Of a stretch of 64,000 nucleotides of DNA, positions 1 to 64,000 are shown piece by piece. Made by a program: the position numbers and the translations under genes. The stretch's first letter is position 1. The number at the start of each line of letters is the position of its first letter. The DNA is from Prorocentrum cordatum. Lineage: Eukaryota > Sar > Dinophyceae > Prorocentrales > Prorocentraceae. The notes under the pieces were generated by a model, which was not told the DNA's origin, ran no database searches, and was given only the letters and a program-made list of their open reading frames with translations. The stretch covers positions 1 through 64,000 of the forward strand of contig CAUYUJ010018719.1 in assembly GCA_963575745.1 (NCBI GenBank), written 5' to 3'.

Positions 1-290
1 TGTAGGGGGGCTTTAGGGCTGGGAATCACATGAGTGGATTCGCAGACATCAGACGCGCCCGCCTGTCGCAATCAGAGGTCTGAACTCGGTTTGATACTCG
101 AACTCGGTTGCGAAACTGTTTTTTTTTTTGTTAGCGTTATCTTGAGAGGTCTGAAATCGCGCTTGGGATTCAAAGATAGTCTGTTCTTTGCAGTCTTTCC
201 GACAGTGATATATTTGTCAGGAGAGCTGTGTTACGACGTTAGTCCCGGCGGGTTAGAAGGTTGACTGGTTTTTACCGTCTCGGCGCCAGG
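1..290 (+). repeat. Family B element, 3' tail with degenerate terminal hairpin
   Basis: The window opens inside a family B unit, recognised by the cagacatcagacgcgcccgc and ggtctgaactcggtttgat motifs. It ends with the family B tail at 217-290, where the subterminal inverted repeat and GC-rich hairpin are recognisable but degraded (CTGTGTTACGACG instead of GCTCTACGAG, and extra bases in the loop). Bases 291-346 after it hold only a weak match to the family A start (gctagtttggg, then ggccagaacggacaa) and nothing else recognisable. The short open frame here is not coding. Confidence 0.6.
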
Positions 291-346
291 TCCGGGCGGG
301 TGGTGGATGGCTAGTTTGGGCGACGTCGTGGGCCAGAACGGACAAG

Positions 347-1415
347 TAATCGTAGAGCTTCCTTAGCTAGTTATCGTGGAAGCTAAGAGTAATTCCGGCG
401 ATGCTGGGGGAGAGTAGGCTATTGGCCGAGAAAAATCTCGACGGAACTTTTGGTGACTTTTGGTCGGTTGAAAATTTCGTTCTCGGAATTTGACCATTCG
501 TTAGAGCTCTAGTATTTTTTCCCATGATATTCGATCTTATTCCCGCTCGCCATCTTGATCTCAGCTCGATCGGGTAACTTTGAAGGCCAAAAAGCACTGT
601 GGCGGGAACGCCCGTTTCGAGTCATCTTGATGCGCGCTGTCGGTTTTCTGAAGATAACTCGAGCTCTAGGGCAGCTACAGAGCTGGTAAGCACAGCTAAT
701 GCATGCAGAATGATCAGGCGCGTTCGCCTGTTGAACCCAGAGGTCTGAACTCGGTCTGTCAGCCGAGCTAGCTCCGCAAACCTGTTTGTATTATTCGAGT
801 CAACTTGCTACGCGTTGTCGGTATTTTCTACTTAACTCGAGCTGTAGGGCAGCTACAGTGCTGGTAAGCACTCGTATCGCACTGAGAATGATCAGACGCG
901 TTCGCCTGTTGAATCCATAGGTCTAAACTCGGTATGCTAGCCGAGCTAGGTCCGCAAACCTATTCGTATTATTCGAGTCCACTTGATACGCGTTGTCGGT
1001 ATTTTCTACTTAACTCGAGCTGTAGGGCAGCTACAGTGCTGGTAAGCACACCTATCGCACTCAGAATCATCAGGCGCGTTCGCCTGTTGAATCCAGAGCT
1101 CTGAACTCAGTCTGTTGCGCGATCCAGAATCACGAAACTGTTCGCATTCTTCCAGTCATCTTGAGAGCTACTGTCGGCGTTCTGCACTTAATTCGGGCTG
1201 TAGGGAGGCTGCAGGGCGGGTAATCACAGGAATCGATTCGGAGACATCAGACGCGTCCGTCTGTCACATTCAGAGGTCTGAACTCGGTCTGATACTCGAG
1301 TTGGGCTGAAAAACTATTCGTTCTCTGCAATTTTTTCAGACAGTATATGTTGTCAGGAAGCTCTACGAGTCCCCCGGCGGTAACAAAGGTTGACGGTTTA
1401 CCGCCGGCGCCCAGT
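347..1415 (+). repeat. Family B element 1 (M2 module, leader, four 178-bp units, terminal hairpin)
   Basis: A good type copy of family B. The 5' module at about 347-424 (cgtagagcttcc ... ggaagctaagag) can fold on itself. The leader at 425-618 carries aaaaatctcgacgg, a stretch ending ctctagtatttttt, and ctcagctcgatcggg. Four tandem units start at 619, 797, 975 and 1153, each at gagtcaWcttga, giving a period of exactly 178 bp. The tail at 1354-1415 holds GGAAGCTCTACGAGT, the reverse complement of the M2 start, followed by the terminal hairpin and CCCAGT. No coding potential is supported. Confidence 0.75.
1354..1415 (+). repeat. Terminal palindrome (type example of more than fifty in the window)
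   Basis: A perfect 10-bp stem pairs 1374-1383 with 1398-1407 around a loop containing AAAGGTTGACGG; CGCCCAGT follows. In family B the stem is CCGGCGGTAA/TTACCGCCGG. In family A it is CCGGCGGTGA/TCACCGCCGG, a compensated A:T to G:C change. Family B copies end at 3181, 7146, 9777, 11192, 12577, 14020, 15383, 16516, 17894, 18805, 19882, 21269, 23761, 30669, 31670, 33485, 34606, 35647, 38524, 39504, 43466, 44443, 45523, 46604, 53891, 55067, 56184 and 58220. The copies at 24649-24687, 39751-39779 and 59429-59466 are split by LINEs. Confidence 0.85.
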
Positions 1416-1709
1416 GGTAACTTTTGGGTGGTTTTGCGAATATTTGAAAGATATTTGACCATTTATTTTGAGAAAGCAGATTTTTCGCACCTGTAGACGA
1501 CTATGAGGGCCTCTGCGTCTTAATATGAGCTCTGTAGATGCGCTTTTACTATCAAAAGACTTGGCGAAACCAACTTCATTCACGTTTTCTTATTTTCGAG
1601 AAATGCTTCCAGAAGCCCCCTCTTTTGATGCTGAGCACTCTCACGCGTGCCAGGAGCTCTACGAGGTTCCCGGCGGTGTCCAGGTTGACGGTTCACCGCC
1701 GGCGCCAGT
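1416..1709 (+). repeat. Family A element 1 (type I body, 5' truncated)
   Basis: Begins inside the family A body at gtaacttttgggtggttttg, so the first 30 or so bases and M1 are missing. The type I body is marked by tttttcgcacctgtaga and a gagggcctctgcgtc stretch. It ends with GGAGCTCTACGAGGTTCC, the hairpin and GGCGCCAGT at 1707-1709. Small open frames run through it in several phases and look incidental. Confidence 0.7.
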
Positions 1710-1832
1710 GCCTGGAGAAACTGCCGAAGCTCTTCCGAAGCACTGCCGAAGCCTTTCGCGCACCCCGGAGCCACGCGTATTGGAAAACGCTACGAAGCCA
1801 CGCTCCCGGGCCCGCTGCAGGCTCCGGCAAGT
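1710..1832 (+). repeat. Family C element 1, left part (interrupted)
   Basis: GC-rich sequence starting gcctggagaaactgccgaag and matching 7220-7344 in the larger C copy. It stops at ggcaagt (1832), where family A and B elements begin. The missing continuation resumes at 3918, so about 2.1 kb is nested inside this C copy. Confidence 0.7.
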
Positions 1833-1893
1833 ACCTCGTAGAGCTCTTCGTCATCGATGAGCTAGAGGAATTCCGGCGCGGGGCGGAGCTAGT
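1833..1893 (+). repeat. M1 module, 61 bp (5' end of family A)
   Basis: Starts ACCTCGTAGAGCTC directly after AGT, folds back through GAGCTAGAGG, continues AATTCCGGCGCGGGG and ends GGAGCTAGT. Identical 61-bp spacing is seen for M1 copies at 4168, 4229, 4994, 5055, 11193, 11254, 12619 and 14062. Solo and paired copies show that M1 can exist without the family A body. Its end, CTAG followed by T, matches the CTRR|T rule of rolling-circle elements, but four bases are weak evidence. Confidence 0.7.
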
Positions 1894-3181
1894 AACTCGT
1901 AGAGCTTCCCTTAGCAAGTTATTGCTGGAAGCTTAAGAGTAATTCCGGGGAGCTGGAGAGCTAGTTGGCAACAAAAATCTCGACGGACCTTTTGGTGACT
2001 TTTGGTCGGTTGAAAATTTCGTTCTCAAAATTTGACCATTCGTTAGAGCTCTAGTATTTTTTCTCATGATATTCGATCTTATTCCCGCTCGCCATCTTGA
2101 TCTCAGCTCGATCGGGTAACTTTGAAGGCCAAAAAGCGCACGGGCGGGAACGGCCGGTTCGAGTCATCTTGATACGCGCTATCGGTATTTCGTACTTAAC
2201 TCGAGCTGTAGGGCAGCTACAGAGCTGGTGAGCACAGCTATCGCACTCAGAATTATCGCGCGCGTTCGCCTGTTGAAACCAGAGGTCTGAACTCGGTCTG
2301 CCAGCCGAGCTAGGTTCGCAAACCTATTTGTATTATTCGAGTCATCTTGATAGACACTCTCGGTTTTCTGTACTTAACTCGAGCTTTAGGGCAGCTACAG
2401 TGCTTGTAAGCACAGCTATCGCTCTCAGAATCATCACGCGCGTTCGTCTGTTGAATCCAGAGGTCTGAACTCGGTCTGCTAGCCGAGCTAGGTCCGCAAA
2501 CCTATCAGTATTATTGGAGTGATCTTGATAGACGCTCTCGGTTTTCTGTACTTAACTCGAGCTGTCGGGCAGCTACAGGGCTCATTGTGACAGACATCGC
2601 TGGGGAATTATCAGTCGCGTTCGTCTATCGTACCGAGAGCTCTGAACTCGGCCTGCTGCCCGAGCTAGGTTCGCGAAGCTGTTCGTATTGTCTGAATGAT
2701 CTTGAGACATGCTCTCAATTTTCTGCACTCAACTCGTGCTGGGGAAGGGCTACAGTGCTGCAGGTCGCATGTATCGATTTGCACACATCAGGCACGTCTT
2801 TCGGTCGATTCCAGAGCTCGGAACTCGGTCTGCTGCTCGAACTAGGTTCGCAAAACTATTATATTATTCGAATCGATACTGTCGGTTTTCTGCACTTAAC
2901 TCGGGCTGTAGGGGGGCTTCAGTGCTGGGAATCACATGAGTGGATTCGCAGACATCAGACGCGCCCGCCTGTCGCATTCAGAGGTCTCAACTCGGTTTGA
3001 TACTCGAACTGGGTTGCGAAACTGTTCGTTTTTTGTTAGCGTCATCTTGAGAGGTCTGAAATCGCTTGGGCTTAAAAAATAGTCGTTCTTTCGAGTTTTT
3101 TTCCACAGTATATATTGTCAGGAAGCTCTACGAGTCTCCCGGCGGTAAGAAAGGTTGACGGTTTACCGCCGCGCGCCCAGT
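1894..3181 (+). repeat. Family B element 2 (M2, leader, about 5.5 units, hairpin)
   Basis: M2 occupies 1894-1965 and starts AACTCGTAGAGCTTCC directly after the AGT of M1. The leader runs to 2160. Units begin near 2161, 2339, 2517, 2694, 2869 and 3039. The later units have diverged (for example atcgatactgtcgg instead of the usual start). The tail lies at 3119-3181, with GCGCGCCCAGT at its end. The 137-residue open frame over 2587-3000 crosses unit borders and is not a credible gene. Confidence 0.75.
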
Positions 3182-3519
3182 TGGTCGACCCGGCCAGAAA
3201 GGACAAAGTGGTAACTTTTGGGTGGTTTTGCAATTTTTTGAAAGATATTTGACAATTCATTTTGAGAAAGCAGATTTTTCGCACCTGTAAACGACTATGA
3301 GGGCTTCTCTGCCTTAATATGAGCTCTGTAGGCGCACTTTCACTATCAAAACACTTGGAGCAACCATCTTCATGTCGACACAAAAAAATGAATTATTCTC
3401 TTTTGGTAAGAAATGCTCCGAGAAACTCTCCCTTTCGACTCTGAGCACACTTTCGCGTGGAAGGAGCTCTACGAGGTTCCCGGCGGTGACCAGGTTGACG
3501 GTTCACCGCCGGCGCCAGT
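3182..3519 (+). repeat. Family A element 2 (type I, no M1)
   Basis: Begins TGGTCGACCCGGCCAG immediately after the AGT of the preceding hairpin. The body has gcacctgtaaacgactatg and the tttcgactctgagcac block. The tail at 3462-3519 has GGAGCTCTACGAGGTTCC, the hairpin and GGCGCCAGT. Confidence 0.75.
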
Positions 3520-3917
3520 ACCTCGTAGAGCTCTTCGGCATCGATGAGCTAGAGGAATTCCGGCGCGGGGTGGAGCTAGTTGGCCCACCCGGCCAGAAAG
3601 GACAAAGTGGTAACTTTTGGGTGGTTTTGCAATTTTTTGAAAGATATTTGACAATTCATTTTTAGAAAGCAGATTTTTCGCACCTGTAAACGACTATGAG
3701 GGCCTCTCTGTCTCAGTATGAGCTCCGTAGGCGGACTTTTACCATCAAAACACTTGGAGCAACGATTTTCATGTCGACACGAAAAAATCAATTTGTACCC
3801 TTTTCGAGAAATGCTTCCAGAAGCTCTCTCTTTCGACTCTGAGCACTCTCACGCGTGAAAGGAGCTCTACGAGGTTCCCGGCGGTGACCAGGTTGACGGT
3901 TCACCGCTGGCGCCAGT
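3520..3917 (+). repeat. Family A element 3, full length with M1 (type I)
   Basis: A 398-bp complete copy: M1 at 3520-3580, body from TGGCCCACCCGGCC, tail ending CGCCAGT at 3917. Its first 14 bases, ACCTCGTAGAGCTC, are the reverse complement of GAGCTCTACGAGGT near 3862-3875, so the inverted repeat is asymmetric and the terminal hairpin lies outside it. It forms the right edge of the insertion into family C element 1. Confidence 0.78.
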
Positions 3918-4121
3918 TGCTGCGAGAATCGTGGGCCGGCGGAGGTGGGCGTGTCCTCCTCGCCACCCACCGCCGGCTTCTTATCTGAAAGCCTTAGCCC
4001 TCCAAGAGCTATCCGGGAACTTGTAAGCGTTCGAAACCCGGATAGCGAAGCCAAGCGCGGAACGCCGCACGGGGACCTCTGCCAGGTCGCCTGAAACGAT
4101 GCGCGGGACGCTGGAAACATA
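3918..4121 (+). repeat. Family C element 1, right part
   Basis: Resumes with tgctgcgagaatcgtggg, matching tgctccggcgatcgtgga at 7345 in the uninterrupted C copy, then ggcggaggtgggcgtg and the cttcttatctgaaa block. It ends at gctggaaacat just before an M2 module. Together with 1710-1832 it makes one C element split at AGT|TGC. Confidence 0.7.
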
Positions 4122-4228
4122 ACTCGTAGAGCTTCCCTGAGCAAGTTATTGCTGGAAGCTTAAGAGTACCTCGTAGAGCTCTTCGGCATCGCTGAGCTAG
4201 AGGAATTCCGGCGCGGGGTGGAGCTAGT
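4122..4228 (+). repeat. M2 left half followed by a solo M1
   Basis: M2 starts AACTCGTAGAGCTTCC at 4122 and breaks off after taagagt at 4167. A solo M1 of 61 bp follows (4168-4228). The rest of M2 (aattccggggagctgg) is found only at 4969-4993, beyond two family A elements, so this M2 was split by insertion after AGAGT. Confidence 0.72.
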
Positions 4229-4628
4229 ACCTCGTAGAGCTCTTCGTCATCGATGAGCTAGAGGAATTCCGGCGCGGGGTGGAGCTAGTTGGCGCACCCG
4301 ACCGAGGCGGACAATGTGACAACTTTTGGGTGGTTTTGCGAATTTTTGAAAGATATTTGACAATTCATTTTGATAATGCAGATTTTTCGCACCTGTAAAC
4401 GAGTATGAGGGCCTCTCTGTCTTGATATGAGCTCTGTAGGCGCACTTTTACTATCAAAACACTTGGCGCAACCATCTTCGTACCGACATGAAAAAAATCA
4501 TGTTTTCTTTTTTTTCGAGAAATGCTTCCAGAAGCCCTCTATTTTGATGCTTAGCACTCCTACGCGTGCTAGGAGCTCTACGAGGTTCCCGGCGGTGACC
4601 AGGTTGACGGTTCACCGCCGGCGCCAGT
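4229..4628 (+). repeat. Family A element 4, full length with M1 (type I)
   Basis: M1 at 4229-4289, body beginning TGGCGCACCCGACC, tail ending GCGCCAGT at 4628; 400 bp. The body has tttttcgcacctgtaaacg and a run of T near 4505-4517. Confidence 0.75.
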
Positions 4629-4968
4629 TGGCCGACCCGGCCAGAAAGGACAAAGTGATAACTTTTGGGTGGTTTTGCGAAAAATTGAAGGATATTTGAC
4701 AATTCATTTTGAGGAAGCAGATTTTTCGCACCTGTAGTGGGTTATGCCGCGTCCACCAATAAAATTTTCAGGCCCATCGGTGCAGTATTACTATTCAAAC
4801 ACTTGGCGGAACCGACTTTGGATGGAAACCGAAAAATCGTGATTTTCGAGTTTTTCGGCTCTTGCCTCAGAAGCTTCCTTCATGTGTTCCGAGAAGCGCT
4901 GTGCAAGAAAAGAGCTCTACGAGGTGCCCGGCGGTAACCTGGTTGACGGTTTACCGCCGGTTGCCAGT
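4629..4968 (+). repeat. Family A element 5, variant type III
   Basis: Starts TGGCCGACCCGGCCAG, but the body departs from type I after gcacctgtag with gtgggttatgccgcgtcc and a tcatgtgttccgagaagc block. The hairpin stem is the TAA/TTA form, and it ends GGTTGCCAGT. Related type III copies lie at 21270, 46605 and 52184. Confidence 0.7.
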
Positions 4969-5054
4969 AATTCCGGGGAGCTGGAGAGCTAGTACCTCGT
5001 AGAGCTCTTCGTTATCGATGAGCTAGAGGAATTCCGGCGCGGGGTGGAGCTAGT
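4969..5054 (+). repeat. M2 right half and a solo M1
   Basis: aattccggggagctggagag to AGT at 4993 completes the M2 interrupted at 4167. An M1 copy of 61 bp (4994-5054) follows directly, with TTATCGATGAG in its loop. Confidence 0.7.
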
Positions 5055-5453
5055 ACCTCGTAGAGATCTTCGAGATCGATGAGCTAGAGGAATTCCGGCG
5101 CGGGGTGGAGCTAGTTGGTCGACCCGGCCAGAAAGGACAATGTGACAACTTTTAGGTGGTTTTGCGAGTTTTTGAAAGATATTTGACAATTCATTTTGAG
5201 AAAGCAGATTTTTACGCCGAGCATTGGCATATAAACTTTGTTTCCTGAGCAGCTCAGCTCTCTAGAGGCAGTTTTAGTATCAGTTGACTTCCGGGAACCG
5301 ACTTCATGTTGACTCCGAAAAATCTTAATTTTACGTTTTTCTAGAAAAGCTCCGATAAGCTCTTCGCTTCGATCCTGAGCTTCCTTACACGTGCAAGGAG
5401 CTCTACGAGGTTCCCGGCGGTGACCAGGTTGACGGCTCACCGCCGGCGCCAGT
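5055..5453 (+). repeat. Family A element 6, full length with M1 (type II body)
   Basis: M1 at 5055-5115 (GATCTTCGAGATC variant), body from TGGTCGACCCGGCCAG. After gcagatttttacgcc it switches to the type II body, gagcattggcatataaac, with a gagcagctcagctctct block. The tail ends GGCGCCAGT at 5453. Confidence 0.73.
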
Positions 5454-5781
5454 TGGCCCAGCCGGCCGAGGCGGACAATGTGACAACTTTTGGGTGGTTT
5501 TGCAATTTTTTGAAAGATATTTGACAATTCATTTTGAGAAAGCAGATTTTTAATCCGAGCATTGAGATATGAACTTCGTTCCCTGAGCAGCTCAGCCCTC
5601 TAGAGCCATTTTCAGTACCAGTTCACTTGGAGGAACCGACTCCATGTTCACTCCGAAAAATCTCAACTTGAAGTTTTTGTAGAAAAGCTCCCAGAAGCTC
5701 CCCGTGAGCTTTCTCACGGATGCAAGGAGCTCTACGAGGTCCCCGGCGGTGACAGGTTGACGGTTCACCGCCGGCGCCAGT
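5454..5781 (+). repeat. Family A element 7 (type II, no M1)
   Basis: Starts TGGCCCAGCCGGCCGAGG. The type II body has gagcattgagatatgaac and ctgagcagctcagccctct. The tail inverted repeat reads GGAGCTCTACGAGGTCCC, and the loop has lost one base (gacaggttgacgg). It ends at AGT 5781. Confidence 0.72.
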
Positions 5782-7146
5782 TGGCAAGAAAAATCTCGAC
5801 GGACCTTTTGCTGACTTTTGGTCGGTTGAAAATTTTGTTCTCAAAATTTGACAATTCGTTTGAGCTCTAGTATTTTTTCTCATGATATTCGATCTTATTC
5901 CCGCTCGCCATCTTGATCTCAGCTCGATCGGGTAACTTTGAAGGCCAAAAAGCAGGCAGGCGGGAATGGCCGTTTCGAGTCATCTTGATACGCGCTGTCG
6001 GTATTTTCAACTTAACTCGAGCTGTAGGGCAGCTACAGTGCTGGTAAGCACAGCTATCGCACTCAGAATCATCAGACGCGTTCGCCTGTTCAATCCAGAG
6101 GTCTCAACCCGGTCTGCTACCCGAGCTAGGTCCGGAAACTTATTCGTATTATTCGAGTCAACTTGATACGCGCTGTCGGCATTTCGTTCTTAACTCGAGC
6201 TGTAGGGCAGCTGCAGCTGGTAAGCACAGCTATTGCACTCAGAATGATCAGGCGCGTTCGCCTGTTGAATCCAGAGGTCTGAACTCGGTCTGCTATCCGA
6301 GCTAGGTCCGCGAACCTATTCGTATTATTCGAGTCAACTTCATACGCGTTGTCGGTATTTACGCTTATTCCGAGGTATAGGGCAGCTACAGTGCTGGTAA
6401 GCACACATATCGCACTCAGAATCATCAGGCGCGTTCGCCTGTTGAATCCATAGGTCTAAACTCGGTCTGCTAGCTGGGCTAGGTCCGCACACCTATTCGT
6501 ATTATTCCAGTCATCTTGACAAACGCTCTCGGTTTTCTGTACTCAACTCGAGCTTTAGGGCAGTTACAGAGCCTATAGTCACATAAATCGATTGAGAATC
6601 ATCGGGCGCGTTTGTCTGTTGTATCGACAGCTCTGAAATCGGCCTGCTGCCCAAGCTGGGTTCGCGAAACTATTCGTATTGTCCGAATCATCGTGCAACG
6701 TGCTCTCAATTTTCTGCACTCAACTCGTGCTGGAGGAGGGCTACAGTGCTGCGGATCATAGAAATCGATTTGCACATCACTCGCGTTCGTTGGACATTTC
6801 GAAAGCTCAAAACTTGGTTTGCTGCTCGAAAAAGATTCGCGAAACTATGTATTATTCGAGCTATCCTGAGAGATTTCCTCGGTTTTCTGCACTTAACTCG
6901 GGCTGTCGGGGGCTGCAGGGCTGGTAATCACATGAGTCGATTCGCAGACATCAGACGCGTCCGCCTGCCGCATTGCGAGGCCTGAACTCGGTCTGATATT
7001 CGAATTCGATTGCAAAACTGTTTCTTTTTTTTCAAGAGTCATGAGAACTAGTCGTTCTCTGGATTATTTCCCACTATGTACTGTCAGGAAGCTCTACGAG
7101 TCCCCCGGCGGTAAGAAAGGTTGACGGTTTACCGCCGGCGCCCAGT
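5782..7146 (+). repeat. Family B element 3 (about six units)
   Basis: Begins TGGCAAGAAAAATCTCGACG without M2. The leader contains ctctagtattttttctcatg and ctcagctcgatcggg. Units run from 5977. The last two or three have drifted (gtgcaacgtgctctc and gctggaggagggctac forms). The terminal tail is at 7085-7146 with cggtaagaaaggttgacgg in the hairpin. Confidence 0.73.
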
Positions 7147-8180
7147 CGCAGGAGACGCTTGCAGGAGCGCCGTTTACGATGCGTGGGGCCCTGCACAGCG
7201 CGCAAGGAAGATCTGCCTGGGAGCCTGGAAGAACTGCCGAAGCTCTTCCGAAGTTCTGCCGAAGCGCTTCGCGCACCCTGGAGCCAGGCGTATTGGGAAA
7301 CGCTAGGAAGCCACGCTCCGGACCCGCTGCGAACTCCGGCGAGTTGCTCCGGCGATCGTGGACCGGCGGAGGTGGGCGTGTGCTCCTCACCACCCACCGC
7401 GGGCTTCTTATCTGAAACCCTCAGCTCCCCAAGGAGCTACCCGGGAACCTCTAGAGCGCGACGGAACCGCGGCCAGAAAGGCTCCCATGCGTGCCTATAC
7501 GCATGCAGGCACGCGTGGAAGCTTGCCGGAAGCTCTCCCGGACCAGATGCCGGCTCGAATGATCTGCTGCAGGAACCTGCTGTTCTCTAAAACCCGGATA
7601 GTCAAGTAAACGACGCGCGCGCACGGGTCCCGCCCTGCACTCTGCGCTCGCCTGCTCCAGACGCTGCGTGCGCATGGCCGGGTTTGTCTTCGACGTGGGC
7701 GGAGGTGCCAGCTTGAAGCGCTGCAAAAGCTACTTGCCAACGTGCGTGATGGCGGTGGACAGCTCGCCTGAAGTGCGCCTGAAGGGCAGCAGAAGTGCGT
7801 GGTGGCCCCTGAAGGGCTGAGAGCGACGCTTCCACGCGTGCCTGCACGCGTGGGCGCTCGCTGCCCGGGAAGCTTCGCGCGGCCTCTGGGGCACGTTCGC
7901 GAGGCCTCTGGGGCACGTTCCACGGGAACGTATTGGAACAGACGTTCCGGGACACGCTGCGGAACCCGAGCGCCCACGGAAGGGCACGTGGGGCGGTGGG
8001 CGGAAGGGTGCGGCGGCGTACGCGCACCAGCCGGCTTCTTCTCTAACAACCCTACGTAGCCCAAAAGGCTATCCGGGAATTCTGGAGCGCCGCAGAAGAG
8101 CTCCTGGCGGGCACCACCACCCTGCGGCTTCTAATTTTAAACCCTTTAGCTCTCAGCGAGATCTCCAGGAACATTGCCCG
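7147..8180 (+). repeat. Family C element 2 (largest forward copy)
   Basis: About 1 kb of GC-rich sequence starting cgcaggagacgcttgcag. It contains the uninterrupted site gcgagttgctccgg (7339-7352) that is split in C element 1. Other landmarks are ggcggaggtgggcgtg (7367-7382), short palindromic cacgcgtgcctgcacgcgtg segments (7832-7851) and a late cttctaattttaaaccc block. Open frames of 140-190 residues occur on both strands, but they are rich in Arg, Pro and Ala, overlap one another and show no domain, so I do not call a gene. Function unknown. Confidence 0.6.
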
Positions 8181-8379
8181 TCGGGACCGCGTCGGCCAAC
8201 TAGCTGCACCCCGCGCTCGAAATCCTCTAGCTCACCGATGCCGAAAAGCTCTACGAGGTATTACTCTTAAGCTTCCAGCAATAACTTGCTGAAGAAAGCT
8301 CTACGAGTTACTCGCAGCTTCCAGCAAAAAACTTGCTCAGGGAAGCTTTACGAGTTACTTGCTCCACCCTGCGCCGGAA
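8181..8379 (-). repeat. Inverted M1 and M2 modules
   Basis: Read on the minus strand this is a degraded M1 (ending at gagctctacgaggt-like sequence near 8241-8258) preceded by M2 copies (agctttccagcaa and ggaagctttacgagt forms, 8259-8365). It marks the turning point between forward and inverted family C sequence. Confidence 0.6.
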
Positions 8380-8630
8380 TATCTCTAGCAACTTGCCGGA
8401 GCTTGCAGCGGGTCCGGGAGCGTGGCTTCGTAGCGTTTCCGAATACGCGTGGCTCCAGGGTGCGCAAAGCGCTTCGGCAGAGCTTCGGCAGTTCTTCCAG
8501 GCTCCCAGGCAGATCTTCCTTGTGCGCTTGGCAGGGCCCCACGCATCGTAAACGGCGCACCTGCAAGCGTTTCCTGCGAGGTTTCAGCGTCCCACGCATC
8601 GTTTCAGGCGGCCTGGCAGAGGTCCCCGTA
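8380..8630 (-). repeat. Family C element 3, inverted fragment
   Basis: Reverse complement of the left part of family C: ggagcttgcagcgggtccgg here matches ccgggcccgctgcaggctcc at 1806-1825. The block through tcttccaggctcccaggc mirrors 7213-7240. With 7147-7345 it forms an inverted repeat with arms of roughly 200 bp. Confidence 0.65.
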
Positions 8631-9777
8631 ACGAGCTTCCCTGAGCTAGTTATAGCTGGAAGCTAAGAGTAATTCCGGCGCGCTAGTTGGCTCGAAAAAA
8701 AGAACTGAACTAACTCGTAGAGCTTCCCTTAGCTAGTTATAGCTGGAAGCTAAGAGTAATTCCGGCGCAGCTTCCCTTAGCTAGTTATAGCTGGAAGCTA
8801 AGAGTAATTCCGGCGCGCTGGAGAGCTAGTTGGCCCGAAAAATCTCGATGGAACTTTTCACGACTTTTGCTCAGTTGAAAATTATGTTCTCGAAATTTGA
8901 CAATTCGTTAGAGCTCTAGTTTTCCCGTGATATTCGATCTTATTCCCGCTCGCCATCTTAATCTCAGCTCGATCGGGTAACTTTGAAGGCCAAAAAGTCA
9001 TCTTGATACGCTCGGTATTTTGCACTTAACTCGAGCTGTAGATCAGCTACAGAGCTGGTAAGCACAGCTAATGCATGCAGAATGATCAGGCGCGTTCGCC
9101 TGTTGATGAACTCGGTCTGTCAGCCGAGCTAGGTCCGCAAACCTGTTCGTATTATTCGAGTCAACTTCATACGCGTTGTCGGTATTTTCTACTTAACTCG
9201 AGATTTACGGCAGCTACAGTGCTGGTAAGCACTCTATCGCACTCAGAATATCAGCGCGTTCGCCTGTTGAATCCATAGGTCTGAACTCGGTCTGCTAGCC
9301 GAGCTAGGTCCGCAAACCTATTTGTATTATTCGAGTCCACTTGATACGCGTTGTCGGTATTTTCTACTTAACTCGAGCTGTAGGGCAGCTACAGTGCTGG
9401 TAAGCACACGTATCGCACTCAGAACCATCAGGCGCGTTCGCCTGTTGAATCCAGAGCTCTGAACTCAGTCTGTTGCGCGATCCAGAATCATGAAACCGTT
9501 CGTATTCTTCCAGTCATCTTGAGAGCTACTGTCGGCGTTCTGCACTTAATTCGGGCTGTAGGAAGGCTGCAGGGCGGGTAATCACAGGAAACGATTCGGC
9601 GAGATCAGACGCGTCCGTCTGTCGCACTCAGAGGTCTGAAACTCGAGCTATACTCGAAAATCGGCTGAAAAACTATTGTTCTCTGCAATTTCTTTTCCGA
9701 CAGTAATATGTTGTCAGGAAGCTCTCTACGGATCCCCCCGCGGTACCAAGGTTGACGGTTTACCGCCGCAGCCCAGT
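8631..9777 (+). repeat. Family B element 4 (three M2 copies, leader, four units)
   Basis: Three M2 copies in a row (about 8631-8690, 8711-8766 and 8767-8832), the first ones truncated, are followed by the leader from TGGCCCGAAAAATCTCG and units from about 8997. The tail at 9714-9777 is degenerate: an extra CT in the inverted repeat and a damaged stem (CGCGGTACC). Confidence 0.68.
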
Positions 9778-9818
9778 TTGATGACTTTTGCTCGGTTGAA
9801 AATTTTGTTCTCGAAATA
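9778..9818 (+). repeat. Left fragment of a family B leader
   Basis: ttgatgacttttgctcgg through ttctcgaaat is the first part of a B leader. It stops where a family A element starts. Its continuation, ttgacaatttcgtt, is at 10214. Confidence 0.65.
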
Positions 9819-10213
9819 CCATCGTGAGCGGTTCCGATCGATGAGCTAGAGGATTCCGGCGCGAGGTGGGCTTAGTTGCCCCAGCCGGCCGAGGCGGACA
9901 AAGTGATAACTTTTGGGTGGTTTTGCAATTTTTTGAAAGATATTTGACAATTCATTTTGAGAAAGCAGATTTTTGCGCGTCGCATTGGCATATAAACTTC
10001 TCTCTGACAGCAGCTCAGCTCTGCTGATGCATTTTTGCAGGAGTTGACTTCCGGGAACTAGGCGAATATGAACATTGGAAAAAATCAAAAATTACTATTT
10101 TCGAAAAATCTCTATTTTTTGACTATATGTCGATTCTCAGCAATCTTACCAGTGGGAGGAGCTCTACGAGGTTCCCGGCGGTGAACCGGTTGACGGTTCA
10201 CCGCCGCGCCAGT
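9819..10213 (+). repeat. Family A element 8 (type II, degenerate M1) nested in a B leader
   Basis: M1 is damaged (accatcgtgagcggttcc) but keeps gatgagctagagg. The body starts near TTGCCCCAGCCGGCCGAGG and is type II (attggcatataaacttc). The tail ends CGCGCCAGT at 10213, with a defect in the stem (gccgcgcc). Confidence 0.68.
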
Positions 10214-11192
10214 TTGACAATTTCGTTGGAGCTCTAGTATTTTTTCCGTGATATTCGATCTTATTCCCGCTCGCCATCTTGATCTCAGCTCGATCGGGTG
10301 AATATTACTATCGAAAAGCACTGTGGCGGGATCGGCCGTTTTGAGTCATCTTGATATGCGCTGACGGTTTTCTGAACATAACTCGAGCTCTAGGGCAGCT
10401 ACAGAGCGGGTAAGCACAGCTAATGCATGCAGAATGATCAGGCGCGTTCGCCTGTTGAATCCAGAGGTCTGAACTCGGTCTGCTAGCCGAGCTAGGTCCG
10501 CAAACCTGTTTGTATTATTCGAGTCAACTTGATACGCGTTGTCGGTATTTTCTACTTAACTCGAGCTGTAGGGCAGCTACAGTGCTGAGGAAAATTGTTT
10601 AAAAAAAAAAAAAAGCAAACTCGTATACGCACTCAGAAATGATCAAAGACGCTTTCGCCCTGGTTGAATCCATAGAGAGATATGTTAACAAGGTCTAAAC
10701 TCGGTCCTGCTAGCCGGCTAGGTCCGCAAACCTATTCGTATATTCGAGTCCAACTTGATACGCGTTTCTCGGTATTTTGTACTTAGCTCGAGCTGTTAGA
10801 GGGCCAGCTACAGGGCTGGAAGCACAACGTATCGCACTCAGAATCATCAGGCGCGTTCGCCTGTTGAATCCAGAGCTCTGAACTCGGTCTGTTGCGCGAT
10901 CCAGAATCACGAAACTGTTTGTATTCTTCAGTCATCTGGAGAGCTACTGTCGGCGTTCTGCATTTCATTCGGGCTGTAGGGAGGCTGCAGGGCGGGTAAT
11001 CACAGGAATCGATTCGGCGAGATCAGACGCGTCCCTCTGTCGCATTCAGATGTCTGAACTCGGTCTGATACTCGAAATCGGCTGAAAAACTATTCGTTCT
11101 CTGCAATTTTTTTCCGACAGTATATGTTGTCAGGAAGCTCTACGAGTCCCCCGGCGGTAACCAAGGTTGACGGTTTACCGCCGGCGCCCAGT
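10214..11192 (+). repeat. Family B element 5 (leader right part, four units)
   Basis: Begins ttgacaatttcgttgg, the continuation of 9778-9818. Units run from about 10344. The segment 10590-10700 carries many small insertions and a run of 14 A (10603-10616), unlike any neighbour; local sequence error is possible. Tail at 11131-11192. Confidence 0.68.
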
Positions 11193-11253
11193 ACCTCGTA
11201 GAGCTCTTCGGCATCGATGAGCTAGAGGAATTCCGGCGCGGGGTGGAGCTAGT
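11193..11253 (+). repeat. Solo M1 module
   Basis: 61 bp, ACCTCGTAGAGCTC to GGAGCTAGT, between the CCCAGT of family B element 5 and the M1 of the next family A element. This gives a tandem M1 pair. Confidence 0.72.
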
Positions 11254-11652
11254 ACCTCGTAGAGCTCTTCGGCATCGATGAGCTAGAGGAATTCCGGCGC
11301 GGGGTGGAGCTAGTTGGCCCAGCCGGCCGAGGCGGACAATGTGACAACTTTTGGGTGGTTTTGCGAAAATTTGAAAGATATTTGACCATTTATTTTGAAA
11401 AAGCAGATTTTTACGCCGAGCATTGGCATATGAACTTCTCTCTGACAGCAGCTCAGCTCTCTCGATGCATTTTTGCATGAGCTGACTTCCGGGAACTGAG
11501 CGAATATGAACATCGAAAAAATCCAATTTCAAGATTTTCGAAAAATCTCCATTTTTTTGATTATGTGTCGATTCTCTGCACTCTTACTTGTGAGGGGAGC
11601 TCTACAAGGTTCCCGGCGGTGACCAGGTTGACGGTTGACCGCCGGCGCCAGT
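11254..11652 (+). repeat. Family A element 9, full length with M1 (type II)
   Basis: 399 bp. Body from TGGCCCAGCCGGCCGAGG, type II marker cgagcattggcatatgaac, tail GGAGCTCTACAAGGTTCC and hairpin ending GCGCCAGT at 11652. The right stem arm reads GTTGACCGCCGG, so one base pair of the stem is lost. Confidence 0.73.
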
Positions 11653-12577
11653 TTGACAATTCGTTAGAGCTCTAGTATTTTTTCCCGTGATATTCGATCT
11701 TATTCCCGCTCGCCAGCTTGATCTCAGCTCGATCGGGTAACTTTGAAGGCCAAAAAGCACGGTGGCGGGAACGGCCGTTTCGAGTCATTTTGATATGCGC
11801 TGTCGGTATTTTGTACTTAACTCGAGCTGTAGGGCAGCTACAGAGCTGGCCAGCACAGCTAATGCATGCAGAATGATCAGGCGCGGTTCGCCTGGTTTCG
11901 GGAGGGTCTGAAATCGGTCTGTCAGCCGAGCTAGGTCCGCAAACCTATTCGTATTATTCGAGTCAATTTGATACGCGTTGTCGTATTTTCTATTTAACCC
12001 GAGCTGTAGGGCAGCTACAGTGCTGGTAAGCACACCTATCGCACTCAGAATCATCAGGCGCGTTCGCCTGTTGAATCCATAGGTCTGAACTCGGTCTGCT
12101 AGCCGAGCTAGGTCCGCCAACCTATTCGTATTATTCGAGTCAACTTGATACGCGTTGTCGGTATTTTCTACTTAGCTCGAGCTGTAGGGCAGATACTGTG
12201 CTGGTAAGCACACCTACCGCACTCAGAATCATCAGGCGCGTTCGCCTGTTGAATCCAGAGCTCTGAACTCGGTCTGTTGGGCGATCCAGAATCACGAAAC
12301 TGTTTGTATTCTTCAGTCATCTGGAGAGCTACTGTCGGCGTTCTGCATTTAATTCGGGCTGTAGGGAGGCTCCAGGGCGGGTAATCACAGGAATCGATTC
12401 GGCGAGATCAGACGCGTCCGTCTGTCGCATTCAGATGTCTGAACTCGGTCTGATACTCGAAATCGGCTGAAAATCTATTCGTTCTCTGCAATTTTTTTCC
12501 GACAGTATATGTTGTCAGGAAGCTCTACGAGTCCCCCGGCGGTAACCAAGGTTGACGGTTTACCGCCGGCGCCCAGT
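11653..12577 (+). repeat. Family B element 6 (leader from ttgacaattcg, four units)
   Basis: Leader lacks its left part. Four units follow, the second with a gttcgcctggtttcggg variant near 11884-11900. Tail at 12516-12577 is the consensus form. Confidence 0.72.
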
Positions 12578-12618
12578 TTTGATGACTTTTGCTCGGTTGA
12601 AATTTTTGTTCTCGAAAT
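12578..12618 (+). repeat. Left fragment of a family B leader
   Basis: tttgatgacttttgctcgg to ttctcgaaat. The matching right part (ttgacaattcgtt) is at 13085, after a complete family A element. Confidence 0.68.
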
Positions 12619-12766
12619 ACCTCGTAGAGCTCTTCGGCATCGATGAGCTAGAGGAATTCCGGCGCGAGGTGGAGCTAGTTGGCCCAGCCGGCCGAGGCGG
12701 ACAATGTGGTAACTTTTGGGTGATTTTGCGATTTTTTGAAAGATATTTGACCATTTATTTTGGGGG

Positions 12767-12799
<33 letters not shown>

Positions 12800-13084
12800 A
12801 ACAAAAAAAAAAACAAAAAAGCGCAAAAGAAAAAGCAAATTTTTTAACGCCGGCATTGGCATATACACTCCTCTCTGAGAGCAGCTCAGCTCTCTCGATG
12901 CATTTTTGCATGAGCTGACTTCCAGGAACTGAGCGAATATGAATATCGAAAAAATCGAATTTGAAGATTTTCGAAAAATCTCAATTTTTCGATTCTGTGT
13001 CGATGCTCTGCGCTCTCACCAGTGAGAGGAGGTCTACGAGGTTCCCGGCGGTGACTAGGTTGACGGTTCACCGCCGGCGCCAGT
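12619..13084 (+). repeat. Family A element 10 (type II, with M1 and a poly(A) expansion)
   Basis: M1 at 12619-12679, body from TGGCCCAGCCGGCCGAGG. Where sister copies read ttttgaaaaagcag, this copy has a G run followed by more than 30 A and further A-rich sequence (12762-12838), lengthening the element to 466 bp. The body then resumes as type II (cattggcatatacac). The tail reads GGAGGTCTACGAGGTTCC and ends CAGT at 13084. Confidence 0.7.
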
Positions 13085-14020
13085 TTGACAATTCGTTAGA
13101 GCTCCCTAGTATTTTTTCCCGTGATATTTCGATCTTATTCCCGCTCGCCATCTTGATCTCAGCTCCGAATCGGTAACTTTGGAAAGGCCAAAAGCAGTCG
13201 ACTGTGGGCGGGAACGGCCGTTGCGAGTCATCTTGATATGCGCTGACGGTTTTCTGAACATAACTCGAGCTCTAGGGCAGCTACAGAGCTGGTAAGCACA
13301 GCTAATGCATGCAGAATGATCAGGCGCGTTCGCCTGTTGAACCCAGAGGTCTGAACTCGGTCTGTCAGCCGAGCTAGGTCCGCAAACCTGTTTGTATTAT
13401 TCGAGTCAACTTGATACGCGTTGTCGGTATTTTCTACTTAACTCGAGCTGTAGGACAGCTACAGTGCTGGTAAGCACTCGTATCGCACTCAGAATGATCA
13501 GACGCGTTCGCCTGTTGAATCCATAGGTCTAAACTCGGTCTGCTAGCCGAGCTAGGTCCGCAAACCTATTCGTATTATTCGAGTCCACTTGATACGCGTT
13601 CTCGGTATTTTCTACTTAGCTCGAGCTGTAGGGCAGCTACAGTGCTGGTAAGCACACGTATCGCACTCAGAATCATTAGGCGCGTTCGCCTGTTGAATCC
13701 AGAGCTCTGAACTCAGTCTGTTGCGCGATCCAGAATCATGAAACCGTTCGTATTCTTCCAGTCATCTTGAGAGCTACTGTCGGCGTTCTGCACTTAATTC
13801 GGGCTGTAGGAAGGCTGCAGGGCGAGTTATCACAGGAATCGATTCGGCGAGATCAGACGCGTCCGTCTGTCGCATTCAGAGGTCTGAACTCGGTCTGATA
13901 CTCGAAATCGGCTGAAAAACTATTTGTTCTCTGCAATTTTTCCGACAGTATATGTTGTCAGGAAGCTCTACGAGTCCCCCGGCGGTAACCAAGGTTGACG
14001 GTTAACCGCCGGCGCCCAGT
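13085..14020 (+). repeat. Family B element 7 (right part of leader, four units)
   Basis: Starts ttgacaattcgttagagc, continuing 12578-12618. The leader has scattered extra bases (ctccctagtatt, ctccgaatcgg). Tail at 13959-14020; the right stem arm reads GGTTAACCGCCGG. Confidence 0.7.
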
Positions 14021-14061
14021 TTTGATGACTTTTGCTCGGCTGAAAATATTGTTCTCGAAAT
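14021..14061 (+). repeat. Left fragment of a family B leader
   Basis: tttgatgacttttgctcgg to ttctcgaaat, the third occurrence of this fragment directly before a family A element. Continuation at 14461. Confidence 0.68.
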
Positions 14062-14460
14062 ACCTCGTAGAGCTCTTCGGCATCGATGAGCTAGAGGAAT
14101 TCCGGCGCGAGGTGGAGCTAGTTGGCCCAGCCGGCCGAGGCGGACAATGTGGTAACTTTTGGGTGATTTTGCGATTTTTTGAAAGATATTTGACAATTAT
14201 TTTTGAAAAAGCAGATTTTTACGCCGAGCATTGGCATATGAACTTCTCTCTGACAGCAGCTCAGCTCTCTCGATGCATTTTGCATGAGCTGACTTCCGGG
14301 AACTGAGCGAATATGAATATCGAAAAAATCGAATTTCAAGATTTTCGAAAAATCTCCATTTTTTTGATTATGTGTCGATTCTCTGCACTCTTACTTGTGA
14401 GGAGGAGCTCTACGAGGTTCCCGGCGGTGACCAGGTTGACGGTTGACCGCCGGCGCCAGT
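14062..14460 (+). repeat. Family A element 11, full length with M1 (type II)
   Basis: 399 bp: M1 14062-14122, type II body (cgagcattggcatatgaac, gagctgacttccggg), tail GGAGCTCTACGAGGTTCC, ends GCGCCAGT. Very similar to element 9, including the GTTGACCGCC stem change, so the two share recent ancestry. Confidence 0.74.
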
Positions 14461-15383
14461 TTGACAATTCGTTAGAGCTCTAGTATTTTTTCCCGTGATA
14501 TTCGATCTTATTCCCGCTCGCCATCTTGATCTCAGCTCGATCGGGTGAACTTTAGGCCGAAAAGCACTGTGGCGGGAACGGCCGTTTCGAGTCATCTTGA
14601 TATGCGCTGACGGTTTTCTGAACATAACTCGAGCTCTAGGGCAGCTACAGAGCTGGTAAGCACAGCTAATGCATGCAGAATGATCAGGCGCGTTCGCCTG
14701 TTGAACCCAGAGGTCTGAACTCGGTCTGTCAGCCGAGCTAGGTCCGCAAACCTGCTTGTATTATTCGAGTCAACTTGATACGCGTTGTCGGTATTTTCTA
14801 CTTAACTCGAGCTGTAGGACAGCTACAGTGCTGGTAAGCACTCGTATCGCACTGAGAATGATCAGACGCGTTCGCCTATTGGATCCATAGGTCTAAACTC
14901 GGTCTGCTAGCCGAGCTAGGTCCGCAAACCTATTCATTATTCGAGTCCACTTGATACGCGTTCTCGGTATTTTCTACTTAACTCGAGCTGTTGGGCAGCT
15001 ACAGTGCTGGTAAGCACACCTATCGCACTCGGAATCATCAGGCGCGTTCGCCTGTTGAATACAGAGCTGTGAACTCGGTCTGTTGCGCGATCCAGAATCA
15101 CGAAACTGTTCGTTTTCTTCTTGTCATCTTGAGAGCTATTGTCGGCGTTCTGCACTTAATTCGGGCTGTAGGGAGGCTGCAGGGCAGGTAATCACAGGAA
15201 TCGATTCGGAGACATCAGACGCGTCCGTCTGTCGCATTCAGAGGTCTGAACTCGGTCTGATACTCGAGTTGGGCTGAAAAACTATTCGTTCTCTGCAATT
15301 TGTTCCGACAGTATATGTTGTCAGGAAGCTCTACGAGTCCCCCGGCGGTAAGAAAGGTTGACGGTTTACCGCCGGCGCCCAGT
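14461..15383 (+). repeat. Family B element 8 (four units)
   Basis: Leader from ttgacaattcgttagagc. Four units with cagctaatgcatgcagaatg in the first. Tail at 15322-15383. With 14021-14460 it repeats the layout of 12578-14020, a higher-order unit of about 1.4 kb. Confidence 0.72.
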
Positions 15384-16516
15384 TTTCACGACTTTTGCTC
15401 AGTTGAAAAATACGTTCTCGAAATTTGACCATTCGTTAGAGCTCTAGTATTTTTTCCCGTGATATTCGATCTTATTCCCGCTCGCCATCTTGATCTCAGC
15501 TCGATCGCGTAACTTTGAAGGCCAAAAAGCACACTGGCGGGAACGGCCGTTTCGAGTTATCTTGATACGCGCTGTCGGTATTTTGTACTTAACTCGAGCT
15601 TCAGGACAGCTACGGAGCTGGTAAGCACAGCTATCGCACTCAGAATCATCAGGCGCGTTCGCCTGTTGAATCCAGAGGTCTGAACTCGGTCTGCCAGCCG
15701 AGCTAGGTCCACAAACCTATTCGTATTCTTCGAGTCAACTTGATACGCGTTGTCGATATTTTCTACTTAACTCGGGCTGTAGGGCAGCTACAGTGCTGGT
15801 AAGCACGCCTATCGCACTCAGAATCATCCGGCGCGTTCGCCTGTTGAATCGATAGGTCTGAACTCGGTCTGCAAGCTGAGCTAGCTCCGCAAACCTATTC
15901 GTATTATTCGAGTAAACTTGATACGCGTGGTCGGTATTTTCTTCTTAACTCGGGCTGTAGGGCAGCTGCAGTGCTGGTAAGCACATCCATCGCATCCAGA
16001 ATCATCAGGCGCGTTCGCCTGTTGAATCCATAGGTCTGAACTCGGTCTGCTAGCCGATCTACGTGCGCAAACCTATTCGTATTATTCGAGTCAACTTGAT
16101 ACGCGTGGTGGGTATTTTGTACTTAATTCGAGATACAGGGCAGCTACAGTGCTGGTAAGCACGCCTATAGCACTCAGAATCATCAGGGGCGTTCGTCCAC
16201 CTGTTGGATCCAGTGCTCGGAACTCGGTCTGCTGCCCAAATTAGATCGGCACAACTTCTATATTGTTCGAGTCATTCTCAAAAGTGCTGTCGGTTTTCTG
16301 CACCTACCTCGGGCCTGTAGGGGGGCGGCAGGGCTGGTAATGACAGAAGTCGATTCGCAGACATCAGACGCGTCCGCCTGTCGCATTCAGAGGTCAACAA
16401 ATATTCACTATAAGTCGGAATGTTGGATTCGCGATTTTCTCAACTAACGTCAAGGTAGGAAGCTCTACGAGTCCCCGGCGGTAACCAAGGTTGACGGTTT
16501 ACCGCCGGCGCCCAGT
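15384..16516 (+). repeat. Family B element 9 (about five units)
   Basis: Begins tttcacgacttttgctcag. Units near 15555, 15735, 15913, 16092 and 16270; the last contains the divergent tcattctcaaaagtgctg form. It ends with a gtcggaatgttggattcg segment before the tail (16456-16516), whose 5' part lacks one C. Confidence 0.72.
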
Positions 16517-16653
16517 AACTCGTAGAGCTTCCCGTAGCAAGTAATTGCTGGAAGCTAAGAGTAATTCCGGCGCGCCCCACAGCTAGTTGGCTCGAAAAAT
16601 CTCGAGGGAACTTTTGACAACTTTTGCTCGGTTGAAAATTCTGTTCTCGTAAT
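16517..16653 (+). repeat. M2 module plus truncated B leader
   Basis: M2 at 16517-16586 (loop gtagcaagtaattgct), then the leader start TGGCTCGAAAAATCTCG up to ctgttctcgtaat, where another M2 begins. This is a 5' fragment of family B cut by the insertion of the next B element after a T. Confidence 0.66.
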
Positions 16654-17894
16654 AACTCGTAGAGCTTCCCTTAGCTAGTTATAGCTGGAAGCTAAGAGTA
16701 ATTCCGGCGCGCTGGAGAGCTAGTTGGCAAGAAAAATCTCGACGGACCTTTTGATGACTTTTGGTCGGTTGAAAATTTTGTTCTCGAAATTTGACAATTC
16801 GTTAGAGCTCTAGTATTTTTTCCCATGATATTCGATCTTATTCCCGCTCGCCATCTTGATCTCAGCTCGATCGGGTAACTTTGAAGGCCAAAAAGCAGGC
16901 AGGCGGGAACGGCCGTTTCGAGTCATCTTGGTACGCGCTGACGGTTTTCTCAAGATAACTCGAGCTTCAGGACGACTACAGAGCTGGTCAGCACAGCTAA
17001 TGCATTCAGAATGATCAGGCGCGTTCGCCTGTCCAATCTATAGGTCTGAACTCGGTCTGCTAGCCGAGCTAGATCCGCAAACCTATTCGTATTATTCGAG
17101 TCAATTTGATACGCGTTGTCGGTATTTTCTACTTAACTCGAGCTCTAGGGCAGCTACAGTGCTCGTAAGCACACCTATCGCACGCAGAATCATCAGGCGC
17201 GCTCGCCTGTTGAATCCATAGGTCTGAACTCGGTCTGCTAGCCGAGCTAGGTCCGCAAACCTATTCGTATTATTCGAGTCAACTTGATACGCGTTGTCGG
17301 TATTTTCTACTTAACTCGAGCTCTAGGGCAGCTACAGTGCTGGTAAGCACACCTATCGCACGCAGAATCATCAGGCGCGCTCGCCAATTGAATCCATAGG
17401 TCTGAACTCGGTCTGCTAGCCGAGCTAGGTCCGCACACCTATTTGTATTATTCGAGTCAACTTGATACGCGTTCTCGGTATTTTCTTCTTAACTCGAGCT
17501 GTAGGGCAGCTACAGTGCTGGTAAGCACACCTATCTTACTCAGACTAATCAGGCGCGTTCGCCTGTTGAATACAGAGCTCTGAACTCGGTCTGCTGTGCG
17601 ATCTAGGATCACGAAACTGTTCGTATTCTTTCAGTCATCTTAAGAGCTACTGTGGGCGTTCTGCACTGAACTCGGGATGTAGGGTGGCTCCAGGGCGGGT
17701 AATCACAGGAATCGATTTGGAGACATCAGACGCGTCCGTCTGCTGCATTCAGAGGTCCGAACTCGGTCTCATACTCGAGTTGGGCTGAAAAACTATTCGT
17801 TCTCTGCAATTTTTTTCGACATTATATGTTGTCAGGAAGCTCTACGAGTCCCCCGGCGGTAACAAAGGTTGACGGTTTACCGCCGGCGCCCAGT
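16654..17894 (+). repeat. Family B element 10, complete with M2 (about five units)
   Basis: M2 16654-16724 (loop ttagctagttatagct), leader from TGGCAAGAAAAATCTCGACG, and units near 16920, 17098, 17276, 17455 and 17634. Units two and three are nearly identical, which suggests recent unit duplication. Tail 17833-17894. Confidence 0.75.
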
Positions 17895-18805
17895 TTGACA
17901 ATTCGTTAGAGCTCTAGTATTTTTTCCCGTGATATTCGATCTTATTCCCGCTCGCCATCTTGATCTCAGCACGATCGGGTGAATATTACTATCGAAAAGC
18001 ACTGTGGCGGGATCGGCCGTTTTGAGTCATCTTGATATGCGCTGACGGTTTTCTGAACATAACTCGAGCTCTAGGGCAGCTACAGAGCTGGTAAGCACAG
18101 CTAATGCATGCAGAATGATCAGGCGCGTTCGCCTGTTCATTCCAGAGGTCTGAACTCGGTCTGCTAGCCGAGCTAGGGCCACAAACCTGTTCGTATTATT
18201 CAAGTCATTTTGACAGAAACTCTCAGTTTTCTGCACTTAACTCGAGCTGTAGGACAGCTATAGAGCTGATATATACATGCACCAATCCATAATCATCAGT
18301 TGCGTTTGTCTGTCGACGCCAGAGCTCTGAACTCGGCCTGCTGCCCGATCTAGAATCGCGAAACTATTCGTATCGTTCGAGTCGCTTGCGAGATAATGTC
18401 GGTTATCTGGACTTAACTCGCACTGTAGGGGGGATGCATGGCTCGTAATTACTGGAATCGATTTGAAGACATCAGGCGCGTTCGCCTGTCCAATACAGAG
18501 CTCTGAAATCTGTCTGCTGCCCGAACTAGATTCGCGACTATTCCTATTGTTCGAGTCATCCTGAGAGGTGCTGTCGGTTTTCTGCACTTAACTCGGGCTG
18601 TAGGGGGGCTGCAGGGCTGGTAATGACAGGAGTCGATTCGCAGACATCAGACGCGTCCGTCTGTCGCATTCAGAGGTCAAAAACTATTCACTATGCGTCA
18701 GATTGTTAGTAAGTGCTGTCTGTTTTCTCAACTTAAGTCGAGTCAGGAAGCTCTACGAGTCCCCCGGCGGTAACCAAGGTTGACGGTTTACCGCCGGCGT
18801 CCAGT
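17895..18805 (+). repeat. Family B element 11 (four units)
   Basis: Leader begins ttgacaattcgttagagc with the gaatattactatcgaaaagc variant. Four units, the later ones carrying tgcgtttgtctgtcgacg. Tail 18743-18805, ending GCGTCCAGT. Confidence 0.71.
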
Positions 18806-18850
18806 GCGGCTTTCCGCGCTTGGCTTCGCTATCCGGGTTTTGGACGCTTA
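18806..18850 (-). repeat. Family C element 4, short inverted fragment
   Basis: gcggctttccgcgcttgg ... ggacgcttacaagt matches 23149-23196, where it is the end of the large inverted C copy. Only about 45 bp are present. Confidence 0.6.
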
Positions 18851-19882
18851 CAAGTTCCGGGAAGCTGGAGAGCTAGTTGGCAAGAAAAATCTCGACGGAT
18901 CATGGGTGACTTTTGGTCGGTTGAAAATTTTGTTCTCAAAATTTGACTATTCGTTAGAGCTCTAGCATTTTTTTCAATGATATTCCATCTTATTCCCGCT
19001 CGTCATCTTGATCTCAGCTCGATCGGGTAACGAGTCATCTTGATACGCGCTGTCGGTTTTGTCAAGATAAGAGCTTCAGAACAACTACAGAGCTGGTCAG
19101 CACAGCTAATGCATTCAGAATGATCAGGCGCGTTCGCCTGTTGAATCCAGAGGTCTGAATTCGGTCTGCTAGCCGAGCTAGGGTCGCAAACATATTCGTA
19201 TTATTTGAGTCATTGTAGCAAACGCTCTCGATTTTTCGTACTTAGCTCGATCTGTAGGGCAGCTACAGAGCTGATAATGACAGACATCGATTGAGAATTA
19301 TCAGGCGCGTTCGTCTGTTGAATGAAGAGCTCTGAACTCGGCCCGCTCCTCGAGCTAGGTTCGCGAACCTATTGGTATTGTTCGAGTTATCTTGAGAAGT
19401 GCTCTCGGTTTTCTGTATTTAAATCGTGCTGGGGGAGGGCTACGGTGCTGCTGGTCACAGAAATCAATTTCCAGACATGAGGCGCGTCCGTTCGTCGAAC
19501 CGAGAGCTCGGAACTCGATCTGCTGCTCGAACGAGATCCGCGAAACTGTTGTATTATTCGAGTCATTCTGAGAGGTACTCTCGATTTTCTGCACTGAACT
19601 CAGGCTGTATGGGGGGCTGGAGAGCTGGTAATCAGAGGAATCGATCCGCAGACATCAGACGCGTCCGCCTGTCGATTCAGAGGTCTGAACTCGATTCCAT
19701 ACTCGAGCTTAAGTGGGAAACTGTTCGTTTGTTTTGTTAGAGCCATCTTAAGAGGTTTATAATCGCTTGGGCTAAAAAAACTAGTCGTTCTCTTAAATTC
19801 TTTCCCACATTATATATTGTCAGGAAGCTCTACGAGTCCCCCGGCGGTAAGAAAGGTTAACGGTTTACCGCCGGCGCCCAGT
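18851..19882 (+). repeat. Family B element 12 (M2 tail, leader, four to five units)
   Basis: M2 is reduced to tccgggaagctggagagc (to 18876). Leader from TGGCAAGAAAAATCTCGACG. Part of the leader after gatcgggtaacg is missing. Units from about 19030. Tail 19821-19882, with ggttaacgg in the loop instead of ggttgacgg. Confidence 0.7.
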
Positions 19883-21269
19883 GATTCCGGCGCGCTGGAG
19901 AGCTAGTTGGCTCGGAAAAAAAAAACTTTTCACAACTTTTGGTCGGTTAAAAATTTTGTTCTCGGAATTCAACAATTCGTTTGTGCTCTAGTATTTTTAC
20001 CCGTGATATTCGATCTTATTGCCGCTCGCTATCTTGATCTTAGTTCGATCGGGTATCTTTTACTGTCAAAAAGCACACTGGCGGGATCGGCCGTTTCGAG
20101 TCATCTTAATACGCGTTGTCCGTATTTTCTACTTAACTCAAGTTGTTGAGCAGCTAAAGTACTGGTAAGCACACCTATCGCACTCAGAATCATGAGGCGT
20201 GTTCGTCTGTTCAATCCATAGCTAGCCGAGCTAGGTCCGCAAACTTATTCGTATTGTTCGAGTCAACTTAATACGCGTTGTGAATATTTTCTACGTAACT
20301 CGAGCTGTAGTGCAGCTACAGTGCTGGTAAGCACAGCTATCGCACTCAGAATCATCAGGCGCGTTCGTATGTTGAATCCAGAGGTCTGAACTCGGTCTGC
20401 TAGCCGAGCTAGATCCGCAAACCTATTCGTATTATTCGAGTCAACTTGATACGCGTGATAGGTATTTTCTACGTAACTCGAGCTGTAGGGCAGCTACAGA
20501 GCTCAAGCACAGCCATCGCATTCAGAATCATCAGGCGCGTTCGCCTGTTGAATCCAGAGGTCTGAACTCGGTCTGTTAGCCGAGCTAGGTCCGCAAATCT
20601 ATTCGTATTGTTCGAGTCATCTTGACAAACGCTCTCGGTTTTCTGTACCTAACTCGAGCTGTAGGGCAGCCTATAGTCACAGAAATCGATTCGGAATCAT
20701 CGGGCGCGTGTGTCTGTTGTATCGAGAGCTCTGAACTCGGTCTGCTGCCCGAGTAGGTTCGCGACACTATTCGTATTGTCCGAATCATTGTGAAAAGTGC
20801 TCTCGATTTTCTGGACTCAACTCGTGCTGGAGGAGGGCTACAGTGCTTCGGGTCATAGAAATCGATTTGCACACATCAGGCGCGTTTGTTGGTCGATTGG
20901 AGAAGAACTTGGTCTGCTGCTCGAAACAATTCCGCGAAACTATTGTATTATTCGAGTCATCCTGAGAGATGCTGTCGGTTTTCTGCACTTAACTCGGGCT
21001 GTAGCGGGGCTGCAGGGCTGGTAATCACATGAGTATTCGCAGACATCAGACGCGTCCGCCTGTCGCATTGAGAGGTCTGAACTCGGTCTGATACTCGAAC
21101 TGGGTTGCGAAACTTTTTGTTTTTGGTTAGAGTCATCTTGAGAGGTCTGAAATCGCTTGGGCTGAAAACTAGTCGTTCTCTGGATTTTTTCCCACATTAT
21201 ATACTGTCAGGAAGCTCTACGAGTCCCCCGGCGGAAAGAAAGGTTGACGGTTTACCGCCGGCGCCCAGT
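19883..21269 (+). repeat. Family B element 13 (M2 tail, leader, six to seven units)
   Basis: M2 tail gattccggcgcgctggag to 19907, then TGGCTCGG and a run of A (19917-19923). This is one of the longest arrays. Units near 20265 and 20440 have taatacgcgttgtgaat and gtgataggtattttc variants. Tail 21208-21269 with cggaaagaaagg on the left arm, so the stem is weakened. Confidence 0.71.
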
Positions 21270-21609
21270 TGGCATACCCGGCGGAGGCGGACAATGTGGT
21301 AACTTTTGGGTGGTTGTCCGAATATTTGAAGGGTATTTGACCATTTATTTTGAGAAAGCAGATTTTTCGCACCTGTAGTGGGTTAAGACGCGTCTGCCAG
21401 TAACATTTTCAGGTCCGTAGGTGCAGTATTTCTATCAAATCACTTGGAGCAACCGACGTTTGATAAAATCAGAAAACCGTGATTTTTCGATTTTTTCGTT
21501 TCTCACTCCAGAAGCTTACTTCTTGTGTTCTGAGGAGTTCGGTGTGAGACAAAAACTCTACGAGGGTCCCGGCGGTAACTTGATTGACGGTTTACCGCCG
21601 GTTCCCAGT
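21270..21609 (+). repeat. Family A element 12 (type III)
   Basis: Starts TGGCATACCCGGCGGAGG. Type III body (gtgggttaagacgcgtctg, tgttctgaggagttcgg). The tail reads AAACTCTACGAGGGTCCC, with the TAA/TTA stem and GGTTCCCAGT. Confidence 0.69.
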
Positions 21610-21629
21610 TACTCTTAAGCTCCCAGCAA
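21610..21629 (-). repeat. Inverted M2, right part
   Basis: tactcttaagctcccagcaa is the reverse complement of the M2 end. The rest of this M2 follows the inverted family A element, near 22026-22051. Confidence 0.6.
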
Positions 21630-22025
21630 CTGGCGCCGGCGGTGAACCGTCAACCTGGTCACCGCCGGGAACCTCGTAGAGCTCATTTCACGCGTGAGAG
21701 TGCTCGGAGTCGAAAGAGAGAGCTACTGGAAACATTTCCCGAGAAAAAGAAGAATTGTTTTTTTTCGCGTCGACATGAAGATGGTTCTGCCAAGTGTTTT
21801 AATAGTAAAAGTGCGCCTACTGAGCTCATACTAAGACAGAGAGGCCCTCATAGTCGTGTACAGGTGCGAAAAATCTGTTTTCTCAAATTAATTGTCGAAT
21901 ATCTTTCAAAAAATTCCAAAACCACCAAAAGTTAACACTTTGTCCTGTCTGGCCCGGTCGACCAACTAGCTCCACCCCGCGCCGGAATTCCTCTAGCTCA
22001 TCGATAACGAAGAGCTCTACGAGGT
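21630..22025 (-). repeat. Family A element 13, full length with M1, inverted (type I)
   Basis: Read on the minus strand it runs from ACCTCGTAGAGCTC (22025) to GGCGCCAG (21630), 396 bp. The flanking base on each side, read on the minus strand, is T, as for the forward copies. It splits an inverted M2. Confidence 0.75.
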
Positions 22026-22125
22026 ATTAGCTTAGGGAACCTCTACGAGTCACTAGCTCTCCAGCAAACCGGAATTACTCTTACGCTTCCAGCAATGACT
22101 TGCCAAGGGAAGCTCCGCAAGTTAT
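22026..22125 (-). repeat. Inverted M2 modules
   Basis: Completes the M2 split by element 13 (agcttagggaacctctacg) and adds a second inverted M2 (ggaattactcttacgcttcc ... ggaagctccgcaagtt). Followed by inverted family C. Confidence 0.62.
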
Positions 22126-23207
22126 TCCCGAGGAGCTCTCTGAGATCTAGAGGGTTTTATATTAGAAGCGCGACGGTGGTGCCCGCCAGCAGCCCATCTC
22201 CGCCGGTCCACGATCCTCGCAGCGCCTCGCCTGACCGGCAAGCGTTTCTGCGTGCCTGCACGCGTGCAGGAGAGCTTCCGGCAAGCGTTTGCGCGTGCCT
22301 GCACGCGTGCAGGCACGCGTGGAAGGGTTCCTGGCAGCGCTTCGGAAGTGCTCCCAGGAACCCCTCCAGAGCCCCAGAAGAGCTTCAAGAGACCCCCCGT
22401 GTGCTTGCCAGGAATGCTTTCCAGTGTGTGCGTGTGCTCTTTTCTCTTAGGGTTTTTCCCGGATAGCTCCTTGGAGAGCTGAGGGTCAGATAAGAAGCCG
22501 GCGGTGGGTTGTGAGGGAGACACGCCCACCTCCGCCGGTCCACGATTCTCGCAGCAGGTTGCCGGAACCGACAGCTGGTCCGGGAGCGTAGCTTCCTAGC
22601 GTTTCCCAATACGCGTGGCTCCAGGGTGCGCGAAGCGCTTCGGCAGAGCTTCGGAAGAGCTTCGGCAGTTCTTCCAGGCTCTTAGGCAGATCTTCCTTGC
22701 GCGCTTTGCAGGGCCCCACGCATTCCCGGATAGCCTTTTTGTTGGGCTACATAGGGTTGTTAGAGGAGAAGCCCGCGGGTGCGCGTGCATCGCCGCACTC
22801 CCACGCTCCCCGCTCCACGATCCCCGCAGCGACTCGCCGGGACTTGCAGCGTGTCCGGGAGCGCTGTTCCTAGCGTTTCCCAATACGCGTGGCGGCAGCG
22901 TTGCCGAAGCTCCCAGGCAGTCATCGCCACGGCGCCCGCAAGCTCCTACGCAGCGCTTGCGCGGTCCTCGCGCGGCGCCCCAGGCATCGTCCAAGGCGCC
23001 GTTCCAGGCGTCTCCGACGACGTTTCGAGCGCCGAATGCTATCCGGGTTTTGGGCATAGCAAGTCGTAAACGGCGCCCCTGCAAGCGTCTCCTGCGAGGT
23101 TTCCAGCGTCCCGCGCATCGTTTCAGGCGGCCTGGCAGAGGTCCCCGTGCGGCGTTCCGCGCTTGGCTTCGCTATCCGGGTTTTGGACGCTTACAAGTGG
23201 ACGCTAC
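22126..23207 (-). repeat. Family C element 5, inverted, near full length
   Basis: About 1.08 kb, reverse complement of the 7.1-8.2 kb copy. Landmarks are ggttttatattagaagcgc (22153-22171), a perfect 28-bp palindrome at 22292-22319, the cacgcccacctccgccgg block near 22521-22538, and the end at ggacgcttacaagt. It carries open frames up to 207 residues (22615-23238), but they overlap opposite-strand frames of similar length, are Arg/Ala/Pro rich and match no family I know. Function unknown. Confidence 0.62.
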
Positions 23208-23344
23208 GTTGTCCGACCGAGCCGGGTTGGCCATCTAGCCGCACACCGCGCCGGAATTCCTCTAGCTCATCGATGCCGAAACGCTCTACGATGAATTACT
23301 CTAAAGCTTCGAGCAACAAATTACTACGGGAAGCTCTACGAGTT
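23208..23344 (-). repeat. Inverted family A 5' fragment: M1 and M2
   Basis: On the minus strand: an M2 (actcgtagagcttcccg, near 23344), then a degraded M1 (near 23236-23302), then a few bases of the A body (ggccaacccggctcgg). Truncated by the junction with family C. Confidence 0.6.
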
Positions 23345-23563
23345 ATTTTTCCCGGAGAGCACGCTGAGAGTTAAAGGGTTTAATAAGATTAGAAGCTGGA
23401 CGGTGGTAATGCCGCCAGGAGCTCTTTTCCGGCTGTCCACGTTCCTCGCAGCAGTTCGTTTGAACCGGCAACGTGTCCGGGAGAGCTTCCGGCAAGCTTC
23501 CACGTGTGCCTGAACGCGTATAGGCACGCTTGGAAGCGTTCCTGGCAGCGCTTCAGCAGCGCC
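23345..23563 (-). repeat. Family C element 6, inverted, truncated
   Basis: Repeats the start of C element 5 (ttaaagggtttaataagatt, gctggacggtggtaatgcc, gcacgcttggaagcgttcc) with more divergence. It stops at cttcagcagcgc, where family B sequence begins. Confidence 0.6.
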
Positions 23564-23761
23564 GGACATCAGACGCGTCCGCCTGTTGCATTCAGAGTGG
23601 AAAACTGTTCGTTTGTTTTGTTAGAGTCATCTTGAGAGGTCTATAATCGCTTGGGCAAACTAGTCGTTCTCTGAAATTCTTTTCCACATTATATATTGTC
23701 AGGCAGCTCTACGAGTACCCCGGCGGAAAGAAAGGTTGACGGTTTACCGCCGGCGCCCAGT
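23564..23761 (+). repeat. Family B element 14, 3' fragment
   Basis: Starts inside a unit at cggacatcagacgcgtccgc and contains only the end of one unit plus the tail (23700-23761). Confidence 0.68.
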
Positions 23762-24687
23762 TTCAGAACTTTTGGTCGGTTGACAATTCTGTGCTCGAAA
23801 TTCAAGAATTCGTTGTGCTCTAGTGTTTTTTCCCGTGATATTCGATCTCATTCCCGCTCGTCATCTTGATCTCAGCTCGATCGGGTATCTTTTACTGTCA
23901 AACAAAAAGACACTGGCGGGATCGGCCGTTTCCAGTCATCTTGATACGCGTTGTCGGTATTTTGTACTTAACTCGAGCTGTGGAACAGCTACAGAGCTGG
24001 TAAGCACAGCTAATCGATGTAGAATGATTTGGTGCGTTCGCCTGTTGAATCCAGAGCTCTGAACTCGGCTTGCTAACCGAGCTAGGTCCGCAAACCTATT
24101 CGTATTATTCAAGTCGTCTTGATTCGCACTGTCGGTATTCTGAACTTAACTCGAGATATAGGACAGCTACAGAGCTGCTAAGCACGCCTTATCGACTCAG
24201 AATCATCAGGCGCGTTCGGCTGTTCCAACCAGCGGTCTGAACTCGGTCCCCTAGCCGAGCCAGGTCCGCAAACCTATTCGTATTATTCGAATCATCTTGA
24301 TAGGCGCTCTCGGTTTCCTGTACTTAACTCGAGCTATAGGACAGCTACAGGGCTCATAGTTACAGAACCCGATTCAGAATCATCCGTCGCGTTTGTCTGT
24401 CGAATCCAGAGCTCTGAACTCGGTCTGCTGCGCGATCCAGAATCACGAAACTGTTCGTATTCTTCCAGTTATCTTGAGAGCTACTGTCGGCGTCTGCACT
24501 TAACTCGGGCTGTAGGGAGGCTGAGGGCGGGTAATCACAGGAATCGATTGTCCGTCTGTCGCATTCAGAGGTCTGAACTCGGTGTGATACTCGAGTTGGG
24601 CTGAAAAACTATTCGTTCTCTGCAATTTTTTTCGACATTATATGTTGTCAGGAAGCTCTACGAGTCTCCCGGCGGTAACCAAGGTTG
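23762..24687 (+). repeat. Family B element 15, left part, split by LINE-A
   Basis: Leader from ttcagaacttttggtcgg, four units from about 23935, then the tail at 24649-24687, which stops after CGGTAACCAAGGTTG. The rest of the hairpin resumes at 30637, beyond the LINE. Confidence 0.74.
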
Positions 24688-24804
24688 TGCGTTCTCGCTT
24701 GTGCGTTCTTGAGCATTGTTGTGGATTGATCTTCAGTACTCGTCACGGCGGAGAGAGAGAAGAAGAGGTCCCCTTCGGAGTACGATTTCAGGGTACTTGA
24801 CAGA

Positions 24805-26229
24805 GTGTACAAGAGGAGAAAGACGGCGCAGGCTCAGGAGGCCCCCATTGTTGGTGACGAGTTCTCAGATTTGGGAGTGGACGAAGGTCATTCTTTGGAT
24901 ATCGATCAGATCGACGATTTCGTTCTGGCACTTAATCACCAGATACGTCGCAATCACCTTGACATTCCAGAGATGACGACTGAAGAACAGCAGGCAGCAC
25001 TTCTTCGGCAGCAGCAGCAGGCTGAAGGGGAAGCAGGTGAACTGGCGGCTGCTGCAGCGGTAGTATCAGGGCAACAACTTAAGGGGGATGGGGATGCTGA
25101 TATGGCTCTTCCTGGAAAACGTGATGTTGTGACTGGAGCGGATGAGCGGACAAAACGTGCTCGTCCGCCAGAGTCCCCCCATGTTGCTGCAAAAGGTCAT
25201 GGTAGAGGCGCAGCAGCTGGTGAGGAGCAGGTGGTTACGATTTCAATTCTCAGAGGTGAGTTCTCTTCGATGATAGATGAGTTGAAGGCGACTTTCACAG
25301 ATATTAAGAATGAGATGGTCAAAGATGTCCAGCGTGAAATGGAACCGCTGCGAAAAGATATCTCTGATCTCCAGAAGGGTCAGGAGGATCAGAAGAAAAT
25401 AAATGCACAGCTCTTTGCCGCCATCCAAGGACGCCCCCCTCAGAATCTTGGTGCTGGATCTGGAGGGCCACCGTCCGAGGCTGGATCGTCAGGTTCGACG
25501 AGATTCACAGCCTCACGTATCGAATGGAACAAAACCAGGGCCGACTTCAAACCAGGATGGATCAGTTTGCAAGGCTGGACTTCAGGAGATCCGAGGGACC
25601 TGACGGCGAGGACGAACAATATCATGTCGGAGGAAAGGGGTACTAGGATTGTCACGTGGATGGTTGAGAATATCTTTTGTAATTTTGAAGATCGCTCGAA
25701 GCAGGTGCCAGTGAAAGTTCTTGATGATATGGCGACTCACAGAGAGAATACACGCAAACCATATGGCTTGTTCAGGATCAAGTTCATTCTTGAGAGCAGT
25801 ATTACGAAAGATCAGATTTGGGATCTTCAGCGCGCTATTCATGAAGCAGTTACGTCCAGGACTGGAGAGCTTTGGGCTGAAGATAAGCTGGGCCCAGCGA
25901 GCCAGAGTTACATCAGTGTGAAGGTGGAGACGGCCCCATGGAAGGTTCAACAAATACAGGCGGGATCGAAGCTCATCGCCACGTATCACAAGCGTAAGGG
26001 CAGTACTCCTCAAGAGCTGAATGCTACTGTGAGGGTGGAATATGGACCACCCAGTATTTCCTGGGCTTGGGGTTTTCCGAATAAGAATGATATGGGCAAC
26101 AGGGTATGCCTGGGCACGTGGTCATCCGAGGAGGGATGGAAGTTGAAGACCTCGGAGGTTGAGAAGATCAGCAAGTCGATCCACGTTGCGAACTGGCAGA
26201 CCGAGCTCAACCAACAAAATCGTTTCTGA
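24805..26229 (+). CDS. LINE-A ORF1 protein
   Basis: An open frame of 474 residues if counted from GTG 24805. The frame is open back to TGA at 24727, but the first in-frame ATG is at 24973 (residue 57), so the start is uncertain. Residues about 150-210 alternate charged and hydrophobic positions and look like a coiled coil (ELKATFTDIKNEMVKDVQRE), expected for LINE ORF1 trimerisation. The C-terminal half shares short motifs with LINE-B ORF1 in the same order: PGWISLQGW (PEWIDFRGW in LINE-B), FRIKF, and VETAPWK (KTQAPPWK in LINE-B). I see no CCHC knuckle. The likely role is RNA binding and RNP formation, inferred from position. It ends in UGA followed by C. Confidence 0.78.
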   Translation: MYKRRKTAQAQEAPIVGDEFSDLGVDEGHSLDIDQIDDFVLALNHQIRRNHLDIPEMTTEEQQAALLRQQQQAEGEAGELAAAAAVVSGQQLKGDGDADMALPGKRDVVTGADERTKRARPPESPHVAAKGHGRGAAAGEEQVVTISILRGEFSSMIDELKATFTDIKNEMVKDVQREMEPLRKDISDLQKGQEDQKKINAQLFAAIQGRPPQNLGAGSGGPPSEAGSSGSTRFTASRIEWNKTRADFKPGWISLQGWTSGDPRDLTARTNNIMSEERGTRIVTWMVENIFCNFEDRSKQVPVKVLDDMATHRENTRKPYGLFRIKFILESSITKDQIWDLQRAIHEAVTSRTGELWAEDKLGPASQSYISVKVETAPWKVQQIQAGSKLIATYHKRKGSTPQELNATVRVEYGPPSISWAWGFPNKNDMGNRVCLGTWSSEEGWKLKTSEVEKISKSIHVANWQTELNQQNRF

Positions 26230-26271
26230 CGACGGCCACAGCGGATTCGGACCGCATCGTGGAATATCAGA
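26227..26271 (+). other. ORF1-ORF2 junction: in-frame UGA with upstream endonuclease motif
   Basis: UGA (26227-26229) is followed by 14 sense codons in the same frame, then ATG 26272. Their translation ends TASWNIR, matching the SWNxR first motif of APE-type endonucleases (the metal-coordinating Asn). The base after UGA is C, a context known to favour readthrough. Either readthrough makes an ORF1-ORF2 fusion, or ORF2 starts at a non-AUG codon. The same junction occurs in copy 2 at 61134-61178. Confidence 0.75.
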
Positions 26272-29200
26272 ATGAAGGGTGATGGAGCCGAAACATTGAA
26301 TGCCTTGGGTTTCTTAAAACATGAGGGGATGGAACTTATCGGCCTCCAGGAGTGCCAGAATGTACCGTTGTACCTCGTGCACGAATTAGGGTATGAAGCC
26401 AAGTGGTCCACGCAACATGTTCTTGGGGATGATGCTCGCGATCGCAGATGTATTGAGGGGAATGCAGGGGTTTTGATTGCAAATGGGTTGCAGGATAGCA
26501 TTCTTGAGACTAGAGAGCGTAGAAGATTCGTTGTTGTTGCCCTGCGGGGTCCCAGAATCGGTGCTCTAATAGTTGCCTCATTGTATTTGCCGCATGTAGA
26601 GTTCTATGGGCGCTCAGCTGCCCAAATGGATCGTATGTTTACTTTCTATCAGGACATCTTGCTAGAGCTTGTTGAGATGATCATTGAGCTTAGGAAAAAG
26701 TTTGGGATAAAGGAGGTTGTAATCATGATGGATGCGAATGTTGAGGTCCACCAGGATGTCACCATTGATAGGGTGCAGGTCACGGGGAAAGGTGTGCAGG
26801 CTTCCACAAGTAAGAGCAGCCAGGGAGGGTTTGAGAAAATGCGTGAGAAGTACAGAGACTACATGAGTAGGAGCTTGTGCATGGCCATGGCACGTCTGCA
26901 GTTGACCCTGATAAACACGCACGGTGAGAGATGTGCGACCTTCCGAAGTAGCATGAATACATATAAGGTCCTGGACTACATAGCTGTACCTAAGGATTGG
27001 TGTCACACTGGACTAGACCCCAGATGCGATTTTGTCAAGCCGCTCGGAGATAAGAGAGTTGACCGTTGGAGTGATCATAAGATGGTTAGTTGTTTTCTCC
27101 CTGGACCCCCTGCTCGCGTTGGTAAAGGACCTCGTGTTCTTGGCAGCCTGGCGAGATGGAGACCCATTCCAGGGAAAGATGTGGAGGTGCGTCGTGTTAT
27201 TGCTGAGCGTGTCCTGGGGATTTCGAACAGTGAGTGTGAGAGGAGAAGAGCGACAAAAAGGAGGAGGGATAGAGAGGAGGAGAAGGTTGAGGACCAGGAG
27301 GGGTTGATGGAGCAGCAGGTGTGCAAGACTAGGTGGAGGACGATCTCTTTAGATATCTTCGAGGAGCGTTTGAAGGCTGGTGCGGTTGAGGACAAAAAGC
27401 TCTTCGAGCTGAAGACCTCGATTGGCAACGATCTGAAACTCTCGGAGGAGGAGAAGGAGGTTCGGGACTACCACTATGGGGTGCACAAGAGGTGGAAGAA
27501 GGGGGAGGTGGATGAGAAGGAGTTCAAAGATTCTCGGCGTAGGTGGAATCGGGTCCGACGTGAACTTCGTAGGCGTATCTTGGAATATAAGTATCGGGAT
27601 GAGGGTAAACCACACACAGTCGTCACACACATGAAAATTGACGGTACCATGACTGAGAATCGGGAGTCCTGGAAAAAGGAAATCGCCAAAATTGCTCGGA
27701 TGAAATACTCCAGTCAAACACTCCATCAACAAAATGTAGAATGCTTGGCTCGACTTAAGCAGCGAGCAATCCAGCACACTCGACTCAATGCAGTTTCTTC
27801 TCCCATCACGATGGGTATTCTACATAAAGCGAGAGCCCGCCTCAAGGTGGGCAAAGCAGTTGGCTATGATGGTATATCAGCAGCTCTTTTACGTAGTCTG
27901 TCTTGGGAGGCACTCAGAGTGGTCTTGGATTGTTTCCAACAATTGTATGCTAGACGATTGCAGTCACCGCCGTCTTGGAGAAAATTATTAGCTACGCTCA
28001 TTTTGAAGGATACGAAGAAGCCAGAGTTCACCAGTACGCGTACTCTGGCTCTCAATAGCGTGCTTTCGAAATGGTATATGGCTTGTTTGTGTATCTTACT
28101 CAATCGTCATGTTGAACAGAATACGCCTCGGACTGGAATCAATTTGTATGGTTTTCATGAGGGACGGAAATGCAGCGAGATAACAGCAGGATTGAAGAAC
28201 TTGATTAGACATGCCAGACTCTGGGGTAAGCATGAGAATGCATGTGTGGGAGTTCTAGACGTTGAGTGCGCCTTCGACAACATCACGATACCGATGGCAG
28301 ATAGAGCGATGTATGATATCAACGTTGACCCAGAGCTGGCGTATGCGATTTTGGAGCAAAATGCAGATGTAACAGCGACGTTTCGATTTGGTCCAGTGGA
28401 ATCAGAAAGCTTACCGTGGAGCTCATGTATTAAAACGGGGTCCCTTGAAGGCCCTGATATCTGGAATATTGTTACGATTGCATGTCTGGGCAAGGTTCTC
28501 TTGGACTGGGAACGAAGAGGTATAGGCCTGAAGCTATCACACGAGGCTGCTTCTACCACTATCTCGCACTTCATTTGGGCGGATAACTTTGTTTTGATTA
28601 CTGACTCTAGATCAGCACTGAGGGAGATGATCTGGCAGCTCACTGTACCACTGCATGCATGGGGACTCAGATGGAAGCCTACCTCGCTCGAGTATATGGA
28701 CGTTGGCGCGCTGAAGAATGTGTTCGACCCGCTCGTGGTTACCATGACACCACCAGGACTGGAGAGATTGGGAAGTTCCAGCTCAGGTGTTAGAAACCAT
28801 ATGTGTGGAAGCTCAAGCTCGGGTGTTAGGAACCATATGTGTGGAAGTTCAAATGGGGCTCTGGATGTGTCGCCATCTGAAGCTGTCAACCAGACCACTG
28901 TGGAACTTAAGCAGGTTGACGAGATCATCGTCTTGGGCACAAAGCTGAATAGAACACTGGATGATTATCATGATATTCGATACAGACTGCAAAAAGGTAT
29001 CTCAGCTTTTTGGCGGGATCGACGATATTATCAGAGTATGGTCATTCCTTGGCGACGTAAATTCAAAAGATATGATGCAAGAGTGAGAGTTCAGATTCTT
29101 TATGGAGTTGAGGGTTCATCTTCTGATATTGGCGTATTGAGACTTCTACACAAGGAGGAGGGTAAGATGCTCTCTCGCATGTGCTGGCGCCAGAAGCGCA

Positions 29201-30576
29201 ATGGAGAGAACTTCGCGACCTTCATGACACGTATGTTTCGACGTGGGCGCTCGATGCTACACAAGGAAGGGAAACCGTCCTTGGTCCAGCTGTACCTGCA
29301 CAAGCAGTTCATGTGGGCCAAGGATATTGCCACGGAGTGCTTTGAAAATATGTCAGGCTCGCTGCAGGACTTGAGTATCCCTGCAACGGGAGGGTCTCAG
29401 TTGATTGGGAAGAGCGTGGAGGAGGAGATGATGGAGGTGGAGGTGGAGGAGCCTAACAGGAGGAAGAGGAAGAGTGCTCTCATCAGGGAGGCAAAACGAG
29501 CTTGTGAAGGGTTGTCTCAGAACACGTCCAGGTTGCAGGCCGGGGTCCAGGAGAAGCAGGTTCGTTTCCCAGGGAGAAAGCTTCGTTTTCGTGAAGGGGA
29601 GCATGTTGACCGAGGTGCTCAAAGTAGGCTTCTCATGCTGCATGCAGGTTTTGAATGGACTGATAGGCGGGATGACTTTATTGCGACCCTGGACACACAG
29701 AGTGCACGGGAGGTGACGAGAGCCAGGGGACAGTCAACCAATCTTCTGGGTATGTGTCCGTGGGCCAGAGTGTTCGAAGAGGTGGCGGGGAAGTACTGGA
29801 TCGACGGTATTGCTTGGGATGAGGCTAGCTGGATATTCTTTGTGAGGACTGTCTTGAAGGACGCTCCTGAGATGTTGAACCTGTGTGTATTGAAAGACCC
29901 CATGCCCTGGAAGGAGTCGGAGGAGGAGGAGATGACTAAGAAGCAGGAGGACCCAGATAAGTTGGCCAAACGTCTCATTGCTATATTCCAGGATCATACT
30001 GAATTTGAGTTCGTGCCAGGGAAGATTTCTGTGGAACTGATGGGGGATTCGCAATGTGTTATCAGGTGGTTGGAGGGCTTGAGTAGTATCACTAATAGAA
30101 AGTATGCTAACCGTGTGATGTGGGCGCAGGATACTACAAACGATCTAGCCGACAGATGCGGACTACGAGCTGCCAATTTAGGACGGAATGTGTGGAAGTG
30201 GGTGTATAGGGAGGGCAATACTCGTGCCGATGAATTAACGTGGGCCGCGCGGAGAGGTGAATGTTTCGAACATTATGACACTTGTTTTCTTCAGGATGTG
30301 AAAGATTGTAAGGTTGTGATCTCGGGGATCAAAGGAGGCTTTGATGGTGGGAGATCGTTTCTTGGCGTAGGCTGTGGCTGGTATCTGGATTGTCATGTGT
30401 GTAGTGCTCTCCCCTCCTCTTCTTACTATAATCAGACTGGCTGGCGCCAGAATGTAGGTCTCAAAAGCTTCCTTCTCCCAGCACAATGCACTATCACAGA
30501 GGCTGAGCTTGAAGCTGCCCGAGAGCTCCTTTTAGGAGTGGTGCATATCCTGAGTTTGTCAGGATATCCCCTGTAG
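26272..30576 (+). CDS. LINE-A ORF2: EEP endonuclease, reverse transcriptase, permuted RNase H
   Basis: 1434 residues from ATG 26272. The endonuclease domain spans about residues 1-285: LQECQNV, MMDANVEV, YKVLDYI and WSDHKMV are the EEP/APE boxes. The first box (ASWNIR) is encoded upstream, at 26254-26271, in the same frame as the preceding UGA and ORF1, so this Met is probably not the domain start. In the RT, motif A is VLDVECAFDN (D663), motif B is TGSLEGPDIWN, and motif C is IWADN (residues 768-772) in place of the usual YADD. An LYGVE-type thumb motif follows. The last 180 residues hold RNase H signatures in unusual order: D1259 (GDSQ), D1320 (NTRADEL), D1358 (FDGG), E1412 (TEAELEA). A 12-residue duplication lies at 834-857. 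Confidence 0.88.
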   Translation: MKGDGAETLNALGFLKHEGMELIGLQECQNVPLYLVHELGYEAKWSTQHVLGDDARDRRCIEGNAGVLIANGLQDSILETRERRRFVVVALRGPRIGALIVASLYLPHVEFYGRSAAQMDRMFTFYQDILLELVEMIIELRKKFGIKEVVIMMDANVEVHQDVTIDRVQVTGKGVQASTSKSSQGGFEKMREKYRDYMSRSLCMAMARLQLTLINTHGERCATFRSSMNTYKVLDYIAVPKDWCHTGLDPRCDFVKPLGDKRVDRWSDHKMVSCFLPGPPARVGKGPRVLGSLARWRPIPGKDVEVRRVIAERVLGISNSECERRRATKRRRDREEEKVEDQEGLMEQQVCKTRWRTISLDIFEERLKAGAVEDKKLFELKTSIGNDLKLSEEEKEVRDYHYGVHKRWKKGEVDEKEFKDSRRRWNRVRRELRRRILEYKYRDEGKPHTVVTHMKIDGTMTENRESWKKEIAKIARMKYSSQTLHQQNVECLARLKQRAIQHTRLNAVSSPITMGILHKARARLKVGKAVGYDGISAALLRSLSWEALRVVLDCFQQLYARRLQSPPSWRKLLATLILKDTKKPEFTSTRTLALNSVLSKWYMACLCILLNRHVEQNTPRTGINLYGFHEGRKCSEITAGLKNLIRHARLWGKHENACVGVLDVECAFDNITIPMADRAMYDINVDPELAYAILEQNADVTATFRFGPVESESLPWSSCIKTGSLEGPDIWNIVTIACLGKVLLDWERRGIGLKLSHEAASTTISHFIWADNFVLITDSRSALREMIWQLTVPLHAWGLRWKPTSLEYMDVGALKNVFDPLVVTMTPPGLERLGSSSSGVRNHMCGSSSSGVRNHMCGSSNGALDVSPSEAVNQTTVELKQVDEIIVLGTKLNRTLDDYHDIRYRLQKGISAFWRDRRYYQSMVIPWRRKFKRYDARVRVQILYGVEGSSSDIGVLRLLHKEEGKMLSRMCWRQKRNGENFATFMTRMFRRGRSMLHKEGKPSLVQLYLHKQFMWAKDIATECFENMSGSLQDLSIPATGGSQLIGKSVEEEMMEVEVEEPNRRKRKSALIREAKRACEGLSQNTSRLQAGVQEKQVRFPGRKLRFREGEHVDRGAQSRLLMLHAGFEWTDRRDDFIATLDTQSAREVTRARGQSTNLLGMCPWARVFEEVAGKYWIDGIAWDEASWIFFVRTVLKDAPEMLNLCVLKDPMPWKESEEEEMTKKQEDPDKLAKRLIAIFQDHTEFEFVPGKISVELMGDSQCVIRWLEGLSSITNRKYANRVMWAQDTTNDLADRCGLRAANLGRNVWKWVYREGNTRADELTWAARRGECFEHYDTCFLQDVKDCKVVISGIKGGFDGGRSFLGVGCGWYLDCHVCSALPSSSYYNQTGWRQNVGLKSFLLPAQCTITEAELEAARELLLGVVHILSLSGYPL
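28771..28842 (+). repeat. 36-bp tandem duplication inside LINE-A ORF2
   Basis: Two 36-bp units (28771-28806 and 28807-28842) with four differences encode GSSSSGVRNHMC twice, a Ser/Gly linker between the RT palm and thumb. Frame is kept. Copy 2 has the same duplication, so it predates their split. Confidence 0.8.
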
Positions 30577-30636
30577 GACTGGGTCTGGGGCTCCTTAGGA
30601 GCTTAACCCTGCCAGGACCCGCCTAGAACGCCTAGA
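30545..30636 (+). other. LINE-A 3' end structures
   Basis: A perfect 9-bp stem, 30545-30553 with 30559-30567, overlaps the last codons and stop of ORF2. Downstream, gctcc/ggagc forms a second small stem within ctccttaggag, and GGGTCTGG can pair with CCAGGACCC around it with one bulge. The terminus is two direct CGCCTAGAA copies. In LINEs without poly(A), such 3' stems and short terminal repeats are typically what the reverse transcriptase recognises; that role is inferred here. Confidence 0.6.
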
Positions 30637-30669
30637 ACCAAGGTTGACGGCTTACCGCCGGCGCCCAGT
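30637..30669 (+). repeat. Family B element 15, right part of the terminal hairpin
   Basis: ACCAAGGTTGACGG then CTTACCGCCGGCGCCCAGT: the second half of the palindrome split at 24687, including the second copy of the target duplication. Confidence 0.78.
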
Positions 30670-31670
30670 AATTCGAAAACGCTGGCAGGCTAGTTGGCTC
30701 GAAAAATCTCGACTGAACTTTTCACAACTTTTGGTCGGTTGAACATTTTGTTCTCGAAATTCAACAATTCGTTTGAGCTCTATCATTTTTCCCGTGATAT
30801 TCGATCTTATTCATGCTCGCCATCTCGATCTAAGCTCGATCGGGTGCATATTACTATCGAAAAGCACTGCGGCGGTATCGGCCGTTTCGAGTTATCTTGA
30901 TACGCGCTATCGGTTTTCTCAACATAACTCGAGCTTAGGACAGCTATAGAGCTGGTAAGCACAGCTAATCAATGCAGAATGATTCGGCGCGTTCGCCTGT
31001 TGAATCGAGAGATCTGAACTCGGTCTGTTATCCGAGCTAGATGCGCAAACCTATTCGTATTATTCGAGTCATCTTGACAGGAACTCTCGGTTTTCTGTAC
31101 TTAACTCGAGCTGTAGGACAGCTACAGAGTTTATATTCACAGAAACCGATTTAGAATCATCAGTTGCGTTTGTCTGTCGAATCTAGAGCTCTGAACTCGG
31201 TCTGCTGCCCGATCTAGAATCGCGACATTATTCGTATTGGTCGAGTCATCTTAAGACGTGCTCTCGTTTTTCTTCACTCAACTCGCGCTGAGTGGGGCTA
31301 CAGTGCTTGTTGTCACAGGAATCGAGTTGAAGACATCAGGCGCGTCCACCTGTCGAATCCAGAGCTCGGAAATCGGTCTGCTGCCCGAATGAGGTCCGCG
31401 AAACTATTCGTATTGTTGAGTCATCCTGAGAGGTGATGTCGGTTTTCTGCACTTAACTCGGGCAGTAGGGAGGCTGCAGGGCTGGTAATGACAGGAGTCG
31501 ATTCGCAGACATCAGACGCGCCCGCCTGTGGCATTCAGAGGTCGAAAAATATTCACTATAAGTCAGAATGTTGGTAGGCGCTGTCGGTTTTCTCAACTCA
31601 AGTCGAGCTAGAAAGCTCTACGAGTTCCCCGGCGGTAACCAGGGTTGACGGTTTACCGCCGGCGCCCAGT
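30670..31670 (+). repeat. Family B element 16 (M2 tail, leader, four units)
   Basis: M2 tail variant aattcgaaaacgctggcagg to 30694, leader from TGGCTCGAAAAATCTCGAC, units near 30890, 31067, 31243 and 31420, tail 31609-31670. Confidence 0.72.
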
Positions 31671-32007
31671 TGGCCCAGCTGGCCGAGGCGGACAATGTGA
31701 TAACTTTTGGGTGGTTTTGCGAAAATTTGAAAGATATTTGACCATTTATTTTAAGAAAGCAGATTTTTACGCCGAGCATTGGCATATAAACTCCTCTCTG
31801 ACAGCAGCTCAGCTCTCTCGATGCATTTTTGCATGAGTTGACTTCCAGGAACTGAGCGAATATGAACGTCGAAAAATCGAATTTGAAGGTTAAAAAAAAA
31901 AACCTTAATTTTTTGATTATGTGTCGATTCTCTGCACTCTTACAGTGAGAGGAACTCTACGAGGTTCCCGGCGGTGACCAGGTTGACGGTTCACCGCCGG
32001 CGCCAGT
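31671..32007 (+). repeat. Family A element 14 (type II, no M1)
   Basis: Starts TGGCCCAGCTGGCCGAGG. Type II body (cgagcattggcatataaac, gagttgacttccagg) with a short A run at 31892-31900. Tail GGAACTCTACGAGGTTCC, ends CGCCAGT at 32007. Confidence 0.72.
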
Positions 32008-33485
32008 TGGCTCGAAAAATCTCGACGGAACTTTTGCTGACTTTTCATCGGTTGAAAATTATGTTTTCGAACTTCAACAATTCGTTAGATCTCTCGTATT
32101 TTTTCCCGTGATATTCGATCTGATTCCCGTTCGCCATCTTGATCTCAGCTCGATCGGATGAAAATTACTATCGAAAAGTACTGTGGCGGGATTGGCCGTT
32201 TCGAGTCATCTTGATACGCGCTGTCGGTTTTCTGAAGATAACTCGAGCTTCAGGACATCTAGAGAGCTGGTAAGCTCAGTTAATCGATCCTGAATGATCA
32301 GACGCGTTCGTCTCTTGAAACAAGAGGTCTGAACTCGCTCTGTTAGCCGAGCTAGGTCCGCAAACCTATTTGTATTATTCGAGTCATCTTGACAGGAACT
32401 CTCGGTTTTCTGTACTTAACTCGAGCTGTAGGACAGCTACAGAGCTTATATTCACAGAAACCGATTTAGAATCATCAGTTGCGTTTGTCTGTCGACTCGA
32501 GAGCTCTGAACTCGGTCTGCTGCCCGATCCAGAATCGCGAAACTATTCGTATTGGTTGAGTCATCTTGAGAAGTGCTCTCGGTTTTCTTTCACTCAACTC
32601 GCGCTGAGGGGGGCTACAGTGCTGGTGGTCACAGGAATCGATTTGAAGATATCAGGCGCGTCCGGCTGTCGAATCCAGAGCTCGGAACTCGGTCTCCTGC
32701 CTGAATTAGGTCTGCAACACTACTGTATTGTTCGAGTGATCCTGAGAGATGCTGTGTTTTCTGCATTAAACTCGGGCTCTAGGGAGGCTGCAGGGCTGGT
32801 AATGATTAGGCGTTCGCTTGTTGAATCCAGAGGTCTGAACTCGGTTTGTTAGCCGAGCAAGGTCCGCAAACCTATTCGTATTGTTCGAGTCATCTAGACA
32901 GACGCTCTCTGTTTTCTGTACTTAACTAGAGCTATAGGACAGCTACAGAGCCGATGCGTACAGAATCTGATCCAGAATCAGCAGTTGCGTTTGTCTGTGA
33001 AATCCAGAGCTCTGAACTCGGTCTGCTGCTCGATTTAGAATTGCGAAACCATTCGCATAAGTCATCTTGAGAAGTGCTCTCGGTTTTCTTCACTCAACTC
33101 GCGCTGAGTGGGGCTACAGTGCTGGTGGTCACAGGAATCGATTTGAAGACATCCGACGCTTCTGCCTGTCGAATTCAGAGCTCGGAACTCGGTCTGCTGC
33201 CCGAATTAGGTCTGCGAAACTACTCTATATTGTTCAAGTCATCCTGAGAGGTGCTGTCCGTTTTCTGCACTCAACTCGGGCTATAGGGGGGCTGCAGGGC
33301 TGGTAATGACAGGATTCAATTCGCAGACATCAGACGCGTCCGCCTGTCGCATTCAGAGGTCAAAATATTCACTATGAGTCGGAATGTTCGCAGGTGCTGT
33401 CGGTTTTCTCAACTTAAGTCAGCTAGGAAGCTCTACGAGTCTCCCGGCGGTAACCAAGGTTGACGGTTTACCGCCGGCGCCCAGT
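32008..33485 (+). repeat. Family B element 17 (about seven units, longest array)
   Basis: Leader from TGGCTCGAAAAATCTCGACG, units from 32204 to about 33240, tail 33424-33485. One unit near 32735-32800 is shortened by an internal deletion that joins aatgattagg to cgttcgcttg. A 160-residue open frame at 32370-32852 is produced by 178-bp units keeping phase and is not a gene. Confidence 0.73.
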
Positions 33486-33558
33486 TGGCCGACTCGACCT
33501 TAAGAGACAATGTGGCGACTTAGGGTCGGTTATTCTATCTTTGTGCAAAATGACTCGT
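33486..33558 (+). repeat. Family A 5' fragment
   Basis: TGGCCGACTCGACC followed by a diverged segment (gacttagggtcggttattc) resembling the type IV start at 36251. Cut off by an M2 at 33559. Nothing else seen. Confidence 0.5.
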
Positions 33559-34606
33559 AACTCGTAGAGCTTCCCTCAGCAATATTGCTGGAAGCTAAGA
33601 GTAACTCCGGCGTGCTGGAGAGCTAGTTGGCAGGAAAAATCTCGACGGAACTTTTGCTGACTTTTGGTCGGTTGAAAATTTTGTTCTCGAAATTCAACAA
33701 TTCGTTAGAGCTCTAGTATTTTTTCCCGTAATATTCGATCTTATCCCCGCTCGCCATCTTGATCTCAGCTCGATCGGGTGAATATTACTATCGAAAAGCA
33801 CTGTGGCGGGATCGACCGTCTGGAGTCATCTTGATATGCGCTAACGGTTTTCTCAACATAACTCGAGCTTTAGGACAGCTACATGGCTGGTATGCACAGC
33901 TAATCGATGTAGAATGAGAAGTCGCGTGCGCCTGTTGACCCCAGAGGTCTGAACTCGGTCTGTTAGCCGTGCTAGGTCCGCAAACCTATTTGTATTATTC
34001 GAGTCATCTTGACAGGAACTCTCGGTTTTCTGTACTAACTCGAGCTGTAGGATAGCTACAGAGCTGATAAGTACAGAAACCGATTCAGAATCATCAGTTG
34101 CGTTTGTCTGTCGAATCCAGAGCTCTAAAACTCGGTCTGCTGGCCGATGTAGAATCGCGAAACTATTCGTATTGGTCGAGTCATCTTGAGAAGAGCTCTG
34201 GGTTTTCTTCACTCAACTCGCGTTGAGGGGGGCTATACAGTGCTGGTGGTCACAGGAATCGATTTGAAGACATCAGGCGCGTCCGTCTGTCGAATCCAGA
34301 TCTCAGAACTCGGTCTGCTGCTGAATTAGGTCTGCGAAACTACTGTATTGTTCGAGTCAACCTCAGAGATGCTGTCGGTTTTCTGTACTTAACTTGGGCT
34401 GTAGGGGGGCTGCAGGGCTGGTAATGACAGGAGTCGATTCGCAGACATCAGACACGTCCGCCTGTCGCATTGAGAGGTCAAAAAATATTCACTATAAGTC
34501 GGAATGTTGGTAGGTGCTGTCGGTTTTCTCAACTTAAGTGGAGCCAGGAAGCTCTACGAGTCTCCCGGCGGTAACCAAGGTTGACGGTTTACCGCCGGCG
34601 CCCAGT
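33559..34606 (+). repeat. Family B element 18, with M2 (about four units)
   Basis: M2 33559-33627 with a shortened loop (tcagcaatattgct), leader from TGGCAGGAAAAATCTCGACG, units from about 33826, tail 34545-34606. Confidence 0.73.
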
Positions 34607-35647
34607 AGAGCTTCCCTGAGAGCGCAGCGGCGAAGCTCAAGAGTAATTCGATAACGCTGGCAGGCTAGTTGGCTCGAAAAATCTCGACTGAACTTTTCAC
34701 AACTTTGGCTCGGTTGAAAATTATGTTCTCGAAATCTGACCATTCGTTAGAGCTCTAGTATTTTTTCCCGTGATCTTCGATCTTATTCCCGCTCGCCATC
34801 TTGATCTCAGCTCGATCGGGTGGGTATTACTATCGAAAAGCGTCATGGCGGGATCGGCCGTTTTGAGCCATGTCGATATGCGCTGACGGTTTTCTGAAAA
34901 TAACTCGAGCTTTAGGACATCTACAGAGCTGGTAGACACAGCTAATCGATGTAGAATGATTAGGCGCATTCGCCTGTTGAATCCAGAGGTCTGAACTCGG
35001 TCTGTCAGCGGAGCTAGGTCCGCAAACCTATTCGTACTATTGGAGTAATCTTGACAGAAACTATCGGTTTTCTGTACTTAACTCGAGCTGTAGGACAGCT
35101 AGATAGCTGATATTCACAGAAACCGATTCAGAATCATCAGTTGCGTTTGTCTCTCGAATCCAGAGCTCTGAACTCGGTGTGCTGCCCGATCTGGAAGCGC
35201 GAACCTATTCGTATTTGTCGAGTCATCTTGAGGAGTGCTCTCGGTTTTCTTCACTTAACTCGCGGTGAGGGGGGCCACAGTGCTGGTGATCACAGGTATC
35301 GATTTCAAGACATCAGCGGTTGTCCGCATGTCGAATCCAGAGCTCGGAACTCGGTGTGCTGCCCGAATTAGGTCTGCGAAACTACTATATTGTTCGAGTC
35401 ATCCTGAGAGGTGCTGTCGGTTTTCTGCATTCAACTTGGGTTGTAGGGGGCTGCAGGGCTGGTAATCACAGGAGTCGGTTCGCAGACATCAGACGCGCCC
35501 GCCTGTCGCATTCAGAGGTCAAAAAATATTCACTATAAGTCGGAATGTTGGTAGGTGCTGTCGGTTTTCTCAATTTAAGTCGAGCTAGGAAGCTCTACGA
35601 GTTCCCCGGCGGTAACCAAGGTTGACGGTTTACCGCCGGCGCCCAGT
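34607..35647 (+). repeat. Family B element 19, partial M2 (about four units)
   Basis: M2 begins late (agagcttccctgag) with a changed loop (agcgcagcggcgaagctc) and ends at 34669. Leader, four units with gttgtccgcatgtcg variation, tail 35586-35647. Confidence 0.71.
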
Positions 35648-36250
35648 TTGAAAGTTCGTTTTACAAACAGGTATTTTTCCCACCCGTAGCGGTTTATGCC
35701 GCGTCTGCCAGTTAAATTTCCAGGTCTGTAGCTGTAATATTACTATCAAAAGACTTGAGGGAACCGTCGGCCGTTTCGAGTCATCTTGAGACGCGTTAAC
35801 AGTTTTCTGTACTTAACTCGAGATTTAGGACAGCTACAGAGCTGATTCTTCCAGAAACCGATTCAGAATCATCAGACGCGTTCGTCTGTCCCATCGAGAG
35901 GTCTGAACTCGGTCTGCTGCTCGAGCTAGGCCCGCAAAACTATTTCTATATACAATCGTTTTGACGAGTGTTTCCTTTAACTAAAGATTTAGAAGAGCTA
36001 CAGAGCTGGCACGCATATGAACCGACTCAGTATCACCTGGCGCGATTTTTCTCGCATCGAGAGGTCCGAACTCGGTCTGGCAGCTAGGTTGACCAAGCGA
36101 AGATGCAAAATTTTAAAAACATATTTCTGATATTTCTTCTTTACGCTTCAGAAAGCTTCTTCCGTGTGCTTCGATCAGCGCCGCGCCAGAATAGAGCCCT
36201 ACGAGGCTCCCGGCGGTTACCTGGTTGACAGTTTACTGCCGGATCCCAGT
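35648..36250 (+). repeat. A/B chimeric element, forward copy
   Basis: The first 120 bp are family A type III/IV-like (cccgtagcggtttatgccgc). It then contains about 1.5 family B units (from gccgtttcgagtcatcttga, 35780) and finally a family A end (gagccctacgaggctccc, hairpin, GGATCCCAGT). The same mosaic recurs inverted at 36584-37152, so it is a stable element type rather than a single accident. Confidence 0.62.
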
Positions 36251-36583
36251 TGGCCAACCCGGCCCGGGCGGACAATGTGATGATCTGGGGTCGGTTTTCG
36301 AAGATGGCGAGAGATTTTGAAATTCGTTTTGCGAATTTGAAATTTTATTCTATGCAGTGAATCATGGCGCTTTCGATGGTGCAATTCTCAGGGCCGTAGC
36401 TTTATTAGTTCGATTAAAAGACTATGGGGAACCACCATTGTGTACGACCGAAAAAAAGATGTCTTGATGTTTGAAGCTAGTTTGCAGAAGCTTTGTTCTG
36501 CTGTTATGACCGACCTGGTCTATGCAGAGCTCTACGAGGGTCCCCGCGGTAATCTGGTTGACGGTTCACCGCCGGTTCCCAGT
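36251..36583 (+). repeat. Family A element 15 (type IV)
   Basis: Starts TGGCCAACCCGGCCCGG. The body differs from types I-III: gggtcggttttcgaagatgg, then gtttgaagctagtttgcag. Tail GAGCTCTACGAGGGTCCC and hairpin (left arm damaged, cccgcggtaa), ending GGTTCCCAGT at 36583. Confidence 0.68.
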
Positions 36584-37152
36584 CGACTGGGAGCCGGCGG
36601 TAAACCGTCAACCAGCTTACCGCCGGGAGCCTCGTAGAGCTCTTGTCTGCACGACGCTGCTTGGAAAACGTGGGAAAAGCTTTCTCACGCGTGAGCTGGG
36701 GAACCAACAGCTCTCAGAGCACTCTTATACGAATAGTTTCGAGCATCTAGCTCGAGTAGCAGATCGAGTTCAGACCTCTCGATCGAACAGACAAATGCGC
36801 CTGATGATTCTGAATCGGTTTCTCTAAGTAGCAGCTCTATAAGTCTTCTAAATCTTGAGAAGGACAGAAAACTGTCGACGCGTCTCAAGATGCGGGAATC
36901 GGCCGACGGTTCCCTCAAGTCTTTCGATAGTAATATTGCAGCTTCGGACCTGAGAATTTCACTGGCAGACGCTGCGCAACCCACTACAGGTGAGAAAAAT
37001 ACCGGTTCCGAAAACGAACTTCAAAATTTTGCACCAAGATTGCAAAACCGACCCAAAGTTACCAGATTGTCTCTTAAGGTCGGGTCGGCCAACTTGCTCC
37101 ACCCTGCGCCCGAATTCCTCTTAGCTCATCTTGCCGAAGAGCTCTACGAGGT
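36584..37152 (-). repeat. A/B chimeric element, inverted copy with M1
   Basis: On the minus strand it reads M1 (ACCTCGTAGAGCTC from 37152), A start, about one B unit (around 36740-36900), A end and terminal hairpin abutting that of element 15. The junction TCCCAGTCGACTGGGA is itself palindromic. The embedded open frames are fragments. Confidence 0.63.
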
Positions 37153-37341
37153 ATGAGCTAGAGGAAATCCGGCGCGGGGTGGAGCTAGTTGGCCGACCCG
37201 GCCAGAAAGGACAAAGTAACTCGTAGAGCTTCCCTTAGCAAGGTATTGCTGGAAGCTTAAGAGTAATTCCGGGGCGCCAGGGAGCTAGTTGGCAAGAAAA
37301 ATCTCGACGGATCTTTTGCTGACATTTGGTCGGTTGAAAAT
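37153..37341 (+). repeat. M1 tail, A fragment, M2 and truncated B leader
   Basis: atgagctagaggaaatccgg to AGT completes an M1-like end. TGGCCGACCCGGCCAG to acaaagt (37217) is the first 30 bp of family A. M2 37218-37289 (one extra G in the loop) and a leader fragment to gttgaaaat follow. The next M2 begins after this T. Confidence 0.62.
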
Positions 37342-38524
37342 AACTCGTAGAGCTTCCCTTAGCAAGTTATTGCTGGAAGCTTAAGAGTAATTCCGGGGCG
37401 CTGGAGAGCTAGTTCGCAAGGAAAATCTCGACGGACCTTTTGGTGACTTTTGGTCGGTTGAAAATTTAGTTCTCGAAATTTGAACATTCGTTAGAGCTCT
37501 AGTATGTTTTCCCATGATATTCGATCTTTTATCCGCTCGCCATCTTGATCTCAGCTCGATCGGGTACCTTTTACTGCCAAAAAGCACACGGGCGGGACTG
37601 GCCGTTTCGAATCATCTTGTCATGCGGTGTCGGCTTTCTCAAGATAACTCGAGCTTCAGGACAGCCAAAGAGCTGGTAAGCACAGCTAATCGATTGAGAA
37701 TGATCAGGCGCGTTCGCCTGTTAGGTCTGGTCTCGGTCTGGTAGCCGAGCTAGGTGCGCAAACCTATTCGTATTATTCGAGTCATCTTGACAGACGCTCT
37801 CGGTTTTCTGTACTTAACTCGAGCTACAGGACAGCTAAAGAGATGATACGTACAGAATCTGATTCAGAATCATCAGTGGCCGTTGTCTGTTGAATCCATA
37901 GCTCTGAACTCGGTCTGCTGCCCGATCTAGAATCGCGAAACTATTCGTGTTGTTCGAGTCGCTTGCGAGATGCTGTTGGTTCTCTGCTTAACTCGGGCTA
38001 TAGGGGGGCTGCATGGCTGGTTATCACTAGAATCGATTCGGAGACATCAGGCGCGTTCGCCTGCGGAATCCAGAGCTCCGAACTCGGTCTGTTGCCCGAA
38101 CTAGGTCCGCGAGACTATTCGTATTGCTCAAGTCATCCTGAGAGATGCTGTCGGTTTCCTGCACTTAACTCGGCTGCAGGGTGGGCTGCAGGGCTGGTAA
38201 TCACAGGGATCGATTCAGAGACATCAGACGCGTCCGCCTGTCGCATGCAGAGGTCTAAACTCGGTTTGATACTCGAACTAGGTTTGCCAAACTATTCGTA
38301 TTGTTCGAGTCATCTTGAGAGGTGTTGTCGATTTACGCACGTAACTCGGGCTGTAGAAGAGCTACAGAGCTCGTACAGAAGACAATCTAGACGCGGGGGC
38401 GTTCGGCTGTTGCATCCGAGAGGTCTCAAATTGCCCGGGCTGATTTTTTTTTCTTATGTTGTCAGGAAGCTCTACGAGTCCCCCGGCGGTAACAAAGGTT
38501 GACGGTTTACCGCCGGCGCCCAGT
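37342..38524 (+). repeat. Family B element 20, complete with M2 (about five units)
   Basis: M2 37342-37413, leader from TCGCAAGGAAAATCTCGACG, units near 37610, 37785, 37960, 38135 and 38310, tail 38463-38524. A 179-residue open frame at 37963-38502 follows the unit phase and is not credible as a gene. Confidence 0.73.
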
Positions 38525-39389
38525 TTTGTTCTCGAAATTTGAACAGTCGTTTGAGCCCTAGTGTTTTTTCCCATGATATTCGATCTTATTCCCGCTCGCC
38601 ATCTTGATCTCAGCTCGATCGGGTAACTTTAGTGCCAAAAAGCAGGCAGGCGGGATTGGCCGTTTCAAGTCATCTTGACACGGAATGACGGTTTTCTGAA
38701 CATAACTCGAGCTTTAGGACAGCTACAGAGCTGGTAAGTACAGCTAATCGATTCAAAATGACCAGACGCGTTCGCCTGTTGAATCCAGAGGTCTGAACTC
38801 GGTCTGCTAGCCGAGCTGGGTCCACAAACCTATTCGTATCATTCGAGTGATGGTAGCAAATGCTCTCGGTTTTCTGTACTTAACTCAAGCTCTAGGGCAG
38901 CTACAGAGCTGATAGTGACAGAAATCGATTAGAAATAATCGGGCACCTCTGAACTCGGCCTGCTGCCCCGAGCTAGAATCGCGAAACTGTTCGTATTGTT
39001 TGAGTCATCTTGAGAAGTGCTCTGCACTTAACTCGTGTAGCGGGAGGGCTACAGTGCTGCTGGTCACACAAATCGATTGGAAGACATCAGACGCGTCCGT
39101 CTCTCGAACCCAGAGCTCGAAAATCAGTCTGTTGCTCGAACTAGGTCCGCGAAACAATTCTATTATTCAAGTCAGCCTGAGAGGTGCTGTCGGTTTTCTG
39201 CACTTAAAACTCAGGCTGTAGGGGGCTGCAGGGCTGGTAATCACAGGAGTCGATTCGCAGACATCAGACGCGTCCTCTTGTCACATTCGGAGGTCTGAAC
39301 TCGGTTCGATACGTGGCTGGGTTGCCAAACTGTCCGTTTTTTGTTAGAGTCATCTTAAGAGGTCTGAAATCGCTTAGGCTGAAAAAAAT

Positions 39390-39424
<35 letters not shown>

Positions 39425-39504
39425 CTTCACATTATATGCTGTCAGGAAGCTCTACGAGTCCCCCGGCGGTAAGGAAGGTTGACGGTTTACCGCCGGCGCC
39501 CAGT
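38525..39504 (+). repeat. Family B element 21 with poly(T) tract (four to five units)
   Basis: Leader starts at ttttgttctcgaaatttg. Near the end of the last unit a run of more than 30 T (39391-39424) replaces the usual attcgttctctgcaa stretch. Tail 39443-39504. Confidence 0.7.
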
Positions 39505-39779
39505 GATTTCTTTTGGGTGGTTTTGCAAATATTTGAAAGATATTTGACAATTCATTTTGAGAAAGCAGTTTTTACGCACCTGTAAAAGGTTATAAGATCC
39601 TCAGCGTCTTAATATGAGCTCTCTGGGCGCACTTTTACTACCGAAACACTTGGGGGAACCAACTTCGTTTCGACATTTTAAAAGATCAATGTTGAATTTT
39701 TCGAGAATTGCCTCCAAAGGCTCTCTCTTTCGACTCTCAGCTCTCTCACACGTGGGAAGAGCTCTACGAGGTTCCCGGC
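39505..39779 (+). repeat. Family A element 16 (type I), left part, split by LINE-C
   Basis: Starts within the body (gatttcttttgggtggttttg), type I, reaching GAGCTCTACGAGGTTCCCGGC at 39779, where LINE-C begins. Host sequence resumes at 41731 with cctaggttgacgg, so about five bases (ggtga) of the hairpin were lost. Confidence 0.72.
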
Positions 39780-39800
39780 TCAAGAAAATCTCGGCTCAAG
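39776..39800 (+). other. Spliced-leader relic, tandem
   Basis: CGGCTCAAG, then AAAAT, then CTCGGCTCAAG: the last 13 nt (39788-39800, ATCTCGGCTCAAG) equal, as I remember it, the 3' end of the Perkinsus spliced leader with both Y positions as C. The first block shares CCCGGC with the host hairpin. Tandem truncated leaders are a known mark of reverse-transcribed, re-trans-spliced mRNAs in dinoflagellates. The match is short, so chance is possible for one block but less so for two. Confidence 0.6.
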
Positions 39801-39865
39801 GCGCGTGACATTTGATCCCCTCTGCCTGGGTAACCTCCAGTGGGATCGAGTGCGCGTCAGGGAGT

Positions 39866-40035
39866 CACACGTTTGTCGCCTAGAGTGATATTGCACTGCC
39901 TTTCTTCTGACACGTTTGATCGCCTTGAGTGGTCTTCAATTGATTTGTTTCACACGTTTGTCGCCTAGAGTGATATTGCACTGCCATTCATTTGACACGT
40001 TTGATCGCCTTGAGTGGTCTTCAATTGATTTGTTT
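39866..40035 (+). repeat. 85-bp tandem duplication in the LINE-C 5' leader
   Basis: Units 39866-39950 and 39951-40035, each starting cacacgtttgtcgcctag and ending caattgatttgttt, differ at only a few bases. Tandem 5' repeats are common in LINE promoter regions (known for other LINEs); a promoter role here is inferred. Confidence 0.75.
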
Positions 40036-40073
40036 TGCTGGGGCTTCCGAGGCAGTCTCTGCAATCTTTCGCT

Positions 40074-41108
40074 ATGCCACACGTACGGAGTGCAAGTGCT
40101 CGCATCATGCGTCGGGCGCTGGCTGTTCAAAACGGATACTGTGTGCATTTACCTATTCGTTTGCCTCTGGATGGTTTGGTGCCACCTACGTGTCTCCCAC
40201 CACCAGGGCTGGAGCGGGCGACTGCCGATTTGGTTCTAGATTATCTCTTCTTGCGCGATCCACCTGTTGTTAAACGCAGTTTGGAGGAGGAGGCTGACAT
40301 TACGACTGTTTCGGAGAATCTTTCTTGCCGTATGCAGGCTTCTGAGTCGCTGGTTGATGTAGGTATTGGAGTGCAGGCTTCTGAATCGCTGGTTGATGTT
40401 GGAGTGCAGACGGTTGATACACGCTTGGCGGAGGAGGAGGTGGAGGCTACCGTTGCGACTATCTCGGAGACTCTTTCTTGTCGTTCCCTTGTTGACTCAG
40501 GAGTGCAGACGGATGATGCTTGCCTGAGTGTGCTACCCAAGGAGGAGGCGGCCGTTACGACACATTCTGAGATTTCTTGTGCGGATGTTGTGGACTTTCA
40601 TTGTGAAGTCGGCTGTCAGACAGAGATTGTCGCTGGGATGGAGAGAGGAGCTTCAGGGGTTCTTCTTGGGAAAGTGACTGTTGAGGCTGAGGAGGAGCTG
40701 GAGGCGCCCTCGAGAGCGGAGTTTTCTCCGAATGTGCAGGCTGATCCTGATAGCCACGCCTTGTCAGGAGCGTCCCAGGGGTGTCTGAATCGTCCCGTCA
40801 CGCTCAATGGGATATCGAATCCGGGTTCTGATGCGTTTGTCCGTGTCCGGATGGACGTCTCCAAGACTGTGCGTCAGTCGGAGGGGGAGTTCCAAGCTGT
40901 TCCTCCGGATTCCAAGCGTTCTGATGGAAAAGGGGATGTACGAGGGCACCGCAAAGGCAGAGGCAAAGGCCAACGATATCATAGCAGTGCCAAGCCTGCT
41001 AAGAGCTCTAAAGGCGCCAACATCGTGTTTGACGAAGTGTATAGGTTCGGTAGGACGTTGACGGACTGTGAACGAAGGTGTAAATCTCAGGTTCGGCCTC
41101 TGTGGTAG
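40074..41108 (+). CDS. LINE-C open reading frame, function unknown
   Basis: 344 residues from the first ATG at 40074 (the frame is open back to 40035 without another ATG). Visible features are a short basic N-terminus, PPPGLER near residue 50, a central acidic region with repeated SLVDVG/GVQT motifs (SESLVDVGIGVQ, SESLVDVGVQT, SLVDSGVQT), and a basic C-terminus with KGRGKGQ and a final RRCKSQVRPLW. It has no cysteine-knuckle or catalytic pattern. Position after the leader suggests an ORF1-like nucleic-acid-binding protein, but it has no clear similarity to the ORF1 of LINE-A or LINE-B. Codon use is ordinary and the frame is open, so it is either recent or still made. Confidence 0.55.
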   Translation: MPHVRSASARIMRRALAVQNGYCVHLPIRLPLDGLVPPTCLPPPGLERATADLVLDYLFLRDPPVVKRSLEEEADITTVSENLSCRMQASESLVDVGIGVQASESLVDVGVQTVDTRLAEEEVEATVATISETLSCRSLVDSGVQTDDACLSVLPKEEAAVTTHSEISCADVVDFHCEVGCQTEIVAGMERGASGVLLGKVTVEAEEELEAPSRAEFSPNVQADPDSHALSGASQGCLNRPVTLNGISNPGSDAFVRVRMDVSKTVRQSEGEFQAVPPDSKRSDGKGDVRGHRKGRGKGQRYHSSAKPAKSSKGANIVFDEVYRFGRTLTDCERRCKSQVRPLW

Positions 41109-41304
41109 TTATTCGTTTTTCTTCGTGTGCTTCCTTTCATTCCGAACTTATTGCATGTGTGTGCATGTTCAGTTCTTGGCCAGGTCTCCTGGCTCTCACG
41201 TCGTAACATTATCCTTGCCTTATCAAAGCCAGCTTTAATGGGGGTGTTTGTAGCCGCGGAAGTGCCTGTGGTGGGTGTGGATACTGATTGGTCTGCGGTA
41301 CTAA

Positions 41305-41469
41305 TATATCTTCTCGCAGACCGACATCATTTTCACGGATGTGTATCTTGAGGCTTGGTGTCTGCCACCAAGCGCCACTGTTACAGTTACGGAACTATCT
41401 GCGGCGGAGCGCGTATGCGATGTGCTCACACAGGTAGTGCAGACCTTCTTTGATCATTCGCAGGGATGA
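41305..41469 (+). pseudogene. LINE-C ORF2 remnant: C-terminal RNase H helix
   Basis: After an in-frame TAA (41302-41304) a 54-codon frame ends with PPSATVTVTELSAAERV and some 20 further residues, then TGA. It parallels PGATITECELSAAEAL at the end of LINE-B ORF2, including the Glu equivalent to E1315. Everything upstream (endonuclease, RT, most of RNase H) is missing, so this is a leftover 3' end. Confidence 0.55.
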
Positions 41470-41730
41470 GTCACACATTGTTTCTTCTTTATCTGTGTTC
41501 TTGTTTAATCCATCAGCCCCGCTGTTCACTGACTCATTCGTTTTATCTTTGTGTGCTTTGCGTTTGATTGTGTCATTGCGGCATGCGTTTCTCTTTATTC
41601 CTTCAGCTTCGCTGTGTGGTATAAGAGCTGTCTGCTTGCGTGATAAATAAGAGGCTCTGTTTCGCCTGATACTTTGTTGGACCTGGCCTTAGTGGCCAAG
41701 ACGGTCCCAGCAAAGACGCAAAAAAAAAGA
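41470..41730 (+). other. LINE-C 3' UTR and A-rich tail
   Basis: Pyrimidine-rich sequence with a small stem near the end (TGGCC ttagt GGCCA) and a terminal gcaaaaaaaaaga before the host hairpin. The 3' stem followed by an A run parallels LINE-B. No coding signal. Confidence 0.55.
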
Positions 41731-41783
41731 CCTAGGTTGACGGTTCACCGCCGGCGCCAGTTCCGGCGCGGGGTGGAGCTAGT
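41731..41783 (+). repeat. Family A element 16, right part, then M1 tail
   Basis: cctaggttgacggttcaccg ... GGCGCCAGT (to 41761) is the second half of the hairpin split by LINE-C. tccggcgcggggtggagc to AGT 41783 is the last 22 bp of an M1. Confidence 0.7.
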
Positions 41784-42121
41784 TGGTCGACCCGGCCAGA
41801 AAGGACAAAGTGATAACTTTTGGGTGGTTTTGCGATTTTTTGAAAGATATTTGACCATTTATTTTGAGAAAGCAGATTTTTCGCACCTGTAGACGACTAT
41901 AAGGGTCTCTACGTCTTAATATGAGCTCTCTAGATGCACTTTTTCAATCAAAACACTTGGCGAAACCAACTTTATGTCGACATCCAAAAAGACATGTTCT
42001 CTCTTTTTCGAGAAGTGCTTCCAGAAGCCCTCTCTTTTGATGCTGAGCACTCTTAGGCGTGTCAGGAGCTCTGCAAGGTTCCCGGCGGTGACCAGGTTGA
42101 CGGTTTACCGCCGGCGCCAGT
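41784..42121 (+). repeat. Family A element 17 (type I, no M1)
   Basis: TGGTCGACCCGGCCAG start, type I body (gcacctgtagacgactata), tail GGAGCTCTGCAAGGTTCC. The stem arms no longer match at one pair (GGTGACC with GGTTTACC). Ends GCGCCAGT at 42121. Confidence 0.72.
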
Positions 42122-42169
42122 AAAACCACGTAGGAGCTAGAGGATTTTCCGGCGCGGGGTGCAGCTAGT
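42122..42169 (+). repeat. Degenerate M1
   Basis: aaaaccacgtaggagctagag keeps only the second half of M1 (gagctagaggattttccgg) and ends GCAGCTAGT. Confidence 0.55.
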
Positions 42170-42477
42170 TGGCCAACCCGGCCCGGACGGACAATGTGGT
42201 GACCTGGGGTCGGTTTTTCGAAGATGGCGAGAGATTTTGAAATTCGTTTTGCAAATTTAAATTTTTATTCTATGCAGTAAATCATGGCGCTTTCGATGCT
42301 GCAATTTTCAGGACCCTAGCTGCATTGTTTCGATTAAAAGACTAGGGGGAACGACCATTGTGTACGACCGAAACAAAGATGTCTTTATGTTTGAAGCTAG
42401 CATGCAGAAGCTTTGTTCTGCTCTTATCTCGGAACCGACCTGGTCTATGCAGAGCTCTACAAGGGTTGGTTCCCAGT
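42170..42477 (+). repeat. Family A element 18 (type IV), hairpin deleted
   Basis: Type IV body as in 36251-36583 (gggtcggtttttcgaagatgg, gtttgaagctagcatgcag). The tail reads GAGCTCTACAAGGG and then jumps to TTGGTTCCCAGT: the stem and loop are deleted. It therefore also lacks the LINE landing site. Confidence 0.66.
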
Positions 42478-43466
42478 TCCGGGGCGCTGGAGAGCTAGTT
42501 GGCAAGAAAAGTCTCGACGGAACTTTTGATGACTTTTGGTCGGTTGAAAATTTTGTTTTCGAAATTCAACCATTCGTTAGAGCTCTAGTATTTTTTCCAG
42601 TGATATTCGATCTTATTCCCGCTCGCCATCTTGATCTTAGCTCGATCGGGTAACTTTTACTGCCAAAAAGCGCACGGGCGGGATCGGTAGTTTCGAGTCA
42701 TCTTGACACGCGCTGTCGGTTTTCTCAAGATAACTCGAGCTTCAGGACAGCTAGAGAGCTGGTGAGCACAGCTAATCTATTCAAAATGATGAGGCGCATT
42801 CGCCTGTTGAATCCAGAGGTCTGAGCTCGGTCTGCTAGCCGAGCTGAGTCCGCAAACCTATTCGTATTATTCGAGTCATCTTGACAGACGCTCTCGGTTT
42901 TCTGTAGTCAACTCGAGCTATATGACAGCTACAAAGCTGATGCGTACAGAATCTGATTCAGAATCATCAGTGGCCGTTGTCTGTTGAATCCAGAGCTCTG
43001 AACTCGGTCTGCTGCCCGATCTAGAATTGCGAAAGTATTCGTATTGTTCGAGTCATCTTGAGAGATGCTGTCGGTTTCCTGCACTCAACTCGGGCTGTGA
43101 GGGGGGCTGCAGGGCTGGTATTCACAGGAATCGATTCAGAGACGCGTCCGCGTGTTGCATGTAGAGGTCTGAACTTGGTCTGATACTCGAGCTAGGTATG
43201 CCAAACTATTCGCATTGTTCGAGTCATCCCGAGAGGTGCTGTCGATTCACGCACGTAACTCGGGCTGTAGGAGGGCTAGAGAGCTCGTATAGAAGACAAT
43301 CCAGAAGCATCGGGGGCGTTCGGCTGTTGCATCCGAGAGATTTGAAATTGCTTGGGCCGAAAAATTATTTTTTCAGTGTAATTTTTTTCGACATTATATG
43401 TTGTCAGGAAGCTCTACGAGTCCCCCGGCGGTAACAAAGGTTGACGGTTTACCGCCGGCGCCCAGT
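42478..43466 (+). repeat. Family B element 22 (M2 tail, leader, about four units)
   Basis: tccggggcgctggagagc to AGT 42499, leader TGGCAAGAAAAGTCTCGACG, units near 42697, 42872, 43048 and 43222, tail 43405-43466. Confidence 0.72.
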
Positions 43467-44443
43467 TCGGACGCACTGGCGGGCTAGTTGGCTCGAAAAA
43501 TCTCGACGGAACTTTTGGTGACTTTTTGCTCAGTTGAAACATTCGTTAGAGCTCTCGTATTTTTTCCCGTGATATCCGATCTTATTCCCGCGTCATCTTG
43601 GTCTCGGCTCGATCGGGTGATTACTATCGAAAAGCCTTGTGGCGGGATCGGCCGTTTCGAGTCATCTTGATACGCGCTGACGGTTTTCTGAACATAACTC
43701 GAGCTTTAGGACAGCTACAGAGCTGGTAAGCACAGCTAATCGATGTAGAATGATTAGGCGCGTTCGCCCCTTGAATCGAGAGGTATGAACTCGGTCTGTT
43801 AGCCGAGCTAGGTCCGCAAATCTATTCGTATTATTCGAGTCATCTTGACAGGAACTCTCGGTTTTCTGTACTTAATTCGAGCTGTAGGACAGCTGGAGAG
43901 CTGATATTTACAGAAACCGATTCAGAATCATCAGTTGCGTTTGTCTGTCGAATCCAGATCTCTGAACTCGGTCTGCTGTCCAATCTAGAATCGCAAAACT
44001 ACTCGTATTGGTCGAGTCATCTTGAGAAGTGCTCTCGATTTTCTTCACTCAACTCGCGCTGAGGGGGGCTACAGTGCTGGTGGTCACACAGGAATCGATT
44101 TGAAGACATCAGGCGCGTCCGCCTGTCGAATCGAGAGCTCGGAACTCGGTCTGCTGCCCGAATTAGGTCTGCGAAACTACTGTATTGTTCGAATCATCCT
44201 GAGAGGTGCTGTCGGTTTTCTGCACTTAACTCGGGCTGTAGGGGGGCTGCAGGGCTGGTAATGACAGGAGTCGATTCGCAGACATCAGACGCGTCCGCCT
44301 GTCGCATTCAGAGGTCAAAAAATATTCACTATTAGTCGGAATGTTCGTAGGTGCTGTCGGTTTTCTCAACTTAAGCCGAGCTAGGAAGCTCTACGAGTCT
44401 CCCGGCGGTAACCAAGGTTGACGGTTTACCGCCGGCGCCCAGT
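43467..44443 (+). repeat. Family B element 23 (M2 tail, four units)
   Basis: M2 tail tcggacgcactggcgggc to 43488. The leader has small deletions (cccgcgtcatcttggtctc, gtgattactatcg). Units near 43663, 43838, 44014 and 44190; tail 44382-44443. Confidence 0.72.
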
Positions 44444-44482
44444 CGATGAGCTAGAGGAATTCCGGCGCCGAATGGAGCTAGT
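44444..44482 (+). repeat. M1 right half
   Basis: cgatgagctagaggaattcc ... GGAGCTAGT: the last 39 bp of an M1, starting in its loop, with gccgaatgg in place of gcggggtgg. Confidence 0.6.
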
Positions 44483-45523
44483 GACTCGTAGAGCTTCCCT
44501 AAGCTAGTTGCTGGAAGCTTAAGAGTAATTCCGGCGTGCTCCAGAGCTAGTTGGCTCGACAAATCTCGACGGAACTTTTGCTGACTTTTGGTCAGTTGAA
44601 AATTTTGTTCCTAAGATTTAACAATTCGTTTGAGCTGTAGTATTTTTTCCCGTGATATTCGATCTTATTCCCGCTCGCCATCTTGGTCTCATCTCGATAG
44701 GGTGAATATTACTATCGAACAGCACTGTGGCGGGATCGGCTGTTTCGGGTCATCTTGACACGCGCTGACGGTTTTCTGAACATAACTCGAGCTATAGGAC
44801 AGCTACAGAGCTGGTAAGCACACCTAATCGATGTAGAATGATTAGGCGCGTTCGCCTGTTGAATCGAGAGGTATGAACTCGGTCTGTTAGCCAGGTCCGC
44901 AAACCTATTCGTTTTATTCGAGTCATCTTAAGAGGAACTCTCGGTTTTCTGTACTTAATTCGAGCTGTAGGACAGCTGGAGAGCTGATACTTACAGAAAC
45001 TGATTCAGAATCATCAGTTGCGTTTGTCTGTCGAATCCAGATCTCTGAACTCGGTCTGCTGCCCGATCTAGAATCGCGAAACTATTCGTATTGGTCGAGT
45101 TATCTTGAGAAGTGCTCTTGGTTTTCTTCACTCAACTCACGCTGAGGGGGGCTACAGTGCTGGTGGTCACAGGAATCGATTTGAAGACGTCGGGCGCGTC
45201 CGCCTGTCGAATCCAGAGCTCGGAACTCGGTCTGCTGCCCGAATCAGGTCTGCGAAACTATTGTATTGTTCGAGTCATTCTGAGAGGTGCTGTCGGTTTT
45301 CTGCACTTAACTCGGGCTGTAGGGGGGCTTCAGGGCTGGTAATGACAGGAGTCGATTCGCAGACATCAGACGCGTCCGTCTGTCGCATTCAGAGGTCAAA
45401 AATATTCACTATGAGTCGGAATATTGGTAGGTGCTGTCGGTTTTCTCAACTTTAGTCGAGCTAGGAAGCTCTACGAGTCTCCCGGCGGTAACTAAGGTTG
45501 ACGGTTTACCGCCGGCGCCCAGT
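44483..45523 (+). repeat. Family B element 24, with M2 (four units)
   Basis: M2 44483-44551 starts GACTCGTAGAGCTTCC and has the short loop ctaagctagttgct. Leader TGGCTCGACAAATCTCGACG, four units, tail 45462-45523. Units 3-4 closely resemble those of elements 23 and 25. Confidence 0.73.
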
Positions 45524-45558
45524 TGGTCGACCCGGCCAGAAAGGACAAAGTGGTAACT
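45524..45558 (+). repeat. Family A 5' fragment
   Basis: TGGTCGACCCGGCCAG through gtggtaact, the first 35 bp of family A, interrupted by an M2 after a T. Confidence 0.6.
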
Positions 45559-46604
45559 GACTCGTAGAGCTTCCCTAAGCTAGTTGCTGGAAGCTTAAGA
45601 GTAATTCCGGCGCGCTGGAGAGCTAGTTGGCAAGAAAATCTCGACGGAACTTTTGCTGATTTTTGGTCGGTTGAAAATTTTGTTCTCGAAATTCAACAAT
45701 TCGTTTGAGCTCTAGTATTTTTTCCCGTGATATTCGATCTTATTCCCGCTCGCCATCTTGATCTCAGCTCGATCGGGTGAATATTACTATCGAAAAGCAC
45801 TGTGGCGGGATCGGCCGTTTCGAGTCATCTTGATACGCGCTGACGGTTTTCTGAACATAACTCGAGCTTTAGGACAGCTACAGAGCTGGTAAGCACAGCT
45901 AATCGATGTAGAATGATTAGGGGCGTTCGCCTGTTGAATCCAGAGGTCTGAACTCGGTCTGTTAGCCGAGCTAGGTCTGGAAACCTATTCGTATTATTCG
46001 AGTCATCTTGACAGGAACTCTCGGTTTTCTGTACTCAACTCGAGCCGTAGGACAGCTACAGAGCTGATATTTACAGATACCGATTCAGAATCATCAGTTG
46101 CGTTCGTCTGTCGAGTCCAGAGCTCTGAACGCGGTCTGCTGCCCGATCTAGAATCGCGAAATTAATCGTATCGGTCGAGTCATCTTGAGAAGTGCTCTCG
46201 GTTTTCTGCACTCAACTCGTGCTGAGGGGGGCTACAGTGCTTGTTGTCACAGGAATCGATTTGAAGACATCAGGCGCGTCTGCCTGTCGAATCCAGAGCT
46301 CGGAACTCGGCCTGCTGCCCGAATCAGGTCTGAGAAACTACTGTATTGTTCCAGTCATCCTGAGAGGTGCTGTCGGTTTCCTGCACTTAACTCGGGCTAT
46401 AGGGGGGCTGCAGGGCTGGTAATGACAGGATTCGATTCGCAGACATCAGACGCGTCCGCCTGTCGCATTCAGAGGTCAAAAAATATTCACTATGAGTCGG
46501 AATGTTGGTAGGTGCTGTCGGTTTTCTCAACTCAAGTCGAGCTAGGAAGCTCTACGATTCTCCCGGCGGCAACCAAGGTTGATGGTTTACCGCCGGCGCC
46601 CAGT
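45559..46604 (+). repeat. Family B element 25, with M2 (four units)
   Basis: M2 45559-45627, leader, units with tgcgttcgtctgtcgagtcc, tail 46543-46604 with a changed inverted repeat (GCTCTACGATTCTCC) and loop (ggcaaccaaggttgatgg). Confidence 0.72.
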
Positions 46605-46838
46605 TTTGATTGGTTTTGCGCAAAATTGAAGGATGTTTGACAATTCATTTTGAGAAAGCAGATTTTTCGCACCTGTAGTGGGTTATGCCGCGTCCGCCAG
46701 TAAAATTTTCAGGCCCATAGGTGCAGTATTACTATCGAAACACTTGGAGGAACCGACGTTGGATAAAAACAGAAAAATGTGATTTTTCGAGTTTTTCGTT
46801 TCTCGCTCCAGAAGCTTTCTTCATGTGTTCCGACGATT
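46605..46838 (+). repeat. Family A element 19 (type III), left part, split by LINE-B
   Basis: Starts in the body (tttgattggttttgcgc), type III (gtgggttatgccgcgtccg), and runs to tgttccgacgatt at 46838. In the complete sister at 52184-52582 the next bases are gctttacaaggg and then the tail, so about 50 bp of host were lost at the LINE-B 5' junction. Confidence 0.68.
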
Positions 46839-46859
46839 ACTGACCGCAAGGTGACAGGC

Positions 46860-47789
46860 ATGGTTAACGATATGGCTACCATGCAACGACGGCAGGATAG
46901 TGCTGAACGACGAATGGCTGAAGGCCAGGCTCAGATGGATAAACGAATGACAGATCTTGAGAAGCAGGTCTTAGAGCTCAAGTCGCATACTGCTGCAGGT
47001 TCTGGGGCATCCACTGGTGCTACTTCTGCTGGCTTTGGGGGTGAGGCGACTTGGCCAAACGAGAGCAGGCGTCCATTCCGAGCCTTCAGTCCAGAGTGGA
47101 TCGATTTTCGTGGATGGGTGACTGACTGGAGGAATCCGATTCGACGGTCAGAGCAAATGATTTCAGATCGGGACGTGGGCATTCTCATTCACAACTTGAA
47201 GATGAGCCTCCCAGAGGATGACCGTGCGAAGATTGACGAGCTTGGTACGCTTCGTATGAATGGGAATCGTCCCAACTACGCAAACTTCCGCATCAAGTTT
47301 ACCACTGGTACTGAGTCAGACGTACTCTGGAGGTGCAAAAAGTTTTGGGAAGAAACTCTGATCCCGCCTGAGGATCGAACTGAGGAGCAAAGGTCTCTTG
47401 CCCGTCCGACGCCACATGATCTTTTCAAAGACATGGACAACAGACCGTGTGCGGCTGGAGGCTCCATTCGGATCAAGACACAGGCACCGCCATGGAAAGA
47501 GGACCACATCAATGCTGTTGGCAGATTCCATGGTGTGTGGCGCGATACGGTCATTGCGAGGAATCCTGAAACGACAATGAAGATCAAGGGAGTGCCTGGG
47601 AGTGGAAAGGGGGTCAGTGTGATGTGGACCATTCCCCCATGTCTCCGTACCAAAAGAAGCATGGAGCTGGCCAAGTGGAAACAGGATACGGGCACTTGGA
47701 CCGTTGATCAGACGGTCTGGAACGAAGTTGTCATGACGTACGGCATCGCCACGACCCACAAAGAAATGGAGGATGCACTCGGACAATGA
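46860..47789 (+). CDS. LINE-B ORF1 protein, probably 5' truncated
   Basis: 309 residues from the first ATG inside the element (46860). The frame continues upstream into host repeat sequence, so the true N-terminus is lost. Residues 1-45 (MQRRQDSAERRMAEGQAQMD and on) form a strongly charged heptad-like coiled coil. Next is a Gly/Ala/Ser linker, then a conserved C-terminal region with FSPEWIDFRGW, YANFRIKF, SIRIKTQAPPWKE. The same order of motifs is found in LINE-A ORF1. The role is presumed RNA binding and RNP assembly. It ends in UGA followed by GGG, eight codons before ORF2. Confidence 0.75.
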   Translation: MVNDMATMQRRQDSAERRMAEGQAQMDKRMTDLEKQVLELKSHTAAGSGASTGATSAGFGGEATWPNESRRPFRAFSPEWIDFRGWVTDWRNPIRRSEQMISDRDVGILIHNLKMSLPEDDRAKIDELGTLRMNGNRPNYANFRIKFTTGTESDVLWRCKKFWEETLIPPEDRTEEQRSLARPTPHDLFKDMDNRPCAAGGSIRIKTQAPPWKEDHINAVGRFHGVWRDTVIARNPETTMKIKGVPGSGKGVSVMWTIPPCLRTKRSMELAKWKQDTGTWTVDQTVWNEVVMTYGIATTHKEMEDALGQ

Positions 47790-47813
47790 GGGTGCTGCGA
47801 GAGATCCAAAAGC

Positions 47814-50800
47814 ATGGCTCTCGCTACTCTCGCAGCAGGCACACTCAATGTTGCGAGAGCTGGGCGGCTCGAGTCTCGGGCTTACGCTATTCTACGAGCG
47901 CTACAGGGGGTAGGCTTAAATGTTGTGGCTTTGCAAGAATGTCAAAACGTGGACTTCAATGACACCTTAATTCAGCGTCTGGGGTGGGATGCTGTTTCAA
48001 AAAGTACTTGCATGCGGGCAGCGGTGCTTCTTAAACGTCGACACCTGCCCCACGTGATAGCCTCTTATCAAGCAGATCGGGTTGCGATGATTGTTCATCG
48101 ATCGGGAGTTTGTTTCACTAGTGCTTATTTTGCTGATACGTCTCATCCAGACGCTCCAGAGATATGCAGACGGATACTGCATGATGTACGCCGCCTGCAT
48201 CGACAGGCTCAGGCCAACCATGGCCACCACTTTCGCTTGTTGCTTGCCTGTGATGCCAATGTGGAGCTCACGCCAGAGTTGGAGGTGGATGGGAGGAGGG
48301 TGACGGGACCAGGACTCAGAAGATCGAGGGAGAGGGGACTTGGTCGGAACGGTGCCATTGATTTGGAGGACAGGAGGGCCAAGGAGGTGTGCATGAGGGA
48401 CCAGATTGAGGAGTTCTTGGAGGAGGAGGAGCTGGCTGCGATCAACACTTTTGAAGCACGGGTGCCGACCTACTGGCACTTCGGTGAGAGTGAGCCCACA
48501 AAGGTCTTAGATTACATCTTGGCGCCCAGGCAGTGGACAGTAGAAGATATCTCGTACAGTTGGTTGCAGGACGGGCGTGTGGCACGTTTGAGCGATCATG
48601 CAGTGATCAAAACCCTGTTGGCCCCAAGGGAACCCCAGGAGATGTACCGACACAAGGTTGTTCGGCCACGCGTCACGGCACGCCGGGCATTCGAGTCCCA
48701 CAGAGAGGAGTTCTGTTTCAGAGCGTTGGTGGACATTGGTATTGAGGCCACACGCCCTGACGAGATCGCGAAGTCGTTGCATCAGCATGCGTTGCCTCTG
48801 CTCAATCCGCCTTCCTCTGCGCATCGTGCACATGCTAAGTCTAAAAAGCTAGCAGATCTTCAGCATCAGTATCGTGGAGCCCGTGGGAATCCTGATGAGA
48901 GAAAGCGCCTGAGGGAACTTATGAGGCCCCTGGTCAATGCAGATAGGCGTAGTGAGATCGAGTATACCTTCGCGAACCCTCGCAAAAGCAAGAAAGTGAA
49001 TGTCAAGTCTCTGAAGATCGACGGGGAGGTGACGGAGGATCGTAAGAGGTGGGTGGAGGAGGGGATGAAGCAGCACAGCTTGAACACGATGACGAGCGAA
49101 GAGGAGAGGATGAGGAACAGCGAGCTGGTATCTGACTTACGGCGACGTGCACGAGCAGCTAGGGCACACAGCAGCAGCAGTACGATGCACGACATGCACA
49201 TGCAGCTCACGATGGGGGTGGTGAACGAAGCACGTGCACGATTGAGATCTGGCAAGAGCTGCGGCCCAGATGGGGTCAGCGTGGAGCTCTTGAAGGCTTT
49301 GGCGTGGCGATCTGTTCGCCAGATTTTCCATGTGTTTCGAGATATCTTTGATGGTGATCGTCGGTCACCTGACTGCTGGAGAGAGGTACTCATCACGCTG
49401 ATGCCCAAGCTGGTGAATCTAGATTCGCTCACACAAACACGCAATATAGTTGTACAGAACACGTTAGGAAAATGGTACCTCACCTGCGTTACTATCCTTA
49501 TCGAGAGGCATGCTGAACAGTACATGGGGCGATTGGGCTTGTATGGTTTCGCACAGGATCGGAGGACGTGGGAAGTAGCGGGACCCCTTAAGGCCATCTC
49601 ACAGCATGCGAGCGTCTGGGGGAAAGATAGGAAAGCGTTCTTCTGTTCATGTGATATAGCACGAGCCTTCGACCATGTTAAGCTCACTACCTTGGCACGC
49701 GCGATGCACATGCTTAACATACCTGTACAGCTACAATATGCTCTGATCGAGCCCTTAACTGACACGACGGGCACGCTCACGTTCGAGGGCCTGGAGTTAG
49801 GTGGGGTACGATGGGATCGATCTCTCAGAACGGGGGGTACCGAGTCTCCCCTGTGCTTTAATTTGGTTGTGTTGGCCATGTGGGCGGAGGTCATACAGAG
49901 GTGGGATAACGAACGTATAGGTGTGGAGATCCCGTACAGCAACATGCACGACATGACGCGCGCACATGTTTACAATCATGCGATTTGGGCAGATAACATA
50001 TATCTCGTGGCCAGTACATCGGCTCAGATGCAGCTGATGATCGACGCACTTACTCACGCTTTACGTACATGGGGACTAGAGTGGAAGTCTGATTCACTTG
50101 AATCGATGGTGGTGGGCGACCGCGATACCACTACTTTCTTCGCTGATATCCAGGGGGTGCAGGTCCCATTCAAGTCAGTCTCTCAGCTGAATGTGTTGGG
50201 AACGGTCGTCTCGCAGCAGTATGGGGGCACGCATGAGGACATACAATTTCGGATTGACTGTGCACGACGCGCGTTTTATGGGCAAGCTAAGTATTATCGT
50301 TGTCGTGCTCTCCCTCTTCGTAAGCGGTATCGACGGTATCAGAGCCTGGTACAGAGTGTATTAGCATACGGACTGGATACATGTACGCTGGACCCTGAAG
50401 GTGTTCGATTGCTTCATACCTTTGAGGGCAGATGCCTGCTGGCCATGCATTGTCGACGGAAGCCTGCGGGACAGAGATGGGAGGTCTGGAAGCCACATAT
50501 GCTTGACACAGCGAGGGCTTCTTTCTGCTCGCTGGGATTTCCTAGCATCGTCCAGATCGTGGCGTGGAAGAGTTGGAGCGTCGCGCATTCGGTCAGCACG
50601 GCTTATGGCAATTTTGATTTCACAAATCCTGGGCCTCCCCGGTGGAGAGGCCCAGGTTCAGGAGTAAGTTGTGAGGATGGGGTCTCGAGCGGTTCCCAGC
50701 ACAATGATGGCGCTGACGGCCGACGTGTTGCACGCAAGGTTGAGCCACATCCTGATACCACGAGACGTGCATTTGTTGATTCTCGCACGGCATTGCTTTG

Positions 50801-51836
50801 TACACACAAGACCTGGGAAGCGCACCGCATGGCTCTCACTGAGTGTCTCCGCTGTCATGGAGATCGTAGGCGTGCCTCTGAAGGCAAACGGCTGCGTGCT
50901 GGAGGGGATAGTGTTGGGCAGCGGTCTTGGCAGTACCCGTACATACAGATTCATGGGGATGAGTGGTGGGAGACCTTCCGACCAGGATATGCCACATTTC
51001 TGCAGACATGGGAAGCACTTTTACGCACGTATGGTAGGCCTAAGATATTCGAGTACTTCTGCACGAATTGGAAACAGGTACCAGGAGGAGTTGTTGGGAG
51101 AGAATGTAAGGAGGGAACAGGAAGGAACGAGGAGGCGACGGAGGAGGAGAACATGAAACAAGCAAGACGGTTGGCGATTATCAATGAACGGGAAGCTGTA
51201 TTTGATATCATGTCGAACGGAGTTGGAATTGAGATCAAGGGAGACTCTTTGTTGGTCCAGAGCTGGCTTACGGGACGTTGGCGTTGTCATAATCGTGCAT
51301 ATCGTGAGCGTGTACACAGGTGTGTCAACGACATGTACGCACTTAGCGTATCACACCGAGTCCGGGCATCGAACGTTGGGCGAGACATATTTGTACATGA
51401 ATTTCGTGAAGCAAACACCCGAGCAGACGAACTTACTCATTTGGCCAGAGATGGCCACACATTTCATCATAACTATTGTCATCGATATCCCTTCGAACGA
51501 GACTATTTGAAGGTAGTCGCCTGTCGTGGGGGGTACGACGGGGGAGTGTGCAGCAAGGGCAGTGCATGCGGTTACTGGATGCAGGTTGGCTATCTCAACA
51601 TGTCTTCGCGGGCGTCTCGGCATGGAGTGTATTCTACACGATACTCCCCCTACCCGACCTCTTCCTCTCTACATTATCATGCTGACACACCGTTGATTTG
51701 GAGAGACGCTGCTGCTGCGGCTTGGTTGGAGCCAGGCGCCACGATCACCGAATGTGAGTTGTCCGCTGCCGAAGCATTGACACGTGCCATACGCATACAG
51801 CTTCAGCAATTTGATGACAGTGATTTTGCTTCTTGA
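47814..51836 (+). CDS. LINE-B ORF2: EEP endonuclease, reverse transcriptase, permuted RNase H
   Basis: 1340 residues. The endonuclease is complete after this Met: TLNVAR (N12), LQECQNV (E42), ACDANVE (D147, N149), VLDYI (232-236), LSDHAV (SDH 260-262). RT motif A is CDIARAFDHV (D614), motif B is TGGTESPLCFN, and motif C is IWADN (724-728). The thumb has LAYGLDTCTL. The last 200 residues carry RNase H signatures: D1144 (KGDSLLVQSW), D1205 (NTRADELTH), D1242 (YDGGV with GSACGYW), E1315 (TECELSAAEAL). The D1144-D1205 spacing of 61 equals that of LINE-A. I see no intact CCHC knuckle. No stop or frameshift, so the protein could be functional although the element is 5' truncated. Confidence 0.88.
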   Translation: MALATLAAGTLNVARAGRLESRAYAILRALQGVGLNVVALQECQNVDFNDTLIQRLGWDAVSKSTCMRAAVLLKRRHLPHVIASYQADRVAMIVHRSGVCFTSAYFADTSHPDAPEICRRILHDVRRLHRQAQANHGHHFRLLLACDANVELTPELEVDGRRVTGPGLRRSRERGLGRNGAIDLEDRRAKEVCMRDQIEEFLEEEELAAINTFEARVPTYWHFGESEPTKVLDYILAPRQWTVEDISYSWLQDGRVARLSDHAVIKTLLAPREPQEMYRHKVVRPRVTARRAFESHREEFCFRALVDIGIEATRPDEIAKSLHQHALPLLNPPSSAHRAHAKSKKLADLQHQYRGARGNPDERKRLRELMRPLVNADRRSEIEYTFANPRKSKKVNVKSLKIDGEVTEDRKRWVEEGMKQHSLNTMTSEEERMRNSELVSDLRRRARAARAHSSSSTMHDMHMQLTMGVVNEARARLRSGKSCGPDGVSVELLKALAWRSVRQIFHVFRDIFDGDRRSPDCWREVLITLMPKLVNLDSLTQTRNIVVQNTLGKWYLTCVTILIERHAEQYMGRLGLYGFAQDRRTWEVAGPLKAISQHASVWGKDRKAFFCSCDIARAFDHVKLTTLARAMHMLNIPVQLQYALIEPLTDTTGTLTFEGLELGGVRWDRSLRTGGTESPLCFNLVVLAMWAEVIQRWDNERIGVEIPYSNMHDMTRAHVYNHAIWADNIYLVASTSAQMQLMIDALTHALRTWGLEWKSDSLESMVVGDRDTTTFFADIQGVQVPFKSVSQLNVLGTVVSQQYGGTHEDIQFRIDCARRAFYGQAKYYRCRALPLRKRYRRYQSLVQSVLAYGLDTCTLDPEGVRLLHTFEGRCLLAMHCRRKPAGQRWEVWKPHMLDTARASFCSLGFPSIVQIVAWKSWSVAHSVSTAYGNFDFTNPGPPRWRGPGSGVSCEDGVSSGSQHNDGADGRRVARKVEPHPDTTRRAFVDSRTALLCTHKTWEAHRMALTECLRCHGDRRRASEGKRLRAGGDSVGQRSWQYPYIQIHGDEWWETFRPGYATFLQTWEALLRTYGRPKIFEYFCTNWKQVPGGVVGRECKEGTGRNEEATEEENMKQARRLAIINEREAVFDIMSNGVGIEIKGDSLLVQSWLTGRWRCHNRAYRERVHRCVNDMYALSVSHRVRASNVGRDIFVHEFREANTRADELTHLARDGHTFHHNYCHRYPFERDYLKVVACRGGYDGGVCSKGSACGYWMQVGYLNMSSRASRHGVYSTRYSPYPTSSSLHYHADTPLIWRDAAAAAWLEPGATITECELSAAEALTRAIRIQLQQFDDSDFAS

Positions 51837-51968
51837 TGATGTGTTATCCCTATGCCCTCCTGGGCTCGGGAATCATCTTCAAGTTTAGCTAAGTTATATG
51901 ACACCTCAGCCCGCCTCCGTGGGTAGGTGCTCGTTTCACTGCTGCTCAGATGCCTAGCTGCGTAGCTG

Positions 51969-52021
51969 ACGCGGGCTGCGCTGAAGACCAGCGCCTCGCC
52001 AGCCCGCGTAAACACAAAAAA
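51969..52021 (+). other. LINE-B 3' stem-loop and A tail
   Basis: ACGCGGGCTG (51969-51978) pairs perfectly with CAGCCCGCGT (52000-52009). The stem extends through CGCTG/CAGCG (51979-51983 with 51989-51993) around the loop aagac, with a six-base bulge. Then follows aaacacaaaaaa to the insertion point. The likely role is a 3' recognition structure for target-primed reverse transcription. Confidence 0.68.
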
Positions 52022-52087
52022 CCAGGTTGACGGTTTACCGCCGGTCCCCATTTGCGCTATGCTCTTCGGGTTTTGGATGCTACCAAT
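52022..52087 (+). repeat. Family A element 19, right hairpin part, and family C scrap
   Basis: ccaggttgacggtttaccgc then CGGTCCCCA is the rest of the split hairpin (to about 52051). tttgcgctatgctcttcggg ... ggatgctaccaat resembles the inverted family C end at 18806 and 23149, about 36 bp. Confidence 0.6.
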
Positions 52088-52143
52088 TGGCCCAGCCGGC
52101 GGAGGCGGACAATGTGGCAACTTTTGGCTGGTTTTGCGAAAAT
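52088..52143 (+). repeat. Family A element 20 (type I), left part
   Basis: TGGCCCAGCCGGCGGAGG to ggttttgcgaaaat, interrupted by M1/A element 21. It continues at 52583 with ttgaaagatatttgacc, exactly the sequence that follows gcgaaaa in uninterrupted copies (for example 11365-11383). Confidence 0.7.
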
Positions 52144-52582
52144 ACCTCGTAGAGCTCTTCGTCGTCGATGAGCTAGAGGAAGTCCTCGTAGAGCTCTTCG
52201 GCATCGATGAGCTAGAGGAATTCCGGCGCCGGGTGGAGCTAGTTGGTCGACCCGGCCAGAAAAAAAGACAAAGTGGTAACTTTTGGGTGGGTTTGCGAAA
52301 AATTGAAGGATGTTTGACAATTCATTTTGAGAAAGCATATTTTTCGCACCTGTAGTGGGTTATGCCGCGCTTGCCAGTAAAATTTTCAGGCATAGGTGCA
52401 GTATTACTATCGAAACACTTGGAGAAACCGACGTTAGATAAAAACAGAAAAACGTGATTTTCGAGTTTTTCGTTTCTCGCTCCAGAAGCTTTTTTCATGT
52501 GTTCCGACGATTGCTTTACAAGGGAAGAGCTCTACGAGGTCCTCGGCGGTAACTAGGTTGACGGTTTACCGCTGGTTCCAGT
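52144..52582 (+). repeat. Truncated M1 plus family A element 21 (type III), nested in element 20
   Basis: A first M1 (52144-52183) is cut after agaggaagt by a second, complete M1 (52184-52243). The type III body has four extra A in ccagaaaaaaagac. The tail reads GAGCTCTACGAGGTCCTC, and the end is GGTTCCAGT at 52582. Confidence 0.7.
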
Positions 52583-52863
52583 TTGAAAGATATTTGACCA
52601 TTTATTTTAAGAAACCAGATTTTTCGCACCTGTAGACGAATGTGAGGGCCTCCGCGTCTTAATATGAGCTCTATAGATGCACTTTTACTGTCAAAACAAT
52701 TGGCGAAACCAACTTCATATCAACATGGAAAAAATCATGTTTTCTTTTTTTCGAGAAATGCTCCAGAAGCCCTCTCGTTTGATGCTGAGCACTCTTACGC
52801 GTGCTAGGAGCTCTACGAGGTTCCCGGCGGTGACCAGGTTGACGGTTCACCGCCGGTGCCAGA
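52583..52863 (+). repeat. Family A element 20, right part
   Basis: ttgaaagatatttgacc through the type I body to the tail GGAGCTCTACGAGGTTCC and hairpin ending GGTGCCAG. The next base is A, one of the few copies not followed by T. Confidence 0.7.
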
Positions 52864-53891
52864 TCCGGGGCGCTGGAGAGCTAGTTGGCAAGAAAAATCT
52901 CGACGAAGCTTTTGCTGACTTTTGGTCGGTTCAAAATTTGGTTCTCGAAATTTATTCGTTTGTGCTCTAGTATTTTTTCCCGTGATATTCGATCTTATTC
53001 CCGCTCGCCATCTTGATCTCAGCTCGGTCGGCTACCTTTTACTGTCAAAAAGCGTCCAGGCGGGATCGGCCGTTTCGAGTCATCTCGGTACACGGTGACG
53101 GTTTTCTCAAGATAACTCGAGCTTCAGGACCGCTACAGAGCTGGTAAGCACAGCGAATCCATTCAGAATGATCAGGCGCGCTCGCCTGTTGAACCGAAAG
53201 GTCTGAACTCGGTCTGCTAGCCGAGTGGCCGTTGTCTGTTGAATGCAGAGCTCTGAAGTCGGTCCGCTTTCCGATGTAGAATCGCAAAACTATTCGTATT
53301 GTTCGAGTCATCTTGAGAGATGCTGTCGGTTCTCTGCACTTAACTCGGGCTGTAGGGCGGCTGCATGGCTGGTAATCACTGAAATCGATTCGGAGACATC
53401 AGGCGCGTCCGCCTTTCGAATTCAGAGTTCCGAACTCTGTCTGCTGCCCGAACTAGGTCCGCAAAACTAGTCGTATTGTTCGAGTCATCTTGAGAGGTGT
53501 TGTCGGTTTCCTACGCTTATCTCGGGCTGCAGGGCTGGTCATCACAGGAACCGATTGAGAGACATCAGACGCGTCCGCCTGTCGCACGCAGAGATCTGAA
53601 CTCGGTCTGATACTCGAGCTTGGTTTGCCAAACTATTCGTATTGTTCGAGTCATCTTGAGCGGTGCTATCGATTTACGCACGTAACTTGGGCTGTAGGAG
53701 AGCTAGAGAGCTCGTACAGAAGACAATCCAGAAGCACCCGGGGCGTTCGGCTGTTGCATCCGAGAGGTCTGAAATTGCTCGGGCTCAAAAATTATTTGTT
53801 CTGTGTAATTTTTTCGACATTATATGTGTCAGGTAGCTCTACGAGTCCCCCGGCGGTAACAGAGGTTGACGGTTTACCGCCGGCGCCCAGT
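52864..53891 (+). repeat. Family B element 26 (M2 tail, leader, about four units)
   Basis: M2 tail tccggggcgctggagagc to 52885. Leader shortened (aaatttattcgtttgtgc). An internal deletion near 53222 joins ctagccgagt to ggccgttgtctg, removing most of one unit. Tail 53830-53891, GTAGCTCTACGAGT. Confidence 0.71.
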
Positions 53892-53960
53892 GCTCAGTAC
53901 CTCGTCGAGCTCTTCGGCATTTGATGAGCTAGAGGAATTCCGGCGCGGGGTGGAGCTAGT
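53892..53960 (+). repeat. Solo M1 after a 7-bp spacer
   Basis: gctcagt then ACCTCGTCGAGCTC (53899) to GGAGCTAGT (53960); one base longer than consensus in the loop (catttgatgag). Confidence 0.65.
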
Positions 53961-55067
53961 AACTCGTAGAACTTCCCTTAGCAAGTTATTGCTGGAAGCT
54001 TAAGAGTAATAACTCGTAGAGCTTCCCTTAGCAACTTCTTGATGGAAGCTTCAGAGTAATTCTGGGGCGCTGGAGAGCTAGTTGGCAAGAAAAATCTCGA
54101 CGGACCTTTTGGTGACTTTTGGTCGGCTGAAAATTTCGTTCTCGAAATTCAACCATTCGTTAGAGCTCTTGTTTTTTTTTTCCCGCACAGCTAATCGATT
54201 CAGAATCATCAGGCGCGTTCGCCTGTTGAATCTAGAGGTCTGAACTCGGTCTGCTAGCGGAGCTATGTGCGCAAACCTATTCGTATTTTTCGAGTCATCT
54301 TGACAGACGCTCTCGGTTTTCTGTACTTAACTCGAGCTACAGGACAGCTGCAGAGCTGATACGTACAGAATCTGTTTCAGAATCAGCAGTGGCTGTTGTC
54401 TGTTGAATCCAGAGCTCTGAACTCGGTCTGCTGCCCGATCTAGAATCGCGAAAATATTTGTATTGTTCGAGTCATCTTGAGAGATGCTGTCGGTTCTCTG
54501 CACTTAACTCGGGCTGTAGGGGGGCTGCATGGCTGGTAATCACTGGAATCAATTCGGAGACATCAGGCGCGTCCCCCTTTCGAATCCAGAGCTCCGAACT
54601 CTTTCTGCTGCCCGAACTAGGTCCGCGAAACTATTCGTATTGTTCGAGTCATCCTGAGAGGTGCTGTCGGTTTCCTGCACTTAACTCGGGCTGTAGGGGA
54701 CTGCAGGGCTGGTAATCACAGGAATCGATTCAGAGACATCAGACGCGTCCGCCTGTCGCATGCAGAGGTCTGAACTCGGTCTGATACTCGAGCTAGGTTT
54801 GCCAAACTATTCGTATTGTTCGAGTCATCTTGAGAGGTGCTGTCGATTTACGCACGTAACTCGGGCTGTAGGAGAGCTACAGAGCTCGTACAGAAGACAA
54901 TCCAGAAGCATCGGGGGCGTTCGGTTGTTGCATCTGAGACGTCTGAAATTGCTTGGGCTGAACAACTATTTTTTAGGTGTAATTTTTTTCGACATTATAT
55001 GTTGTCAGGAAGCTCTACGAGTCCCCCGGCGGTAACAAGGGTTGACGGTTTACCGCCGGCGCCCAGT
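53961..55067 (+). repeat. Family B element 27 (two M2 copies, leader with deletion, four units)
   Basis: A truncated M2 (53961-54010) is followed directly by a complete one (54011-54082). The leader is deleted from ttttttttcccg straight to cacagctaatcg (about 54182), so the first unit is partial. Tail 55006-55067. Confidence 0.71.
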
Positions 55068-56184
55068 TCCGGGGCGCTGGAGAGCGAGATGGCAAGAAAA
55101 ATCTCGACGGACCTTTTGGTGACTTTTGGTCGGTTGAACATTTTGTTCTCGAAATTCAATATTTTTTCCAATGACATCCGATCTTCTTCCCGTTCGCCAT
55201 CTTGATCTCAGCTTGATCGGGTACCTTTTACTGCCAAAAAGCAGGCAGGCGGGATCGGCCGTTTCAAGTCATCTTGACACGCGATGACGGTTTTCTGAAC
55301 ATAACTCGAGCTTGAGGACAGCTACAGGGCTGGTTAGCACAGCTAATCGATCCAGAGTCATCAGGCGCGTTCGCCTGTTGAATCTAGAGCTCTGAGCTCG
55401 GTCTGCTAGCCGAGCTATGTGCGCAAACCTATTCGTATTATTCGAGTCATCTTGACAGACGCTCTCGGTTTTATGTACTTAACTCGAGCTATAGGACATC
55501 TACAGAGCTGATACTTACAGAAAGCGATTGAGGATCATGAGTCGCATTTGTCTGCTGCCCGATCCAGAATCGCGAAACTATTCGTATTGTTCGAGTCATC
55601 TTGAGAAGTGCTCTCGGTTTTCTGCTCAACTCGAGCTGGGGGGCTACAGTGCTGGTGGTCACAGGAATCGATTTGAAGACATCAGGTGCGTCCGCCTGTC
55701 GAATCCAGAGCTCGGAACTCGGTTTGCTGCCCGAACTAGGTCCGCGAAACTATTTTATTGTTCGAGTCATCTTGAGAGGTGCTGTCGGTTTTCTGCGCTT
55801 AACTCGGGCTGTAGGGGGGCTGCAGGGCTGGTATTTTCAGGAGTCGACTCGCAGACATCAGACGCGTCCGCCTGTCGCATTGAGAGGTCTGAACTCGGTT
55901 TGATACTCGAGCTGGGTTGTCAAACTATTGGTTTTATTCGACTCATCTTGAGAGGTGCTGTCGATTCACGCACGTAACTCGGGCTGCAGGAGAGCTACAG
56001 AGCTCGCAAAGAAGACAATCCAGAAGCATCGGGGGCGTTCCGCTGTTACATCGAGAGGTCTGAAATCGCTTGGGCTGAAAAACTATTCGTTCTTTGCATT
56101 TCTCTTCCACATTATATATTGTCAGGAAGCTCTACGAGTCCCCCGGCGGTAAGGAAGGTTTACGGTTTACCGCCGGCGCCCAGT
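55068..56184 (+). repeat. Family B element 28 (M2 tail, leader, about five units)
   Basis: tccggggcgctggagagc, then gagatggcaagaaaaatctc. The leader lacks part of aacaattcgttagagc. Units from about 55267; one is shortened near 55545 (gtctgctgcccgatcc). Tail 56123-56184 with ggtttacgg in the loop. Confidence 0.71.
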
Positions 56185-56519
56185 TGGTCGACCCGACCAG
56201 AACGGACAATGTGGGAACTTTTAGGTGGTTGTGCTAAAATTTGAAAGATATTTGACAATTCATTTTGAGAAAGCAGATTTTTCGCACCTGTAAACGACTA
56301 TGAGGGCCTCTCTGTCTTAGTATGAGCTCTATAGGCGCACTTTTACTATCAAAACATTCGGCGGAACCATCTTCATGCCGACACGAAAAAATCAAGTTTT
56401 CCCTTTCGAGAAATGCTTCCAGAAGCTCTCTCTTTCGACTCTGAGCACTCTTACGCGTGAAAGGAGCTCTACGAGGTTCCCGGCGGTGACCAGGTTGACG
56501 GTTCACCGCCGGCGCTAGT
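56185..56519 (+). repeat. Family A element 22 (type I, no M1)
   Basis: TGGTCGACCCGACCAG, type I body, tail GGAGCTCTACGAGGTTCC, consensus TGA/TCA stem, ends GGCGCTAGT. Confidence 0.73.
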
Positions 56520-56692
56520 TTTAGAGCACTAACGAATGTTCAAATTTTGAGAACAAAATGTTCAACCAACCAAAAGTCAGCAAAACGTCCGTCGAGGTTT
56601 TCCCTGCCAACTAGCTCTCCAGCGCCCTGAATTACTCTTAAGCTTCCAGCAATAACTTGCTAAGGGAAGCTCTACGAGTTATTTCGATTCAT
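56520..56692 (-). repeat. Inverted family B 5' part: leader and M2
   Basis: On the minus strand: M2 (actcgtagagcttccctt ... near 56690) then the B leader start (gaaaacctcgacgg) up to gagctctaa-like sequence. A truncated B element in reverse. Confidence 0.62.
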
Positions 56693-56779
56693 AGAAAAAT
56701 GCAGCGGGAGAGCTCAGCTGCTGTCAGAGAGGAGCTCAGATGCTGTCAGAATTTGAACATTCGTTAGTGCTCTAGTACT
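56693..56779 (+). repeat. Family A scrap and left part of a B leader
   Basis: 56693-56750 resembles an inverted type II block (tcagctgctgtcagagagg twice in variant form). 56751-56779 is forward B leader (gaatttgaacattcgttagt to ctctagta), which continues after the inverted A element. Confidence 0.55.
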
Positions 56780-57173
56780 AGCGCCGGCGGTGAACCGTCA
56801 ACCTGGTCACCGCCGGGAACCTCGTAGAGCTCCTTTCACGCGTAAGAGTGCTCAGAGTCGAAAGAGAGAGCTTCTGGAAGCATTTCTCGAAAGGGAAAAC
56901 CTGATTTTTTTCGTGTCGACATGAAGATGGTTCCGCCGAATGTTTTGATAGTAGAAGTGCGCCTATAGAGCTCATACTAAGACAGAGAGGCCCTCATAGT
57001 CGTTTACAGGTGCGAAAAATCTGCTTTCTCAAAATGAATTGTCAAATATCTTTCAACAAATTGCAAAACCACCCAAAAGTTATCACTTTGTCCTTTCTGG
57101 CCGGGTCGACCAACTAGCTCCACCCCGCGCCGAAATTCCTCTAGCTCATCGATGCCGAAGAGCTCTACTAGGT
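56780..57173 (-). repeat. Family A element 23, full length with M1, inverted, nested in a B leader
   Basis: Minus-strand start ACCTAGTAGAGCTC (57173) to GGCGCTAG (56780), type I body, 394 bp. It interrupts ctctagtattttttcccg of a B leader with the single A at the site present on both sides (T on the minus strand), matching the forward insertions. Confidence 0.73.
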
Positions 57174-58220
57174 ATTTTTTTACCGTGATATCCGACCTTA
57201 TTCCCGCTCGCCGTCTTCATCTCAGCTCGATCGGGTGTTTTTTATTGTGAAAAAGCAGGCAGGCGGGATCGGCCGTTTTGTGCCATCTTGTCACGCGGTG
57301 ACGGTTTTTTCAAGATAACTCGAGCTTTAGCTACAGAGCTTGTAAGCACAGCTAATCGATTAAGAATAATAAGGCGCGTTCGCCTGTTGAACCCAGCGGC
57401 CTGAAATCGGCCTGCTAGCCGAGCTAGGTCTGCATACCTATTCGTATTATTCGAATCATCTTGACAGACGCTCTCGGTTTTCTGTACTTAACTCGAGCTA
57501 CAGGACAGCTACAGAGCTGATACGTACAGAATTTGATAATCATGATCGGCCGTTGTCTGTTGAATCCAGAGCTCTGAACTCGGTCTGCTGCCCGATCTAG
57601 AATCGCGAAACTATTCGTATTGTTCGAGTCATCTTGAGAGATGCTGTCGGTTCTTTGCACTTAACTCGGGCTGTAGGGGGGCTGCATGGCTGGTAATGAC
57701 TGGAATCGATTTGGAGACATCAGGCGCGTCTGCCTTTCGAATCGAGAGCTCCGACCTCTGTCTGCTGCCCGAACTAGGTCCGCGAAACTATTTGTATTCT
57801 TCGAGTCATCCTGAGAGGTGCTGTCGGTTTCCTGCACTTCACTCGGGCTGTAGGGGGGGCTGCAGGGCTGGTAATCACAGGAATCGATTCAGAGACATCA
57901 GATGCGTCCGCCTGTCGCATGCAGAGGTCTGAACTCGGTCTGATACTCGAGCTAGGTTTGCCAAACTATTCGTATTGTTCGAGTCATCTTGAGAGGTGCT
58001 GTCGATTACGCATGTAACTCGGGCTGTAGGAGAGCTACAGAGCTCGTACAGAAGACAATCCAGAAGCATCGGGGGCGTTCGGCTGTTATATCCGAGAGGT
58101 CTGAAATTGCTTGGGCTGAAAATTTTTTTCTGTGTAATTTTTTCGACATTATATGTTGTCAGGAAGCTCTACGAGTCCCCCGGCGGTAGAAAGGTTGACG
58201 GTTTACCGCCGGCGCCCAGT
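57174..58220 (+). repeat. Family B element 29 (right part of leader, about five units)
   Basis: Resumes with attttttttaccgtgatatcc, units near 57285, 57460, 57625, 57805 and 57980, tail 58160-58220 with a shortened left arm (cggcggtagaaagg). Confidence 0.71.
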
Positions 58221-58556
58221 TGGTCGACCCGGCCAGAAAGGACAAAGTGATAACTTTTGGGTGGTTTTGCAAAGATTTGAAAAATATTTGACAATTCATT
58301 TTGAAAAAGCAGATTTTTCGCACCTGTAAACGACCATGAGGGCCTCTGCGTCTTGATATGAGCTCTCTAGGCGCAGTTTTACGATCAAAACACTTGGAGG
58401 AACCAACTTCATGTCGACATGAAAAAAATTATGTTGAATTTTTCGGGAACTGCCTCGAGAAGCTCTCTCTTTCGACTCTGAGCTCTCTCACGTGTGAAAG
58501 GAGCTCTACGAGGTTCCCGGCGGTGACCAGGTTGACGGTTCACCGCCGGCGCCAGT
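58221..58556 (+). repeat. Family A element 24 (type I, no M1)
   Basis: TGGTCGACCCGGCCAG start, type I body with aaaaaaattatgttgaattt, consensus tail and hairpin, ends GCGCCAGT. Confidence 0.73.
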
Positions 58557-59466
58557 TGAAAATTATGTTCTCAAAATTTGACCATTCGTTAGAGCTCTAG
58601 TATTTTTTCCCGTGATATTCGATCTTATTCCCGCTCGCCATCTTGATCTCAGCTCGATCGGGTGAGTATTACTATCGAAAAGCACTGTGGCGGGATCGGC
58701 CGTTTCGAGTCATCTTGATATGCGCTGACGGTTTTCTGAACATAACTCGAGCTTTAGAAGAGCCACAGAGCTGGTCAGCACAGCTAATCGATGTAGAATG
58801 ATTAGGCGCGTTCGCTTGTTGAACCCAGAGGTCTGAACTCGGTCTGTTAGCCGAGCTAGGTCCGCAAACCTATTCGTATTATTCGAGTCATCTTGACAGG
58901 AACTCTCGGTTTTCTGTACTTAACTCGAGCTGTAGGAGAGCTACAGAGCTGATATTTACAGAAACCGATTCAGAATCATCAGTTGCGTTTGTCTGTCGAA
59001 TCCAGAGCTCTGAACTCGGTCTGCTGCCCGATCTAGAATCGCGAGACTATTCGCATTGGTCGAGTCATCTTGAGAATTGCTCTCGGTTTTCTTCACTCAA
59101 CTCGCGCTGAGGGGGGCTACAGTGCTGGTGGTCACAGGAATCGATTTGAAGACATCAGGCGCGTCCGCCTGTCGAATCCAGAGCTCGGAACTCGGTCTGC
59201 TGCCCGAATTAGGTCTGCGAAACTATTGTATTGTTCGAGTCATCCTGAGAGGTGCTGTCGGTTTTCTGCATTTAATTCGGGCTGTAGGGGGGCTGCAGGG
59301 CTGGTAATGACAGGAGTCGATTCGCAGACATCAGAAGCGTTCGCCTGTCGCATTCAGAGATCAAAAAATATTCACTATGAGTCGGAATGTTGGTAGGTGC
59401 TGTCGGTGTTCTCAACTTAAGTCGAGCTAGGAAGCTCTACGAGTCTCCCGGCGGTAACCAAGGTTG
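58557..59466 (+). repeat. Family B element 30, left part, split by LINE-A copy 2
   Basis: Leader from tgaaaattatgttctc, four units near 58706, 58882, 59060 and 59238, then the tail from 59429 that stops after CGGTAACCAAGGTTG at 59466, the same base as at 24687. The remainder of the hairpin would lie beyond the window. Confidence 0.74.
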
Positions 59467-59711
59467 GGGAAGCGGAGTTTACCTCCCGCTCTCCCCCGGC
59501 CTTGGCCCGTCGGGGGGCTCCTCGAGCTGCATCGTGCAGTCAGGGGTTTCAGTTTTGTTCTCCATACCTGAACTGTATACCACACATCCCAATTTTGTCT
59601 CTCGCTTGTGCGTTCTTGAGCATTGTTGTGGATTGATCTTCAGTACTCGTCACGGCGGAGAGAGAGAAGAAGAGGTCCCCTTCGGAGTACGATTTCAGGG
59701 TACTTGACAGA

Positions 59712-61136
59712 GTGTACAAGAGGAGAAAGACGGCGCAGGCTCAGGAGGCCCCCATTGTTGGTGACGAGTTCTCAGATTTGGGAGTGGACGAAGGTCATTC
59801 TTTGGATATCGATCAGATCGACGATTTCGTTCTGGCACTTAATCACCAGATACGTCGCAATCACCTTGACATTCCAGAGATGACGACTGAAGAACAGCAG
59901 GCAGCACTTCTTCGGCAGCAGCAGCAGGCTGAAGGGGAAGCAGGTGAACTGGCGGCTGCTGCAGCGGTAGTATCAGGGCAACAACTTAAGGGGGATGGGG
60001 ATGCTGATATGGCTCTTCCTGGAAAACGTGATGTTGTGACTGGAGCGGATGAGCGGACAAAACGTGCTCGTCCGCCAGAGTCCCCCCATGTTGCTGCAAA
60101 AGGTCATGGTAGAGGCGCAGCAGCTGGTGAGGAGCAGGTGGTTACGATTTCAATTCTCAGAGGTGAGTTCTCTTCGATGAAAGATGAGTTGAAGGCGACT
60201 TTCACAGATATTAAGAATGAGATGGTCAAAGATGTCCAGCGTGAAATGGAACCGCTGCGAAAAGATATCTCTGATCTCCAGAAGGGTCAGGAGGATCAGA
60301 AGAAAATAAATGCACAGCTCTTTGCCGCCATCCAAGGACGCCCCCCTCAGAATCTTGGTGCTGGATCTGGAGGGCCACCGTCCGAGGCTGGATCGTCAGG
60401 TTCGACGAGATTCACAGCCTCACGTATCGAATGGAACAAAACCAGGGCCGACTTCAAACCAGGATGGATCAGTTTGCAAGGCTGGACTTCAGGAGATCCG
60501 AGGGACCTGACGGCGAGGACGAACAATATCATGTCGGAGGAAAGGGGTACTAGGATTGTCACGTGGATGGTTGAGAATATCTTTTGTAATTTTGAAGATC
60601 GCTCGAAGCAGGTGCCAGTGAAAGTTCTTGATGATATGGCGACTCACAGAGAGAATACACGCAAACCATATGGCTTGTTCAGGATCAAGTTCATTCTTGA
60701 GAGCAGTATTACGAAAGATCAGATTTGGGATCTTCAGCGCGCTATTCATGAAGCAGTTACGTCCAGGACTGGAGAGCTTTGGGCTGAAGATAAGCTGGGC
60801 CCAGCGAGCCAGAGTTACATCAGTGTGAAGGTGGAGACGGCCCCATGGAAGGTTCAACAAATACAGGCGGGATCGAAGCTCATCGCCACGTATCACAAGC
60901 GTAAGGGCAGTACTCCTCAAGAGCTGAATGCTACTGTGAGGGTGGAATATGGACCACCCAGTATTTCCTGGGCTTGGGGTTTTCCGAATAAGAATGATAT
61001 GGGCAACAGGGTATGCCTGGGCACGTGGTCATCCGAGGAGGGATGGAAGTTGAAGACCTCGGAGGTTGAGAAGATCAGCAAGTCGATCCACGTTGCGAAC
61101 TGGCAGACCGAGCTCAACCAACAAAATCGTTTCTGA
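59712..61136 (+). CDS. LINE-A ORF1 protein, copy 2
   Basis: Same 474-residue frame as copy 1 (GTG at 59712; first in-frame ATG at 59880). One residue difference was noticed: Lys instead of Ile in the coiled-coil region (AAA versus ATA, base 60181 against 25274). UGA at 61134-61136 is again followed by C and the in-frame ASWNIR codons. Confidence 0.78.
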   Translation: MYKRRKTAQAQEAPIVGDEFSDLGVDEGHSLDIDQIDDFVLALNHQIRRNHLDIPEMTTEEQQAALLRQQQQAEGEAGELAAAAAVVSGQQLKGDGDADMALPGKRDVVTGADERTKRARPPESPHVAAKGHGRGAAAGEEQVVTISILRGEFSSMKDELKATFTDIKNEMVKDVQREMEPLRKDISDLQKGQEDQKKINAQLFAAIQGRPPQNLGAGSGGPPSEAGSSGSTRFTASRIEWNKTRADFKPGWISLQGWTSGDPRDLTARTNNIMSEERGTRIVTWMVENIFCNFEDRSKQVPVKVLDDMATHRENTRKPYGLFRIKFILESSITKDQIWDLQRAIHEAVTSRTGELWAEDKLGPASQSYISVKVETAPWKVQQIQAGSKLIATYHKRKGSTPQELNATVRVEYGPPSISWAWGFPNKNDMGNRVCLGTWSSEEGWKLKTSEVEKISKSIHVANWQTELNQQNRF

Positions 61137-61178
61137 CGACGGCCACAGCGGATTCGGACCGCATCGTGGAATATCAGA

Positions 61179-64000
61179 ATGAAGGGTGATGGAGCCGAAA
61201 CATTGAATGCCTTGGGTTTCTTAAAACATGAGGGGATGGAACTTATCGGCCTCCAGGAGTGCCAGAATGTACCGTTGTACCTCGTGCACGAATTAGGGTA
61301 TGAAGCCAAGTGGTCCACGCAACATGTTCTTGGGGATGATGCTCGCGATCGCAGATGTATTGAGGGGAATGCAGGGGTTTTGATTGCAAATGGGTTGCAG
61401 GATAGCATTCTTGAGACTAGAGAGCGTAGAAGATTCGTTGTTGTTGCCCTGCGGGGTCCCAGAATCGGTGCTCTAATAGTTGCCTCATTGTATTTGCCGC
61501 ATGTAGAGTTCTATGGGCGCTCAGCTGCCCAAATGGATCGTATGTTTACTTTCTATCAGGACATCTTGCTAGAGCTTGTTGAGATGATCATTGAGCTTAG
61601 GAAAAAGTTTGGGATAAAGGAGGTTGTAATCATGATGGATGCGAATGTTGAGGTCCACCAGGATGTCACCATTGATAGGGTGCAGGTCACGGGGAAAGGT
61701 GTGCAGGCTTCCACAAGTAAGAGCAGCCAGGGAGGGTTTGAGAAAATGCGTGAGAAGTACAGAGACTACATGAGTAGGAGCTTGTGCATGGCCATGGCAC
61801 GTCTGCAGTTGACCCTGATAAACACGCACGGTGAGAGATGTGCGACCTTCCGAAGTAGCATGAATACATATAAGGTCCTGGACTACATAGCTGTACCTAA
61901 GGATTGGTGTCACACTGGACTAGACCCCAGATGCGATTTTGTCAAGCCGCTCGGAGATAAGAGAGTTGACCGTTGGAGTGATCATAAGATGGTTAGTTGT
62001 TTTCTCCCTGGACCCCCTGCTCGCGTTGGTAAAGGACCTCGTGTTCTTGGCAGCCTGGCGAGATGGAGACCCATTCCAGGGAAAGATGTGGAGGTGCGTC
62101 GTGTTATTGCTGAGCGTGTCCTGGGGATTTCGAACAGTGAGTGTGAGAGGAGAAGAGCGACAAAAAGGAGGAGGGATAGAGAGGAGGAGAAGGTTGAGGA
62201 CCAGGAGGGGTTGATGGAGCAGCAGGTGTGCAAGACTAGGTGGAGGACGATCTCTTTAGATATCTTCGAGGAGCGTTTGAAGGCTGGTGCGGTTGAGGAC
62301 AAAAAGCTCTTCGAGCTGAAGACCTCGATTGGCAACGATCTGAAACTCTCGGAGGAGGAGAAGGAGGTTCGGGACTACCACTATGGGGTGCACAAGAGGT
62401 GGAAGAAGGGGGAGGTGGATGAGAAGGAGTTCAAAGATTCTCGGCGTAGGTGGAATCGGGTCCGACGTGAACTTCGTAGGCGTATCTTGGAATATAAGTA
62501 TCGGGATGAGGGTAAACCACACACAGTCGTCACACACATGAAAATTGACGGTACCATGACTGAGAATCGGGAGTCCTGGAAAAAGGAAATCGCCAAAATT
62601 GCCCGGATGAAATACTCCAGTCAAACACTCCATCAACAAAATGTAGAATGCTTGGCTCGACTTAAGCAGCGAGCAATCCAGCACACTCGACTCAATGCAG
62701 TTTCTTCTCCCATCACGATGGGTATTCTACATAAAGCGAGAGCCCGCCTCAAGGTGGGCAAAGCAGTTGGCTATGATGGTATATCAGCAGCTCTTTTACG
62801 TAGTCTGTCTTGGGAGGCACTCAGAGTGGTCTTGGATTGTTTCCAACAATTGTATGCTAGACGATTGCAGTCGCCGCCGTCTTGGAGAAAATTATTAGCT
62901 ACGCTCATTTTGAAAGGATACGAAGAAGCCAGAGTTCACCAGTACGCGTACTCTGGCTCTCAATAGCGTGCTTTCGAAATGGTATATGGCTTGTTTGTGT
63001 ATCTTACTCAATCGTCATGTTGAACAGAATACGCCTCGGACTGGAATCAATTTGTATGGTTTTCATGAGGGACGGAAATGCAGCGAGATAACAGCAGGAT
63101 TGAAGAACTTGATTAGACATGCCAGACTCTGGGGTAAGCATGAGAATGCATGTGTGGGAGTTCTAGACGTTGAGTGCGCCTTCGACAACATCACGATACC
63201 GATGGCAGATAGAGCGATGTATGATATCAACGTTGACCCAGAGCTGGCGTATGCGATTTTGGAGCAAAATGCAGATGTAACAGCGACGTTTCGATTTGGT
63301 CCAGTGGAATCAGAAAGCTTACCGTGGAGCTCATGTATTAAAACGGGGTCCCTTGAAGGCCCTGATATCTGGAATATTGTTACGATTGCATGTCTGGGCA
63401 AGGTTCTCTTGGACTGGGAACGAAGAGGTATAGGCCTGAAGCTATCACACGAGGCTGCTTCTACCACTATCTCGCACTTCATTTGGGCGGATAACTTTGT
63501 TTTGATTACTGACTCTAGATCAGCACTGAGGGAGATGATCTGGCAGCTCACTGTACCACTGCATGCATGGGGACTCAGATGGAAGCCTACCTCGCTCGAG
63601 TATATGGACGTTGGCGCGCTGAAGAATGTGTTCGACCCGCTCGTGGTTACCATGACACCACCAGGACTGGAGAGATTGGGAAGTTCCAGCTCAGGTGTTA
63701 GAAACCATATGTGTGGAAGCTCAAGCTCGGGTGTTAGGAACCATATGTGTGGAAGTTCAAATGGGGCTCTGGATGTGTCGCCATCTGAAGCTGTCAACCA
63801 GACCACTGTGGAACTTAAGCAGGTTGACGAGATCATCGTCTTGGGCACAAAGCTGAATAGAACACTGGATGATTATCATGATATTCGATACAGACTGCAA
63901 AAAGGTATCTCAGCTTTTTGGCGGGATCGACGATATTATCAGAGTATGGTCATTCCTTGGCGACGTAAATTCAAAAGATATGATGCAAGAGTGAGAGTTC
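61179..64000 (+). pseudogene. LINE-A ORF2, copy 2: frameshifted and cut by the window end
   Basis: Endonuclease and N-terminal RT are as in copy 1 up to about residue 579. An extra A in the run at 62913-62915 shifts the frame, and translation stops at 62966 after 595 residues. Downstream the RT palm (VLDVECAFDN, IWADN) continues intact in the next frame to 64000. Because everything else is near-identical, the lesion is recent, or it could be a homopolymer error in the assembly. Confidence 0.85.

Follow-up and report, generated by a model that had tools for sequence, protein, structure and literature searches.

Within the 64,000-nt stretch of Prorocentrum cordatum DNA analysed here (the window), we identified four LINE copies from three families, each interrupting the 3' hairpin of a family A or family B repeat (Table 1). 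The source assembly of these LINEs is very large (4.1 Gb) and repeat-filled, and A/B elements occupy much of the window. The two LINE-A copies are 99.9% identical, with 5' ends about 130 bp apart, and the LINE-A tail sequence is GCCTAGAACGCCTAGAA. ORF2 of copy 1 has APE-like endonuclease motifs, a reverse transcriptase with a WADN motif and an RNase H-like C-terminus. LINE-B is 1.95 kb long, and LINE-C has a second copy (L015) whose ORF2 is 97% identical. The reverse transcriptase profile PF00078 (RVT_1) scored above cut-off in both LINE-A and LINE-C. The endonuclease profile PF03372 scored just below its cut-off of 24.5 bits in LINE-C (23.2 bits, E 6.6e-5), and the LINE-A endonuclease region gave no endonuclease profile match; QECQ, DANVE, LDY and SDH motifs are present in ORF2 of both families. 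The ORF2s that we compared share the unusual WADN motif and RNase H motifs in permuted order; the tree comprised seven rows from this genome and three database proteins.

Table 1. Positions of LINE copies, interrupted hairpins and example carrier elements in the window.
Feature	Position	Strand	Remarks
Complete family B element (example)	3520..3917	+	5' ACCTCGTAGAGCTC...; 3' GAGCTCTACGAGGT + hairpin + CCAGT
Family A hairpin, left half, 5' of LINE-A copy 1	24652..24687	+	Ends ...GGTAACCAAGGTTG; 9-bp duplication CCAAGGTTG
LINE-A copy 1	24688..30637	+	ORF1 frame 24730-26229; ORF2 frame 26230-30576; tail (CGCCTAGAA)2
Same family A hairpin, right half, 3' of LINE-A copy 1	30638..30669	+	CCAAGGTTGACGGCTTACCGCCGGCGCCCAGT
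Family B hairpin, left part, 5' of LINE-B	39757..39779	+	Cut in stem (...CCCGGC)
LINE-B, non-autonomous	39780..41730	+	ORF1 frame 40029-41108; decayed ORF2 C-terminal remnant; A-tail
Family B hairpin, right half, 3' of LINE-B	41731..41761	+	CCTAGGTTGACGGTTCACCGCCGGCGCCAGT
Complete family A element (example)	44484..45523	+	5' ACTCGTAGAGCTTC...; 178-bp inner repeats; 3' GAAGCTCTACGAGT + hairpin + CCCAGT; inserted between T and T
B2 element body, 5' of LINE-C	46605..46841	+	About 37 nt missing, including left half-hairpin, relative to copy ending 52582
LINE-C	46842..52021	+	ORF1 frame 46767-47789 (frame enters from B2); ORF2 frame 47790-51836; A-tail
B2 hairpin, right half, 3' of LINE-C	52022..52052	+	CCAGGTTGACGGTTTACCGCCGGTCCCCATT
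B2 element	52144..52582	+	Inserted between T and T; uninterrupted site at 1414-1473
Family A hairpin, left half, 5' of LINE-A copy 2	59431..59466	+	
LINE-A copy 2	59467..64000	+	Runs on to contig base 65545, then CCAAGGTTGACGGTTTACCGCCGG

The repeats that carry these hairpins have a distinctive anatomy. Short, asymmetric terminal inverted repeats are matched within each family (ACTCGTAGAGCTTC and GAAGCTCTACGAGT in A, ACCTCGTAGAGCTC and GAGCTCTACGAGGT in B), with the 5' copy at the 5' end, where it takes part in a 5' hairpin (A, -12.2 kcal/mol, z -6.2; B, -7.9, z -2.2). The 3' repeat stops about 45 nt before the element's 3' end and is followed, near that end, by the 3' hairpin, in which 97.9% of cells are paired across 29 distinct copies and the loop sequence GGTTGACGG is nearly invariant. 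A scan of the window found 48 intact, three left-only and three right-only hairpins on the + strand and three intact hairpins on the - strand. An insertion-site test of 51 A/B ends returned some candidate for 33, many of these trivial or mispaired, and none for 18. By manual reading, seven clean single elements have an uninterrupted site elsewhere, with insertion between T and T in six and between T and G in one; the T-T insertions lack target duplication. The 5' ends read (T)A... or (T)GA..., the T being possibly derived from the target. In the parts of PMC3627910 and PMC4067079 that deal with element structure, Helitron2/Helentron elements are described as having asymmetric terminal inverted repeats, a 5' hairpin, a 3' hairpin after the 3' repeat, TT insertion and, in some cases, inner tandem repeats, and A/B resemble them in these respects. 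The same portions give Helitron2 a 5'-terminal T and a 3' repeat 20-30 bp from the 3' end (PMC3627910), and HINE (DINE-1) a 3' repeat at 38-60 bp (PMC4067079); the spacing in A/B lies inside the latter range and outside the former. Judged by sequence anatomy, the A/B repeats are thus another mobile element with a non-autonomous Helitron2/Helentron-like structure, in line with the first-pass annotation, which had the landing site carried by another mobile element.

Direct reading and a script placed the three 3' junctions in the window at 30637/30638 for LINE-A copy 1 (CCAAGGTTGACGG), 41730/41731 for LINE-B (CCTAGGTTGACGG) and 52021/52022 for LINE-C (CCAGGTTGACGG). The junction of LINE-A copy 2 lies beyond the window, and we fetched it from contig C17870, where it falls at 65545/65546, which is the equivalent base within an A-type hairpin. 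All four 3' junctions are at the stem-loop boundary of an A or B hairpin, in one orientation. The first-pass annotation had likewise placed the four LINEs inside such hairpins in one orientation, and the three visible junctions at a shared position. It had also reported that the LINE-A left flanks end alike, and both do stop at the identical base (24687 and 59466, ...GGTAACCAAGGTTG), within the loop. These are the only two left flanks that end in the loop: the LINE-B left flank stops in the stem, at 39779 (...CCCGGC), and that of LINE-C stops in the B2 body, about 37 nt before the junction base, and the left half-hairpin has been lost there.

We then ran the tabulation of 3' junctions that the first-pass annotation had proposed, for LINE-A tails adjoining GGTTGACGG, using a pattern that allows 0-8 nt of play and detects only tails near this sequence. 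All 78 matches sit at one base, 3 or 4 nt off according to the loop variant (CCAAGG, CAAAGG, CCTGG, CCAGG, CGAAGG, GAAAGG or ATTGG), whereas the reversed-pattern control had none. Each of the 20 sites that we fetched from these 78 runs into a hairpin right half and a CCAGT-type end. The target motif CCWAGGTTGACGG occurs 7014 times, as against 182 for its reversed control; fetched stretches were drawn from the first 100 of the 7014 listed places, a choice that favours hairpins. In 200 kb with 17 right-only hairpins, nine of these had LINE-like tails, and all nine tails end at the same base. Of the tails sorted by motif, all those of types C (1/1), E (3/3), F (2/2), G (2/2) and H (3/3) were located at hairpin loops. 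At least six LINE tail types besides LINE-A have this junction, in agreement with the earlier suggestion of a target specificity shared across LINE families. For the related LINE family D, neither of the two copies seen was at a hairpin. Since both end elsewhere, hairpin specificity is not universal in the LINE clade. A 4.2-kb insertion within one hairpin (L003:7064 to L028) showed no LINE homology and no A-tail.

We consider it very probable that the abundant non-autonomous Helitron2/Helentron-like elements of this genome host a specialised LINE lineage, which inserts into the loop of their 3'-terminal hairpin. In such a scheme, the ORF2 endonuclease would nick the bottom strand at the edge of the loop (5'-CCGTCAACCTTGG/TTACC-3', the slash marking the nick), and an A-rich or short-repeat RNA tail would then be reverse transcribed from the nicked 3' end, a likely case of target-primed reverse transcription. 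In the copies examined, the left junctions vary and the flanks belong to different Helitron-like copies. A loosely placed second-strand cut could produce both kinds of left end, with cleavage 6-9 nt downstream giving duplications such as CCAAGGTTG and cleavage upstream giving deletions of about 3-40 nt. Recognition would most likely be through the loop sequence, of which the Helitron-like elements provide thousands of presumably dispensable copies.

It is possible, although we think it unlikely, that the endonuclease instead cuts an extruded or single-stranded hairpin (a cruciform, a replication fork or a rolling-circle intermediate), such that the target is the shape and not the letters of the loop. 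The coincidence of the 3' junction with the stem-loop boundary is consistent with this, as are the conserved pairing of the hairpin and its DNA fold z scores (-2.1 in A, -2.5 in B); one pair has a two-sided A:T to G:C change in nine cells, a number reached in none of 500 shuffles. However, the loop is itself nearly invariant, so sequence alone would be enough as a target. Moreover, covariation is thin: a single pair changes on both sides, a result that 439 of 500 shuffles match, and the covariation score rises from 0.099 to 0.110 when the partner is shifted by -2. One H-type tail also joins CCTGGTTGACGG with the right stem lost (L003:8650), although this loss perhaps came later.

We regard it as very improbable that the copies all go back to one LINE-in-hairpin, multiplied by segmental duplication or by Helitron transposition. 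The near-identity of the two LINE-A copies would fit such copying, as would the duplicated composites within the nests, but these two copies have hosts of different A subtypes upstream and differ at their 5' ends. A gapped comparison of 21 downstream flanks (the 20 fetched and that of window copy 1; 210 pairs) found two pairs in register: L029/L037, at 93% over 117 nt, and L031/L048, at 80% over 49 nt with differing loop variants. The remaining similarities reflect the same repeat at differing offsets. Given the extent of their in-register alignment, L029 and L037 may not be independent of each other; no more than one or two of the 21 sites could stem from a shared event, and the differing flanks argue that nearly all of these LINE-A insertions are independent. 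The seven loop variants listed among the 78 sites point the same way, and we rejected one-event copying for most LINE-A copies. Segmental duplication, which the first-pass annotation had raised as a challenge to its own reading, thus does not account for the pattern.

Equally hard to sustain is the notion that the half-hairpin is a 3' tail shared by the LINEs themselves, from which the A/B repeats arose in the manner of SINEs. The same letters do follow all of these LINEs, and a section of PMC3747384 describes some SINEs as having 3' tails in common with LINEs. However, the half-hairpin comes after the A-rich tails, its subtype agrees with that of the left flank in the window (A/A for LINE-A copy 1, B/B for LINE-B, B2/B2 for LINE-C), and both LINE-A left flanks contain the other hairpin half and the duplication. 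Furthermore, the sequence beyond CCAGT differs at nearly every site, and the A/B ends are those of DNA transposons. For chance placement, which the first-pass annotation had called very unlikely, we modelled 55 hairpins (48 intact and four occupied on the + strand, three on the - strand) in 46.4 kb of non-LINE sequence. Under uniform placement, the probability that an insertion lands on the correct strand and no more than 2 bp from a given loop base is about 0.003; as simple estimates, this becomes about 9e-6 when two further 3' junctions are counted and about 3e-8 when three are. Hence, although much of the window consists of A/B repeats into which any insertion might fall, we rejected an absence of specificity as scarcely credible, since the junction base is fixed both here and in all 78 LINE-A tails near the motif genome-wide.

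Site-specific LINEs are a known kind of element, to which the hairpin-targeting LINEs most probably belong. In Xenopus, Tx1L, an APE-type LINE (Tx1 clade), is inserted in Tx1D and so also has a specific target within another transposon; here, by comparison, several diverged LINE families share one site, the loop of the terminal hairpin, and their host is a rolling-circle element of Helitron2/Helentron-like type. Transposons are named among the targets of site-specific LINEs, and the Tx1 clade as encoding APE, in portions of PMC4640811. R1/R2, Utopia and other LINEs of multicopy genes likewise combine one-base precision, several families per target and multicopy landing sites, but their target is an RNA gene rather than a mobile element, and R2 and Utopia have a restriction-like endonuclease, whereas the one here looks APE-like. 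LINE-B resembles the non-autonomous partners with internal deletions (R2 and R2/R1 hybrids) that PMC3414825 describes. Structures such as those of A/B are known from Helitron2/Helentron/HINE elements; here these elements are hosts of LINEs. We are doubtful of a bolder proposal, namely that these LINEs form a new clade whose ancestral niche is the Helitron2-like terminal hairpin, marked by WADN (second catalytic Asp to Asn) and by a circular permutation of the C-terminal RNase H, with an endonuclease that, while rolling-circle replication is under way, may act on the hairpin in its extruded or single-stranded form and so couple retrotransposition to Helitron activity.

WADN and the permuted order of the RNase H motifs are unusual enzyme features, and LINE proteins of apparent APE type whose site is defined by nature would be useful for studying target choice by sequence or by hairpin. 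The hairpin at the 3' end of a Helitron-like element acts as a terminator, and a host element in which it is interrupted should either lose activity or read through. One class of mobile element here lives in the conserved end structure of another, with single-base precision and in several diverged LINE families. The hairpins probably offer many harmless landing sites, which suggests a way for LINEs to multiply with little harm in a repeat-rich giant genome.

The 64-kb window opens contig C17870 (196,955 bases) of a genome of 4.13 Gb and 21,875 contigs. Much of it is made up of two repeat families, A and B, whose terminal hairpins each lead, after a few bases, into CCAGT. Scanning for these hairpins detected 48 intact copies, 3 left-only halves and 3 right-only halves on the forward strand, and 3 intact copies on the reverse strand. 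The first-pass annotation placed all four LINE copies of the window inside A/B terminal hairpins, and this was borne out: for 4 of 4, the 3' junction is the stem-loop boundary, immediately 5' of CC(A/T)AGG or CCAGG. The nick position is uncertain by up to 2 bases, because the stem and the LINE tails both end in A. The left sides are not alike. Both LINE-A copies have a 9-bp duplication (CCAAGGTTG), a few stem bases are missing at LINE-B, and ~37 bases are missing at LINE-C, so that its left flank ends in the B2 body; its right flank is nevertheless of B2 type. Target-primed reverse transcription, as known from R2 and L1, predicts a constant 3' junction and variable 5' junctions. The LINE-A copies are 99.88% identical over 5946 bp, with few substitutions and a one-base length change in ORF2 of copy 2 relative to copy 1 (window 62913); given this near-identity, the insertions look young. 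LINE-B is a short, non-autonomous LINE that has kept ORF1 and, of ORF2, a decayed C-terminus.

Repeat families, LINE copies and LINE protein features (L numbers, stretches fetched elsewhere in the same genome; P0002, an additional sequence compared)
Feature	Position	Description
Family A		~1.05 kb; 178-bp inner tandem units; hairpin CCGGCGGTAA-CCAAGGTTGACGGT-TTACCGCCGG
Family B		~0.4 kb; subtype B2; hairpin CCGGCGGTGA-CCAGGTTGACGGT-TCACCGCCGG
LINE-A copy 1	24688-30637	interrupts hairpin
LINE-B	39780-41730	interrupts hairpin
LINE-C	about 46842-52021	interrupts hairpin
LINE-A copy 2	59467 to 65545 (contig numbering)	interrupts hairpin
LINE-B relative	L006:6080-8211	in hairpin; ORF1 67% identical
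LINE D 3' ends	L002:780-1010; L008:3850-4080	outside hairpins
Copies at loop	A1, A2, B, C, L015 (LINE-C copy), L015/L026 (F), L005/L027 (G), L006 (B-like), L011	ORF homology and visible 3' end
Copies not at loop	L001/L002 (D1), L008 (D2)	ORF homology and visible 3' end
WADN and motif B	window 26230-30576, 47790-51836; P0002; L001, L008, L015, L026, L027	reverse transcriptase
Permuted RNase H motif order	window 51138-51833, 29968-30573; L027:3908-4585; L026:1408-2022; L008:3380-4003; L002:285-926	C-terminal domain

We searched the genome for the LINE-A tail followed by 0-8 free bases and the loop letters GGTTGACGG. There were 78 matches, against 0 for the reversed control, and the spacing was 3 or 4 bases in every one, as expected of one base position and two loop lengths. 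The LINE-A tail lies at this base in 78 of 78 cases, for a pattern that by design captures no tails except those adjoining the loop. Different host variants are represented, with loops such as CCAAGG, CAAAGG, GAAAGG, CGAAGG, CCTGG, CCAGG and ATTGG. The right half of the hairpin follows the tail in all 20 matches fetched, including window copy 2. We made a gapped comparison of 21 downstream flanks (the 20 fetched plus copy 1). Only 2 of 210 pairs are in register: L029/L037 (93% over 117 nt), which may share one event, and L031/L048 (80% over 49 nt), whose loop variants differ. The remaining similarities arise where flanks contain members of the same repeat family, placed at different offsets. 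Since the flanks are mostly out of register, copying of one event cannot explain the set, and nearly all sampled insertions are independent.

Insertion at the loop extends to other LINE families. Around sites drawn from the first 100 of the 7014 CCWAGGTTGACGG matches listed, we fetched 200 kb (L001-L020), a hairpin-biased sample in which 157 hairpins are intact and 17 are represented by a right half alone. By our reading, a LINE-like tail precedes 9 of these halves; another 3 result from small deletions, 4 belong to intact hairpins that have diverged, and 1 lies where a stretch ends. The 9 tails all join the loop at one and the same base. Five smaller stretches and three continuations enlarged the sample to 234,706 bases, in which tails at the loop, by motif, were C 1/1, F 2/2, E 3/3, H 3/3, G 2/2 and D 0/2. 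A loose G motif also matched 15 A-rich places, which we read as repeat-internal and excluded as LINE ends. The right stem is gone at one H junction; further left junctions have a 6-bp duplication, CCTGGT (L020), or small deletions (L006, L014, L005). Among ORF-homologous copies with a visible 3' end, nine are at the loop and two elsewhere. Two unclear cases stand outside this count: an ORF1-like match running off L019, and a piece of the ORF2 C-terminus in L025 with a hairpin ~0.6 kb away. The two exceptions are both observed copies of LINE D (tail GCGCACGCGCCCTGTGTAGCC...AACACC), a related family whose target specificity may be lost or absent. Separately, a 4.2-kb insertion, running from L003:7097 into L028 (at about 44.1-48.3 kb of contig C6), occupies a hairpin; we found no LINE homology in it, and its right end is without an A-tail.

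The LINEs share unusual protein features. WADN replaces [FY]ADD at the reverse transcriptase active site, and motif B reads [RK]TG(G/S)xE(S/G/A)P, in 7 of 7 own-genome ORF2 sequences compared and in P0002. In 6 of 6 families, the C-terminal RNase H motif order is permuted (GDS, NxxADxL, DGG, ExL); together with a structure model of this region (pLDDT 80), this suggests that the RNase H is circularly permuted. A small hairpin motif, AGCGGAGTTTACCTCCCGCT/GAGCAGAGTTTACCTCCTGCTC, recurs in the longest LINE 5' ends of two copies (window 59467-59500, L003:7097-7120); it matched no Rfam family at gathering score.

In both A and B, the 5' end is reverse-complementary to the bases directly before the family's own 3' hairpin, giving family-matched end repeats (ACTCGTAGAGCTTC/GAAGCTCTACGAGT and ACCTCGTAGAGCTC/GAGCTCTACGAGGT). 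This 5' end itself folds as a hairpin, with z -6.2 in A and -2.2 in B. Excision of an element in silico yields an uninterrupted copy present elsewhere in the window. Empty-site candidates were found for 33 of 51 ends; the seven judged clean single-element cases (six T|T, one T|G) are without duplication. End repeats, a 5' hairpin and insertion without duplication are likewise described for Helitron2 in excerpts of PMC3627910 and for Helentrons/HINEs in portions of PMC4067079; the latter insert at TT and may also have tandem repeats in their centre. The A/B 3' repeat lies ~45 nt from the 3' end, closer to the HINE than the Helitron2 figure in those excerpts. From their sequence, we class A and B as putative non-autonomous Helitron2/Helentron-like elements. 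Elements joined tail to tail form long palindromes (window 21553-21684, 36527-36642), for example CCCAGT-CG-ACTGGG at 36578-36591. Stretches at 23-24, 7.1-8.7 and 36.7-37.2 kb look unlike A, B or LINE and may be a further repeat family; sequence near 7147 recurs, inverted, near 23113.

We aligned 37 of the 51 intact window hairpins (29 distinct rows). Every column of the loop is invariant or nearly so, and 97.9% of stem cells are paired. Five of the 10 stem pairs are invariant, three have one-sided changes, one varies by unpaired cells only and one has a two-sided change (A:T to G:C, 9 cells), a count matched by 439 of 500 shuffles; the covariation score rises when the pairing partner is slid by -2. 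Most likely, the loop sequence is what gets read, with a structural component possible. We propose that the bottom strand would be nicked at the loop edge, that this nick would serve for priming, and that second-strand cleavage would be loose.

Tx1L is a site-specific LINE that uses a transposon target, Tx1D. More generally, site-specific LINEs use multicopy refuges, some within transposons, as described in excerpts of PMC4640811, and the hairpin LINEs resemble them in this respect. The hairpin LINEs differ in their target, the hairpin at the end of Helitron2-like elements, and in the sharing of this target by tails of seven types (A, B, C, E, F, G and H).
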